From assembly GCA_027603945.1 (NCBI GenBank), contig JADIIU010000006.1, positions 62,001-126,000 on the forward strand: DNA of 64,000 nt, given 5' to 3'. The position numbers and the translations under genes are program-made. Each line of letters starts with the position of its first letter. The stretch's first letter is position 1. Shown in pieces: positions 1 through 64,000 of the stretch. The notes under the pieces are model-generated. The model did not search any database and had not been told where the DNA came from. It saw only the letters and a program-made list of their open reading frames with translations. Source of the DNA: Terramyces sp. JEL0728 (lineage: Eukaryota > Chytridiomycota > Chytridiomycetes > Rhizophydiales > Terramycetaceae).

Positions 1-1
1 A

Positions 2-766
2 GAAGGGATTTCACGACTCACTCCACATGCCGACTCGATGACGAAATTGGGATTTATACCCGGATTAACCATAGCTGGACTCTCAATCATCATGTTTCTG
101 TTGCTATGTACTATGCGGCAAGCCGATGCAGAAAATGCAATCTACGATAAACTTGAAAATGAAAAAGATGTGGAAATGCAAACAGAACAGAAACAAGAAA
201 CGCAAAAACTAAAGTACGGGTTTATCCTATACTTTATCCTCAACTTTTCTTTGCGCGGAGTGTTGGGGGTTGCAGAAACGTTTGGTGGTACTGAATTCCA
301 ATCTTACTTTCCCAATGATCCCAACAAAGTCGACAGATCGAGCGAATTCTTCTTTTACTTGGGCCTGGGAGGAATATTCTTTTATTTCGTTATTCCGTCG
401 CTCGCCAAACTCTTGACTGACTTTTATACCCTTGTACTCGGTATTATATCTTTGGCAGCCGGATCTTTCCTGCTCCTGCCACTTTGTGGAAACAATTTTT
501 CAATCTTTGTAAATGCAATGGTGCTGATTTGGTCCTTTGGATCACCTATCACCCAAACACTAACGATTTCTACCTATTCGCAAATGATGGGGAGTAAACC
601 GCAAGGTACAGCAATGGGATGGCTCACTATTGCTGGCAGCTTGGGAAGAATTATATTCCCGATCTTGTGTGGAGTAAATTTAACAGTTGGATCTATCGTA
701 AATATCGTTACATGCATTCTGTCACTGCTACTGGTAGTTTTATTCAGATTAGTCTACTTTAGATAG
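2..766 (+). CDS. MFS transporter, C-terminal half (partial, MFSD8-like)
   Basis: The reading frame is open from base 2, so the gene is cut by the left edge; the first ATG (38) is unlikely to be the real start. About 250 residues with five or six hydrophobic segments are visible. A charged glutamate/lysine/glutamine-rich loop (about residues 32-60 from the first Met) separates two membrane blocks, as in the central loop of major facilitator transporters. The motif QGTAMGWLTIAGSLGRI near the C-terminus resembles the TM11 region of MFSD8/CLN7-type lysosomal or vacuolar MFS proteins. The substrate cannot be inferred. No intron is needed in the visible part. An AATAAA lies at 783-788, before the stop of the convergent otubain gene 30 bp away. 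Confidence 0.7.
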   Translation, partial: EGISRLTPHADSMTKLGFIPGLTIAGLSIIMFLLLCTMRQADAENAIYDKLENEKDVEMQTEQKQETQKLKYGFILYFILNFSLRGVLGVAETFGGTEFQSYFPNDPNKVDRSSEFFFYLGLGGIFFYFVIPSLAKLLTDFYTLVLGIISLAAGSFLLLPLCGNNFSIFVNAMVLIWSFGSPITQTLTISTYSQMMGSKPQGTAMGWLTIAGSLGRIIFPILCGVNLTVGSIVNIVTCILSLLLVVLFRLVYFR

Positions 767-796
767 CATCCTGTATAGTCAACAATAAAAACATGT

Positions 797-1615
797 CTAC
801 TCACATTTATTATCATAAAGGATGTCGTAATGGCCAGGTCGGAATAATAGAGACAAGCTGAGAAGAGCATTTCCTTCCATTGGCGAGATTTCATGGTAAT
901 TGATTGATTCTGTCAGAGTTGTATCCAAGTTGCCAACTCTAATTGTAATACCGAATACATTCGCCATGGCTACTATATGGATTTGGTCCGACTCAACATA
1001 CACTAGGTTAAATCCGAGTACTTGGTTCGACACAAGCAGCAAGGAATGCTTCCAAAGTAGGATGGGCATCCAATACAAACACCTCATACATCTCGCGATC
1101 CTAAATTAACCGCAGGTACTCTTTTCAATAATGCAGCCGTTACTATCCTTAGAAAACAAACAATGGTGTCGCTTAGATACTCGGTGGTAAATATTTCCAT
1201 CAAGTCCTTGTTTGTGGTAACAGCATCGTAGAACGGATCGTAAAAATCTTCCATGATAGACAAGTCATATCCGGTTTGAGAAAGTAAATCTTTAGTTGCT
1301 ACACATTTCTCAACTAGCTTGTTTTTGATTTCTGTGGGTTGATCACGTAATAATTCGCAAAATCGGAATGCAAACGCTCTGTAAAAGCAGTTTCCATCTT
1401 TTTTAATTGTTCGCATCCTGCATCCATTTGATTTGAGATGAATTAGCTTGGAGTGGTATATTGGATCGCCATTCAAGTATTCCTTATTAAACGTCACGTA
1501 CTTGTTCAAGGGCTTCAAACCCGATAACTTCACTCACTAGTGGAGTATGTCCAATCTCCTGATCTTTAATTTGTCGTTCGTATTTCAGGATTTCTTCATC
1601 AGTCGGTCTTTCCAT
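797..1615 (-). CDS. OTUB1: Otubain-type ubiquitin thioesterase
   Basis: Four exons separated by three 19-nt introns (1483-1501, 1101-1119, 1003-1021) give a 253-residue protein. The OTU catalytic block KKDGNCFYRAF holds the aspartate and nucleophilic cysteine, and the C-terminal RPGHYDILY holds the catalytic histidine. The sequence restored across intron 3 (EPMYVESDQIHIVAMA) matches the otubain family, which strongly supports the tiny introns. Otubains remove ubiquitin (OTUB1 prefers K48 linkages) and can bind E2 enzymes. The length is close to animal OTUB1 (about 270). The start is the ATG at 1615, only 17 bp from the divergent start codon at 1633. Confidence 0.93.
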
Positions 1616-1632
1616 TTTTTGAAATTTAAAAA
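1616..1632. promoter_or_regulatory. 17-bp divergent intergenic region
   Basis: Only 17 bp separate the start codons of the otubain gene (minus strand) and the TPR-like gene (plus strand). The segment is all A/T except one G and is nearly symmetric, with runs of T then A flanking each ATG. Any promoter or 5' UTR for each gene must therefore lie within the coding part of its neighbour. The spacing is read directly from the sequence; the promoter role is inferred. Confidence 0.5.
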
Positions 1633-2493
1633 ATGGCAACTGAAGAACATGGAATATTTCAATTCACGGAATTCAGTGACGATCTGTTTGAAACGCAAGA
1701 AAAGAAAATTCGTCATTTTATTGATAAATCTTATATTCCTGATGAATCTGTGCATGGGAGCTTTGTTACACATCATGAGGCAACCCAAGTGCTGTTTGAC
1801 ACTAAATTTGGGCCACAGCAACTGCAGAATGCTTTAGAGTGGGCATATTACAGGAAGCAATACCGAGAATGCTTGGATATGTGCCTGAAATGGATTGAAT
1901 TGAACCAAAACTGCAAATTGGAGAAGCAATACAAAATGGGAGAGATTTATGAAATTGCATGCAGGAGCAGTTTGAAATTGAAAGATTTGGATTCCGCCCT
2001 AAAATTTGCAGAGTTGGTCTTGCAGTCAAATGGAAAAGAGCCTGGAGTAATGTTCCTCGTTGCTCAAGTATTTACCCTGTCCGCTAAATATACAGGTTGC
2101 ACTTGACTAACTGTAGAATCTACAGAGCTGTTGGTAAAATATCTGGATTACCGCAGGAATGATTATTTGGCGTATGTTGAACTTTCAATTATCTTTGAAA
2201 AGCTATCAGAGACGTACCCGGAATTTAAAAACTGGGTGTATTTCAGTTTATCCCTTGCAATATACTTGGTGGAACGATCTCCCAGACCAGATACAGAATA
2301 TTCCAAAAAGCATACCGAACAAGAACTCACCAGGCTTAAAAGCAGGCTATCCAATCATACAGTAGTAGCCAGCGTTGACCACGCTGTCCTAGCGAAATTG
2401 AATCTATCTCAAAGCGCATGCGATTATTTATTGAACAAGATTTATGATAATAGAACCAACATTGAAACTGAATCTCAAAATAAAGGAATATGA
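1633..2493 (+). CDS. TPR-like helical protein (C8orf76-like?)
   Basis: Two exons joined by a 21-nt intron (2096-2116, containing GACTAAC before TAG) encode 279 residues. The middle, around ALEWAYYRKQYRECLDMCLKWIEL and later helix pairs, looks like tetratricopeptide repeats. The overall pattern recalls vertebrate C8orf76, but that link is weak. The stop at 2491-2493 may not be the true end: the +1 frame continues open for about 35 further codons to a TAA at 2572-2574 with a plausible protein-like sequence. I found no acceptable intron that connects the two frames. The partner or pathway is unknown. Confidence 0.6.
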
Positions 2494-2605
2494 TCAGCTC
2501 GAAAGTTCGCTGGCTGTTCCAGTTCTTTCAACTTTCAAATCTAGAGATATGCTGTCAATCTTTGTGCCAAATAATTGGTAACAGTCAATAATTTATATTC
2601 CAAAT

Positions 2606-3261
2606 TCAATCCGCTCTGAAATATTCGTTCGTAAACTGGTAAACATTTTCTGGTTTCTTGTGAAGGAGCAGCTGCAAGTAATCGGAAAGGAATGAATGGA
2701 TTTCAGGATGGTCTTCAACATACTTTTTGTGTGATTTAGAAATTTCCTCTTCCCTAATTTGAAATTCTGCAATGTATTCGATATTGTTGTTCAAATGTTC
2801 ATCTATCTCAGTTTTATCTTACCAATTTCTATCATCGGTTGAAGTTCTGCTTGGAGGATTTCCGTGACTGGCACTTTTTCTCCGTCTACGCTTACTGTAT
2901 CTCTAATCATTGAGCTGGAGCTGTCAACGATTGACGTTCCAGGCTGGTCGGTTTCTGGTAATTCGTGCTTGGAAGTTTTACTGGTTTCAGAAACAACGGA
3001 TGGTGCTTTATTTGATTCATGTGATGATGCTTTCTCTTCGTTGGACGGTACTCCTGAACTTTCGTCATTCTTTTTCTCTTCGTTTGACAGTACCGCTGAA
3101 TCTCCATCATTTTGAGGAATTCCAGCTTCACTTGAAATAACTTCTGACGGAGGAGCACTGCTTTGTACTTTATTTGAAACAGCCGGGGATTCTCCCGATA
3201 CTGAATGTGCTATTTCTAATCCATTATCATTCTATTTTAGTTGAGCATTCACCTCTGACAT
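2606..3261 (-). CDS. RIIa-like docking protein (ciliary, CATIP-like)
   Basis: Three exons with introns of 21 nt (3232-3252) and 20 nt (2803-2822) encode 204 residues. Residues 1-130 are serine, glutamate and lysine rich and look disordered, with repeated SNEEK-type segments. The C-terminal 65 residues (HPEIHSFLSDYLQLLLHKKP and following) resemble the dimerisation/docking-like end found in ciliary proteins such as CATIP, with a hydrophobic helix and a terminal NEYF motif. The first exon encodes only MSE before the first intron. The assignment to a ciliary family is inferred; the position next to DYNC2LI1 is suggestive but proves nothing. Confidence 0.6.
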
Positions 3262-3276
3262 TTTACGACGCGAAAA
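3262..3276. promoter_or_regulatory. 15-bp divergent intergenic region
   Basis: Only 15 bp separate the start codons of the RIIa-like gene (ATG at 3261, minus) and DYNC2LI1 (ATG at 3277, plus). Both genes may encode flagellar components, so a shared bidirectional promoter is attractive, but its elements would have to overlap coding sequence. Confidence 0.5.
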
Positions 3277-4525
3277 ATGGCGATTGAAACTGAAGATTGG
3301 AGACGTAGCTCAACTAGTATAAACGAACCTTCTCCAAAGACAAGAGGAGTAAAGGATATCTGGACGCTTGTAAAAGAATCAAAAGATCGGGAAAAGAAAC
3401 CTGAATCAAGTATGCTAGTTCTTACAAAGGCGATGTTGCAATAGAAACGTTGCTATTGTTTGCAGGTTCCTCTGGAAGCGGAAAAACATCGATCGTTAAT
3501 AGATTTCTGGATAAAGAAGAAACCCCCTCGCCAAGTGTTGCGTTGGAATATACTTTTGGAAGGCGAACGAGAAAGAACGAAACCAAGGATATCACACATA
3601 TATATGAATTGGCGGGAGGAGTAAATCTATCAAATTTACTGGAAATTCCAATTTGTGAATCAAACATACACACATCGTCTGCAGTTCTAGTTGTAGATCT
3701 ATCAAAGGTAAATGGCATTAACAAAGCCTGAAGAGATCCTTGATACTCTTGATCATTTCATTGAACGGATAAAGTCCAGGACCAACGCTGTTTTGGATCG
3801 CTTGGAATCTCGCGGTTCAAAGAGACCCCAAGCGCTAAGAAACTATGCGATGAAAAGATACGGGTCGGAACACCCAGATGAGTGCATTAATTCTAATTTA
3901 GGAAACTGGTATCTCCAATCGCCATACCTATCCTAATCATCGGTACATTTTACGACAAGTTTACCCTGCTAGAGTCTGAACCAAAGAAACTGCTTTGCAA
4001 GACATTGCGGTATATAGCTCATTTGAACGGGGCTGCATTGGTATTTACGTCAATTCAAGATGAGGTGTTAAACAGCAAAGTAAGTGTGTTTGACAACAGT
4101 GCCGTCAGCTATTGACTCACTTGGCATTCAGAGGCTCGCCTCCAAAATCATTCTTGATTGACCACAATAAGCCATTGCTTGTAATGGCTGGCCAGGATGC
4201 ATTTTCGCAAATTGGAAATCCTCCATCGGAAATTATCACGGATGCAGTCGGAAAGCAGCAGTTTGTAAGCTACGACAAATGGAAGACAGATTACTACAAA
4301 TATTTCCCGCGCGTAGCTACGGAAATCGAAGAAACTTTTGTCAACCTGAGTTTGTACCCGGAACAGGCGATCGACAATCTACGAATGGAAAAAGATCGGG
4401 AATTGGAAAAACTAAAAGTAAATATCGAGAGGCAATCCAAAGACAAAGATATTAATGCCAGTTTGTCCAATTTGCTCAGTGCGAAAGAGAAAAAGAAGAG
4501 CAAGGCTTATTCCCGGGCACGGTAA
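3277..4525 (+). CDS. DYNC2LI1: Dynein-2 light intermediate chain (IFT retrograde motor)
   Basis: Five exons with introns of 20, 19, 20 and 20 nt (3410-3429, 3708-3726, 3882-3901, 4080-4099) encode 389 residues. The Ras-like P-loop GSSGSGKTSI is near residue 60. It is followed by VALEYTFGRR and, after the third intron, by IPILIIGTFYDKF, corresponding to the G4-like segment of the family. The C-terminal region is charged and coiled-coil-like. The protein belongs to the dynein-2 complex that drives retrograde intraflagellar transport, so it is direct evidence of a cilium or flagellum. Length is slightly above human DYNC2LI1 (351). Confidence 0.92.
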
Positions 4526-4589
4526 GACATATTTTATTAAAGAGCATCTAATATGGCAGTTGCGTAATAAACAGAGTAAAGTTTTTGAA

Positions 4590-5184
4590 TTATTCAGGCA
4601 ATTGAATATTTGCAGCAGCTTGTTGAAACGCTGGCGTGTCTTGGAACTTTCCAATTCGGTCTTGTACCAACACAGTTTTGATATGGTTTTCACATTGTTC
4701 ATACACCTTTCCCGCCATTTCCTTGTACTCTTCCGATTCCATTTTCATTCCTTTTGCCTTCAATTGTTCCAATCCAATCAAACAATCGCGCTTAATTTTG
4801 GCTGGAATATTGACCTGCATTAGTTTATAATACCTCTTTTTCGGACGCTGGAAGCATAAAGTTTGCCAATATTTTGGCCCTGAACTCTTCTAGCTTTTCC
4901 CTATCGGTCGCGCTATCCAAATCAGAATGGTTAAGCAACTCTTTGTACTCTCCGGTCTTTTGAATAAATAGCAAGTTCTCAAGACAGAATTCTGCTTGCA
5001 AGAATGATTCTAATGCTTGCGACAACTCTTTAGATTGCAAAATCGACTCTAAAAACTTTTTGGTGGATGGCTGCCGTCTTAGTGTTGCTCCTCCGTTCGA
5101 AAGTAGTCTTTTCGCATCGCTGTTATCTGGAGACTTTACATCTACTGAAGCTGGGCCGTCTGGGTTCTTTTTTCCTCCACACAT
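4590..5184 (-). CDS. RGS-domain protein, tandem copy 1
   Basis: Two exons joined across a 19-nt intron (4815-4833) encode 191 residues. An RGS domain spans about residues 38-180, with the block FLQAEFCLENLLFIQ typical of regulators of G-protein signalling, which speed GTP hydrolysis by G-alpha subunits. The N-terminus MCGGKKNPDGP is shared with the next copy and carries a cysteine at position 2 that could be acylated (inferred). It is the first of three paralogues in the same orientation, and all three have their intron at the same codon (before VNIP/VNLP). Confidence 0.9.
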
Positions 5185-5245
5185 TACAATGTATGAAAAA
5201 AATCACACGTCAAACAATTATAAGGTAATGAAAGTATCAGTTTAT

Positions 5246-5854
5246 TCATAATTGTACACCTTGAGAAGCATTTTGGAATGCGGGAGTAGTCTGGAATCGA
5301 CCGATTCTCTCTTGTACGAGAACAGTCTTTACGTGATTTTCACACTGATCAAACAATTTACCTGCCAGTTCACTGTACTCGTCAGTTTCCATTTTCATCC
5401 CTTTCGCTTTCAAAGTTTCAATCCCAATTAAACACTCCCGTTTTGGTTTTGCGGGGATATTCACCTAAAATTATAATACACTTACTTCGCGCTCGGAAGT
5501 AGGTAACATAAAATCGGACATTATTGCGGCTCGTAATTGTTCTAATTTTTGGCGATGTTCTGGATTCTCCAAATCTGATTTCTTGAATTCTTCGCGATAG
5601 TTTCCGCTTCTCTGAATGAATAGTAAATTTTCAAGGCAGAATTCCGCTTGTAGAAACGATTCTAGTGCCTGCGATAATTCTTTAGATTGTAATATAGCCT
5701 CTAAAAACTTTTTAGTAGGTTGTCGTTTTAGCACCGCGGTTGTTGGGGTAAGTTCTGACGGTTTTCCATCTGCTTTCCCGTTATTTCCATTTCCTTCCAC
5801 CTTTTGAGGAGCAACAGCTGCCGGACCATCTGGGTTCTTTGATCCTCCGCACAT
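5246..5854 (-). CDS. RGS-domain protein, tandem copy 2
   Basis: Two exons with a 21-nt intron (5465-5485) encode 195 residues. It is the closest relative of copy 1: the core ILQSKELSQALESFLQAEF is identical, the intron interrupts the same position, and it opens with MCGGSKNPDGP. A glycine/asparagine/lysine-rich linker follows the N-terminus. The RGS domain occupies about residues 45-185. The short spacer between copies (61 bp) contains no other gene. Confidence 0.9.
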
Positions 5855-6025
5855 ATATCAAATTTGAAAACTTTCTCAGGATGATTTACGTCACTCAAAC
5901 AATGAGCTTATGTCCAAACCTCCTAATTTCACTGATAATGCAACACTTGGAAATACAAGCTTGCGGCTCTCAACACTGGTGTACAGATCTTTATTTAATA
6001 CAAGTTTTGAGGCACGATCGAATGA

Positions 6026-6660
6026 TTACATGGATAAATTCGCAATAGAAACAGCATTCGCATAGCATGCGGTAGTGTAGAATCTTCCAATTCGTTCTTG
6101 TACGAGGACGTTTACCACATGGTTTTCCGACCTGTCAAAAATCTCCAAGCTTTGATCCTTGTACTCTTCTGGCGTTAAGTTTAAATCGTGTTTCAACTTT
6201 TCATGCATGGTTATTATTTCCTTTCTCATTAAAGACGGCAAATTGACCTGGCATAAGATAATAGTACCTCCTTGTTACTAATCGGTAAGAGATAATCCGT
6301 CTTGATTCTCTCTCTGAACTCGGCAAGTATATCTCTGTCGGTTTGACATGATAAATCTAAATTTTGAACTTTTTCTTTGTAAGAGCGAACATCCCATATG
6401 AAATGCAGATTTTCTACGCAATATTCTTCCGTCAAAAACAGCTCCAAAGCATCCGCTTGCGCTTTTGACATTAGGATGGCTTCAAACATCTTTCTTGTTG
6501 GCAGTCTGTTGTTAGTAGCTATGGAGTTTCTGCTGCTATTAACAAGGGTAGATAGTCGTCGTGTCTCGCGTAGCACTTTGGAGCTGTGAGTACTGGAAAG
6601 CTTCTTGGATACGCTGTATAATGGTCCATCAGGGTTGTAAAACCCACCGCAACAGAGCAT
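6026..6660 (-). CDS. RGS-domain protein, tandem copy 3 (diverged)
   Basis: Two exons with a 20-nt intron (6249-6268) at the same codon as in copies 1 and 2 encode 204 residues. The N-terminus MLCCGGFYNPDGP is a diverged form of the MCGG..NPDGP start of the other copies, with two cysteines. The RGS core (ALELFLTEEYCVENLHFIW) is clear. Greater divergence suggests it is the oldest duplicate. The three genes likely tune G-protein signalling downstream of receptors; the two 7TM proteins in this window are possible but unproven partners. Confidence 0.88.
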
Positions 6661-6734
6661 GTTAATAACCTTTATTTGGTGAAATAATTAAACAATGACA
6701 TTTTTACTTGTTTTTTTTTCTTTGCGGTTGCAGA

Positions 6735-7198
6735 ATGGATTCTGCAGGAATAGATGTTTTAGCGGCAGAATGGATTCAACATAAAGCCAAAAGAGAGGAG
6801 GAAAGACTGCGGGAATATACAGTAGTGCCTACAGTCTTGAGTCCTAAAAATTTTGGAATAATCCGCGAAAAGGAACTCACAGTCAACCGCATTGAAGTAA
6901 GTGCAATTTCATACAGGTATCTTTGAATTTGGATTTTAAAACGATACTACAAATAATGGTCGGCGAGCCGGAAACTTATCCGCACAAAGAGGGCTTTTTG
7001 TATACAAATGTAATAACAATTTTACCATAGGTCTTGTTGATGACGGATGACACAAGCAGACCTTATCTGATACCTTATCTGTACGAAGGCACTCTGAGTA
7101 AGAAAGCGGCAAGCCAAAACAATCTAAAAGAATGGCTGTTTATTAATTCGGATCTGGAGCGAGTCCGGCACTCGATTAAGCATTACGTTAGAGAATAA
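6735..7198 (+). CDS. Hypothetical protein, 140 aa
   Basis: Three exons with introns of 20 nt (6897-6916) and 21 nt (7010-7030) encode 140 residues. I do not recognise the family. The N-terminal 30 residues are a charged helix (KAKREEERLREY); the rest mixes strands and helices and has no membrane segment. The gene is supported by two well-formed introns whose removal gives one frame. The TAA stop (7196-7198) lies inside an AATAAA (7194-7199). The stop codon of the convergent PSMG4 gene begins after a single intervening base. Confidence 0.65.
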
Positions 7199-7199
7199 A
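7194..7199 (+). terminator. AATAAA containing the stop codon
   Basis: The poly(A) hexamer AATAAA contains the TAA stop codon of the gene at 6735-7198, one of several such arrangements here. Cleavage some 10-30 nt downstream, as usual for eukaryotic poly(A) sites, would fall inside the coding region of the convergent PSMG4 gene. Confidence 0.5.
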
Positions 7200-7565
7200 C
7201 TAGTTCAGTGTCTTTACGAGCTCAAACAATTTTACTTGTACTTTGCTGGATATTTCCGGATCTTTGATTTCCAAATTGAAAGATACAAAGAATTGCTTTT
7301 TGAATCGCTGCGACAGTTTTTTCGCAATCGCCTCACTGAGATTGTCAACTGTTGGTTTAATTAAAGTGCTGGCAGCTGGAGTGTCTTGATATGGCGAGTT
7401 CAATGCAACTGCCAATTGGTTAAAATGCCCTGTGATTGAATCGCCTTGAGTCGCTTCGCCAATCCATATCATAAACGATTCTTTCATTTCCATAATCTGA
7501 AAGGCAACAGGTGGGAATTCCGTATCTACTTTTTCTATAGTCTGGTGGATATTGATCTCTTGCAT
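7200..7565 (-). CDS. PSMG4: Proteasome assembly chaperone 4
   Basis: A single exon encodes 121 residues, almost the length of human PSMG4 (123). The motif order fits the family: a strand reading ESFMIWIGEA, then FNQLAVALNSPYQDTPAASTL, then RFKKQFFVSFNL. The family pairs with PSMG3 to help build the 20S proteasome alpha ring. The stop codon starts 2 bases after the last base of the convergent gene's stop, so the two mRNAs must overlap. Confidence 0.85.
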   Translation of the reverse strand: MQEINIHQTIEKVDTEFPPVAFQIMEMKESFMIWIGEATQGDSITGHFNQLAVALNSPYQDTPAASTLIKPTVDNLSEAIAKKLSQRFKKQFFVSFNLEIKDPEISSKVQVKLFELVKTLN

Positions 7566-7604
7566 TTTAATTTGAAAACGAAAAATGCAAAAAATAATAT
7601 ATTA

Positions 7605-7736
7605 TTAGAAACCGCCTTCACGGAGAAGCTTATCTACCTTTACTTGGTCCTGGAGCTTTTGTTCAGGAGATTTTGGATTTGGCCTAGTTGGACCTCCCTG
7701 CAAGAAATCTTGGAATACTTTAATTTGGCTGCTCAT
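7605..7736 (-). CDS. Small ORF, 43 aa
   Basis: An ATG-to-TAA frame of 44 codons begins MSSQIKVFQDFLQGGPTRPN and ends KLLREGGF. It is hydrophilic with one helix-prone segment and has no membrane segment. The gap between PSMG4 and the divergent gene at 7894 would otherwise be unusually long for this packed region, which is the main reason to list it. No family is recognised. It could be the last exon of a slightly longer gene extending toward 7820. Confidence 0.4.
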   Translation of the reverse strand: MSSQIKVFQDFLQGGPTRPNPKSPEQKLQDQVKVDKLLREGGF

Positions 7737-7893
7737 TTCTGTCTTTGGTGCAATCCAAGGTTATAAACGGCAATTTTCAACAGTATCAGTAATTTCAGTG
7801 CAGCGCCATATAAAATCAAACAGTAGCAAGGGAATTCCCATTTTGGAAATACTACAATTGCATTGTTGATACTATTCAAAGTGACTGCAATAA

Positions 7894-9231
7894 ATGGTTA
7901 TGGGTCACCAAAAGGCCATGTCTGCTTCCAGTGTTTCTGCATCTGAAACAGATATTTACAACTACCAGTCAAGTGCATTGCCCGAACCGCTTTACCCAGT
8001 GCGTCGTCAATCGCTACATAGAAGCGTTACAATGTCGACTGCCATCACAACAATCATTCCAGATCCGTCACCGCAAGCTATATCAGAACCAAAGTATGTA
8101 TATTCAAACTACCAGCCTCTAAAAGATACATTTTCAGAGCTGCAAATTAGCAAAAAGGTTGTTGTTGGTAACTCTGCTGCTATAGTTACAACTTTGGCTG
8201 TCTATAGGAAAAGAAGGAGACTGCGATGCTTACCTTCACTGCCAAAAACGGGTAAATCTCTCTACACTTACCAAAGATTCTGGAACTTGTACCTGCCAAT
8301 TTCCACAGTTGTGTTGGCGCTGGTAACAATTTTCGTCATAGCTTCAATTATGATTACCAAGCAAAGACCAGGCCCTCCTCCTGTCGCGCAGGACAATTCA
8401 ACAGTCCCGGTTTACCAAGTTTACCGTACCATAGACAGTCCAGATGGCACTATTCCAAAAGGCACTGTTTTAAACTCGATGGAATTGTCAATCAGAACCC
8501 AATGCAGCTATCTCCTAAATACCACCTCGATTGATGCATTTTATTCGCAAAGTTGTACAGCAGCATTTTGCTTTAATGACCCAGGAATCCTTACTCCTCA
8601 AGTTTTGTCTATATGCACATTAGGCAAGCTTCAAGAGCATATTAAAGAGAATATAGGGTGGATGGAGGACAGTTTCTACTGCAGATGGCCAGGAATCAAT
8701 TGCGACCAGAACCAAACCGTCATTTCACTGGAATTTAATGGCACTGCCCCAGATTCAATTCCAGATTTTATTACCAACTTTTACAATCTTGTTAACCTGA
8801 CAGTTATCGGAAATTATACAAACATTGGCGGGTTTTTGCCGTCAGAGCTATTCCTTATAGAAACCATATCTAAAGTGCATTTGAAATCTGTTGGCTATCA
8901 ATTCCGCATTCCCAATACAAACAGTGCATTGGTCGATTTGGATTTAGACACTTTACCAGGTTGGGATAAAGTATTACCCGCAATCAACGGGCTGCAAAAG
9001 TTTAGTTTGAAAAACATTCCAATTGGGCCTTCTATTTTTACTTTCTTGAACAATGCTACAGATTGGACAAACTCTCTGCGTACACTTACACTTGGTAATT
9101 TGAATTCTACATACAATCTGAATCCATTCATGTTTCAGCAGTTGGAATATTTAGATATTACAGGAATACCTGGAGAGAAAACGAATGCCTGTGCATGGAG
9201 CAAGGCACGCCAATGCATCTCATGCTGTTGA
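7894..9231 (+). CDS. Single-pass type II membrane protein with LRR-like ectodomain
   Basis: One exon encodes 445 residues. There is no signal peptide; about 125 cytoplasmic residues precede one membrane helix (around residues 130-152, STVVLALVTIFVIASIMI). The outer part has many N-glycosylation sequons and a cysteine-rich segment like the N-terminal cap of plant-type LRR proteins (FYCRWPGINCDQNQTVISLEF). Irregular leucine-rich repeats follow. No kinase domain is present. It may be a surface recognition or adhesion protein. The family is not recognised beyond the LRR resemblance. Confidence 0.65.
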   Translation: MVMGHQKAMSASSVSASETDIYNYQSSALPEPLYPVRRQSLHRSVTMSTAITTIIPDPSPQAISEPKYVYSNYQPLKDTFSELQISKKVVVGNSAAIVTTLAVYRKRRRLRCLPSLPKTGKSLYTYQRFWNLYLPISTVVLALVTIFVIASIMITKQRPGPPPVAQDNSTVPVYQVYRTIDSPDGTIPKGTVLNSMELSIRTQCSYLLNTTSIDAFYSQSCTAAFCFNDPGILTPQVLSICTLGKLQEHIKENIGWMEDSFYCRWPGINCDQNQTVISLEFNGTAPDSIPDFITNFYNLVNLTVIGNYTNIGGFLPSELFLIETISKVHLKSVGYQFRIPNTNSALVDLDLDTLPGWDKVLPAINGLQKFSLKNIPIGPSIFTFLNNATDWTNSLRTLTLGNLNSTYNLNPFMFQQLEYLDITGIPGEKTNACAWSKARQCISCC

Positions 9232-9267
9232 GCAATCCTTCCACAATATAATCATTCCAACCTTTAT

Positions 9268-10866
9268 TTAATGCAATATTGTTCCCGACTTTTTCATTTC
9301 TAATTTTGAAGCATCTCCTTTTTCAACAGTCTTTTCGTTGACAGTACCAGTAGTAATATTGGAGCTTGGTTGCATAGTAGTGCTGAATTTCAGCTGTGAA
9401 ACCCTCTTGATTGACTGCGTAATTTGGACAGTAAATGCTGAATGCAATATCAACGAAAGAGTGTTGTAAGCAGACATGTTCATGGCAACAAAGTCGTCAT
9501 AATAAACTGCTGAATAGCTATTAAGGTAATTGGAGGTTAGGTAGAACACAAAGCAGCAAAGGTTGCCGAATAGCAGTGGAATCAAATATGGATCAGCAGC
9601 TTGTAGGATTTTAAGTCTCCGCCATGATCTGCCTTGGTCAAATACTGCTAGAACTTTCAGCGAAACAGCAATGGGAACTCCACTATTCCATAGCAGCATG
9701 AAAAATATCCAATATACTTTAAACGGAGCCCATCGAGAAATAACATCTTGTACTTGGTCAGGAGGGCAGTATCCTGGTCCGCAAGCAGTCCAATAGTAGT
9801 AGTAAATAGGAATTTGGAAACAAACATTGACAAGTAATACGGCAATAGTGATTGCAATTTTGTAGATAGATTTCCGGATCTGGAATGCAGAAAACAAGAT
9901 CGTGTTGGTTATCCATACACTGCAAAGCGTGGCAAGAGCAGCAGCAATATTCATCGCTTCGCCTACTGCGGCTTCTTGTTCATTGCTTGGAAACCTGTCG
10001 ATAAAATCCCACATTTTAAGAATCGGCCAGATAAACCAAAACGTTTGACAAACAATTGTCAGCAATACAACTGGCTTTAGATTTTTCAAATTTGCCCTGT
10101 TCAAATATAAAGTCCAGCAAAGCATAAATGCAGCTATTAAAATACACAAGCAATAGACAGCCAGGGCCACTGCACAGCTGGGGTAGTTGAAATATGGCAT
10201 TACCAAGCTATACGGAAAATAAGCTTGCCAGGTCACATACATGGTCGCCTCTGTAATAGTAGCCAATTGGGCTACAAAATCACCTGCAATTGAAGAGGAA
10301 AATGTCTGATTCAGGCCATTGAGTATAAATTGTTCAGAGAACCCACTGCAGCCAGTATCGTTGTAAATAGTAAGTGTTCCATCGGCAGAGCAGCTGAACC
10401 AATCGTCAACGCATGTATCTGCCTGTGGTTGTAAATAAATTATGCTGTATCCAAAGAGTTGGGAATTGTCTGAAAAATCCACTCTGTTCATTCGGCAGTA
10501 CTTTTCGCCCAGCATAACTTTGGGGAGGTAATGGTTCACTTGGTTAATTTCATCAAAGTATTGTGGGGCACCACTGAGGTAAGGAAAAGAAAAGGTTGCG
10601 TTGAGGGAGGTGTAACAGCAGCTATACGGAAGATGCACAACTTCAGGCAAGTACCCGCAAGATCGTATGTCATACAGCCAGTAATTGACATAGATGTAGA
10701 ATGGAGACCAAGTTTCGTTTGGAAGGAACCAACCATCTTGGAAATTCTGTTCGTTGAACACGTACAGGCTAGGAGGTGCTCCTTTGCAGTTTTCGGTTAG
10801 GTATTGCGATTCCAGGACGTAAAATGCAGCACTGGAACCGATTAGAGCGGATAGCATAATCTTCAT
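9268..10866 (-). CDS. 7TM receptor-like protein with cysteine-rich ectodomain, copy A
   Basis: One exon encodes 532 residues. A short N-terminal hydrophobic signal is followed by about 200 extracellular residues with conserved cysteines, including YLSGAPQYFD and TCVDDWFSCSADGT. Seven membrane helices then run from about residue 228 to 480, followed by a hydrophilic tail rich in lysine and threonine. A paralogue lies at 42030-43685 with the same layout. The topology fits a G-protein-coupled receptor, but I recognise no known class and no ligand. The TAA stop overlaps an AATAAA. Confidence 0.75.
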   Translation of the reverse strand: MKIMLSALIGSSAAFYVLESQYLTENCKGAPPSLYVFNEQNFQDGWFLPNETWSPFYIYVNYWLYDIRSCGYLPEVVHLPYSCCYTSLNATFSFPYLSGAPQYFDEINQVNHYLPKVMLGEKYCRMNRVDFSDNSQLFGYSIIYLQPQADTCVDDWFSCSADGTLTIYNDTGCSGFSEQFILNGLNQTFSSSIAGDFVAQLATITEATMYVTWQAYFPYSLVMPYFNYPSCAVALAVYCLCILIAAFMLCWTLYLNRANLKNLKPVVLLTIVCQTFWFIWPILKMWDFIDRFPSNEQEAAVGEAMNIAAALATLCSVWITNTILFSAFQIRKSIYKIAITIAVLLVNVCFQIPIYYYYWTACGPGYCPPDQVQDVISRWAPFKVYWIFFMLLWNSGVPIAVSLKVLAVFDQGRSWRRLKILQAADPYLIPLLFGNLCCFVFYLTSNYLNSYSAVYYDDFVAMNMSAYNTLSLILHSAFTVQITQSIKRVSQLKFSTTMQPSSNITTGTVNEKTVEKGDASKLEMKKSGTILH

Positions 10867-11035
10867 TTGATTTTAATAATGGATTTTCGAATGATTTTTG
10901 CTCCATTATTATTCAGACAATATCGCGCATACGTCATTCATAGCTCCGCAAATTCCTCCAGCCGTTATTGGTGATTATCCACTAAAATTTAGCACAGCTA
11001 TACTTCCAAAATCAAATATATATTTTATTCATATT

Positions 11036-12011
11036 CTACTTTTTGTCAGTGTATTGTGCAATTAATGGAATCATTTGTTGAGCAACAGTGTAAGAGAAGA
11101 TAAGCTTTGGTCCAACAACTAAAATTTTAGGAGTCAATCCCTATTGGTTAAATATACAGCACCTTGAAGAAAGAAGCTACTCCTTCCTTGGCAATCATTT
11201 CTTTTACGATGGTCCATCCTCCTGCGCCTTCAGATGCAGATTTAGCTTGAATTCTTGTTTTAATAACATCAAGTGGAGCTGAAATAGTAATAGAAGCAAC
11301 AGCACCTGCAATTGATGCGACAAAGTTGTGGAATAATGTAGCCTTAGAGTAATCTTCCAATTTGAATAAATGCTCCTTTACTGCAGCAGACGCACCAAAC
11401 AATGCAAACGATCCAGGTGCATTTCTTGCAGCAGTCCAAGAAGCTCCTCTATATAGCGAAAATCCTTCTTCTCGAAGAATAGTCCATGCAGACTTGCCTC
11501 CATATTCCTTTGCGGCAACCTGCATCTTGATTTTCAATGCGTCCAAGGGCAACAATACGATTTCACCAATTCCAATGATACTTCCTGCAGTCGCGTGCAT
11601 TACAGTTTTAGAATGTTTTTCGCTGAATAAGGACTTGAATGTAGACTTGTGGTTCTTGTTTAAATAATCATTGACGAATGGCTGACCTCCAAATTTGTAC
11701 ATTCGTTGCAAGATCTTGTACCCAGCGGCAGCTCCTAATCCTGGGAAAAGCGACATGTACTTTCTTAATGAGCCTTTTTGAGCAGCGTCCTACCATTAAT
11801 TCCAATATACCTTAAATATTACAGAGTTTAAACTGCTCATGCTGTTAGAAAATGGAATTTCTGGCCCAAATATTCTTTGTTTGTTGTTCATTAATCTTTT
11901 AGCGACTGTATCGACCGGGTGGAATCCAAGTAGCTCGAGAATACCTGAAGTCCCAGATCCTAATAAACGTGCAGTAACAGATTCTTTTGAATTCGATGAA
12001 GGAGGTGCCAT
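11036..12011 (-). CDS. GGC1: Mitochondrial GTP/GDP carrier
   Basis: Three exons with introns of 21 nt (11790-11810) and 22 nt (11141-11162) encode 310 residues, close to yeast Ggc1 (300). The three solute-carrier repeats carry the signature prolines: FHPVDTVAKRLM, LLPLDALKIKMQ and SAPLDVIKTRIQ. The Ggc1-specific stretches SLFPGLGAAAGYKILQRMYK and WTAARNAPGSFALFG are clear, and the last exon restores GLTPKILVVGPKLIFSY. In yeast the protein exchanges matrix GDP for cytosolic GTP across the inner membrane and affects iron homeostasis. Confidence 0.93.
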
Positions 12012-12312
12012 TTTCTGATGTAAAGTGCAGGAAAAAAAATATGATGCGGATGGTGATTCATCGTTGCAAATCCATCAAATTCCGAAACTGAGATTGAAAG
12101 CGAATGCGATATTGGTCAATAACGAGAAGCGTCTATAATTTATTCCGTTACGAGTATTGGATTTCCTGACTGCCAACAGAATGGTTTGGGAGAACATTAT
12201 ATTGCAATCAGCCGAGTTAATATTATCGAGAAAAAGTAAAGATCAACGTTGGAATGGTGATCCTACAGCTGAAATACCAAGCCAAATAATTTTCCTTGTC
12301 ATCAATCAAAAA
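12012..12312. other. Intergenic region between GGC1 and SDHAF2
   Basis: This is 301 bp between two divergent start codons. The SDHAF2 frame is open upstream to 12157 and includes an in-frame ATG at 12181. However, the ATG at 12313 begins a typical mitochondrial presequence and gives the normal family length, so I treat the upstream part as 5' UTR and promoter. Nothing else is seen. Confidence 0.4.
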
Positions 12313-12744
12313 ATGAAAAGCCTGAGGAGGATACTTCAATTTGCCAGATACAATTCATCCAACGAATTTATTCAAAAGTTTCCAACTTCAAAGGAGCCGC
12401 AGGTACCTTTTGCGTCTCCATTCCCATTCCTAAAACCAAAGAAACGCACCAATGAATCGCTGGAACATAAAAAAGCCAGACTCGTTTATTCATCAAGAAA
12501 GAGAGGGATCTTGGAAACTGATTTACTCTTATCATCGTTTTTCCACAAAAGATTGGAGAGTTTTGGAATGGACGAGTTGGAGCAATATGATGAATTGTTG
12601 AATGAAAACGATTGGGATATTTTCTACTGGGCTATCGGTGCCCGTAATGTCCCGGAAAGAATTGAAAAGATGGTATTCTGGGAGGATTTAGTAGAGCACT
12701 GCAAGAACAAGGAAAAGCAAATCGTGAAAATGCCGACATTATAA
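12313..12744 (+). CDS. SDHAF2: Succinate dehydrogenase assembly factor 2 (flavinylation factor)
   Basis: A single exon encodes 143 residues. The signature YSSRKRGILETDLLLSSF and YDELLNENDWDIFYWA define the SDHAF2/Sdh5 family, which helps attach FAD to the succinate dehydrogenase flavoprotein in the mitochondrial matrix. The start at 12313 gives an arginine-rich, acid-free presequence (MKSLRRILQFARYNSS). An in-frame ATG at 12181 would add 44 residues that do not look like a presequence. The TAA overlaps AATAAA. SDHC lies 3.5 kb away. Confidence 0.92.
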   Translation: MKSLRRILQFARYNSSNEFIQKFPTSKEPQVPFASPFPFLKPKKRTNESLEHKKARLVYSSRKRGILETDLLLSSFFHKRLESFGMDELEQYDELLNENDWDIFYWAIGARNVPERIEKMVFWEDLVEHCKNKEKQIVKMPTL

Positions 12745-12765
12745 TAAAATCACGGTAAAGATATA

Positions 12766-13552
12766 TTACAAGATAAATGGAATTAGTATTAACAATGGTT
12801 TCAAGCCATTTGCCATGTTAACTACAGGAGCACTGGTGGACGGATAGGAAGGGATTATTGGGCCAGTGGTATATACTGCGACCGGAGTTTGATATACTGC
12901 GCCGGGAGTGTTATATACTGCGCCGGGAGTGTTATATACTGCGCCGGGAGTAGCATATGTGTCTGAGGCAGATGTTGTAGCGGGTGCAACAGTGATCGTC
13001 TGCGCCATGTCTGGATAGGCAGGAATGGTTTGTGCCATTTGTATTGTTGCTGTTGTACTTGTAGTAGTGGTGGTTGTAGTAGTGGTTGTAGTCGATACCA
13101 CAGGAGCACTAACCATCAAATCTGCGCAAATGAATTTATCCTGAGGTGCATCCGCTGCAGACTGTACAATCTGTAAAGTTACGGGTGTTAATCCATTTAA
13201 TCCTGGAATTTGTGTTAAATCAATCGCAATAGTTGCTGGTCCAGGATTTGTAAAATTAGCAGTGAACAAGGAAGATGGAAAAACAGTTGGGTCATTTCCT
13301 GCTGCAGCGTTAATCCACAGTTCGGAATTCGAATCTGAATTCTCGATTGTGATGCTGAATTGTAGTGGTTGTAAAGTTCTTGGGCCAGGAACAGCTTTGC
13401 CTCCGCAAGGACCAACTAGTTGAGCGACTTGGTCTTCCGCTAGCTGTTAATAACATTTTACTTGCTGCTGTGGTTAGATTCCTAGATATTGGCGACTCTA
13501 GCTGTATGTGAGCTGCTGCCAAAGTAAACAGAGCCGATATTGTCAAACGCAT
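12766..13552 (-). CDS. BIM1/X325-like secreted copper protein, probably GPI-anchored
   Basis: Two exons with a 22-nt intron (13440-13461) encode 254 residues. A signal peptide (MRLTISALFTLAAA) appears to end just before a histidine, giving the mature N-terminus HIQLESP. With the GPCGGKAVPG motif this resembles the LPMO-like X325/BIM1 family, where the N-terminal histidine helps bind copper. The folded part ends near residue 145. A threonine-rich linker and tandem TPGAVYN repeats follow, then a hydrophobic C-terminal tail (LLILIPFIL) consistent with a GPI signal. Copper binding and cleavage site are inferred. Confidence 0.68.
12871..12951 (-). repeat. 21-bp tandem repeat encoding TPGAVYN
   Basis: Three near-identical 21-bp units plus a diverged fourth encode TPGAVYNTPGAVYNTPGAVY in the stalk of the copper protein. 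The length is a multiple of three, so copy-number change keeps the frame. It lies beside a threonine-codon run at about 13045-13100. Confidence 0.8.
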
Positions 13553-14091
13553 GCATCTCCTAACTCTGAGCTGGGTTCTTATAGAAATTGGTAATGTGGT
13601 GAGCCTGTCGTACTGAGTAAAGCCTGCCTAGCAAGCATGAACTAAAAAGGTAGGTTCAACTTTGATTGGCGTCACAGCAAAATAGGAAGCTTAAGGGTAT
13701 TGTAGTATTAAATTTGTGCTATAATCTTGATTTATCTTAATTTCTTTGAGAGGAGTTGGAGATGGTGACTTTACCAGCAACTGAAAGACTTTTTGTCAAT
13801 CTGCTTGCGCTTCCTAGTTCTTTCAGACGACTTTTTCTATCCTTTGACTCTCATTGCTGCAGATTTTCAATTTTGGCACCACGAAATGAATCGGATCCCC
13901 AGCCGTGCTGTCAAAATCAAAACAATCGGAAAACTAGTGGAACAGAAGCCGTCTATAACCCTCATGATTTATTGCAACCATCAATTCGATACCCATATGT
14001 CGCTTTTTCTCCCCAAGGAATTTTGGGATGAAACAATTCTGATTGCCACATAGCGCCTTCCTCGAAATTTACTTTTACAAAAATAACTAGA
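13553..14091. other. Long intergenic stretch with a possible small ORF
   Basis: About 540 bp lie between the copper-protein start and the PX-PB1 gene. The plus-strand frame from about 13769 to 14053 is open without an ATG near its beginning; the first in-frame ATG is at 13886 and would give 55 residues (MNRIPSRAVKIKTIGKLVEQ onward). I found no tiny intron linking it to the upstream ATG at 13762. It may be a small gene or non-coding upstream sequence. The rest shows nothing recognisable. Confidence 0.35.
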
Positions 14092-16191
14092 ATGGATAAA
14101 CCAATTAAACTGGCGCCTACTCTAGCTATGGTCAACGTAGTTTCAATGGACAAGGACAAGTACTACGAATTGCATGTAGTTCCCGCAACCAGTAGAAAAG
14201 ACAACTTCAGACCGCCTTATCAAATCAGAAGAAGGTTTTCAGATTTCATCACATTCCAAATCAAGCTAGAAACCCAGCTACGACATGAATTCACATTTGT
14301 GAGAGATACGCTTTTACATCCGGTGCATGGAAGGATATACCTGCCAATTTTACCGGCAGATTCGCTTGTTTCAGGACCAAAAGAACTTGAAAGAGTCAGG
14401 ATATTGGACGTATATGTCAAGGATTTGCTCGCACTACCCCAAGAATTGACCAGGAGGATGCTTGTGTCGACATTCTTTGGAGAATGGAAACATGATATCC
14501 AAAACAGCCCTGGGCCTGAAGATTTTATGAACTTTGATGCCTATATGCCTACAGCTTCAAATAATACCAATAGACAATCAGAAAAGACCTATATCAAGCC
14601 ACGCAAAGAATCTAGAAGTATAAACAGCAAATCAGCCTCACTTCCTCGACCAACTAGAACCGCTAAATCCCCAGGAACGGATAAGCCTTTGCCGGCTACT
14701 CCTCCAGTTGATTCCCCGTCTCCAATGTCTGCCGTCTCACAACCATCATTGCGGCACAAACCCACATATGAGGAATTTTGCACAGACTTGGCGGAAAGTT
14801 TGGGTGTCAGTCTCAACAAAAAGATTTCTGCGGAATCGCTGCGTGACACCATAATGGAATCCAAATCGCCAGAATCACTACAATCACCTGCTTATTCCCT
14901 TTACAAGAACGAAAACATCGAGTACGACAATGATACACTTCCAGGAACGCTTCCGTTGATTAGCAACCCGCTTAAATTAGAAATCCCTAAAGAAAGGTCC
15001 ATCTTGTCGCAAATATTTTCTGTGCAAAGCCAAGACACTATCCTAGACGACTTTTCTTTGGGAAGGATTCAGCTGGATAGTATGAAAAGTAGTGATACAA
15101 TCAAGGATGATACCATTAGCCACACACATACTGAAAAAGCCAGTTCCAGATATAGCCAAGAAACAGAAATTGATAGAGGCTCTATTATTCGTAGGATCAA
15201 AAGTGACAAATCAATATCCAAGTCTAAAATCAGAGAAGAATTGCGCATGAACTCGCAAAATGCGGCTATGCCAGATTTGATTTTACCAACAGTAAATCTT
15301 GAAAAAACAGTGGAAGAACCAAGGATCGCAAATCTCAAGAATTCTGCACTGGTATCCAGCAGACTTTCCATCTCTATTCCGTCCAGAAAAGAATCGAGAA
15401 ACTGGACTGCTTCCGCTCAAACATCTGCAAGTGATAAACCAAAGAATATTGCGATTATCAAACGATCAGAGTCCCCGGCAGTAAATAGCTCGCTGAATCC
15501 TACTACCAATGAAGAAAGCGCTGTTCAAAATGAATTGGAATACCAAGGTATCACTTCTCCATCCGATATTTTGAACGAGTACAACTATTCGCCGGTTATT
15601 ATTGGGTATACTTCTCACGACGGCCAAAAGGAATCAGGCTATGAATCTCTCCCTTATGAATCGCTTGATAGACAAACTAACAGGTCTGTTTCACCAACTA
15701 CAGAAAAGAGCAGAGATAGCATTGCAAAGGAAAGCATCAGCACCTTGCTTCGCGGTATCAAGAGAAGAAACAACTCCAAAGAAGAAGCTGAACAGCCTCC
15801 TGCAGCTGATACTGACACTAAAATCAGAAACCGCACTCTGCAAGATCTTTTGGCACTCCAGCAATCACTTCCAGCTACTGAAAATGGCGTTGGGAACTTT
15901 CTCACCCTCCGTTTAATCATTTCTACTGGCTCCACGGTCACTGTTCGGGTTGCAAAAACCATTGATATTGATACTCTGAGGGAAAAACTGTCCAGAAAGT
16001 GTACACTCTTGCCAGATTCTTTCAAGTGGAAGAAAACAGATTTGGATCAAGTATATCTATCCAGTATTTCGTACAGAGACCCAGATATGGAAATCCTTAC
16101 CATTGACGACCAGGAAGATTGGTTGGGCTGTCTCGATCACTGTCTCAACAATGGCAAACTCACACTGTTCATAAATGTACAAGAACTTTAA
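14092..16191 (+). CDS. PX-PB1 scaffold protein (Bem1-like without SH3)
   Basis: One exon encodes 699 residues. A PX domain occupies about residues 10-145, with RRRFSDFITFQIKLE and LPILPADSL typical of phosphoinositide-binding PX folds. A 450-residue serine-rich, probably disordered linker follows. A PB1 domain occupies the last 100 residues (about 602-699), ending in an acidic segment (DPDMEILTIDDQEDW) of the OPCA type. Yeast Bem1, a polarity scaffold that binds Cdc24 through PB1, has SH3-SH3-PX-PB1; no SH3 is visible here. The TAA overlaps AATAAA. Confidence 0.83.
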   Translation: MDKPIKLAPTLAMVNVVSMDKDKYYELHVVPATSRKDNFRPPYQIRRRFSDFITFQIKLETQLRHEFTFVRDTLLHPVHGRIYLPILPADSLVSGPKELERVRILDVYVKDLLALPQELTRRMLVSTFFGEWKHDIQNSPGPEDFMNFDAYMPTASNNTNRQSEKTYIKPRKESRSINSKSASLPRPTRTAKSPGTDKPLPATPPVDSPSPMSAVSQPSLRHKPTYEEFCTDLAESLGVSLNKKISAESLRDTIMESKSPESLQSPAYSLYKNENIEYDNDTLPGTLPLISNPLKLEIPKERSILSQIFSVQSQDTILDDFSLGRIQLDSMKSSDTIKDDTISHTHTEKASSRYSQETEIDRGSIIRRIKSDKSISKSKIREELRMNSQNAAMPDLILPTVNLEKTVEEPRIANLKNSALVSSRLSISIPSRKESRNWTASAQTSASDKPKNIAIIKRSESPAVNSSLNPTTNEESAVQNELEYQGITSPSDILNEYNYSPVIIGYTSHDGQKESGYESLPYESLDRQTNRSVSPTTEKSRDSIAKESISTLLRGIKRRNNSKEEAEQPPAADTDTKIRNRTLQDLLALQQSLPATENGVGNFLTLRLIISTGSTVTVRVAKTIDIDTLREKLSRKCTLLPDSFKWKKTDLDQVYLSSISYRDPDMEILTIDDQEDWLGCLDHCLNNGKLTLFINVQEL

Positions 16192-16238
16192 ATAAAATGA
16201 ACATACCACTATCAATTTAAGCGAATCAATTGGGTTTA

Positions 16239-16789
16239 TTAGTAAAAGAGAGCGAATGCAAGCGTTGCAAAAGTTGACAATCCCAGTACAATGTAACCGG
16301 TGTTGTATACACCCTTGAGTGTCAATTGGTTGGCGGTATCCCAAATCTATGTTAATCAAGTATTACCAAGTGTCTGATCCCATTGAAAGAGTGGAAAAAT
16401 AGTGGGAATCCAACAATTGCTTTTCCCAAGAATATAACAAAGCCTGGATAAGAATGAACATAGTTGACTATTACAGCTGCATCGACTGGTAAGACAGCAT
16501 AAGCACCAGCAACAAGATAGAGAATGCCAGCAATGCCAGCACCTGTGATACGGTGGAAACTAGACATGAGCCAAGTTAATTGTGGTTGGTAAATAGTCAA
16601 ATGAGGCGAGACTGGTCTTCCTAATCTTTCTGATTTCGAAAATGGCTCAATATCCAAAGTTGGTTTGCTTGCATCAGGATCATTAAAATTGGTTGTAACT
16701 GATCGACTGAAATTGTATCTGATTCCAAGCGCTGGGCGAACCGACAATCTGGCAAGTCTGTTGCAGTTGAATAATTGTCTAACCAACAT
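16239..16789 (-). CDS. SDHC: Succinate dehydrogenase cytochrome b subunit
   Basis: Two exons with a 20-nt intron (16347-16366) encode 176 residues. A basic mitochondrial presequence is followed by RPVSPHLTIYQPQLTWLMSS and SSFHRITGAGIAG, the SDHC family signature around the ubiquinone site. Three membrane helices follow, with the haem-ligand region FHSFNGIRHL just before the intron. It anchors complex II in the inner mitochondrial membrane. The TAA overlaps AATAAA. The start codon is 48 bp from the divergent MDL1 start. Confidence 0.95.
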
Positions 16790-16837
16790 TTTCGTTTAAG
16801 ATGAGAAAATAATTTTCCCCGCGTGATATTTGCGCAT

Positions 16838-18888
16838 ATGTTCAATTACAGCTTCAGCAGAGCTGGGATATTCATTCGATTAAACCCATGTAAAAATATC
16901 AGTAAATTAAATTATCGTTCCAGCGTTCGGTTCAATTCCACACAAGCCAAGAAACAGAAATCATTAAAGGATCAATTAATGCCCTTTTGGCCCTATGCTA
17001 AACCGGAAACTAAAATTGTTATTGCATCGATTGGGCTATTACTTGTTAGTTCTACAGTTACAATGTCTGTGCCATTTTCAATGGGGGCGATTATTGATAT
17101 CGTAATGGCCGATGCAGGAGCGGATACAACAGATTTTGATAAACCAAAATTGAACGATAGTTCCGGCGCAGACCCGGTTGGTTTTATGAATTCAAAGAAT
17201 AATTCCACGTTATTAAAGACTCTTTTGGAAAAAACTGGATCTCTATCAGCGCTATTCAGCGTACTAGTCGGTGTCTTTGTCGGTAATTATCACTAATACA
17301 AAGTTGGAGCGGCTGCAAATGCGGGAAGGCTGATTTTAATGACTAAAGCCAGCGAAAGAGTGATTACAAGGTTAAGAAACACACTGTTCAATCGAGTCAT
17401 GAAGCAGGACATTTCTTTTCATGATAAATTGCAGAGCAATGAATTGATTAGCAGATTGTCCACCGATACCGTGGTTGTTGGAAGAACTCTAACTAATAAT
17501 ATTGCTGACGGGCTTAGAAGCTTGGTTATGGCTAGTACAGGGTTAGGAGCTATGCTATATGTCAACGTCCAACTAACAATGACTATCATGTTGATTGTTC
17601 CGGCAATTTCAATAGCGGCTGTTACTTATGGCAGATATGTCCGTGGGCTTGCAAAGAAGACTACTGATGCATCTGCAGAACTGACAAAGCTGTCTGGAGA
17701 AAAGCTGCAGCACTTGCGTACTGTCAGAGCGTTTGCAAAAGAAGACGCCGAAATTGACAGGTTTGATGATTTAATATAGGTATAATGAAAAGGCGGAAGA
17801 CGTATACCAGTTGGGAATGCAACAAGGATACGCATCAGCAACGTTTTTCTCTTTGATGGGATTCTCTGGAAATATTGTTATTCTTGCTATTCTGTACTAT
17901 GGAGGTTCGCTGGTCAACAGCGGGTTGATATCTATTGGCGAGCTTACTAGTTTCTTCCTATACACAATATATGGTATACTCTGCTAATACTAGTTGGTTC
18001 ATCGTTGGTTGGTCTTAGTTCTTGGTATACAGACCTGAACAAGGGTGCTGGTGCTGGCGATAGAATATTTTCACTGATTAACGAACCTGCACAGATTGAA
18101 AAAACAAGTAATATGAATTTGATTTAGTGGGCAAGAAACTTGAAAAGCTTGAAGGAAATATTGAATTTAAAAATGTTGCATTTTCTTATCCAACAAGAGC
18201 AGAATCCAAGATATTGAGCGATTTGAGTTTCTCACTTAGCCCTGGGGAACATGTTGCAATTGTCGGCCATTCAGGATCTGGAAAGAGCACTATCACCCAA
18301 TTGCTACTTCGATTTTACGACCCTGAACAAGGCTCAATAACTATTGATGATGTTCCATTAAGCGAAATCGATCCTGTTTGGATGCGTGGGTCTTTAATGG
18401 GCTTAGTATCGCAAGAACCTACTCTATTCTCAGACACTGTGAAGGAAAACATCAGATACGGAAGGCCAGATGCCACGGACGAACAAGTAATCGAAGCAGC
18501 AAAGAAAGCAAATGCCCATGACTTTATTACCTCTTTCCCACTCGGGTACGATACTCATTTGGGAGATAGAGGCCAACAAATTAGCGGTGGCCAAAAACAA
18601 AGGATAGCAATTGCAAGGGCACTCTTAAAGAACCCAAGAATTCTAGTACTAGATGAAGCAACATCAGCCTTAGATAACGCTTCGGAGGTCTTGGTACAGG
18701 AAGCCCTGGATAGACTCATCCAAGGCCGGACTGTAATTACAATTGCGCATCGTCTCAGCACAATTCAAAAGGCTGACCGTATATTTATGCTTGGAAAAGG
18801 CAAGGTTATGGAATCTGGAACGTATAAAGAGTTGATTGCAAAGAATGGCCACTTTGCAGCTCTTATTGGTGAAGAAATAACTGAATAA
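16838..18888 (+). CDS. MDL1: Mitochondrial half-ABC transporter, Mdl1/ABCB10 type
   Basis: Five exons with introns of 21, 19, 20 and 20 nt (17283-17303, 17761-17779, 17974-17993, 18108-18127) encode 656 residues. A presequence is followed by a six-helix ABC membrane domain. The nucleotide-binding domain fills the last 250 residues: Walker A GHSGSGKST, signature ISGGQKQR, Walker B ILVLDEATSALD and H-loop TIAHRLST. The family exports peptides or other substrates from the matrix in yeast. The stop TAA sits inside AATAAA (18884-18889). An upstream in-frame GTG at 16823 is not used as start here. Confidence 0.92.
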
Positions 18889-18942
18889 ACTGTCACATTA
18901 ACATAATTCCATCTATTGAATTACTTTTTCCAAAAAAATCAA

Positions 18943-19424
18943 ATGAAGGAGATAGCAAAAAGATATTTCTCCATAAACAACCTGGAATACAAAGTATTAC
19001 CAAATACACCGCAGATATACCATTCCAAGGAATTCGTAATTGAAAAAAAGAGCAAGTTTATGGCACATGTAGCGACAATAAGATCCATGGAAGACATTGC
19101 CCTCGTTCACACCAGCATATTATCCAACAAGTAATTAAACCTAACAAGGCGGATAATGAAAGCTACTCATAATACAAATGCGTATAGATTTGAAAAAGAC
19201 GGAAAGGAACTGCAGGTTTGTTTTATTTCAGTTAGGGGTCTGACTGTGATGGAGAAACTGGAGCGGGTATAAAGCTTCTGCAAATGCTCCGAGGGTATAA
19301 CGTGAATAATGTATATGTAGTTGTTACGCGTTGGTATGGAGGTGTGAAAATTGGCCCATCGCGATTTAGAGTGATAAATAATACTGCAGCGACTGTACTG
19401 CGGGATAACAACTATATAAAATAG
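18943..19424 (+). CDS. IMPACT/YIH1-family (UPF0029) protein, short form
   Basis: Three exons with introns of 18 nt (19131-19148) and 20 nt (19216-19235) encode 147 residues. The restored sequence KATHNTNAYRFEKDGKELQG then SDCDGETGAGIKLLQMLR and VVVTRWYGGVKIGPSRF is the UPF0029 domain shared by IMPACT/Yih1. The RWD domain of full-length IMPACT is absent, so this resembles short family members. The 18-nt intron is among the two shortest found here. The exact role is unknown; full-length relatives regulate Gcn2. Confidence 0.88.
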
Positions 19425-19794
19425 AGCTGCAATTACAAATTGCGTGTTGAAAACAAGAAATCTTATTGAATAGCAGTACTTAACAGTTGAGTGGACTGAT
19501 GCTTTATACTTAATTGACGTGGTTGAGTAGTCTCTGGGCTGAAATGCACGTGGTCTGACAAGTATTTCAATGAATGGTTGACATATTCACAGATTGAACA
19601 GCGAGGTGGATAGAATGGTAACTGCTACTGAAGAATGCTGGGATTGACACAGTATGCTCTTAGTGATGGACTGAGTTGAAGCATCTTATTGAGCTGGACT
19701 GAAGAGGTAAAAAGGTGATCTGTATAACGTGGGTTAACTGATCCAATATTGAAAATGATTTGCAAAAAAATATTTTTTATGACTGATGTTGAAA
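19425..19794. other. 370-bp non-coding interval, CTGA-rich
   Basis: This is the longest gap between convergent genes in the window; the others I measured with confidence are about 1-90 bp. Neither strand has a convincing frame. The plus strand is rich in CTGA, TTGA and GGACTGA words (for example near 19495, 19668 and 19696). It may be an extended 3' UTR of the RRM gene or a non-coding RNA; no box C/D or tRNA structure could be assigned. Confidence 0.4.
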
Positions 19795-20583
19795 TCAAAA
19801 TCTTCGTTCTCTTTCATAAGGTGGACGTCTGTCAAAGTTGTCTCCAGAAGGTGGTGGTCTACGTTCAAAGCCTCTGTCCATTTCTCTGTCATCGAAACGA
19901 CGTGGAGGTGGTCTGTCGTATCCGCGATCGTATCTGTCGTAATCTCTTCTGTCGTAGTCTCTTCTTGGTCCACGATCGTATCCGCGCTGCTCGTAACGGT
20001 CAAAGGGAGGTCTTCTGTCATAATCTCTTCTTTCATATGGATCGTAACGGCCGTATCCCCTGCGATCAAAATCAGCTAATATTAAACTGCGGCTTACGAC
20101 GTCTTTCCTTGATGGGGCCGCGGTATTGTCCAGGAGTAGGAGTACGAGCTCTGGCACGTTTGGCTTTTTGGACGACAAGAGTTTTTTCCATAAACTCAAA
20201 GCCGTCAAGGGCTAGAGCAGCATCAGCGTCTGCAACATTATTGTAATTAATAAAACCAAAGCCTCTAGAGTCGCCACTGTGTGGATCACGCCTATAATAA
20301 AACAGTATTTACATTATATGGCATTTTTCTACTTTACCGTACTTTGAAAACAAATCAATCAAATCGTTTTCACGGATTCTGTTGGTCAGCCCAGTGATGA
20401 ACAAGTTGGTTTGAGTGCTTGCATCGTCCATTGGAGCGTCTCTTCTTTCCGGAGACTGTCTTCTAGGAGAGAGAGATCTTTCTCGAAACTCTCTTCTTTC
20501 AGGGCTTCCTCTTTGAGGTGAGATATCTTCTTCCATGCGATTACGCTCTGTTGTTAAACGACTGCTGTACCTGACTCTGCCAT
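19795..20583 (-). CDS. RRM RNA-binding protein with RD/RG-rich tail (Tra2/SR-like)
   Basis: Four exons with introns of 23 nt (20548-20570), 21 nt (20292-20312) and 22 nt (20076-20097) encode 240 residues. The first exon holds only MAES plus one base. Residues 1-45 are an arginine/serine/proline-rich SR-like segment. One RRM (about residues 50-130) shows RNP2 LFITGL and RNP1 RGFGFI. The C-terminal 100 residues are dominated by arginine, aspartate, tyrosine and glycine (DRRDYDRYDRGYDR). It resembles Tra2-type splicing regulators. A link to the unusual introns of this genome is speculation. Confidence 0.82.
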
Positions 20584-20662
20584 CATTTATTAGTTTTGTA
20601 TTATGGAAAATTGGAAAAAAAATTGATCTTGATGAGTCAACAGCCACACACAAAATACAGTA

Positions 20663-20959
20663 ATGGCGTGTCCAAAGTGTCGGCTATCGCTGGCTTGGAA
20701 CACTGGCGATGGCTTTGGCCAACGTGGCATCCTTCATGTGCTGCACCTAATACTCAAACGCATTGTGCTTTGGGATCTGCAATTCAATATATCTACCTCA
20801 TACTCCAACAACTCACTTTTAACATTTCGTGCCCATTCGCATCTCCTATACAATTGTATCTCTTCAGGCATGGAGGCAAGGGTAGAACCCTATTTCTATT
20901 TACCATTTACTCTAGCATTCAAAAACGCCACTTGGGAAAAAGGAACTGAGAAAGAGTAA
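20663..20959 (+). CDS. Hypothetical protein, 98 aa
   Basis: An uninterrupted ATG-to-TAA frame fills the space between the RRM gene and SEC62, ending 13 bp before the SEC62 ATG. It starts MACPKCRLSLAWNTGDGFG, with a CxxC pair, and has no clear membrane helix. No family is recognised. The gene-filling position supports it, but composition alone does not prove coding. Confidence 0.4.
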   Translation: MACPKCRLSLAWNTGDGFGQRGILHVLHLILKRIVLWDLQFNISTSYSNNSLLTFRAHSHLLYNCISSGMEARVEPYFYLPFTLAFKNATWEKGTEKE

Positions 20960-20972
20960 ACAAATCTCAAAA

Positions 20973-21705
20973 ATGGCTCACCAACATGGACCAAATTGCA
21001 ACCATGGGCCACCAATCCCTGGATTGAACGTAATCGGATTTTAACTTAGCCAAAAGCTATCCCAAAGCCGGTCAAGGATATCGCCGACTGGTTGCTATCA
21101 TCGGCAGCCAAATTAAAGCAAAGAAAAGGGCAATTAAACGGAAAGAGAGTCGAATATTTCAAAGGAAAACATGCAGTAAACGCTCTGTTAAGAGACCCAT
21201 ACAAACAAGGAGGGAAACGTGCACCAGTTGAAGGAAGAGCTGAAGGAGAAGCCCACCTCGCACAGTTAGCGCAGCTTGGATTAATTTTAAAAGTGGTAAA
21301 GGAATCTGGAAGCAAGATACTCAAAAGTGCTCAAGACAATTATTTTTCACCAGACAATTATTATATTTGGATATACCAAGCGTCCCAAATTCAAGGTATG
21401 GTGATGGGTGTCGGTGTGCTATTGCTGGTATTTGCTGGTGTCTTATTCCCATTGTGGCCGCCATTTATGAGACAAGGTGCGTACTACGTATCATTGCTTA
21501 TGACTGGGTTGTTGGGTCTATTGATGGCTCTTGGTGTGATCAGAGCCATTCTTTGGGTTATATTACTAGTAGTGTTAGGCAGAGGCGGATGGCTATTCCC
21601 AAATTTGTTTGCCGATGTTGGTGTCATTGAATCTTTTCAACCATTATGGAGGTACTTTTTGCTAATATTAGTTGGGACAAGAAAAAGAAGGCAAAGAAAG
21701 CTTAG
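20973..21705 (+). CDS. SEC62: Sec62 translocon subunit
   Basis: Three exons with two 20-nt introns (21030-21049, 21652-21671) encode 230 residues. The N-terminal cytosolic domain contains RVEYFKGKHAVNALLRDPY. Two membrane helices (about residues 130-185) flank a short loop, and the tail ends in a lysine cluster after the second intron (SWDKKKKAKKA). Sec62 works with Sec63 and Sec61 in post-translational import into the ER. Length is near that of fungal and animal family members after allowance for a short tail. Confidence 0.93.
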
Positions 21706-21761
21706 ATGTAATTTCACTAATAAACAGCTTGTTTTAAATTTTTTTTTGTTTTTTTCAGACG

Positions 21762-24700
21762 ATGGTAATGCAGCATTAACAAGTCGATCGATCAGCTAGC
21801 GTCAGTTATTCAACAGCTATTCGAAATCGTCGCTAATCCGGCTGCATCAACTGCGGATATCAAGAATGTATTTTTTGTTTCATTTAGGCCACTTCCCAAC
21901 TCAGCAGCGAATGTTTAATCCATGTTCAAGCAATCCCGTCCCTCTTTCACATTATTGCAACACATCCAAATCAAGGAGTAGCAAATAGCTCACATTAGAT
22001 CAGACAATTGGCTTCTGTTGAGGCTCGCAAACTGGTCCAAAAGAACGAAGGGCTATTCTGGGAAAGTTTGGACACTGGAATTAGAGAGGAAATCAAGCAA
22101 AATTTATTAAAGATGGTTGTATCTGAACAAAGCGCAGTTGTTCGTCACTCATTGGCTCATGTTGTAGCTGAAACTGCAAAGAACGAAATCAGCCAAAATA
22201 GATGGCAGGAATTGGTAAATCTGCTGTACGAATCATGTTCAAGCGCAAATATTATTCATAGAGAAATGGGGGTTTACATTCTGTACTCTCTCTTTGATGT
22301 AATCGCAGATTCAATGGATTCCTACCTTGGACACCTTGTAAATCTGTTTACAACCACCATCAACGACCCAGAAAGTTTGATGGTACAAGTTACGACAGTA
22401 CAAGCGCTGGGAAAAGTGGCAGATTTCATTGATGCCGAGGATTCGAATGCTGTCAAACAATTTCAAGCTTTAATTCCTGCAATTGTTGGTGTACTTCAAA
22501 AATGCCTGGACACTAATGATGACGAAAGCGCAGGGAAGATCTTTGAAGTATTTGATGATATCTTGTTGTTGGAAGCCCCACTTTTATCTAAACACTTTGT
22601 TGATTTGATTAATTTGTTCCTAAGAATTTCTGCAAACCAAGATTATGAAGAGGAAATACGAATTAGATCGCTTTCATTCCTGATTTGGTGTATCATGGCC
22701 GCCAGATCCAAGATTGGCAAAGCAAAATTGATTCCAAATATTATTGAAGCCATGTTTATCATTGGGGCCGAAGAAGAACCAGATAACAGGGATGAAGACT
22801 ATCCAGCAAAACTAGCTGTTCAAGTCATTAACTCATTGTCGACACATTTCCCTCCTCAGCAAGTATTCCCTGTTGTTATGCAACACGTAATTAAAAATAT
22901 TCAAAGTAGTAGCCCTGGTGATAGAAAAGCCGCAATGTTAGCTATTGCCGTATTGATTGAGGGTGCTGCTGATTTCATGCGTCCAAATGTCAAGGAAGTC
23001 TTGCAATTAGTCATTCACGGCTTGCAGGATCAACATGTATCGGTTAGAAAAGCGGCATGTATGGCTCTTGGATCATTATGTGACGACTTTGAAAGCGAAA
23101 TTTCTGACCAGCATTCTACTATCTTGCCATTGCTATTCAACTTGCTGAACGACCAAGATTCCTTAGTTCACGGAGAAGCATTAGGCACACTGGATGTATT
23201 TATTGAAAACCTGGGTGAAGATATCATCCCATATATGAATGGATTGATGGAAAAGCTGGTTTCAATTTGGGGATCTGGTAGCAAAAAAGTTCAAATTGCT
23301 ACCACAAATTGCATCGGATCTGTCGCATTTTCTGCTTCAAAGGTACATACGTGTTAATTCAGAACTTTGCTCCATACTTTAATGAAGTCATGTCAAGATT
23401 GGTTATCCTCATGAATATTACCGACACTGATAACCTTCCGCTTAGAAGCTGCGCAACTGATTGTGTTGGAGCGGTCGCCACTGCAGTTGGAGTTGAAATT
23501 TTTAGAGTATCTTTGTTTCTAACGACAGCCCAACCTGCAGGAAGTTATGAAATTGGTGTACAATGGACTTAAATTTGACCACCCGCAATTAAACCAATGC
23601 AGCTATGTATTATTTGGGGTTTTGGGCAAGTTGTTTGAATCCGAATTCATCCCATACTTGCAAACAATTGTTCCTCAAATTATTCAGTCATGTAACGCTG
23701 AAGAACCCTACGAAAATGTCCATACCGGCGAAGAAGCAATTGGCGAAGTTGAAGACGAAACTCCAAAGTTTTCTACTGGTGTCGCTCAAGAAAAGGAATC
23801 TTCGATCGATACTCTTGGTGAATTATTCGAAGCCACTAAACTTGCCTTTATGCCATTTGTTCCCGAATCAATCAACTGTGCATTGCAGTTATTAGATCAT
23901 TATCACGATGGTGTTAGAATTAATGCTGCTGGATGTTTATTAAAGTTCTTTAATACTATTTACGTAATGGGTGATCAGTCTGAATGGGAACCTGGCCTTC
24001 CACTAAAGAAACCTGTCCATGAAAATGTTTCAAATGTTGGAAAATTGGCAGTTGAAGGAATTTTGTTGATGCTCAAAGATGAAGAAGAGCGTTATGTAGT
24101 TACCCAAGTATTGCAGCAATTGGGCGAGACTTTGAAGATTACGGGACCTGCTGCTGTCTACCAAGCATTTGCTGGTGAATCACACACCGGATCTCATTTG
24201 GATTTGCTAGCAAACCAACTGCTCTCTATTTTGGAAGGAGAACACCCCAGTCAGATCGGTCTCAGCTCATATGGCGAATCTCTAGGTCAGGAAGACGATG
24301 AAAACCTTGCAGAACTGGATGCATTGACTGTTAGTGTAGCTGCAGATACGGTTGGTGCCTTGGCTGCTGCTGTCGGTCCTCAATTTGTTCCTTACTTTGA
24401 AAGGTTTTTCCCTGCTATCAGCAAATACTACAAGAAAAATGCGTCCGTTCAAGATAGAAGCATGGCAATTGGAGCCCTCGCTGAAACTGTAGACGGCCTT
24501 GAAGAAGGGGCAACTGTATTCACTAACGATTTGATGCAATTCTTTATGAAAGGTTTGCAAGACACGGAAGACGAAGTCAAAAGTAATGCAGCATTTGGAA
24601 TTGGTGTGTTGGTTACACACACCACTGCAGATGTAACCAGCTCATACCCAACACTCTTGCAAATGTTACATCCGCTCTTCAATCCTAACTCTGAAACCAA

Positions 24701-25099
24701 TATGCAAGATAATGCTTGCGGATGTCTCTGTAGAATGATTATCAAAAATCCTACCAGTGTCCCTCTAGATCTTGCTCTCCCTGCAATTCTTGGATGTCTC
24801 CCATTAACAAAGGACTATGCAGAAAACAGACCGATTTTCAAGGCATTGATTGATCAACTCAATGTAAACAATGAATACTTGATGTCGCAACTACCTCGCA
24901 TCTTTGATTTTTTTGCCCATGTTTTGGATGATCCAAAAGAACAATTGCACAAGATTACGAGATCCTTGATTGTCCAGGTAAGCGATTATTAACACAGTTT
25001 TTAAATTCGTTCAAGAGCGCTTATTCTGCCAATTTTGAATCGTACCTGAACCAATTAGGAGAAGGAAAGGCATCTATTATCCTTAAATCTTTAAATTAA
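21762..25099 (+). CDS. KAP123: Importin-beta family karyopherin Kap123
   Basis: Seven exons with introns of 19, 20, 21, 20, 22 and 20 nt (21765-21783, 21868-21887, 21978-21998, 23343-23362, 23507-23528, 24978-24997) encode 1071 residues, near yeast Kap123 (1113). HEAT repeats run throughout, and the N-terminal IRQLASVEARKLV is typical of the Kap123/importin-4 branch. The family imports ribosomal proteins and histones. The first coding exon is the ATG alone, separated from the second codon by a 19-nt intron. Confidence 0.92.
21765..21783 (+). other. 19-nt intron directly after a start codon
   Basis: The first coding exon of KAP123 contains only ATG. The intron gtaatgcagcattaacaag follows immediately and ends in ATTAACAAG. 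Removal joins ATG to TCG ATC GAT, giving MSIDQLASVIQQLF. Confidence 0.8.
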
Positions 25100-25168
25100 A
25101 ACTACCTTGAATTTATTTTACATTGCGCTGGAATTACCTACTCCATGAGAATGTAATGGTCCACAAAG

Positions 25169-26105
25169 TCACTTCTTTTTCAGATGAGCAGCAAATAGTA
25201 TAGTATGTGCCCACCTACATTAGCATTTCTTACCCACAGTAACTGCCAAAAATATTATAGAACCCCATTGAAATATCCTGATATACTTTGGCATTCAAAG
25301 TCTTTCCTTTTGCCATTCCATAATCTCTGGTAGCAATCTGCCATACGTGCGTGTCCACAGGTATCGCTTCTATTTTGTCCATACTCATTAAACAAATACA
25401 GTCAGCAACTTTGGGACCAACTCCAGATAATTTCATCAGTTCTTGTTTACACTCTAGATACTCCATTGCAGATAGAGCGTCTACCCAATCAACCCCAGAA
25501 TCTCTTATAATCTCGACTGATTCTACAATATATTTTGCTCTATACCCAAATCCAAGCTCGCGTAACTGAGGTTCTTTTATATCCTGCAATTCGATGATGT
25601 GCGGAAATTCATGAAAATCAATCCCTTCCACTGTGCCGATATATTTGCCAAATCTGGTCAGAAATATTTACTTGTTCAGCTTGTTTACCAACGATGTGAT
25701 TCTTGAAATGTTGTTGTTGCTTGAACAAATAAAGGAGAATATATTTTCTAATTTTGGCTGTTTCATTACTCGTAGACCTTGAATTTGTTTTGTTTTAAAG
25801 TTCTTGTCTGTGGACCACTGGTCCATTAGATCCTTCAAGCAAACATTCAATTGAAAATACTCTTCCAGTGTTTTCCGGCACAACTCTTCGTTCTCCGCTT
25901 TGAATAAGACTGTATCTGGGGTTTGTTTGAGTGTAATGAGTTGGGCATTCAAGACCATTGTCCATTCCATTGGATTTGTTTGGATCTATGTTATTGATAT
26001 GTACCTAAGTAAGGAATTGATTACCCATCGAAAGCACTGGCCAGTAGGCAGGGTCTTGTCCAGCCTTAGTTCCACTGGCGAGACATTCAAATCAAACCAA
26101 GTCAT
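25169..26105 (-). CDS. OGG1: 8-oxoguanine DNA glycosylase
   Basis: Four exons encode 286 residues; introns are 39 nt (25986-26024), 18 nt (25654-25671) and 19 nt (25215-25233). The N-terminus (LPTGQCFRW) and the helix-hairpin-helix GVGPKVADC match OGG1. The lysine near residue 214 is the Schiff-base nucleophile, and IPVDTHVW supplies the catalytic aspartate. The enzyme removes 8-oxoguanine opposite cytosine. The first intron looks like two abutting introns of 20 and 19 nt. No N-terminal mitochondrial presequence is seen. Confidence 0.94.
25986..26024 (-). other. 39-nt composite intron (20 + 19 nt) in OGG1
   Basis: Read on the minus strand, 26024-26005 is gtaatcaattccttacttag and 26004-25986 is gtacatatcaataacatag. 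Each has its own GT start, branch-like TTAC or ATAAC, and TAG end. Removing only one shifts the reading frame; removing both joins FRW to IQTNP. It is either one 39-nt intron or two introns with no exon between. Confidence 0.75.
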
Positions 26106-26465
26106 TTCTTGAGCTGAAAAAAAAAGTAGATATTTGTCAAGATTTACCGATCAATGGAAAATTGAATCGTGGTATTTTTCCAGTGTTCCAATGAATACTG
26201 TTGAATTTCACGCTATTCAGTTGGATAAATTAATTTACGTGGAAAAATCAGTGGAAAAATGCATTGTTCCAAACTGTATATATTCATGCAAGATGTTCAA
26301 GAGCCTCGCATTGGACCGCGCTCTGTGAATAGGTACATACACCTGTAGTTAGCTCCTACTGTATTTCCATTGTAGCTATTTTTGCAGTTGACCAAAGTCG
26401 TCCGCATAATCACGCCATCTGACACCATTTCACCCTACAAATACCCCCACAAAATTTCTCTGAAA
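26106..26465. other. Intergenic region between OGG1 and cystinosin
   Basis: This is 360 bp between divergent start codons. An open frame at about 26134-26328 has no ATG at its start and no family resemblance. I see nothing else; it probably holds two promoters. Confidence 0.35.
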
Positions 26466-27251
26466 ATGCTCTCTGAAATTCTAGGTTGGACATACTTTTT
26501 CAGTTGGTCCCTGTCGTTCTACCCTCAAGTAATACTAAACCATACCCGCAAAAGCGTGCAGGGCCTCTCCCTTGATTTTGTATATTTAAACTTTCTTGGA
26601 TTCATTTGTTACGCAATTTACAATACATTTTTCTACTATTCCAAAGCAGCGCAACAGCAGTATTTCGACAGATTTGGATCGTACAATCAAATACAGATCA
26701 ATGACGTTGTGTTTGCCGTTCACGCTCTAATATTGACTGGAGTAACTTTTGTGCAGACCTTGGTTTTTAAAGACAGCATGCCTTCCAGTACTTGGGCGAA
26801 ATCATTTATCGTTATTGCGGTGTCATTTATCGGAGTGACGGGATTTGGAATATACTACCGCATTGTACAGTTGATTGATGGTTTGTATTTCCTTTCACTG
26901 ATCAAAATGACTATATCGCTAATCAAATATACACCGCAAGTCATCCTCAATTACCAAAACAAGTCTACAGTTGGATGGTCGATTGAAAATATCTTGTTGG
27001 ATCTACTTGGCGGTGTGCTTAGTATTGGCCAACAGCTGATTGATAGCGCGTCAATTGGTAATTGGACTGCGATAACTGGCAATCCTGTAAAATTCGGGAT
27101 GGGTTTCGCCTCGATATTTTTTGATCTAATCTTTATTGTTCAACACTACGTGTTATACCCTGCGACGGCAACTGATAGAGAAAGATTACCGCTGTTAGCT
27201 CCTTTGACTCCGAAAAGTTCAACCGAGAGCGTTAATGTTATTGTTGAATAG
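26466..27251 (+). CDS. CTNS: Cystinosin-type lysosomal cystine transporter
   Basis: One exon encodes 261 residues with seven membrane helices. Two PQ-loop motifs are visible: SFYPQVILNH and KYTPQVILNYQNKSTVGWS, followed by IENILLDLLGGVLSIGQ, which is diagnostic of cystinosin. The family exports cystine from lysosomes or vacuoles with protons. The frame is open further upstream but the ATG at 26466 is the first. The long glycosylated N-terminus of vertebrate cystinosin is absent. Confidence 0.92.
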   Translation: MLSEILGWTYFFSWSLSFYPQVILNHTRKSVQGLSLDFVYLNFLGFICYAIYNTFFYYSKAAQQQYFDRFGSYNQIQINDVVFAVHALILTGVTFVQTLVFKDSMPSSTWAKSFIVIAVSFIGVTGFGIYYRIVQLIDGLYFLSLIKMTISLIKYTPQVILNYQNKSTVGWSIENILLDLLGGVLSIGQQLIDSASIGNWTAITGNPVKFGMGFASIFFDLIFIVQHYVLYPATATDRERLPLLAPLTPKSSTESVNVIVE

Positions 27252-27336
27252 ATTTTTAGTTTGTTTTGATCAGCATATACCACAGTCTTTGGCTGCGAAT
27301 GCCAGTCACAGCATGTTATAATAAATGAACGTTTAT

Positions 27337-28459
27337 TTAGTCATCTTGCTCTTCGAGCCATTTTCCGTAGTCTTCTTGTCGCTTTTCATCATCCTCCGAG
27401 TTTGTTTTAGATTTTTTGAAATTATCGTTGCCTTTCGATAGGTAAGCTTCAATTTTCCTTCCGGCAAAGAACCTCCCATTCATTCTTTCGACACACGCCA
27501 ACGCACTTGCGTCAGACTTGTATCTGACCAGTATTACTCCCTCTGGTTCAAGCTAGTATTAGTATAGAATACATCGAATAGAATGACATTTGTAACCTGG
27601 CCAAAATTTTCACATTCGTCACGAACATCCTGCTTTAAATCAATAATTAAATCCGGTTGTTCCTGAGTTAAAAAAAAGTACATTGATTTCTTGCAATGTA
27701 AACATATGCTTCAGAATAACTACTTTCATTGGTTTTTTAGTTTCCGTCTCATCAAACCATTCCAACTGCCTGAATTAAGAAAAATTGCCTTTTCATCTTC
27801 ATTACATTATGCTTGACACTCTTCTTATCCACTATCGGCTGTTCTTTCTTTCTTTCCTGGAACACTGCTGGCTGAACGCTAATCTTCACTCCGTTGATAA
27901 ACGTTTCATCCAGCAATTCACAAGCCAGGTTTACTGATTCCTCTCGCAAATAGATTACCAACGCATCACCTTTCAATTCGCCTTTGTCGTTCCTATATAC
28001 TTTGATTTTGGGTTCACCAGTTAATGAGTCCAGCAAAAACACCCCGCCTTTCTTGAAATTATCAATCATATCATCCATTGTAATATCCGATGGCAGTCCA
28101 GTTACGTATACAGCCGTGTGTTTCTTTACTGGCTCTGGTTTAGGCTTCTTGTGCTGAATTAACAACAATTACCACAATTCCGTTTTGCTTGTCCTGTTTT
28201 CGTTTCAATGATGGATTAACTACTGGCGCCTCACATTAAAAATAAGGTACGGATTCATCCACGCCATCGATTCTATAAATAGACTGCTGTGCTTGCAGTA
28301 TTCTCTCGTCCAATCTTGGGAACCACGCTTTCTTTTGAATATCAAAGTCAAAGGTTACGCTTGCACTATCTGAGTTGGTTGCCAAATACCGGTATATATA
28401 TAAGACTGTGTTTCCTGATCAAATTCTACTTTTTCTCCTTCTGGAGCTTTTGGTGTCAT
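27337..28459 (-). CDS. HTATSF1: Tat-SF1/Cus2 splicing factor
   Basis: Seven exons with introns of 20, 21, 19, 19, 19 and 20 nt (28370-28389, 28230-28250, 28154-28172, 27770-27788, 27663-27681, 27553-27572) encode 334 residues. The N-terminus includes KKAWFPRLDE. The first RRM begins AVYVTGLPSDIT, and the second, U2AF-homology-type domain has VVILKHMF and GQVTNVILFD. Cus2 and Tat-SF1 bind SF3B1 in the U2 snRNP, which recognises branch points. The fourth intron begins GC rather than GT. The stop TAA overlaps AATAAA. Confidence 0.9.
27770..27788 (-). other. 19-nt GC-AG intron
   Basis: On the minus strand this reads gcaatttttcttaattcag. Removing it joins MKMKR to QLEWFDE, as the family requires. 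There is no GT alternative in this position. Confidence 0.8.
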
Positions 28460-28581
28460 TCAGATTTCGAGTTTTTTGATCTGAGAAAATAATGGGATGA
28501 TACCGCCCTCTTATATTCAAGGAATGGCAGACTGGGAAGAGCACCAGTAGGGCAAACATAACCTATTAAACTGTTTTATTT

Positions 28582-31119
<2,538 letters not shown>

Positions 31120-31250
31120 GCTGTAAAGTCAAGACGCAAATTGATGTAATGACAATGACGGCATACTCGCGGAGTTAAACTTGACAGTACCACTCAACTC
31201 ATTGAAAGAGAAATCCAATATGGATAATTATTTTTTGTTTTTTTGTAATC

Positions 31251-31670
31251 ATGTTGAGAAAATTGATTAACCGTATACTGGTAATTGACTTGCCGTGGTC
31301 TTCAAGGAGATTCACAGGATACGACCTGGACGGAAATATGTATTTTGAAGAGCCTTCGAGGAGAGAGGGTAATGAAAAATTAATTCAGGAATATCACAGA
31401 GCAGGAGATTTGTTCAGTACGCTGACGGAAGAGCTAACCCTCATCAATACGATCCAAATATGATTCCAATCCAGTAAATTCCACTAATGTAGATGGCAGT
31501 CGTGGATGCGACATACTCGAGAATTGATACCAACCATTGAGGAACTCCAAGTGGATCTGCAGCGAAAGGAAACTACAAAGACACTAGTCGAAGCACTCGA
31601 ATCTAAAGAAAAAGCCGAACCCCCAAAGGAATTCCAACCTGCAAGCTGGAACCCAAAAAAAATCCAATAA
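31251..31670 (+). CDS. NDUFAF2: Complex I assembly factor NDUFAF2 (mimitin)
   Basis: Three exons with introns of 20 nt (31369-31388) and 19 nt (31474-31492) encode 126 residues. The family pattern is clear: FTGYDLDGNMYFEEPS, then RRFVQYADGRANPHQYDPN, then PIQWQSWMRHTRELIPTIEEL. NDUFAF2 is an NDUFA12 paralogue that assists late assembly of NADH:ubiquinone oxidoreductase. The TAA is inside AATAAA (31666-31671), and the convergent ABRACL stop lies 8 bp further on. Confidence 0.92.
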
Positions 31671-31678
31671 ACACTATT

Positions 31679-31969
31679 TCAATCTTTTAGTAAAATAATA
31701 TCCACATTGTCGTGAGCACCTTGCAGAAGCATTTCTCCATCGAATGCAATGACCTTGCGTTTCTAATTGAGCAAAAAATTACCTTTGCTGCCCTCAATGT
31801 CCCGTTCAACGCTTCGAAAATATCCCCACAGCGTTCGTCCTTGACAATGACACCAAATTTGACCACGTACTGGCCTTTGTCGTTCTTTTGCCCTAACCGC
31901 TTCGTTAACGAAATGTACTTTGATTTCCACGGCCAGCTTTTCGACTTCATCTGCTACATCAACTCCCAT
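31679..31969 (-). CDS. ABRACL: Costars family protein ABRACL
   Basis: Three exons with introns of 19 nt (31900-31918) and 20 nt (31763-31782) encode 83 residues, the normal length for the family (human 81). The restored sequence includes VVKFGVIVKDERCGDIFEAL, GTLRAAKKRKVIAFDGE and LLQGAHDNVDIILL, matching ABRACL/costars closely. Costars proteins modulate actin dynamics and cell motility in Dictyostelium and animals. In a zoosporic fungus this could relate to amoeboid movement (inference). Confidence 0.95.
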
Positions 31970-32038
31970 TTCAAGATTCTTTGGTCAAAAACATTTTTGA
32001 AAAAACCGCGCCAAAGTCTAAAAACAACGAATCAGTTC

Positions 32039-34061
32039 ATGTCTTTAAACAAAGCAGATAATTTGAAATCACTGTCGCTCTCGAGTTTATCTCATATTGA
32101 TACCGGGTTTGTCGGGATATCGCAACTGAACGAACCAGCTCCAAAACCCAGACGACGACTGGCAGATGGCCATAAAGACCGAGCAGACGGACTGGATGTA
32201 TTAATTCAGAAAACTAAAGCAATTGGCTTACGTGTCGGCGAGGAAGGGCTGGTGATAACTTGCTAATGATAGTCGCCAAATGAGAATGGAAATGAATGGC
32301 TGGACGCACTAAACAAACGAGGAGAAAATCTCTTGTGGGGAATGCGCAAAATTAGAAAATATGTCTGCGGAGGTAAATTGAGATTAAGATAAGATGGAAG
32401 CGATGTCCATGCTCGCGAATTAATCGACCACCATGTTTTGGAAAGACTTTTGTACTTTTTGGATGAACAGACTGACAACGACGTAGTGGTAACTGTTATT
32501 AATCTAGTTTGAAAATCTATGGATATTGACAAATATCGCTGCTGGTTGATCCTATCTAATTTAGGTCCAACAGAACACACTACAGCACTGGTCGAAAAAG
32601 GTTTCTTGCAACCGCTAGGAATGCTCTTGAACCACCCACTTGGAACAATCAGAACGCAAGCCGCGTGGGCCATTGGTAACATTATTGGGGACAGAGAAGG
32701 ATATCGCGACGAGGTGCTAAAAAGAGGCTTCCTACCATCAATTTTGCAAATCCACAAAGGCAGTGGACTTGATTCAGCCGGCCAAAGAGAATCGTTTCGT
32801 ATTGCACTTTGGATTGTTGACAACATGTGTAGATACAAACCAGACTGGCACTTGGTATTCTATTTTAATGCTAGATGAAGCCCGCGTTTGAGATATTACC
32901 GCATGTTCTTCAACAAAATGAGTCAACTATCCTCAAGGAATGTTGCTGGGCTATTGCACGTATCTTACACCAATCAGGAAGAAATCGCGAGATTGACGCT
33001 ATGATTGACCAAGCAATGTGTACCAGAATGGTTGAAATATTGACGTAAAAAGAATTAACAGCAGATGGAACAAATCGCTAACAACTCACCCGATATTGCG
33101 CGCGCTGATTAATCTAGCATGCTCAAAGAACCCAAACCATTTGCAGTACATTGTCAAAGCTGGTGTTATACATGAACTTGAAAAGTATTTGATAAACAGC
33201 AGTCTCATTGGTATAAACCAAACTTTTGATTTGTTTGCAGTCCAGATTCTTGGGAATTTGGCTGTCCACAAAACTCATGCGGAAACCGTTGTCGGTCACA
33301 ATTCGTTATGCACTTGGATGATTAGAAACTTTTCAGGCAATAGAGACCTTGAGCTTCGCAATGAAATTCGTAAATAGCAATTAACCATAGTGATCACCTT
33401 GCGCAACCTTGTATTCCATCGGGATCCTGAAATTGCCAAATCGTTAGCAAACAATGGCCTGCTGTATGCTCTTTATGACTTTTCGAATGATTCGCCTCCA
33501 GGAAGCAAGATTGAACTGGTTTGGATAGAAGCAGTCACACACATTATGCATTCAAAGATGTTGGATGCAGACTTTGTTTCTAAAACCAAATTAAAATTCA
33601 GAAGCTACGGGGCATTCTTCCTTTCGCTTGGAATATTTGAAAAGCTAGTTCAAATCTATACAAAATCATCTGGACAGGATTTAGACGAAATGGAGCAAGA
33701 TGGCTGGGGCGAAGAATCAAATGCTGAGGATTCCGACTCGGACAATGAAGAGGAAGCACCAAAGACATTCCAAGCAATCCCATTCGAAATCAGTAATCCG
33801 CACAATCCTCATCACCCACACTTTTATCAGCAACAGTACCACTCTTCCGGCGTGTCTGTAAATGAAAAATTAAAAACCCGTTCCCTGGCAATTCTACGAG
33901 AATTCTTTCCAAGCGAATTTAATGAAAGGATCAAGGAATCCAGAGCACAAAGTCAAGTTTGTCGGGATATTGACAACTTGGCTCTTGGCAGCAGCAACAA
34001 CCATTTGGCAGATCTGGTTTCTAGTTTCGGAATGATGAATTCGGACCAGAAACAAAAATAG
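32039..34061 (+). CDS. Armadillo-repeat protein, importin-alpha-like
   Basis: Eight exons with seven introns of 19-21 nt (32252-32272, 32373-32393, 32489-32507, 32545-32564, 32855-32874, 33045-33064, 33370-33390) encode 626 residues. ARM repeats begin with FENLWILTNIAAG, followed by IRTQAAWAIGNIIGD and ILKECCWAIARILHQ. The N-terminal 70 residues have an RRR cluster but no clear importin-beta-binding domain. The C-terminus carries an acidic stretch (EESNAEDSDSDNEEE) and a histidine/proline-rich segment. It resembles importin-alpha/TMCO6-type proteins; cargo and function are unknown. Confidence 0.8.
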
Positions 34062-34085
34062 AAAATATATCGCTATAATATTTAT

Positions 34086-36476
34086 TTATTGGTTGAGATT
34101 GGCAGTTGACGACCGAAGATTATTGTTACGAAGAGAACGCTGCCATGTTTCTCTGTAAGCACGAACATCTTTTTGCAAATGGGCTGGTAGTAGATCGATA
34201 TACTTGTTACATTCGTTGACATGTCCTTTGCGCAACAGCATATCTATTGCAAACTTGTGGTTGAATTTTGGATATGCTTTAGCAAAAGACTCCATCCCAT
34301 CCCAATTATGCATGTCAACGATAGATCGGAATTCTAGTGAGAGGAATCTATTTTAGCTTTGGAATACTTTTTATCGGCTACTTTAAACTCTGACTTTAGT
34401 TTTGATGCCTTATTTGGGTGACGGAGGGTGAAACATTTGAGTATAGTGTCATTGAGGGACAAATCAACGAATGGATGGTTAATGTCGTTCTCCAACTGAT
34501 TTTGTAGATGCAACAGCTTGATAGTTTCTTCAGTGACCTGAATTAAGTATGGGTACTTTCGCTTCATTGACGGTGGTTTTGGTTTCGCCGTAGATCTTCC
34601 ATGCAGCTTTCAATTCTGAAATCCTAGATTCAACATTTGATTGGTTGTAGTTTGAAATGAAAACCAAATTCGCACTGGATACCCTTCTATCATCTTGGTA
34701 ATAAAAGTCGCGCAGTAACTGCTGATCTTGTTGTTTGGAATAGATTTCCAGCAACGCACATGCCAAGGGTTTATCGTTGATAATCCTAAAGAATTCAGCA
34801 GCTTGCAGTATCCTTTTCATATGGAAAAGCACTAAATATACCAAATCTGTATCTCCAGATTCAATTGCCTTTTTCAAAGCCAGATCGTCTTGTTTCATAT
34901 TTAAAAGCAAAGGCACTTGATCGGCAGCGCAAGATTCAAATTCCAGTAGCTAATATGAAAATAAATTACCTTGGTTGCCAGTTTTGTTCTTCCTGAATTG
35001 TATGCTTCCTTTGCTACTTCGGCATATGAAATATTCTTTTTTTCAGATAGTTTGTCAAATATCACTCTCGAAACCGACTCTTCATCTTCAATAGATGATT
35101 TCACCTAAATTAAATCATAGTACTTTGTAACAGGCCCAGCTAATAAGTACCCTATCGGAAGATATTTCCAGGTAGTCGCATACAGATTTTGCAATTGAAA
35201 ACAGCCTTCGGTTTATCAAGGTGTTTACAAGCCCGTCAGCAGTAATAGCGTGGTACTGCCCGATAGTCAACGGAATGCCGACTTCTGGGTCTCTAATTGT
35301 ATTCAAAACTCTGAGAGATTTGTTCATCGATACAAGTCTTGCCGAAGGATAATAATCCAGAAAGGCTTTTCCAAATGACGCTGCTTTCATGATTGATTTC
35401 TGCAGATTTACATCAAATTCATTTCCAGCAGCTTCTATACATGTATCCACCGCCTGACTCAAATACAGACGAACACTGCGGATATTCTCGTCTGCCTTTG
35501 GGCTTTTTGCATCAAACTGCTCCCTTGCATCGTATAATATTGCACTTGGAGATGTAGAGCCAATTCTGAAAATATCAACGTTTGATTTTGGCACTCTATT
35601 AAGTACTTCACACTTTTCTGCGCTTATAATTCGTGCGCAGTCCAGTTCAGGAACTAGCTGTACTACACCTTCATAGGAGAATTTCAAATAGTCGCCTGAT
35701 GGCCCTACTAGTAGAATAACATCATCCCAGTGCAGCAAAACTGAATCATTGCCGCACCACGCCATTTGCAATGGTGGGGAATTTGAGTTTGTTTTGAAGT
35801 CTGCCAAACTAACTTGAAAATCAGTAGACACAACCCACAATCTCCCGTCAAAGGTATATAAAGCAAGGAGTTTTCCATTTGGCGAGATTGACATTCTATG
35901 GAAAGGCCCTTTTTGCAAGAGTTGATCTTGAGCTTTAATTTGGTCTACTACAAACACTGTCTTTTTAGTCGCAACATAAACTTCCAAATGTCTGCCAATT
36001 GTTTGATCTGGCGGTAAAATATCCCAACAATCCGGCTTCTCCAATAATCCGACATTTGCCAAAGCCCTAGGTCTTGGTTCCTGTAAAGATGTGATTGCAA
36101 TAAATTGATAGTTGTTTGTCAATGCAACAACTCCATCCTGAAATATTACTGCATCGATGATTCCAAATTCTTTTGCATCTTCGCCTAATGAAATTTGAAT
36201 GCTTGATCCGAATAGATCTAGTATAACAATCGACCCTTGTTCCAAAGCGCAAACTAGCTGCTCGTTTTTAGCCCATCCCATGGCAACAATTACTCCTTTA
36301 TCCCATTGAAACTGATGAAGCAATTTTCCCGAACTAGTGAATATTTGAAGCATCTGTTTGATATTCTGTCCACTAATTGCTACTAGTCTCTTGTCGTTCC
36401 TAATCAGTGCAATCGGCCCTCCAAATGAAGATGCAGCACAGAGGTATTTGGACAGATCCACGTTTCCCCAATTCAT
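34086..36476 (-). CDS. VPS16: Vps16, HOPS/CORVET core subunit
   Basis: Five exons with introns of 19, 20, 19 and 20 nt (35105-35123, 34950-34969, 34538-34556, 34348-34367) encode 770 residues. The N-terminal half forms a WD40-like propeller (RNDKRLVAISG, ISPNGKLLALYTFDGRLWVV). The helical C-terminal half contains ISYAEVAKEAYNSGRTKLA and a Vps16 C-terminal region with WDGMESFAKAYPKF. Vps16 binds Vps33 in the tethers that drive endosome and vacuole fusion. The stop TAA sits inside AATAAA. Confidence 0.93.
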
Positions 36477-36597
36477 GGAATATATTTTCTCTTTGCTTTA
36501 TTATTATTCAGTTACCGATAGAATTTGTCATGTACCTGCTGCCAAGTAATCGAAGGATTCATTTCCAATTTACAAGTTAAAATTTGAAAAAAATATT

Positions 36598-37621
36598 TTA
36601 ATATTTTTCTGCATTGTTGTTCAACCACTTGAATACAGAAGAAAAGTCCTTCTTTTCATAGCCTGGAGTGGTCATCACTTGATTGTAAATTTGATGAGTA
36701 ACGCTGGCGAGAACCGCAGTGCTCTTGGTTTCATTTGCAGCATTGACAGCCAAACCCATATCTTTTGCCATCAAGGACACGCCAAATCCACCAGTGTAAT
36801 CTCTTGAACTTGGAACGTTTGGAAGGACTCCTGGACATGGATTATATAATTCAGTCGACCAACATCTTCCAGATGAAGTGTTGATTACAGATGCCAATAA
36901 TTTAGGATCCATTCCCATTCTAACACCAAGATTCATAGCTTCTGAAGCCGCGACCATTGAAATCCCCAAAATCATCTAGGTTAGTAAATATTACGTTGTT
37001 GCAAATCTTTGCTACCTGTCCTGTCCCTGGAAATCCACAATACACAATATTCTTGCCCATATGTTCCAGGATTAATTTGGACTGTTCAAATGTTTCTGGT
37101 GATTTGGCACCAACCATAAATGTTAATGTTCCTGCTTGAGCTCCCAAGGTCCCTGGATTAATAGATGTATACCGCCAGAAACAGGTGCGTCCAACATTGC
37201 TGCTCCATGTTTTTCCAAGATTGAAGAGACTTCCTTGGAAGTAGAAGGATCGATTGTGCTGCTATCAATCACCATCGCATTAGGCTGGAGCTTTGATAAT
37301 AGTCCATTTTCTCCCAAATATACTTGGCGGACATGCGCAGACGCTGGCAGCATCGTAACAATCACAGAACATTCTTCAGCAATCTTGGATGCTTTTGTAG
37401 CCACATGTACATTACCATGTTCCTGCTTGAATTTCACTGCAACTTGTTCTGCATGATCAAGAACCCAAAACTTTGCTGGTGAGAGCTTTTTGTAGAGATT
37501 TGAAGCCATTGGGTATCCCATCTGGCCCAGTCCAATAAACCCAACGGATTTCTATCATTAGCACTCCCGGTACTGTTTTAAAGTCTGTTGAGTAGCACCT
37601 CTTGAGGATTTGGAATCGCAT
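36598..37621 (-). CDS. HIBADH: 3-hydroxyisobutyrate dehydrogenase, mitochondrial
   Basis: Four exons with introns of 22 nt (37552-37573), 20 nt (37153-37172) and 19 nt (36976-36994) encode 320 residues. A short basic presequence (MRFQILKRCYSTDFKT) precedes the Rossmann motif GFIGLGQMGYPMA. DAPVSGGTLGAQAGTL follows across intron 2. GTGQVAKICNN carries the catalytic lysine, and INTSSGRCWSTE is also diagnostic. The enzyme acts in valine catabolism, oxidising 3-hydroxyisobutyrate with NAD. Confidence 0.94.
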
Positions 37622-38020
37622 ATTTTGCAAAGTTTGTCAGCTGCCCCACAAAAAATTAACGCCCATGTATCTGGCAGTATATCATGGACAATTAATCTGT
37701 CCTGGGGAATTAAGCTTTATGAGAAAGTAATGTCGTTCACACATCGTTGCACAATGCTGTCCAGAGACACAAAAGGAACTGTACCTGGAGCTGATAGCGG
37801 GCTGGATTATAGTCTGTGAGCAGTTACTGCTGTCAAATGGCGATCCTCAAAAATAAAAATCGGGGAATCGTTAAAAGAACAGCAAATGCAATTGGCCCAT
37901 ACCTTTTTCTTCTGTTAACTAGTTTATCATGTGCTTCGACTCACTGAAAATTTTGCGCATTGCACCACCGCACTCCGATTTGGGGAATTTTAAAAAAAAA
38001 TTCCTTACATAATCTGAATA
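37622..38020. other. Intergenic region between HIBADH and PDX1
   Basis: About 400 bp separate the divergent start codons. A plus-strand frame to 37819 lacks an ATG at its beginning and resembles nothing. A/T runs occur near 37990-38000 just before the PDX1 ATG. The rest shows no recognisable feature and is probably promoter sequence. Confidence 0.35.
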
Positions 38021-38987
38021 ATGTCAGCACCAGCTAACCTTGTTTCAAACCAATCTACCCAGTCATCATCCCCAGTATGGATTGTCAAATCTGGCCTTGC
38101 CCAAAACTTGAAGGTGCAAATGCATTAATCGTAGGGAGGTGTCATTATGGACGTAGTTAATGCAGAACAAGCCAGAATTGCTGAAGAAGCAGGAGCTTGT
38201 GCTGTCATGGCTCTTGAAAGAGTACCAGCCGATATTAGAAAGGACGGAGGAGTTGCCCGCATGTCCGACCCACAAATGATTCAAGAAATTATCAGTGCAG
38301 TTACTATCCCAGTTATGGCTAAAGTAAGAATTGGTCATTTCGTTGAAGCACAAATTTTGGAACACTTGAAGGTTGATTATATTGATGAATCTGAAGTCTT
38401 GACTCCTGCTGATGAATCCCACCACATTGATAAAAACAGCTTTAAAGTTCCATTTGTTTGCGGTGCTAAAAACCTTGGAGAAGCTCTTCGCCGTGTTAAT
38501 GAAGGTGCAGCTATGATTAGAACCAAAGGAGAAGCCGGTACTGGTAATGTTGTTGAAGCTGTTCGCCATGCCCGCACTGTACTTGGAGAAATTAGAAGAA
38601 TCCAAGCCATGGATGAAGTTGAAGTGAGTTTTCATTAATATCTAGTTGTACGCATATGCTAAAGATATTCAAGCTCCATATCACCTCGTAAAAGAAACTG
38701 CTCGTTTAGGACGCCTGCCAGTTGTCAACTTTGCTGCTGGGGGTATCGCTACTCCAGCTGATGCAGCAATGATGATGCAATTAGGTTTGGACGGTGTATT
38801 CGTCGGATCCGGTATTTTCAAATCCGGAGATCCAGCCAAGCGTGCTCGTGCTATTGTTCAAGCTGTTACTCATTACAAAGACCCTGCTGTCCTTGCTCAA
38901 GTGTCCACTAACTTGGGCGAAGCCATGGTTGGTATCAACTGTGACAAACTCCCAGAATCAGAAAAATATGCAGCACGTGGTTGGTAA
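38021..38987 (+). CDS. PDX1: Pyridoxal 5'-phosphate synthase PDX1/SNZ subunit
   Basis: Three exons with introns of 21 nt (38114-38134) and 22 nt (38624-38645) encode 307 residues. The TIM-barrel signatures are intact: [52 protein letters not shown] with the second catalytic lysine, and [22 protein letters not shown]1 combines ribose 5-phosphate, glyceraldehyde 3-phosphate and ammonia into pyridoxal phosphate. Its glutaminase partner PDX2/SNO is not in this window. The protein ends in ARGW, as is common in fungal homologues. Confidence 0.96.
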
Positions 38988-39101
38988 GTGTTTAATGGTT
39001 ACAATTGAATAAATATTCTTGATATTTTTATGCAGTGGGATATTTGATTTACTCGGCTGGTCGCGGTTTATCTATTTTCCAACCTTTGAATCAGAACCCA
39101 A

Positions 39102-40763
39102 ATGAAGAAGTCTTTTTCATGGAATATATTTGACGATTCAAACGCTCCCGAGCAGCCAAAGCAATCGGAAGAAAGCTTAAGATCCAACCCGCTATTACAG
39201 GCAGCGGATCAAACTCTGGGAATATCAAAATTTATGAAAAAGATTGGACACAATAGAGTGCGTTCTAGCTCGTACGCCAGTGAAACTGAATCGTCTGCGA
39301 CCAGACATTTAGAATATACGGAAGGCGATTTCCAAATAGGTAAATTCGCAAAGATCAAAGGAGCGCATTTGAAGAATACAAGCTTTTCCAGATTATGTCT
39401 AGTTCAGGATTTATGTTTTGATACCGGAGATGCTATTTCTGAAGCGTCGTCAAAACAAAGCGGGATACCCAAGAGTATTAGTATACAATCTTTCCAGCCG
39501 AGCGAAGAAACTCATCACTCTACAACGTGGATATTATCTTTCAGCTCAGAAGGGAGTTATTTAGCAAGCGGAGGACATGATGGAACTATTGTTGTTTGGG
39601 ACCTTAATCCAAATGTTGACCCGGATTACCATAGCAGCCCCATGGATTCGATGGACAAGATACCTGAAGAACCAGCAATTAATTTAAAGAAATCAGCAGC
39701 GTCGTTTGATGGACTGAATTCCCGAAGGAGGACGAATTCAATATCGGGCAAACCGACATCACTCCATAGTTTCGATTCTGCAAGGAAGGGATTAACGAGA
39801 AAGATATTTAATTCCGAGCCGTATAGAGTGTTTAATGGGCATCAATTAGCAATAACCGACTTGTCTTGGACCACTGGAGACTTTTTGTTATCTGCTTCCT
39901 TGGATGGCTCTGTGCAGCTATGGCACATATCTCAAACAGTTCCGTTATGTATGTTTAAGCACCGAGATTGCGTATCTAGTGTCCGGTTTCACCCCTTGGA
40001 CTCTAACCTATTTGCAAGTGGGTCTTTAGATGGTAGAATAAGAGTGTGGTCGATAGATACAAAAAGTTTATTGTACTGGAATGAAATTTCTGGAGATGCA
40101 ATAACAGCTTTGGAATTCACACGGGATGGGTCTACCATCGTATGCGGAACATTGTCTGGATCGTGTGTGTTCTATGAATTCAACAATTTAAGATATGACA
40201 CTCAAATTCACATAACAGCTGGAAAGGGAATCCGCTCTAAAGATGCAAAGATTACAGGTATAGAGAGAATGCCACATAGCCCAGACCATGAAGAGCGGTT
40301 CCTAATCACTTCGGCAGATTCAAGAGTTCGTCTCATCAACGCTCGAGATAAATCGCTTTTCAAGGCTTACAAAGGACTGGACCTTAAATATACCCGGGCA
40401 TTTGCTAATTTTTCCTCGGATGGAGAATATATTATTGCTCCATCAGAAGACAAGCAGGTGTTTATATGGGATACTTTTCCGTTTGATGAAAACCATCAGT
40501 ATTCGGGGGTGCTCAGTTCTGTTATCCATAGACATATTGATACAGCCAGAGCCCCAGGACAGGAGCGTTTCGTGGCATCCGCCAATAACTTGACTTGTGC
40601 TCTATTTGCACCATGGACCACATTTGAAATTGCTAGCAGGATGAGTTCTTCAACCGCATCCATACCTTCCATTTATGTCAGACCCGCAGGTTCTGTTGCT
40701 GGAGCTGTAATAATAGTAGCCGATGATAGGGGACATGTGTATGTTTTCGAAAACCAAGCTTGA
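39102..40763 (+). CDS. WD40-repeat protein, WDR44-like
   Basis: One exon encodes 553 residues. An N-terminal, serine-rich segment of about 140 residues leads into WD40 repeats. The first repeat contains LASGGHDGTIVVWDL, followed by a 75-residue insertion before FNGHQLAITDLSW. Later repeats include LDGSVQLWHIS and LDGRIRVWSID. This layout, with a long insertion after the first repeat, matches WDR44 and its fungal and plant relatives. WDR44 binds Rab11 in animals. The TGA is directly followed by AATAAA. Confidence 0.8.
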   Translation: MKKSFSWNIFDDSNAPEQPKQSEESLRSNPLLQAADQTLGISKFMKKIGHNRVRSSSYASETESSATRHLEYTEGDFQIGKFAKIKGAHLKNTSFSRLCLVQDLCFDTGDAISEASSKQSGIPKSISIQSFQPSEETHHSTTWILSFSSEGSYLASGGHDGTIVVWDLNPNVDPDYHSSPMDSMDKIPEEPAINLKKSAASFDGLNSRRRTNSISGKPTSLHSFDSARKGLTRKIFNSEPYRVFNGHQLAITDLSWTTGDFLLSASLDGSVQLWHISQTVPLCMFKHRDCVSSVRFHPLDSNLFASGSLDGRIRVWSIDTKSLLYWNEISGDAITALEFTRDGSTIVCGTLSGSCVFYEFNNLRYDTQIHITAGKGIRSKDAKITGIERMPHSPDHEERFLITSADSRVRLINARDKSLFKAYKGLDLKYTRAFANFSSDGEYIIAPSEDKQVFIWDTFPFDENHQYSGVLSSVIHRHIDTARAPGQERFVASANNLTCALFAPWTTFEIASRMSSSTASIPSIYVRPAGSVAGAVIIVADDRGHVYVFENQA

Positions 40764-40778
40764 AATAAACTGTATTTA

Positions 40779-41840
40779 TTAAGTCCTGTCTAATACCAAC
40801 GGACTAGATTCATTATATTCGCCCTGTGTGTCTCCTACACGAACATGGCGGTAAACTGTAAAGTAACGAACAGTGGTTTTGAAATCGTGAATCAAGTCTA
40901 GCCAAATGAAACTGTCCCAGAATGCATCAGCGAGTGGAGAATAAGTCCCATCCACAAACTTTTGAATAGAAAAGGCTCTTAAATGCCATAAAGACGCGAT
41001 TACCATTTCAATTGCAACAACGAATGATTGAAATAAGATGGAAAATTGAGGGATTGTCCAGTATTCGGTTTCGTAAATCAATCCGGAATTCACAAGGATA
41101 TTGACGAATAGCCCCAGCCAAAACTGGAAGAAAATTACAAATTTCACCGACAAGAACTGAGAAACGGGGGATGAATGAGAAATATCCTGTGGTTAGTCAC
41201 GCATTACATTTTTTGTTGGCAGGTAAAAAGCAATAAGGGTAAACATTGCCAAGCCCATAGATAATCCATTTATCACAGTAGTATAGAAGTTTCCATGGCT
41301 CAGCGACATTGATCCGTGGCAAAATACTCCCAGGAGCTCCATAACCATCGCAGTAACAGTCATACACAGTCGAACAACTACAAATTGAAACACGCCTAGT
41401 TTGCAATACCCAATAAAATGCACGTTTCGAGGGTCGTACATAAAGCAGCACGCTGGAGGGGGCATGGTATGTGGTACTTTTTGAGATAGAATCAAGAGTC
41501 TGGATTGCTGATTTGGTCCTAGATATTCCAAGAACAGCGAAAAAAAGTTGTACACTACAAATCCCTCATATGCGTCTCTGATCACATCGATATACACGGC
41601 ATTCTTGATTGAAATATATGAAGTTAACGAGCAGACTGAATAAATTGGTACCATTAATAGTATACGAGTAATTGGCCGCTGCAAAACTGAATTTGAGTAA
41701 TGGGTGAAATGTTGGTACATCAGCCGTACTGAGAGTACTGTCGAAGTAATCGTAAGCAATATCGTCAAAGCTAGTCCTGCCGTCCATGCTGGCGACTCAT
41801 AGTATGGCCGCAAATTGGGTTCTGTGCATTTTGAAAGCAT
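40779..41840 (-). CDS. TMEM184/OST-alpha-like membrane protein
   Basis: Two exons with a 21-nt intron (41187-41207) encode 346 residues with about seven membrane helices. The motif MVPIYSVCSLTSYISIKN and VIRDAYEGFVVYNFFSLFLE is diagnostic of the TMEM184/LAZ1 family. The C-terminal tail is hydrophilic. The family is related to organic solute transporter alpha; its function in fungi is not settled. The stop codon overlaps AATAAA and lies 15 bp from the stop of the convergent WD40 gene. Confidence 0.9.
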
Positions 41841-42029
41841 TGATTTTTAGAGGTGGAAATTTAGCTTTGGATAAAAAATCTGTGGTATGACCAACCGTAG
41901 GTGATTGATTGCAATAGCACAGCAATTATGCCTGCCAGTTTTCGCATTCCCCTCAATCTAGTATGAACAACATTCCGGCAGATGATCATTGAATTCAATT
42001 ATTACCAATTATTTTATTGTCTATCCTCA

Positions 42030-43685
42030 TTAAATATAAACCGTCTTTTTTGCTTCAGATTGCGATTGATATGATGATTTTTCAGCTATAACAGTAGAGG
42101 CATTTTGCATATTCACCGTAGTAGTAAATTTGGTTCTTGATACGTTCTTGATGGCATCAACGATTCTAATTGTCAGTGCAGAGTGGAGAACAAGACACAG
42201 AGTATTGTATGGATTTAGATTGAGCACGGTAAAATCGTCGTAGAGGGCTGCAGAATAAGTATTGAGATTGTTGATTATGTAATAGAATGCAAAGGCGATG
42301 ATTTGCAGAATCAAGCAGGGGAACAGCAGCGCGTCAGCAGAATGGAGTGCTTTCAATCTACTTTTAATTTTCCCATTGCCAACAAATGCCACCAGCTTCA
42401 GGCATATTCCGATAGGGATCGAGCAGTTCCAAACTAGCATAAACATAATCCAATAAACTTTAGCCTCTCCCCATTGAAGAATATTCTTTACTTCTTGGGC
42501 AGATAAACCACCAGCCCCGCCATTCAACCAGTAAATCCAGTAGGTATTGCCAGCTAATGCAAAATGCAAAATGAAAATAGCAATCGGCAATCCATTCTTG
42601 ATCATTTTGCTATTTATCTGAAATGCCGCGTACAGCATCGTATTTGAAACCCAAGTGCTCGTCAATGAGGCGATTCCAATTGCCAAGGCCATGAATTCGC
42701 CTAGTAGAGCGAGCTGTTCGTTGCTACTAAACCTCCCAATCCAATATACCAATTTTAGAATAACCCATAACAGCCAAAACAGCTGACAGACGACAATTAA
42801 AACGACAATTAATTTGAGGTTTGTTCTGTTGTCCCAATATTTCACAACTGTTTTGGTAACCATGAGTAATGCAATCATAATCGCTATTGCGAATACTATT
42901 GCAGCGAAAATCGTTCCGCCATTGTCAAACTGAGGAATAACCTGATTGCCTGCATAAGTTACCCATTGGATATATAATGGCGCAACTTCAATTGTTTGAA
43001 ATTGCCCAATAAAATTCCCAAGTAATGGTGAAGTAAAGGTCTGTTCCGATGAAGTTAGCGCGTACACTTCTGAGTATCCGGTGCAGGATGAGTTGTAATT
43101 GAATGCTGTAAATGTGCCATCAGTGGAACACGTAAACCATCCATCAACACAGGTATTGTTGTTTCCGTGCAGGTAAATCATATGGTATCCATATATGGAA
43201 CTAAAGTCATTGTAATCTTGACGTTCCAAACGGCAATAGTTGCTATTAATCATTTCTTTTGGGAGATAGTTGGCCACTTGATCAATTGAATCAAAGTATT
43301 GGGGAGCACCGCTCATGTAAGGTTGGGAATATTCATAGTTGAGGGACGATACGCAACAGGAATACTTTGTTTCGATTGCTAAATAGCCGCAAGTGCCTGG
43401 TATTGTAAACCAGTCAACAAAATAAAAGTATGGAGCCCAGCTTTCATTAGGGCCTGGTTGAATTTCCAAAGTGTTTGCCATATCAAAAAGATAGAGTGAA
43501 TTTGGTAATCCGGTGCATCTTTCTGTAAAATATTGCGATTCAAGAACGAGAATTGAGTGATAGCTTTGTATTAGTAGCAGCAGCATCATAGTTGAATACA
43601 AAGTTGACGTCAACAATGAAAAAAGGTGGATACGGCCATTGTGCTTTGAGCGGGTATTTTGAACTGGTGTACAATCATTTGTCAA
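42030..43685 (-). CDS. 7TM receptor-like protein with cysteine-rich ectodomain, copy B
   Basis: One exon encodes 551 residues. An N-terminal hydrophobic segment (about residues 20-45) acts as signal or anchor. An ectodomain of about 210 residues with several sequons follows, then seven helices and a short tail. It shares with copy A (9268-10866) the motifs LESQY.TE.C.G.P.SLY, SGAPQYFD.I.QV, TCVD.WF.CS.DGT and RFSNEQ. Copy A has RFPSNEQ at the last site. The two genes lie 31 kb apart, so this is a dispersed family. Ligand and G-protein coupling are unknown. Confidence 0.75.
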   Translation of the reverse strand: MTNDCTPVQNTRSKHNGRIHLFSLLTSTLYSTMMLLLLIQSYHSILVLESQYFTERCTGLPNSLYLFDMANTLEIQPGPNESWAPYFYFVDWFTIPGTCGYLAIETKYSCCVSSLNYEYSQPYMSGAPQYFDSIDQVANYLPKEMINSNYCRLERQDYNDFSSIYGYHMIYLHGNNNTCVDGWFTCSTDGTFTAFNYNSSCTGYSEVYALTSSEQTFTSPLLGNFIGQFQTIEVAPLYIQWVTYAGNQVIPQFDNGGTIFAAIVFAIAIMIALLMVTKTVVKYWDNRTNLKLIVVLIVVCQLFWLLWVILKLVYWIGRFSSNEQLALLGEFMALAIGIASLTSTWVSNTMLYAAFQINSKMIKNGLPIAIFILHFALAGNTYWIYWLNGGAGGLSAQEVKNILQWGEAKVYWIMFMLVWNCSIPIGICLKLVAFVGNGKIKSRLKALHSADALLFPCLILQIIAFAFYYIINNLNTYSAALYDDFTVLNLNPYNTLCLVLHSALTIRIVDAIKNVSRTKFTTTVNMQNASTVIAEKSSYQSQSEAKKTVYI

Positions 43686-43861
43686 TAACCCAGACTCCTT
43701 GCTGGATACTTTTCAACTTTTAATTCCCGCCTTGATCGACGCGAAACTACCATGGCAGATCTTCTGCAATTGCTTCGCAGACATCCGTCTTTGGCACATT
43801 TATTGGAATATATCGTCTCATAAGTTCATGGTATGGCGTGTAAAAACCTTGACAAATTCCA

Positions 43862-44440
43862 ATGACCCGGAGCTTTATAACTACTGGTAGCAATAACAAT
43901 TTGGAAGTTTACTTGGACTATGTCTGTCCGTTCAGTCGCAAGACCTTTGACAAGATCGTTCAGATGATTGTCCCGCACCTCAATACAACCGGCTTATCGA
44001 TCGAAATTTCGTTCAAGAATCAAATCCAGCCTTGGCATCCACAAAGTACCCTTGTCCATGAAGCAAGTTTGGCAGTAGAACAACTTGCGCCTGGCAAATT
44101 CCTAGAGTTTTCTCAAATATTATTTGATAATCAGGAACGTTTCTTTGATTCAGAAGTAGACTCTAAAACTCGGAATGATATCTACAATGAATTGGCGGAA
44201 TTGGCTGCACCAATTGTCAGCAAGGAGCAATTCTTGGCCTTGTTGCGTATCAATACCAGCACAAAACACAATGGCGGGAATAAGGTAACTGGAGAGCTTA
44301 AAAAACACATCAAAGCAGGTAGATTAAACCATGTTCACGGATCTCCTACCTGGATTGTTAATGGTTCAATTAATGATGATGTTTCAAGCAGCTGGACTTT
44401 GGATGAATGGAAGAATCTTCTTTCTACTCTAAACAAATAA
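43862..44440 (+). CDS. DsbA/GST-kappa-type thioredoxin-fold protein
   Basis: One exon encodes 192 residues. Strand-helix sequence LEVYLDYVCPFSRKTFDKI places CPFS at the position of the DsbA active site, so the second redox cysteine is replaced by serine. The helical insertion and the cis-proline segment (HGSPTWIVNG) fit the DSBA fold. It may be a glutathione- or substrate-binding member rather than an oxidoreductase. A 23-codon ATG frame occurs upstream near 43750 and could be a uORF. Confidence 0.75.
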   Translation: MTRSFITTGSNNNLEVYLDYVCPFSRKTFDKIVQMIVPHLNTTGLSIEISFKNQIQPWHPQSTLVHEASLAVEQLAPGKFLEFSQILFDNQERFFDSEVDSKTRNDIYNELAELAAPIVSKEQFLALLRINTSTKHNGGNKVTGELKKHIKAGRLNHVHGSPTWIVNGSINDDVSSSWTLDEWKNLLSTLNK

Positions 44441-44564
44441 AGTCTTAATTCTTATGAATTTCCGGTCCACATTGAATATTAAAAGTACAAAAGGAATTGA
44501 GACTGCGACCTTTGTATTAATCTCGGCTATTGTTTCCAAAAAGATCTCCAATTCCAATCTAGAA

Positions 44565-45807
44565 ATGGATTCGCTGTTGAAGGAAATTGCCAACCAGGAC
44601 GAAAAGAATGTCTTGAAAGTGCTAAAACGAGTGGACACAAAGTATTTCAAACTAATCCAGGATTCTTGTCGAGTTGACCAGCGATCGCACTGATCCGCTA
44701 GCGATCATTAACCCGGAAAATGGAGTCGTCTATCTGTTTATTTTATTAGCCAGGATGCGCTCTCAAAATAATGCTAATATTATACATCATCTAATGCAAT
44801 TCTCACTGAATTTCAAAATCTCTACTGGATCAATAATTCAAGTTAACCAGGAGTTGCATGAATTGATTCAATTGGTTCAGACTAGAATGCCACCTGATGC
44901 TGCTTGTACACTCATTGTCAATATCGCTAGTCGTTGGGCAGATAGGGAACAGGTGCCTTTAACCCTTGCTTCAGATTTAGCAGTTCGATTGTGTCTCGAA
45001 TCAAAACGTTACCAATTGGCTACTAAGTTGCTAGATTTGCCAATTACATTCCTAAGCGAAGAATACGCTGTGGATGCGAGTAATTTCCTATTTTATTACT
45101 ATTATGGTGGCATGATTTATTTAGGATTGAAACAGTACGACAGAGCAGTTGAATTCTTTTCCGTCACTCTATATGTACCTGGTACTGTAGTTTCCCAAGT
45201 GCAGATTGAAGCCGTAAAAAAACTACACTTAATTTCATTGATCAACAATATTCCAAACGTACTTCCAAAGCAATTATCTGTAGCTATGCAAAAGGCGGTC
45301 GCAACTTCAACAACGCCTTACTCTGCATTTGCTGATGCATTTAAATCTGGACACGCCGAAAGACTTCAACATGCGTTTACTGAACATTCACAAACATTTG
45401 CTCTCGATGGTAATCTTGGGCTCGCCAAACAATGTCTGGATGGATTTGTTAGTTGGAGAATTATTCAGTTGACAAAAACTTACATTACACTGTCATTGAC
45501 AGATATTGAAAGACAAATTGGTTCCACCACTTTCATACAACAGTTGAGTATCCAACAAAAACTTGTGAAAATGATTAAAAACGGCCAAATTAACGCTAAA
45601 ATTGATGCCAAGCAGGGAATTGTGAGATTTATTGTCCAGCACCATACTTTGCCGCAGAATGATTTAGATAACCAACTGCAAATGATAATGAAATTGGGTA
45701 ATCAAGTAGTTCAGTTTGATAAGCAAGTCGGCAAATCCAAGCAATACCTTTCAAGCAATAAGAATGATTTCCAAATGATGAGTGAAGCAGATGAAATGTT
45801 CAATTAA
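44565..45807 (+). CDS. COPS3: COP9 signalosome subunit 3
   Basis: Two exons with a 19-nt intron (44642-44660) encode 407 residues. FLFYYYYGGMIYLGLKQYDRA is diagnostic of CSN3, followed by a PCI domain with LTKTYITLSLTDIERQIG. The COP9 signalosome removes Nedd8 from cullins. The ATG at 44565 gives a normal family start; an in-frame ATG at 44454 would add 37 residues. The stop overlaps AATAAA and lies 21 bp from the TONSL-like stop. Confidence 0.92.
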
Positions 45808-45828
45808 TAAAACTAACAAAATTACATA

Positions 45829-48800
45829 TTATATTGCTTTCACTTTTTCGTTTTCTTCCACCATATGTTCAATTACATCCCACGAACAGAGGACTTCGCC
45901 TTCTTCATTCACCAGTTTGTCAATCCTTCCTGGAACATCGTGCCTATCGATATACCTTCGTCTAGTTTCATCAAGGAGCCATTTGAATGTCTTTGGCGTG
46001 CCATTAGGACCATTGTAATAGGGAATTGTGAATTTAGAATTAGATTTCTTTGGTGTAGTGTATTCCACTTGAATCTTTCGTATTTTGCTTGGTTGAAAGT
46101 TTTTCACTGGCGTGTAGCTTAATCTGTGAGGCTCTGGAGTATTTGCTGTACGATTAATTACTGGGGTTTTCGGGATAGAACTCGGAGAAGTAAACGATCC
46201 GGACAAGTTGCGTTTTCGAGGTGGGGTTTGCTGGTTAGGCTGAAGGGAGTTGGATCGAAGAGGCAAATTGGATTGCAAATCTGGGCTGTAATTGTACTCA
46301 AAGGAATTTGGAATAGCTATTCTAGACTCGTTGCTAGTCTGCGAAGACTCTCTGCACACTGGCGCAGTCTCTTGAACAAGTTCCAATGTACTGAGAATTT
46401 CCCGGTTAAACGAAGCAGTTTCCACGGATTTGCAGCTATTGACCATAATGCTTGATTTCCGGGGTTTCTTTTCGTACGAATGGGGAATGGCAGGCTCTGA
46501 TTTGGGTGAGTCTGAGTTTCTATTTCTTTGTTTAGCTGACTTGGCCAGCGGCTCGTCAACACCATCATCAAAACCATGCGTTCTCACTGCCTTTTCTAGC
46601 TTATTGCTGTGATCAATACTATCTTTTTCTCTTGGTGTCCCAAGGACTGTGACAATTTCTAAATTATTTTAAAAATACCGTCGTTCACAATTGCTGGAGT
46701 ATATGATTCAATGACACTTTCAAAATCTTGGTTGAATTTTTCGTTCAATTCGTCCAGAGAAGTTTCACTGAATTAACAAGGATTACCTGGATCTCACTTT
46801 GATTTTGCCTGCAGTTTTTCCAGATCTTTCTTCAAGCGACGATGATGAATCTATTACCCGATTATGATATCGATTAGCTAATACGATGGAACTTGTGGAT
46901 TGAGTAGAATCTGGTGAGATTGTCCGGATTGGAATTCTTTTAGGGCTGGCAGGGGGAGTAGAATCCACAGAAATTGATCTTATTCTTCTTGCAGTTTTTG
47001 TTTCTGCTTTTGGTGGATTTATAGACGAGTCCTGCGACGAAAATTGAATCGGATCATCAACCTGCATTTCATTTGCAATATTATCGCTATATACCTGATC
47101 AAAACCTGCAATCTTTCTCTTTTTCATCGTTGATGGTTGGTTGTTCTGAGCTGGCGACGGGAGAACAGTTTTTTCAATTCTTTTTGTAGATTTAGTGCGA
47201 TAAATGTCGTCCTAGGATCAGAATGTGCATACCTCCAAGCTGTCCTGTATTTCAATATTATCGGTATATACTTCTGAATCTTGCGATTCATTTGTATCAG
47301 GCATTTTATTTCTAATCCTTTTCAATCTTAAATCATCGATATTCACCAAATCCTGTAAATTGTAGTACAGATGCAACTCCCGTAGTTTTAGACAAGCTGC
47401 TTCTTCGTCCACTAAATTATTGACCTCCTGACATAAAACCACAATCTTTTCCAGTTGGTTTTCGTAAGGCTGTCTGGAGTTCTACAATCAATCACAGAGA
47501 TACTCCAAATCCGGGATCAGACATCGCTTCATACAGCTGAAACCTAATTTCTATTTCTTCCTGTGCAGGTCCTCTAAAATATTTTAAACCTTCACTCAAG
47601 TATCGTTCTGATTCTGCATATTTGCCATCTAGCAACACACTTTTCCCTATAATTAACTAAAAGCACCCAAATTGATTAAAATTTTGCTGATTGTTTCAGG
47701 AGATGACTTTAGGTCCATGCAAATCTTCTTTTGATGCAAGAAATCCTGCGCGGCAGCTTTCCCCATTCCACAGTCTCTAATGTTACAATTTAGTCACAGT
47801 TTAAGTTTCCCCCGTTCCTCATAGTAACCTGCCTTGGCCCTGGCATTGCTTTTTTTATCAGTACGATCGATTCTAACCCCAAGTATTTTGATTTTATCCA
47901 AATTTTCCAGCATTCGATTTAAATTATCCATTTTTTCCTGTGTTAGCAAAAGATACTTTTGCTTCGGGAAGCAACTCTCTCGCATCATCCTCCTTTGCCA
48001 TACTTGTATAAGTTTTCAGCAAATCCTTTGCCTCCTGAAACAGAAATAGCTTTTCGTATCTTAGCACGTTTTCCCACATTGCTTTGGATTCATCAATACG
48101 GTCGTTCATTTCATGTCGTAGTTTTTGGTCATCTAAACCATACTTGAGTGCCTTTTCATACTCTCTCTTCAAATCATAGCAAAGCGCCAAATTGCAATTC
48201 GCAATCGCAGATTCCACCAATCTTCCTACATTAAAACCACGTACTCTTTTTCTTGTGCAATTCCAATGCCCGTGAAATCAGTTCAATACTTCTATCAATG
48301 TTATCCAGATATTTTTCAGTGATTCCCATGTTTATTAACAAGTCTCCTTTTATTCTTTCCTTTTCATCCGATGATATTTTCAATACCTTGAGCAAATTTC
48401 CTGCTCTGGCGAGTAACTGTTGCGCAAGTGTAAAATTTGATTTAACATTTGTATTTTCTCTTCTATTAATATGCGTTACCCTTTAACTATATAAGCCAAA
48501 GCCAATTCCATTGTTGCATCCATATGCTCGTCGTCTTGGCCCAGTTTTTGAGCCAATCCACTCCATTCATTTCCAAAGTTGATTGCTAATTCATAATCTC
48601 CCATGCTGAATTAAGATTGTGTTACTTTCTGGTAGCCATCACTAGGTTTTTCACTGCACTTGAATTAGTAAAATTTACAATAATTCATTGTCCAAGTCCT
48701 TTGCTTTCTTGGCATATTTAAGCAGCTCATTCGCATGCTGGACAGTTTTTGGCCAGACGTTAAATATCAAGTACCAGTCTTCAGTTCCAGAAAAGTTCTC

Positions 48801-48938
48801 CACCAAGGCTATTGTTGATTTCAGATATTCTTCGTTATCTCCATGTGCAAGGGCGAATTCCTTCTGCCTTAGTAGCTGCTTAATCTCTTTTTGGATTTTA
48901 GGAACAGTTCCTAAGCTGTAGGTCACCTTCCGAGTCAT
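45829..48938 (-). CDS. TONSL-like protein lacking ankyrin repeats
   Basis: Twelve exons with eleven introns of 19-22 nt encode 962 residues. Introns are at 48659-48678, 48606-48625, 48460-48479, 48226-48244, 47938-47956, 47777-47797, 47647-47666, 47482-47503, 47212-47232, 46768-46786 and 46659-46678. Residues 1 to about 530 form TPR repeats of the Tonsoku type, ending in ELHLYYNLQDLVNIDDLRLK. A basic, serine/proline-rich region follows. The C-terminus FKWLLDETRRRYIDRHDV resembles the ubiquitin-like segment of TONSL. Animal TONSL also has ankyrin and leucine-rich repeats; none is visible here. TONSL with MMS22L acts at stalled replication forks. Confidence 0.8.
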
Positions 48939-49138
48939 TCTTGATTCAAAGAAAAGATTCGGACATGGACTTTTTTTTATGCAAGACAAGAAAATGTCGA
49001 GAATTACTCTTGATTAATAGGGTACTGCTGCGGATACCGAATGTTGGAATTCGCATCACAATCGCTGTAATTCATCGCTAATAGATTTTATTGTTTGACA
49101 TTTAAAAGAATTTTACACACGTAATTTTTCCTGTTGAC

Positions 49139-50600
49139 ATGTTGGTATATTGTGTCCACAATGAAAAAGAGTTCCAAATCGAACTAAATAAACAGGCGTC
49201 AGTATCCGAAGTAGTGGAGCAGCTCAGATCCTATTTGCCTGAAAACTCGGGAGATGTTGTGAAATTATACACGCCAGATGGCAATCTCGTTCCTATCGGT
49301 CCAAATATTCCGACAAATCCCCAAACAAAGCGATACCAGCTAGTCGCAACTGCCAGTACTACCATCTAATCCAAGGTAAAATCCCCAAACTACAAAGTGA
49401 ATGCATTTTGTCAGATATCAAATATGTTACAAAAAAGTTTGAAGTAATCCATTCTAACTCAGCATTTTAACAAGTTTGCAGAGTCAAGATACAAAAAGCA
49501 ACATATCGTATTGACACCTGCAATTTCCAAAGTGGAAGCGTTGATCGCGAAGCTGGAGCCATTTGAGGAAGAAACGTCAGTGTCGTTTGCGCCTGAGGTC
49601 TATGAAAAATTGAAATCTGTCAATTTTGAATTGTGGAATTATGATGAAGATGCTCTGCAACACTTTTTGCTCTCCTTTTTCGTCGATATGAATTTTGTAT
49701 CGCATTTCAAAATGGATAGAGGGGTGCTATACCGATTTTTATGTACAGTTCGAAGGGCATACAACAAGAACCCATTCCATAACTTTAAACACTGTTTCTG
49801 TGTCACTCAAATGGTTTATGTCTTGCTCCATATGGGGAATTTAGATGTGCAATTCACCATGCTGGAAAAGCTTTCATTGCTGATTTCGGCAATCGGAGTA
49901 TATCTTTCTAATAGTAGCATGATTTGGATCACCCAGGATTAAATAATGCATATCAGACAAACGCGCTAACAGACTTGGCAGTAACGTACAATGACGTTTC
50001 GCCGCTAGAAAACCATCACTGTGGTAATTAGTCATTGATGCAGCAACTCTATTTGCTATTTTTAGACACGCCGATCTCAATATTCTGGGAACATTATCTC
50101 CACAAGATTACAAAGATGCTAGAAAAACAATAATAGGGTGCATTCTCGCAACTGACATGGGCAGACATGCAGAATGTATTGCAAAGTTGAAGGAAGTGGC
50201 TCCAAACTTCAAAATTGACGATCCAATCCAAAGAACACTGGTACTCTGCTTTTAATTCAAGCTTATCCAAACCATTCTCAAATGTGCCGATATCAGCAAC
50301 GAAGTCCGGCCGAGCAAAGTTTCTGAGCCTTGGGTAGATTGTTTGCTGGAAGAATTCTTTGCACAGTCAGATAAAGAAAAGGAGGAGCATCTGCCATTCG
50401 CGCCTTTCATGGATAGAGACAAAGTCACCAAGCCTAGTGCTCAAGGTAACGGTTTAATTTATTGCGTAGTCGGGTTTATTGGATTTGTGCTACTTCCACT
50501 ATTTGACGATACTAGCAAAATGGTTCCAGAATTGAGGCCGCTCATTGACAACATTCAAAGAGCAAAGGAATATTATATGAGTTCAACGAATAAAGCATAG
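49139..50600 (+). CDS. PDE9A: Cyclic nucleotide phosphodiesterase, PDE9 type
   Basis: Seven exons with introns of 20, 19, 20, 20, 21 and 24 nt (49356-49375, 49444-49462, 49898-49917, 50024-50043, 50241-50261, 50446-50469) encode 445 residues. The N-terminal 75 residues resemble the PDE9A N-terminus ([15 protein letters not shown]). The catalytic domain has [44 protein letters not shown] and [15 protein letters not shown], including the metal-binding HD residues. PDE9 is cGMP-selective in animals. Zoosporic fungi use cGMP in phototaxis, a possible role here (inference). Confidence 0.93.
50446..50469 (+). other. 24-nt in-frame intron without a stop codon
   Basis: Length is a multiple of three and the frame reads through as GNGLIYCV. 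Retention would insert eight residues into the PDE9 catalytic domain instead of truncating it. Removal gives [11 protein letters not shown], which matches the family. Confidence 0.75.
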
Positions 50601-50647
50601 ATTTTGGTAAATTCGTTTTTCTTTCGACGCGCTCTATTAGAATATCA

Positions 50648-52976
50648 ATGCTCGCCCAAGAGAGGATGCCTTCAAATATGGAAAGCACTCACGCTTATTT
50701 AAACATGATGCCAAAATTAGAGTCTTTCAATTCTGATTTGGATTCAAATAGTTCTGCTCGAATATCTCAATCCAGCTTTGCTGAATATGCAGGGAGCTTT
50801 GTTAGTACAATAGGATCATGGGACGAAACTGAGCAAGTACTTTTTCAGTTTATATACTAGGATTACGATGTTAAAGCAACTCGCGAAGTGACAGAAATGG
50901 TGGAGCAGCTGGATAATCTATTATACAGAGATAAAGATAGCGCGATTGACGCTGGCGAAATACTGGATGAATGCCAACAATGGACACTATTATTTCCACA
51001 TATTAGGTTGTTATTATATAACTGCTAGAATATGCGGAGTCCAAATGATCCCCACAAAAGATTCCGGATTCGAAATAAAGTCTGTGCAGGATGCTCGAGC
51101 CTCATCGCCTTACTTTTTCCTTCCTCTCCATCCAGCAAGCTCTAATTTACCAATGCAAATCCAGGGACACCACTTGGACTCTGCATTTGTCCACACTGCT
51201 GACGATATGGACGCAAAAGAAAACAATAAAGGCAATCCAAATGCTTGGAATTTATCTTCTACGATAGATTGGTCAGACTCTGTAATCAGAGAATTTATTC
51301 CGCGAATAGAAGAATTCAACGTCGAAAGATGGTACTCAATCTTAACCTCAGGGGTGTATTCAAATTGCAGATTGAAGAGGACTTGCATGATAGAAGCTCT
51401 ACTCCTACTCCGGAGCATCCCCATCAGGAGCCAAAGTATGAAAATTCTTTTCGGTACAGCGTCAAGCTGATGAAGGAAGGAACTGGAGATATAATCGCCA
51501 TGAGGAAGACTTTGGAATCTCTCGCAGTATACCATAGCTCAAACGACCTTTTTGCAATTCAGTCAGACCAAATTGGAAAAGTAGACAACAATTCAATAAT
51601 TGTGTATACATGGAAATCGTCCGACTTTCCAAACAAACTGAATTTGCAACAAATAGCTTTTGATTCACAAAATTCTGCGTTTTCTTTTGATTTTAAACTT
51701 GGATTTCTAGATTTTATGAATCAGCTAAAAGGACTAAATGTTATCGAGTACCATTCGCCTTCGTTTCAAAAATTCATTTCCAAGAACCAAGTTGACATCA
51801 TGCATGAGATTGAAAGAAAACGGAGGAATTTAAACACGTTTGAAATTACAGATGGGATGGTTGATGAATTTTTTGCTTTTGACTCAAAGTAAATAATGAT
51901 AATACTAGGCTATTGGACCCAAAGCGACCGTATTCTGCAGAAAGTGGAAATATGGTGCTGGAGAGTATGAAAAAGGATTTGATTTATTCGATATTTGAAG
52001 ACCTCTGGTCAGAAGTGTATCCCAGGTTTCAATGCCTAATTGAAAAATTCGCAAATAGCAAGTGATTTTAACGATAGATATTGCCCGCAGTGTCACACAT
52101 ACTCCAGAAAATCCTTCTTTGCAGATCTTGAAGTTGGATCAATGTTCTGAGGATGAGGTTTCAGACGATGATTTACTAAGTGCGATTACCATCAGACCTG
52201 TTCCGTTGCAAAAGCGCGGATCTTCTTCTAGAGTACGTTCAGAAATACCAGGGTTTCAAAGTGCAAATCCAGGATTGGCAGTTTTGGAATCTAGACCTAC
52301 ATCTGCAAGACCGATACAAAGACCTACATCTGCTCGATCGAATTTAAGTAGACCAACATCTGCACGGCCGCAAGAGCCGTCGCCAATGAGAACACAAATG
52401 AATATTTCCAAAGGAGGCAATACTTGGAAGAGAGGATCAACGGGCCTTAGACTCATGCCTCTGCTCTCCTCCACACAAAATGGTATAAACGAAATGATCC
52501 ATGTGACAAGTCTGCCTCTAAATCAACAAAAAGCAACAGCAAACTGGATCCCACAGGCAAATCAACCCCAGCATCTGAGTAAAAAACTGCCGCCAATCAA
52601 AGGAATAATGTCAAATTTAGATGCATTTGACACTCCCAAAGTACGATTCGCTAATTTAGCCGCAAAAACATGTAAATTTTGATCCTACCTTGGAACCAAC
52701 TGAAGTTCAGAAAAGAGTACCTTCGCCCAGACCTTTTTCTGCAAGAAGACAAATTTCATCCCCATTTAGAACTAGGACTGTGCCATTGTCTCGTCCCCAA
52801 ACCGCAATCAGCGATAGAGTAAAGTTTTACTTAAATAGAATGCCTCTGGGATAGCCAAACTTTCCTATAAACGAGGTTCGTATATACAATCGGATGATAA
52901 GCCATTTAGCCCCGTTATGGGGGTGCGAATGACTTCAAACAGTCTCAAGTCTAGTACAGGACGTAGGGGAAGATAA
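50648..52976 (+). CDS. FAM149-family (DUF3719) protein
   Basis: Eight exons with introns of 24, 22, 20, 20, 20, 19 and 20 nt (50837-50860, 51007-51028, 51332-51351, 51889-51908, 52058-52077, 52641-52659, 52819-52838) encode 727 residues. The DUF3719-like core EILDECQQWTLLFPHIRICG is near residue 110. The second half is basic and disordered with repeated RPTSAR motifs (52293-52370). FAM149B1 is a ciliary gene mutated in human ciliopathy, so this fits the flagellar theme. The fifth intron appears to be GC-AG; a 29-nt GT-AG alternative (52061-52089) also keeps the frame. Confidence 0.68.
52058..52077 (+). other. Probable 20-nt GC-AG intron
   Basis: Reads gcaagtgattttaacgatag, with TTAAC then GATAG at the end like its neighbours. 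The nearest GT donor would give 16 nt and a premature stop, or 29 nt with a later AG. The 20-nt reading matches the size class. Confidence 0.6.
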
Positions 52977-52994
52977 TATATCATTTATTTACTT

Positions 52995-54236
52995 TTATCT
53001 CTCTCTAGTTTCGCTATCAACTTGAGACAACCGTCTTGCCAAAGTAGAGTATTCAACAGGCAATTCAAAACTTTTAGGCTATTGTCAGACAAATTATACT
53101 AGGGGCTGATTCAACGTTTCAGTTGATTCTAAACCTTCAGGATCTTCCACTTGTCTGCTTTTATCCAAAATAGTTGTTGGTTCATCGAAAAGAGTGTCTT
53201 TGCAATCTCCAGCAGATAAATTGGCCACAGTCATTTGCTTTTCGATTTTTTGAATGCAATCACGAACGCTTGCAAATTGAATTGGACCATTAGCATATTC
53301 AACTTTGTCGCTGATGCTAACTTTTCGCGAAGGGGATTTAGATAGAGTCCTAGTTGATGCATTTGTACTTTCTCTCTGACCAAGATATTCACTTACTCCA
53401 ATATTTACTGGTGGAGTGTATCCTTGAGTTGGGTATGAAGGAGGGGTGTAAAGGAACGATACATGATATAATTCTTCAAATAGTCTTTGCAATATCTGGA
53501 TTTCTTCCATAGGTTTATATTGAGAGCGTCTGCTGAGCAACAAATCTGCATCCGTGATGATATTAAGAAACATGTCCACTGCCAAAATAAACTTTTTGGC
53601 CGCAGCTTTGAAATCCTTCTTTCTTATATGATCCGGCTGGCGAGCGTTTACTGCCATTGGCTTATTCTTTAATTTTCCTTTCAAAGAATTTACTCCTGTC
53701 ATAAATTTCCTTGCCATAGTGGTAGTGATATGGTCCAGGTGATATTGGGTTTGTTTCGGTTCCGGATTGAAATGGTTACTTTTCTTTAGTATGTAAAACA
53801 TTTCGTTGAGGGAATCGATTATGATCAAAAATGCGTTCAGGAATCTGCCATTGGCGTTCACGTTCATATGGCCAATCCACACTGCTGCGAATAACACTGC
53901 GGTTTCTAAGGATCTGAGGGTCACTTGAAGTTCTTGGAAATACTCGGCACAATTCTCTTCAGTCAAGAAGGAGTTTCCCGACATTACAGCATTACTAAAC
54001 ATGTAAATGTCGGCCACACTATTTGACATTCGCTGACACTCTTCCAAGACCACTTCTCTGATACAGAGCCAGCCGAATGTTTGCAGCTCTCTTTTTTGTA
54101 CTGAAAAATTCAAGTTTGACGCTCGTTCTTGGAGTGTATCTCTAATCATTGCCAAATTGACATTGTTGCCAGTGAATTTGCCAGACACGATCCCAATGCT
54201 TTTTAGCGAGTGGTTACCTTTGGCCCATCTTGCCAA
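52995..54236 (-). CDS. Hypothetical helical protein, 406 aa
   Basis: Two exons with a 21-nt intron (53079-53099) encode 406 residues. Residues 1-290 are mainly helical with no membrane segment; the C-terminal third is serine/threonine-rich and probably disordered (STNASTRTLSKSPSRKVS). No family is recognised. The last exon adds 27 residues and brings the stop to within 18 bp of the convergent FAM149 stop, which fits the packing rule and supports the intron. Confidence 0.7.
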
Positions 54237-54349
54237 TGAATTTAATCATTTCGACAATGTACATTTTCTAATTTTGACGCGAGATTAATGCGAGGAAATA
54301 AAGTCGCAATTAGCAAGCAACCAATTCGAAAATGTGATTTCAAAACTTT

Positions 54350-54774
54350 TTATTGATTAGTCCACTGCCCTGGTAATGGGGTTTCCTGTAATGATTCCCA
54401 TGGCTGCGTTAAACCGCAATTACCTTATTTTCCTCCATAATTTTAATTAATTTCAACTCTTCCTGCGCTTGTTCGATCAATTCCTCCATCTACATTAAAA
54501 TCACGAACCTGTCCAAGTTGGAATTCATCTTCAATCTTTTTCAAATCTTCGGTTTTTTCAATGAATTCAATTCTCTTGTTGAATAATGCCAGAGTTCCTT
54601 GACGGTATACACTTGATTCTGGAAATCTTTGCAACGAGTGAGTGATTCTAGAGTAGAGTGAAAGTAATTCTGGTTTTGCAGAGTGGTGAACTGGCAATCC
54701 AACCAATCCTGTAGTCTGATCATTAATCAATTATTAACTGCTTTAGCTTGCAAAAGTCGTGAAAAAACTCTCAT
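54350..54774 (-). CDS. NDUFA5: NADH:ubiquinone oxidoreductase subunit NDUFA5
   Basis: Four exons with introns of 23 nt (54716-54738), 19 nt (54490-54508) and 20 nt (54404-54423) encode 120 residues (human 116). The restored start MRVFSRLLQAKATTGLVGLP and the end KPWESLQETPLPGQW match NDUFA5, a peripheral-arm subunit of complex I in the mitochondrial matrix. The 23-nt intron is among the longest simple introns here. The TAA stop is inside AATAAA (54349-54354 on the minus strand). Confidence 0.95.
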
Positions 54775-55047
54775 TTTTGTGATGATTTAAAAAAGTTTGC
54801 AAACTACTTTTTTAAAGTGCAAGGATTCCATTAGTTATGGATTATAAGGATTGGAATTGAGATATTATTGAGCGCATCCTAACTGGCAGAGAGCAATTTT
54901 ATATCCGCCTCACTAGAAATAAAATGCACCGGTAGATATAATCGCTAATGCATATATCCAAGTCTAGAATCGATATATGTCTTTGATTGGTGTGCCTGAT
55001 CCAGCCCCTTAAATTCCATGGATGTATTTTTTACCTATAAAAAACCA

Positions 55048-55838
55048 ATGCCCATTCTAATAGCAGTAGGAGGTAATCAGCCCTAATCGCAGGAGCTAGT
55101 TGCTCTGGTATCCAGCATTAATCCAGGAAAATCGACTTTAACCAATTGCTTATCATATTTATTTGAATCCGCGATAATACACCAGGACGAGTTTTACCGA
55201 CCAGACAGCGATATCCCTGAGTTGAAAGGACATGCGAATTGGGATTGTCCACAAGTATTTTATATTAACACAGGCAATTGACTTTAATGCGTTCCTCGTT
55301 TGTCTGCAGGATGTAAAGTCGGGAAGGCAGCACTTGGGTACATTTTAATAACATAGGTACATTTTAATAACACAGAAAACAAGGTGGGACCAAACAGACC
55401 AAAGATGACGCACACAGAGTTGCTGAATTCAAACCCCAAGATCAGAGAACTGCTACAGAGATTAAGGCCAGTTCATGAAAAGAATCCGTTTGTATTCATT
55501 GATGGATTCCTATTGTACACCGATAAAAGGTGCATGGGTACTTTTGATGTACAGATATTCTTGCACGCTCCATTCGAAACGTTGAACAAACGGAGAAACG
55601 AACGCACGGCTTACGTTACCACTCAAGGTACATTTATATTCATTAAGGCTCTTGGGTAGATCCTCCACAGTATTTCGAAAAAGTAGTGTGGCCAGAATAT
55701 CTTCAAAATAATCAGGAAATGTTGAGCCATGTGCAATCTCCTGACGAGAAAACCATCGTAATCAACTCACTGGATTTCGGGGTAGAGCAAGTCACAGTTG
55801 CTGCTTTGGAGCATCTGATCAAGATGTTCAAGGATTGA
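55048..55838 (+). CDS. NRK1: Nicotinamide riboside kinase
   Basis: Six exons encode 224 residues. Introns are at 55073-55092 (20), 55108-55126 (19), 55255-55273 (19), 55338-55375 (38) and 55628-55647 (20). The P-loop GGASCSGKST is split by two introns flanking a 15-nt exon. IIHQDEFYRPDSDIP, NWDCPQAIDF and FVFIDGFLLY match the NRK family. The enzyme phosphorylates nicotinamide riboside to NMN in NAD salvage. The 38-nt intron is a tandem duplicate of a 19-nt intron. Confidence 0.93.
55338..55375 (+). repeat. Tandem-duplicated 19-nt intron in NRK1
   Basis: Unit 1 (55338-55356) is gtacattttaataacatag; unit 2 (55357-55375) is gtacattttaataacacag. They differ at a single base and abut exactly, so each is a complete GT...TAATAAC...AG intron with no exon between. 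Both must be removed to keep the NRK frame (QHLENKVGPNRP). Confidence 0.9.
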
Positions 55839-55854
55839 AATAAATATATTGCTT

Positions 55855-57023
55855 TTATTTCCAGTCAAATGCATGGATATCTTGTAATACTGAAACAGAT
55901 CTGCGTTAATTAAGAGTACCTTATGGAGTCGTGAGGATATTCCTTCTTTACCAGGTTGGAAAGTACGCGACTAGGACCAACGACGATCCAATCAAAGACG
56001 AAATCGTCTTTGGCGTATTGTATACACCTATGCCAATTCACAGTTTGTATAATTTGTTTCTTGAGTAACTTGTTGATTTCTTCTGGGGTGACAAACTAAC
56101 GTAAGAAAAAAGTACTGGTTTAGCAGTAACATTGGAGATTACTTCAATTTTGGGCTCGTTGAATGAGATTGCATCTAGTGCCGGCCCCATAATTTCAGCT
56201 GCAGGTTCCATTAAACTGCAGTGGAATGGCGCTGAAACAGGCAAGGGTAGTGAACGGCCAGTGTATCCTTTGGAGTGGAATACTGAAGCTGCGTACTCCA
56301 CACCTTTTTCTGTTCCACTCAGTACAATCTCGATTAGTGAATAATTACTTGAGTTCTGGAATTAATGTTGGCAATTTCAGCAATTTCTCCTGGTAAAGAC
56401 CTTGTCAATCTTGGCATCAATTCTTCAATCGCCTCCAAGTAATCTCCGGTTACAATTAACGCTCTCATGGCGGTTGATTTGTTATTCACACTTTTCTGCA
56501 TTGCTTCTCCTCTCAGTCTAACTAATCTTATCGCATCAACCAAACTTTTTTAATGAAAACGAACCTTATTGCGCCGGTAGCTACTAACGCAGTGCTTTGT
56601 TAATCAGTTATTACTATTCGCCTAATGAATGCCCCATTGCATACGTACATTTCTTGATATCAAAACCAAAATCGTGTTCCAGTACTCGTAATAGTGCAAT
56701 CGAGTGGCACAGAATTGCTGCATTAGATCCTGTTCTACCTGGTTGAGCATTGATAGTTGATGTCAGCACATTTTGAGGTCCTTCAAACATGATATTTTTC
56801 AATCGCAGCCCAAGCGCTTCTTCACATTCGTCAATAACTTGTCTCGCAGATGCGTATTCTTTGTATATATCCGCTCCCATTCCGACATGCTTCATTAAGA
56901 ATTTTTACTTGAGCTCCTTGTCCTGGAAATAAAATCGCAACTTTTCTGGAGGAGCATGTGGGATAAGAAGTCGACTTTATTAGCAAATATTACTGTTAGT
57001 GTCCTTAATATTTTCCGGTTCAT
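55855..57023 (-). CDS. MCT1: Mitochondrial malonyl-CoA:ACP transacylase
   Basis: Eight exons with seven introns of 19-20 nt (56975-56993, 56890-56908, 56595-56614, 56545-56564, 56329-56348, 56096-56115, 55901-55919) encode 343 residues. A basic presequence precedes VAILFPGQGAQ. The nucleophile is in GHSLGEYTALVATGA, split by intron 3, and the catalytic histidine is in VSAPFHCSLM. The enzyme loads malonate onto acyl carrier protein in mitochondrial type II fatty-acid synthesis. The TAA is within AATAAA (55854-55859, minus). Confidence 0.93.
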
Positions 57024-57177
57024 TGTTATGGGGTGAAATCTACTAGCTTGTGAAATTTTTGGCAAGTGGGTTCATCACCTGACCTGAAGGCCCTCGACAG
57101 AACCACCGCGTTAAACAATGGATTCGCTAAACATAAAATTTATTGAACAAATAGTTTCATTCTGGATAGTTTCATAA

Positions 57178-59018
57178 TCAAGTACGGGCAGTAGGGAAAA
57201 CTACAATTGTTTTGGTTTTGTCGTGGTGATACTCTGTCTTTGTTTGATCTCCATTGCTATGATCTGGACGTCTCGAATGGTTCCTTATGTTATTCAGGAT
57301 AGTTGTGACTTGCGCGGCGATACCGGTTGTCTTTGCTGGTCGCTCTTGGTCTCTGGCCGTTACTGGTTCAAATTCGTTTCGGAAAAGTTGAATAGCGCCA
57401 GTATTTAAAGCGTTAAACATGATAGAGAACTCGTAAGGCGTTTGAGAAATCCCTGAAGATGCCCAAAGCGGACCAAAGTTTCCGTTGTCTCTGTTCAACG
57501 ACCAGAATGACACCAAGCCTAGCCACGGATTCTGTTGGGCAAATTGTAACAGTTGAGCGCCATTCGCCAGAGAGAACACTTCTCCTTGTACGTCATCGTT
57601 TCCAATCATGATAGTGATACCTGCCTTGTAGTTTGACAGTCCGGAAGATTTCCCTTGGTTATTGATGGCAGTAGCAGCTGAGATAGCATAGGAAGCCATT
57701 TGAGTCATTCCCTGGGGAGCAAAGTAACTTCCAAAGTCAAACGCCATACAATTCAACACTGAATTAACTGTGATTTACCATGATATTGAGCGCCATATTT
57801 TGCAGCACTTGTGAGGACTTGCAGCCCAGAAGCAATTAATCCATTTGGAGTGCAAGGAAGAGTTGCAGATACAGTCAGCCCAGGGTTGTTTTGATTCAAA
57901 ATTCTAATGGCTTGGGATCTCACATCATTTGCAGCTGCATTTGTTACGACATCTCCTTCAATATCAAAGTCGATGCTTTTGGCTTTGTACACATCAATGA
58001 CAAATTGATATTTTGCGGCTAGTGCAACTGGATCAGACGTGACTACGGCGAGTTCAACAACTAACGTTAAAAATAGTTACTATTAGCCCCGCCAAACGAA
58101 ATTGTAACATCTCCACCGCCGGCTCTGACAGCATTGATTTGGTCGATAAAATACAAGTTTGATTTGTCAACTAATGCTTGGCCACCCCAAGATGGTTTTC
58201 CAAAAGCATCGGAACCAATAAATGCCAGAGTGAAATGATGTAGGCCAATTGTCTGCTGAATGGAGGCAATATCAATAGTAGGATACATTAAAATATCGCA
58301 ATATGGAGAAAACATTTTACCTTGAGGTATAGGAGTTCCAGTTGGTCCTGAATTCTTAGTGGTGGTATGCTTTGTGGTAGTGTGGTGAGTGGCAGTTGCA
58401 GCTTTGGTTGTTGACTTTTTAGTCACCGTTTTAGTAGAAGGCTTGGATGTAGTCTTTGTTGACACTTTCTTGGATGTAGTCTTTGTTGACACTTTCTTGG
58501 TTGTAGTCTTTGTGGACACCTTGGTTGTTTTTGCTGGTGGTTTGGTTGTATGCGTAGGAACATGACTGCCACAAATCCCCCACAATGGTTGACACCCAGT
58601 TCCACAGGAATCCATTCCAGATCCGCACCATCCGTATTTTGAACAACAATAACCACCCGGACACACAACACCATTTCCGCAGTTTCCATATGTAACTAAT
58701 ATTAGCAAAGTGTACTCTTGTAAGGCACTGTGGTTGCAGTTGGAGAAGATGGGTTGGATTTTTGTGGGCTATCGCATTTGCCAAATAGTGGTTGACAGCC
58801 AGCACCGCAAGAATCCTCTCCAGATCCGCACCAACCGAATTGTGAACAACAATAACCACCCGGGCACACAACACCATTTCCACAGTTTCCATATGTAACT
58901 AATATTAGCAAAGCGTACTCTTGTAAGGCACTGTGGTTGCAGTTGGAACAGAGGCTGGAGGTTGAGCTTCAACAATTTGTAATAGGAATGCTATTACAAG
59001 AGAACCCATTGATTTCAT
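57178..59018 (-). CDS. Secreted GH18 class III chitinase with two CBM18 modules
   Basis: Five exons with four 20-nt introns (58899-58918, 58696-58715, 58061-58080, 57759-57778) encode 586 residues. A signal peptide ([18 protein letters not shown]) leads into two hevein-type chitin-binding modules ([16 protein letters not shown] and [16 protein letters not shown]). A threonine/lysine-rich linker with TKTT repeats follows. The GH18 barrel contains SFGGAN and the catalytic IDFDIEG, so the acid residue is present. A basic tail ends the protein. It likely acts on fungal or host cell-wall chitin. Confidence 0.93.
58560..58948 (-). repeat. 203-bp tandem duplication of intron plus CBM18 exon
   Basis: Two adjacent copies share the exon end encoding TATTVPYKS, a 20-nt intron (gtacgctttgctaatattag and gtacactttgctaatattag, one difference) and the hevein module. 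The intron starts are 203 bp apart. Each copy carries its own functional intron. Confidence 0.85.
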
Positions 59019-59388
59019 CCATTGTTAGCAACCCTGCATTTTATAATTATTTTTTTTAATCTGTGACGCCATCTTGATTAAATTAAAATTTGATATTAAA
59101 ATCATCAGCAATCGGAGTTGTCAAAATCAATCTACGATAAATATTAAGGAGCAACGTAGAAAGAACTGTGATACAGAGCATTCCTGCGCGTCAATCTAGT
59201 CACGCACTAGTATTTCATCCGACACTGTGGAAATTTGGTGTGGACAATTACGAGCACTGGATAAATTCAACAAGAACACATGACACATTTGATAGTTTAA
59301 ATAACCACTATAAAAGGGGCAATAATTACCATACATAAATGGCTATGCAATTAATAACGTGGCTAATTGATAGATGCACAAAAACACT
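59019..59388. other. Intergenic region upstream of the chitinase
   Basis: About 370 bp of AT-rich sequence between the chitinase start (minus) and the stop of the DOA1 gene. No open frame, tRNA or repeat is recognised. It must hold the chitinase promoter. Confidence 0.35.
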
Positions 59389-61816
59389 TTATTGGACATT
59401 GAAATCAACATAGGCGGCAGTAGATTTAACCTTTGGATCAGCATTGGATTTGTGTTTGGCAAGCGCATCTTTCAAACCCATCAAAGTCGCGGTTTCACCC
59501 AACTCTGGAGATCCTGCCAATAAAGTGCCAGTGGATACGATAATTCGCAGAATGGTATCGTTATCATTCGCAACCTTCAACAACTAAAATTAATCCGTTC
59601 GTACAGTCAAGGAACTCTCAAGTAAATCTACTGCAAAGTTTTCATTCTTTGGGTGCTTGGAATACAATATAGTTATACTGGGTTAGCGAAACTTACTTTA
59701 AGAACAGAGTGGCAAGGGCTAGATGTAGATTCTTGTTGGTGGTGGCCTCGGCAATTTTCTTTACTCTTCCGAGAATCAGTTCCTTGGCATCAAAGATTTG
59801 TTTTGCGATTCCTAGATGTGCAAATGCGTTAGCGTAACATCTAATCACCAACATTAAATTAGTTTCAGTGTGTTTTGGAAGCGGTTGTGCGTTAATCTCC
59901 CCCAGCGAGCTCCATAAAGAATCCATAATTGTTGGTGCGAATTCAACTACTTTAGGAGTCTGAGAAATCGCTAACCGAAGCAGATCTATTCCTGGGAATC
60001 TTTTTTCTACCGGCCATTCGAAAAGGAGCGTATTTAAGAGGTCTGCATCGGCTGAGGAATAAGTCTGGCTCAAAGTGCTTTTTTCAATACTATCAATCAA
60101 ATTTTTCACTGTTGCAAGTTCAGCTACAGACAGACTTTTTGGAACACCTTCATTATTAAACTGTTCAATCTTGGCTAGTAGAGCTTTTAGGTTTGCTGTT
60201 TTAAAGTATGCATAGTCTTTCATCGGAATCAAATCAGAGGTTGGCTTGGTTTCAGTAGGAATGTATCTACTGCCCCCAGTGAAGGCATCCCCGTGTCTAA
60301 TAGAAGGGCCACGTGGAGCTGGATTTCCACCAGGTACATAGCGGTTCCCTCCGGTAAATGGATCTGCGTATCCTGGAGGAGCTTGAGATTCGCCTAGCGT
60401 TACACTCTGAGCATTTGTAACGATGAAGTTTGCGATTTCTTCCAAAAAGTCTTGTGATAATTCATTTGCATTGATAAAATCTTGCGCAGCCATATAGGGA
60501 TTATCACTTGAATTGTATGGCAATTTCAAATGCGGTGCACCCGGCTGAATTTCAACATCAAACACATAATCGTATTCCTTTCCAAGGTAAACTTGTTTCC
60601 TTTTGTTTCCAACAGCATCGACTACTTCCCCTACCTTTTCCCAACTGCCTTTGGATCCGCTCCACTACAATTAAATATAATTACTTGGTGTGCTTCAACT
60701 ACATTCCCCACCCGAATCATCTTAATTTGGCCCTCCTTTGCACCGGGCTGCTCCAAAACTTCTGGTCCAGGTAAATCGTTCTTGTTGACATCCCCCACTT
60801 GGTTTGATGGAATACTGCTGGAAGATAATGATTCTTCATAGGTCTAATTAGATCGTCGATACCTTGATCTCCTCTGCAGTAGCGACCCTTTCGGAAGATT
60901 GAGTAAATACACGAATGAATCCGTCGCTTCCCGCTGCAAAGATATCTCCTGATGCTGCTGTTGCGACTGCCCAAACAGAAATACATGGCTGAATCAAGCA
61001 TTGAAACTCTGACTGTCCTTTCCATACTCTTACTGTTCTATCTTCACCGCTCGAAACCAAATCCCCTGAAGGTAATCTGGCCAGTCCATAAACAAAAGAG
61101 TTGTGTCCATGCAAATCATATACCAATTCGCCATTCGACTTTACAACACGGATTGTGCTAGTTTAATATACACTTACCCATCGTTGGATGTTGAAGCAAA
61201 TCCTACGTTTGGAATACTGATTATGCTCCGAACAACATCATTGTGCCCTTTGATAGTTCTGATTTCCATTCCATTATTCCAAATCTTTATGGTTTTATCT
61301 GCTGAAGCTGTCAAAAATGTACCTTCTCCAACTGCTAACACTCCCCAGACTGCAAATAAGTGGCCAGCAAGGGTTGCAACACACTTTCCATTTCTCCAAA
61401 CCCTTGCAGTTTTGTCCCAAGATCCTGAAATCAAATCCCCTTCTGGAGACACTGCCAGCGTGCATATGTTATCACTATGCCCTTCTAATTTGTATTTTAC
61501 ATCCGCAGGATTACTAGGGTCGAAAACGTAAATGATTTTGTCAGATCCCCCACTGGCTAGCAAACCTCCTACATTAAGCAAAATAACCATTTCCATTCAT
61601 TTGCGGCATAAATACCAGAGCGTTTACGAAATGGTTGTGCTTGGTGAACGTCGCTTGTTGGTGCCAAGTATTTTCTAATCTATTCCATATTATAACATTG
61701 GAATCTCTTGAAGCTGAAGCAAATGTATCATTATCAATCACTGCGAGTGCTTTTACGTCCTGGCTGTGTCCAGCAAGTACTGCACTCAATTTGAAATTTT
61801 CAAGATCAACTGCCAT
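59389..61816 (-). CDS. DOA1: Doa1/PLAA ubiquitin-binding Cdc48 cofactor
   Basis: Seven exons with introns of 19, 20, 19, 20, 19 and 21 nt (61569-61587, 61158-61177, 60844-60862, 60665-60684, 59678-59696, 59584-59604) encode 769 residues. A seven-bladed WD40 propeller starts AVLAGHSQDVKAL. A PFU domain (GSWEKVGEVVDAVG, YDYVFDVEI) and a C-terminal PUL ARM domain follow. The linker has ADPFTGGNRYVPGG and DAFTGGSRYIP repeats. Doa1/PLAA binds ubiquitin and Cdc48/p97 in protein turnover. Confidence 0.95.
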
Positions 61817-61842
61817 TTATCAAAAAGTCAAAAACTATTATT

Positions 61843-63255
61843 TTACTGGTTTGTTTTTTGAGCTAACAGCGCAAACATATCCGAACAAACCTATGATGAG
61901 CACATCTTACCTTGCTCGCGTGGGGGACTCTATCTCTAAAGAACTTTGACGTTGATTCAAATCGCTTTTGATAAGCTTCCATGCTTGCTAGCTCAATACA
62001 CTCTACCCAGCCTTTTGCCGATGTATAAAACTCACAGTCATCTGCACGGATATCCCGAACGAAAAGTGCTGCGTGAATTGCCTCCTCTAGAAATTCTTCG
62101 TTCCGAAACACATATTCAGCAATCCCTAACAGTAGGCGGAAAGGCGGGGTCTGGCAAATCAGATGGTCGTATGGCCGTATCCCCAACTTTTCCCAACAGT
62201 CAACAATCGCTAGCAATGACAAGTGGGAATTCTTTCGATTAATTCGCAAATACCGGCTTTCTCTCAGTTTTTGGGACTGCACCAAGAGAAAATTGATCCA
62301 ACAGCGAGTCAGAAAGTAAGATTGGATTTCTCTCGAAACCTTGAAAAACAAAATCGCGAGCCTAAATCAAGGATAATTACTCGATACACTCGCGCTCTAA
62401 ACTCTTTATCCTTTTCTTGGATCATCAGCTTGAATAGGTCCGAAACAGACTGTGCATATTGCTGGACTTGGCCAAAAGCATAAGGATTTAATAGCACTAG
62501 CCCTGGAATTAGTTGCGAATACCAGCATATACGTGCCATTTGTTCCCATAGATTCTTAGTGCCATTAGAGTCTTGGCATTTTCAATACCGCCGATATATT
62601 GAGCATTTTCCCATGGAAAGATTGTGTTGGTCTTCCATGCAGTGCCCATTGATAAAAATGCCAAGTGCGTAACTGCTTGAGTGTCTGCTGTAATGTGATC
62701 GTGTTCTTTGGCTGTCAGATGGACTATTTTAGATTCAAGAGATTCTAGGATATCAACAGCTAGATCAAAACTTGCATTGTCGCTTCTATGTCTAATCATC
62801 ACCAATGGCTTTGGTTAAATTGAATTACTTGGTTTTTTGGATTCACCGTAGGTCCATGCAAAGAGTGGCATGTCACTATATTCACATCATCTGGCAAATA
62901 CTTTTCGAATGCCTTAATTTCTGGATCTTTTACTGATGTCTGTCCACATGCGATAGATCCTATTCTCATTGCTGGTCCAAATTGTGCAACCACCTTTTCA
63001 ATGTACGCTGCTTCCACTGAAAACATAATAAAATCGCATCTGCGAGCAATTGCGTACCCATCCTTCCATACTTTAAATCCTTGCTTTTCAAAAGGTTTAA
63101 TCTTTTCATAGTTCTCTGGCAAATCGCAAACATTCACACTAATTTCAATACCAGGTGTACTTTTTCCATCCCGCTTTCAGGAAATGCTTCCCGTATAGCA
63201 TCCCCATGTCTCCAAATCCTATAATACCCAACTCCAGCCTACTTTTTTCCGTCAT
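61843..63255 (-). CDS. TYR1: Prephenate dehydrogenase
   Basis: Seven exons with introns of 22, 20, 20, 19, 22 and 20 nt (63139-63160, 62809-62828, 62503-62522, 62362-62380, 62232-62253, 61891-61910) encode 429 residues. The nucleotide-binding motif GIIGFGDMGMLYGKHF is at the N-terminus. CGQTSVKDPEIKAFEKYLPD, TCHSLHGP, KEHDHITADTQAVTHLAFLS and ALRIYGNKWHVYAG are typical of fungal Tyr1. It oxidises prephenate to 4-hydroxyphenylpyruvate in tyrosine synthesis. Its stop is 26 bp upstream of the DOA1 start on the same strand. Confidence 0.95.
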
Positions 63256-63418
63256 GTGTAAGTGATTGTGATTTCCAAAAAAGGATTTTGCGGGAGATTA
63301 GCGAGATTAATGGCCGTATGAAATAGAGAATATCCATCAGAAAAGAGACAATATCATCCATCTGCGGCTGATTAATGAGGAATAAGGTACCTGAAATTTC
63401 TTACTAGAACGCGTTTAT

Positions 63419-64000
63419 ATGGAGGAAATCAAAAATCTGTTAAATGCCGACCAAGATACGGCAGAGGAATACCTGTCAATAGAAAAATCCATCAAGGAAG
63501 CGTATAAAAGTTTATATGATTTAAATCTGGTGGTTGGAGACGACGATATCGAAAAATTCAACAATAGACTTAAAAACTGCCCACCACTACCTAACCGACC
63601 GAATACCCCCAAAAATATGGAATACGACAGCCTGGATACATTTCAAAAGACTCATAAAAAGAAATTCAAGTCCAATCTAAGTTCTTCCAAAAAACTACTT
63701 AGTAGCCAACTGTTGAGAGCAGCTCATGGAGACCGCCAGATACATGCGAAAACTCCGAGGCATAATGTCCTTTTTGACGAAAATGCATTTCAAAGAGTTA
63801 TCCCAAAGGCTTCCAGCGATTTCAATTTGGTTTATGCCCAGGATTTGGAAAATCAACATTTCGAACTTCCACAGTTTACAGGCACTGCCCAAAGATGGAG
63901 GACTGGTGTTTCATTGCCTATTACAATTACAAAGGTTGATAAAGCAAATAGCTATTCTCAGCAATTCGAAGATATCAAGCCCAAAGTGAATTCCAGACCA
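63419..64000 (+). CDS. Hypothetical protein, N-terminal part (runs off the window)
   Basis: From ATG 63419 the frame is open to the last base (194 codons), so the gene continues beyond the edge. Residues 1-50 are an acidic helix (MEEIKNLLNADQDTAEEYLS); the rest is basic and asparagine/proline-rich with a PPLPNRPNTP segment. No family is recognised. An intron near 63935-63961 is possible but not required. The start lies 163 bp from the divergent TYR1 start. Confidence 0.6.
   Translation, partial: MEEIKNLLNADQDTAEEYLSIEKSIKEAYKSLYDLNLVVGDDDIEKFNNRLKNCPPLPNRPNTPKNMEYDSLDTFQKTHKKKFKSNLSSSKKLLSSQLLRAAHGDRQIHAKTPRHNVLFDENAFQRVIPKASSDFNLVYAQDLENQHFELPQFTGTAQRWRTGVSLPITITKVDKANSYSQQFEDIKPKVNSRP

Follow-up and report, generated by a model that had tools for sequence, protein, structure and literature searches.

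The nuclear genome of the flagellated chytrid Terramyces sp. JEL0728, or of the same strain, almost certainly harbors U2-type spliceosomal introns that have shrunk to a near-minimal, uniform size, as judged from the DNA sequence and the gene models fitted to it. In the window, i.e., the complete stretch of 64,000 nucleotides analyzed here, and 200 kb of another contig, our fitted gene model assigned 448 of 496 predicted introns to the range of 17–24 nt, a density of roughly two per kb of coding sequence (448 in 214,890 nt). For the window itself, the initial annotation had counted about 130 introns in some 37 genes, mostly of 19–20 nt, and the model agrees closely: 130 of 139 predicted introns measure 18–24 nt and are spread over both strands in 36 of 45 predicted genes, with one intron of 18 nt, 34 of 19 nt, 61 of 20 nt, 23 of 21 nt, nine of 22 nt and one each of 23 and 24 nt. 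A narrow peak with nearly all introns below about 30 nt is characteristic of ultra-short-intron genomes and is apparent from these predictions. If retained, 431 of the 448 tiny introns would cause a frameshift or an in-frame stop.

Apart from the held-out loci, the sequences annotated here also served to train the gene model and its motifs, and this circumstance could speak for an artefact, either sequencing indels or over-fitted gene models. Such an explanation is practically negligible in view of several controls. In the raw window, segments of the form GT[AG]..YTRAY..AG occur 46 times at 19 nt and 51 times at 20 nt vs. 13.2 and 13.4 times in random sequence (five sequences with the dinucleotide frequencies of the window), a surplus that does not depend on any model and that is absent at 23 to 32 nt. 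With GT..AG ends, a flat length prior of 12–200 nt and no motif, a peak at 19–22 nt was already visible, and after retraining of this model 78 of 168 introns fell between 17 and 24 nt. In a run over 256 end-pairs that used no motif, flat lengths of 12–60 nt and codon tables taken from the trained model, GT..AG led to 168 excisions of 19–21 nt, and each of the remaining 255 pairs to at most 49 (median 11); those ranking next, TA..GG, TA..GA and GG..TA, look like GT..AG displaced by one base. The weight of this test rests on length concentration and not on total likelihood gain, in which GT..AG leads narrowly (1572 vs. 1555 for AA..TT). When intron ends were left entirely free, boundaries fell at arbitrary positions within AT-rich sequence; this run was uninformative about boundaries, and the run over 256 end-pairs took its place. 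Held-out loci likewise contradict an artefact: 85 of 93 introns belonged to the tiny class across 19 of 24 loci (L030 was dropped as part of the training contig, L004, L032, L038 and L039 because they overlap or duplicate others). The proposed genome-wide occurrence was thus borne out wherever we sampled, i.e., in the window, on the second contig and at held-out loci, in total about 324 kb of the 15-Mb assembly.

Protein comparisons point in the same direction. Gap checks against homologues covered the PDE9-like, HIBADH and OGG1-like genes (Table 1) and found the checked junctions ungapped, with a one-residue gap adjoining the junction of an 18-nt intron in the OGG1-like protein. The U2AF2 gene scores 251.7 bits with its introns in, below the cut-off of 310.3, and 334 bits after removal of four tiny introns. 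The six-intron model of the importin is identical to the deposited protein P0121 of Terramyces sp. JEL0728 in 1071 of 1071 residues, by which the host, earlier called fungus-like, is more precisely a chytrid fungus of the Rhizophydiales.

Table 1. Genes and tandem introns of the window with predicted introns (window positions) and properties of the spliced products
Feature	Position	Strand	Introns	Spliced product and remarks
Otubain	891..1615	-	939-958, 1003-1021, 1101-1119, 1483-1501 (20, 19, 19, 19 nt)	Pfam Peptidase_C65, residues 20-203, spanning junctions 39, 160, 186, 201
Dynein light intermediate chain-like	3277..4567	+	3410-3429, 3708-3726, 3882-3901, 4080-4099, 4522-4542	Pfam DLIC, E 7.7e-10, residues 52-155, spanning junction 138
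ABC transporter	16838..18888	+	17283-17303, 17761-17779, 17974-17993, 18108-18127	ABC_membrane at 62-367, spanning junctions 149, 301, 366
Importin-beta family	21762..25099	+	21765-21783, 21868-21887, 21978-21998, 23343-23362, 23507-23528, 24978-24997 (19, 20, 21, 20, 22, 20 nt)	
Tandem pair, OGG1-like gene	25986..26024	-	26005-26024 (20 nt), then 25986-26004 (19 nt)	AG/GT abutting; no gap at junction (residue 28) vs. OGG1
KAP3	28582..31119	-	ten introns, 19-21 nt	21-nt intron 30906-30926 kept as seven residues in deposited P0002
NDUFA12/NDUFAF2-family	31251..31670	+	31369-31388, 31474-31492	Pfam NDUFA12, residues 21-109, spanning junctions 40, 68
Costars (ABRACL)	31679..31969	-	31763-31782, 31900-31918	Costars domain, residues 5-81, spanning junctions 18, 57
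3-Hydroxyisobutyrate dehydrogenase (HIBADH)	36598..37521	-	36976-36994 (19 nt), 37153-37172 (20 nt)	neither junction gapped vs. homologues
PDE9-like phosphodiesterase	49139..50600	+	49356-49375, 49444-49462, 49898-49917, 50024-50043, 50241-50261, 50446-50469 (24 nt, stopless)	no gap at residues 241, 276, 342; 8 residues surplus vs. PDE9A equal the 24-nt intron
Small gene, presumably NDUFA5-like	54350..54831	-	54404-54423, 54490-54508; 54716-54738 (23 nt) with revised start	
Nicotinamide riboside kinase (NRK)	55048..55838	+	55073-55092 (20 nt), 55108-55126 (19 nt), 55255-55273 (19 nt), 55338-55375 (19+19 nt tandem), 55628-55647 (20 nt)	second exon 15 nt; splicing restores P-loop GGASCSGKST, common to homologues
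Tandem pair, NRK gene	55338..55375	+	19+19 nt, back to back	18/19 letters identical
PLAA-like (WD40, PFU, PUL)	59389..61816	-	seven introns, 19-21 nt	
TYR1-like	61843..63255	-	61891-61910, 62232-62253, 62362-62380, 62503-62522, 62809-62828, 63139-63160	PDH_N 25 bits, slightly below cut-off 26.5

With regard to their anatomy, the introns have a GT donor, extended to GTA in 88% of cases, which is unusual in carrying G at position +5 in only 21%. The branch point is a strong YTAAY motif confined to a fixed window, and such a fixed position, as predicted here, is another hallmark of ultra-short-intron genomes. A layout of 13–15 nt, the branch adenosine and 4–7 nt fits 420 of the 448 introns, and in most of them the adenosine lies 13–14 nt after the intron start and 5–6 nt from the intron end. 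The two spacers vary independently (86, 85, 98 and 74 introns in the table of 13 or 14 by 5 or 6 nt; Fisher p 0.23), and intron length is the sum of the two.

As for the splicing machinery, a U2 snRNA was found (140 bits) that carries the canonical GUAGUA sequence complementary to the YTAAY branch point, and the genes for U2AF1, U2AF2 and SF1 are all present. Taken together with the GT..AG ends, these encoded factors and the U2-complementary branch point place the predicted introns in the U2 type. The initial annotation had proposed looking for snRNA and U2AF genes; this search succeeded for U2 and U2AF and failed for U1 and U6. None of U1, U4 and U6 was detected at the Rfam cut-off in the genome. 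For U1, four exact matches to the 5′-end pattern, vs. 12 for a reversed control, had no U1 around them, and the top match for U4 (20.3 bits) stayed below the cut-off. U6 was not found by its core pattern, by BLAST with the Rfam consensus or by a mismatch pattern for its 3′ part; the two best Rfam candidates (L003 and L004, 27 bits) were rejected, as both are devoid of the AGC triad and overlap parts of a duplicated gene, namely a predicted intron and a coding exon.

The evidence at hand is DNA, and some ciliate internal eliminated sequences (IESs) are similar in size and uniformity, so that the segments might be cut from the DNA in an IES-like manner or bypassed by ribosomes like the byp elements of mitochondria instead of being spliced. 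We consider this highly improbable, given the GT..AG ends, the match of YTAAY to the canonical GUAGUA of U2, the U2AF and SF1 genes in the genome, and the absence of several segments from deposited proteins, as intron annotation would give. In addition, the ends of IESs and the hairpins of byp elements belong to different kinds.

If the segments are spliceosomal introns, U1 or U6 would bind nucleotides 1–6 and U2 roughly nucleotides 9–15. Their sites would lie two or three nucleotides apart, so that each intron would be recognized as one unit, i.e., by intron definition. Since the few nucleotides separating branch point and AG leave no space for a pyrimidine tract, U2AF65 would have to bind T-rich sequence that lies upstream of the branch point or else act via contacts with SF1, U2AF35 and SF3B1. 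The constraint on U2AF binding that had been pointed out earlier therefore stands as a matter of geometry, yet U2AF2, U2AF1 and SF1 have not been lost.

Predictions outside the tiny class deserve separate consideration, because a second real class of introns longer than 40 nt could coexist and be mostly missed by the gene model, e.g., in UTRs, the model being one of coding parts, or in poorly conserved genes. A total of 48 of the 496 predictions lie outside 17–24 nt, 37 of these exceeding 60 nt. In the window there are nine outside 18–24 nt (38, 39, 40, 46, 87, 92, 113, 216 and 263 nt), among which those of 40 and 113 nt stay without a tiny-intron solution. Against such a class, only 47 introns longer than 24 nt were predicted with GT..AG vs. 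200–301 under eight decoy end-pairs (window and 200 kb), a lenient yardstick because decoy pairs cannot use the true introns and so bridge more. The initial annotation had wished to see introns above 40 nt sought; predictions longer than the tiny class are rarer than with decoys. Moreover, several long predictions dissolve on inspection: tandem pairs account for those of 38 and 39 nt, those of 46 and 92 nt stem from a wrong start, the latter containing a 23-nt intron, those of 87, 216 and 263 nt appear by eye to be merged genes or wrong starts, and a 63-nt prediction in SF1 contains, by eye, a 21-nt GC..AG intron. We therefore regard a longer class as unlikely. The model also overlooked two tiny introns, the 24-nt one of the PDE9-like gene and the second one of the NRK gene.

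Four of ten introns of 34–48 nt are head-to-tail pairs with each half measuring 17–24 nt; shuffles yielded a mean of 0.098 such decompositions, and none of 2000 reached four. Such tandems lie in the NRK, OGG1-like and PDH E1-beta-like genes. Loss of one unit alone from the NRK pair would shift the frame. A strict search for double motifs found two tandems vs. 0.6 in shuffles, neither of the window pairs being included, and was not used. Stwintrons and recursive AG/GT splice points are abutting or nested introns that are spliced consecutively. The predicted pairs share with recursive AG/GT points two abutting intron-like units with no exon between them, but differ from both in consisting of two complete introns of 19–23 nt, neither interrupting the signal of the other. 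Where more sequence must be accommodated, such AG/GT pairs would probably be removed stepwise. A tentative and rather doubtful extension of the spliceosomal reading is that two independent rulers operate, one of 13–14 nt between donor and branch point and one of 5–6 nt between branch point and acceptor, that splicing of appreciably longer introns has been lost, and that longer insertions survive only as chains of minimal introns removed singly. On this assumption, tandem duplication of an intron, as in NRK, would be a tolerated way of lengthening non-coding sequence.

Two further properties of the intron set may be recorded. In-frame stops occur in 83 of 99 introns of 21 nt vs. 176 of 306 introns of 19–20 nt, a surplus that could reflect selection by nonsense-mediated decay or detection bias, neither of which we claim. 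No identical introns were found, and the 19 near-identical pairs lie within the range of ten column shuffles (9–22), which lends no support to introner-like spread.

The deposited annotation splices part of these introns and mishandles others, so that the class is already partly in the database. Our KAP3 model is identical to the deposited protein of JEL0728 except at annotation errors, only four of ten junctions being correct in the one deposited KAP3 examined. Proteins P0122 and P0231 from Boothiomyces bear error signatures resembling those of deposited KAP3. Insertions of 5–8 residues in relatives that can be read as phase-correct retained GT..YTNAY..AG introns numbered 4 of 4 at model junctions vs. 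4 of 62 elsewhere, the four not being independent (one is from the same strain, and two, P0234 and P0235, are mutually close); KAP3 homologue insertions of any kind showed no enrichment at model junctions (7 of 265), and the informative ones are those of 5–8 residues with a phase-correct intron pattern. These protein traces suggest introns of 18–21 nt in Boothiomyces and other relatives. The data also suggest that intron shrinkage was independent within the Rhizophydiales. Gene annotations in the family of Terramyces can accordingly be damaged, as the KAP3 and Boothiomyces cases illustrate.

Ultra-short intron sets as such are already known from nucleomorphs, Stentor and mikrocytids, while no paper among the best-ranked literature matches listed dealt with fungal introns of such size. 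These earlier sets reside in relict nuclei, giant ciliates and reduced parasites, all difficult to culture or manipulate, and fungi are the kingdom with the most developed splicing genetics. With lengths close to the shortest known, the chytrid introns offer a natural test of the minimum RNA that a spliceosome requires, and in a fungus with tiny introns plus U2AF and SF1 genes it becomes testable where the lower size limit of the spliceosome lies and whether a pyrimidine tract is needed.

The precedents named at the outset, Bigelowiella nucleomorphs and Stentor, hold, and mikrocytids are to be added. Chlorarachniophyte nucleomorphs, in which 19 nt is the commonest length (654 introns in Bigelowiella natans, 496 in Lotharella oceanica), share the very short, narrow set of lengths, but they are relict endosymbiont nuclei of extreme reduction, whereas the chytrid introns peak at 20 nt in a main nucleus (15-Mb assembly) that has kept U2AF2, U2AF1 and SF1 genes (PMC4035089). 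Stentor coeruleus resembles the chytrid in its tiny uniform introns, fixed branch-point position and possession of U2AF1 and U2AF2, and differs in that its introns measure 15–16 nt, place the branch adenosine at nucleotide 10 or 11 and lack a strong branch-point consensus, vs. 19–21 nt, nucleotide 14–15 and a strong YTAAY in the chytrid (PMC9505925). The parasite Mikrocytos mackini, with 224 introns of 16–17 nt in 179 genes and a strongly reduced spliceosome, is comparable in the uniform, near-minimal length of its introns (PMC10245619). Finally, the intron-poor genome of Trichomonas vaginalis contains short type B introns (down to 23 nt) beside a second class of 56–196 nt, and these type B introns resemble those of the chytrid in that a branch-site motif close to the acceptor is conserved (PMC12316389).

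In the raw window (C6:62001-126000 in an assembly of 15.0 Mb and 231 contigs) and independent of any gene model, segments of the form GT[AG]..YTRAY..AG occur 46 times at 19 nt and 51 times at 20 nt, as compared with 13.2 and 13.4 in random sequence of equal dinucleotide frequencies. The excess is weak for 21 nt (22 segments) and 22 nt (19 segments), each vs. 13.6, and none over random was found at 23-32 nt. A two-strand hidden semi-Markov gene finder, run on the window and on C1:1-200000 (264 kb), yielded a 19-22 nt peak with a flat 12-200 nt length prior, GT..AG ends and no motif; after retraining under these settings 78 of 168 introns measured 17-24 nt. The trained model, with learned donor, acceptor and length plus a uniform length component to 300 nt, predicted 155 genes with 496 introns, 448 of them 17-24 nt long (18 nt, 2; 19 nt, 107; 20 nt, 199; 21 nt, 99; 22 nt, 30; 23 nt, 8; 24 nt, 3). 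For the window alone it gave 130 introns of 18-24 nt among 139, in 36 of 45 genes, in good agreement with the initial annotation, which had counted about 130 in some 37 genes. That the class extends beyond the window, as had also been claimed, is borne out by the 264 kb and by held-out loci, in which 85 of 93 introns have 17-24 nt (19 loci on 19 contigs outside training, 59.9 kb). The intron class is real, it is present in a fungus (Chytridiomycota, Rhizophydiales, Terramycetaceae), and every part of the genome that was sampled, some 324 kb in total, contains it. Retention would cause a frame shift or a stop for 431 of the 448 introns, the other 17 being multiples of three without stop. In-frame stops are commoner in 21-nt introns (83/99) than at 19-20 nt (176/306) in the window and C1, which may reflect selection or detection bias.

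With regard to intron ends, all 256 dinucleotide pairs were compared without motif, with flat 12-60 nt lengths and the codon tables of the trained model. The likelihood gain was largest for GT..AG, albeit narrowly (1572 vs. 1555 for AA..TT). The conspicuous signal lies in length: GT..AG gave 168 excisions of 19-21 nt, and no other pair more than 49 (median 11); the runners-up TA..GG, TA..GA and GG..TA resemble one-base shifts of GT..AG. With eight decoy end-pairs in the trained model, the 17-24 nt class, which has 448 members with GT..AG, shrank to 65-111, and predictions longer than 24 nt climbed from 47 to 200-301, an increase to be read with the caveat that true introns are not usable by decoys, hence more bridging. 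The 47 predictions of this length obtained with GT..AG therefore do not exceed the level of forced fits. The SF1 locus (L031, from the held-out set) contains a 63-nt prediction that, by eye, consists of coding sequence followed by an apparent 21-nt GC..AG intron.

Among predictions of 34-48 nt, pooled from the window, C1 and the held-out loci, 4 of 10 divide exactly into two 17-24 nt introns at AG|GT, while shuffling gave a mean of 0.098 and reached four in 0 of 2000 shuffles. These pairs reside in the nicotinamide riboside kinase (NRK) gene (19+19 nt, copies matching at 18 of 19 positions), an OGG1-like gene (20+19 nt, OGG1 alignment gap-free across the junction), a C1 gene (21+21 nt) and a gene that we take to resemble PDH E1-beta (21+23 nt). 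We infer that tandem pairs would be taken out stepwise.

The 448 introns share a donor with G 100%, T 100%, A 88%, A 53%, T 45% at +5 (G just 21%) and T 54% at +6, a YTAAY branch site (Y 91%, T 98%, A 75%, A, Y 93%) and the acceptors TAG (277), CAG (98), AAG (65) and GAG (8). When the branch A is predicted as that of the best motif match, 13 or 14 nt upstream and 5 or 6 nt downstream are the commonest spacers, and the pattern 13-15 nt + A + 4-7 nt holds for 420 introns. No dependence between the spacers was seen (13/14 x 5/6: 86, 85, 98, 74; Fisher p 0.23), and lengths of 19, 20 and 21 nt are made by the spacer sum. Intron GC is 0.306, and no identical introns were found among the 448.

Features noted at individual loci (window coordinates unless a contig is named)
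Location	Strand	Observation
4590-6660	-	Three tandem paralogues, one tiny intron each in a similar place (19, 21, 20 nt)
12890-12960		Short tandem repeat in the gene of a putative secreted or surface protein, coding TPGAVYN-like units
27770-27788		Possible 19-nt GC..AG reading
55855-59018		Apparent fusion of two genes by a false 263-nt intron in the gene model; parts presumably a chitin-binding, chitinase-like protein and an acyltransferase-like protein
C18, C3, C26, C42		Kinase matches repeating within a contig with equal or near-equal scores at fixed spacings (~62, 29, 46, 30 kb); long direct duplications are suggested, or else artefacts of the assembly

In line with the earlier observation that family motifs are regained across junctions, Pfam domains span them in the otubain, ABC transporter, SDHC, dynein light intermediate chain-like (DLIC), NDUFA12, Costars and PLAA genes. 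The NRK P-loop GGASCSGKST is regained by removing two introns 15 nt apart, both junctions of 3-hydroxyisobutyrate dehydrogenase are gap-free in alignment to a homologue, and the spliced KAP3 model shares 59-65% identity with five chytrid KAP3 proteins (P0001, P0004, P0005, P0006 and P0020). In the alignment of a PDE9-like protein with PDE9A, the junctions at residues 241, 276 and 342 are free of gaps, and that at 241 immediately precedes an HD metal-binding motif; eight extra residues of the PDE9-like protein correspond to a stopless 24-nt GT..AG intron overlooked by the model. Evidence against comes from the OGG1-like protein, where a one-residue gap adjoins an 18-nt intron junction.

Spliced importin, with six introns (19, 20, 21, 20, 22 and 20 nt), equals the deposited Terramyces sp. 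JEL0728 protein P0121 at 1071 of 1071 residues. KAP3 equals P0002, deposited for that strain, exactly save for annotation errors of the latter: four of ten junctions are as modelled, one 21-nt intron is kept as residues YVEFNGR, two introns plus the intervening exon are removed as one, one acceptor is paired with a wrong donor, and the end falls inside the next intron, the tenth junction lying past it. The introns are thus already partly in the database. The errors of P0002 track tiny introns (retention, exon skipping, truncation), and Boothiomyces P0122 and P0231 carry a similar signature.

Relatives were compared through protein sequences of the listed KAP3, importin and NRK homologues (identity at least 44%). 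Among 66 insertions of 5-8 residues, the four at junctions of this genome (one in JEL0728 KAP3, three of 18 nt in P0038, P0234 and P0235) all back-translate in junction phase to GT..YTNAY..AG of 18 or 21 nt, vs. 4 of 62 elsewhere with any phase allowed (Fisher p 1e-4, cases treated as independent). Importin of Boothiomyces sp. JEL0866 starts M-VRINLTQ-SIDQL vs. M-SIDQL in Terramyces, the extra VRINLTQ being readable as a 21-nt intron kept after the start codon, and omits the exon between two junctions of the Terramyces model; Boothiomyces macroporosus NRK likewise omits sequence between two Terramyces junctions. These proteins suggest that the trait predates this one strain.

Of the splicing components that the initial annotation had proposed to search for, U2 snRNA (140 bits, GUAGUA sequence present), U2AF2 and U2AF1 were recovered, as was SF1, while U1 and U6, along with U4, were not found in assembly searches plus follow-ups. 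As conservation among snRNAs is normally highest for U6, either absence from the assembly or an unusual sequence is conceivable. U2AF2 has an arginine/serine-rich N-terminal start plus RRM domains; it scores 251.7 bits with introns in place, below the cut-off of 310.3, and 334 bits after removal of four introns (20, 20, 19 and 19 nt). In the features tested, the tiny introns appear to be spliceosomal.

Among the matches listed in a literature search with subscription journals mostly outside its scope, no paper dealt with tiny introns in chytrids or these strains. In a survey of 644 fungal genomes, the 63-bp mean of Cryptococcus neoformans is called relatively short (PMC8476143). Other reports give 19 nt as the commonest length in nucleomorphs (PMC4035089) and introns as short as 23 nt in Trichomonas (PMC12316389), while those of Stentor (15-16 nt; PMC9505925) and mikrocytids (16-17 nt; PMC10245619) differ from the mainly 19-21 nt of Terramyces.
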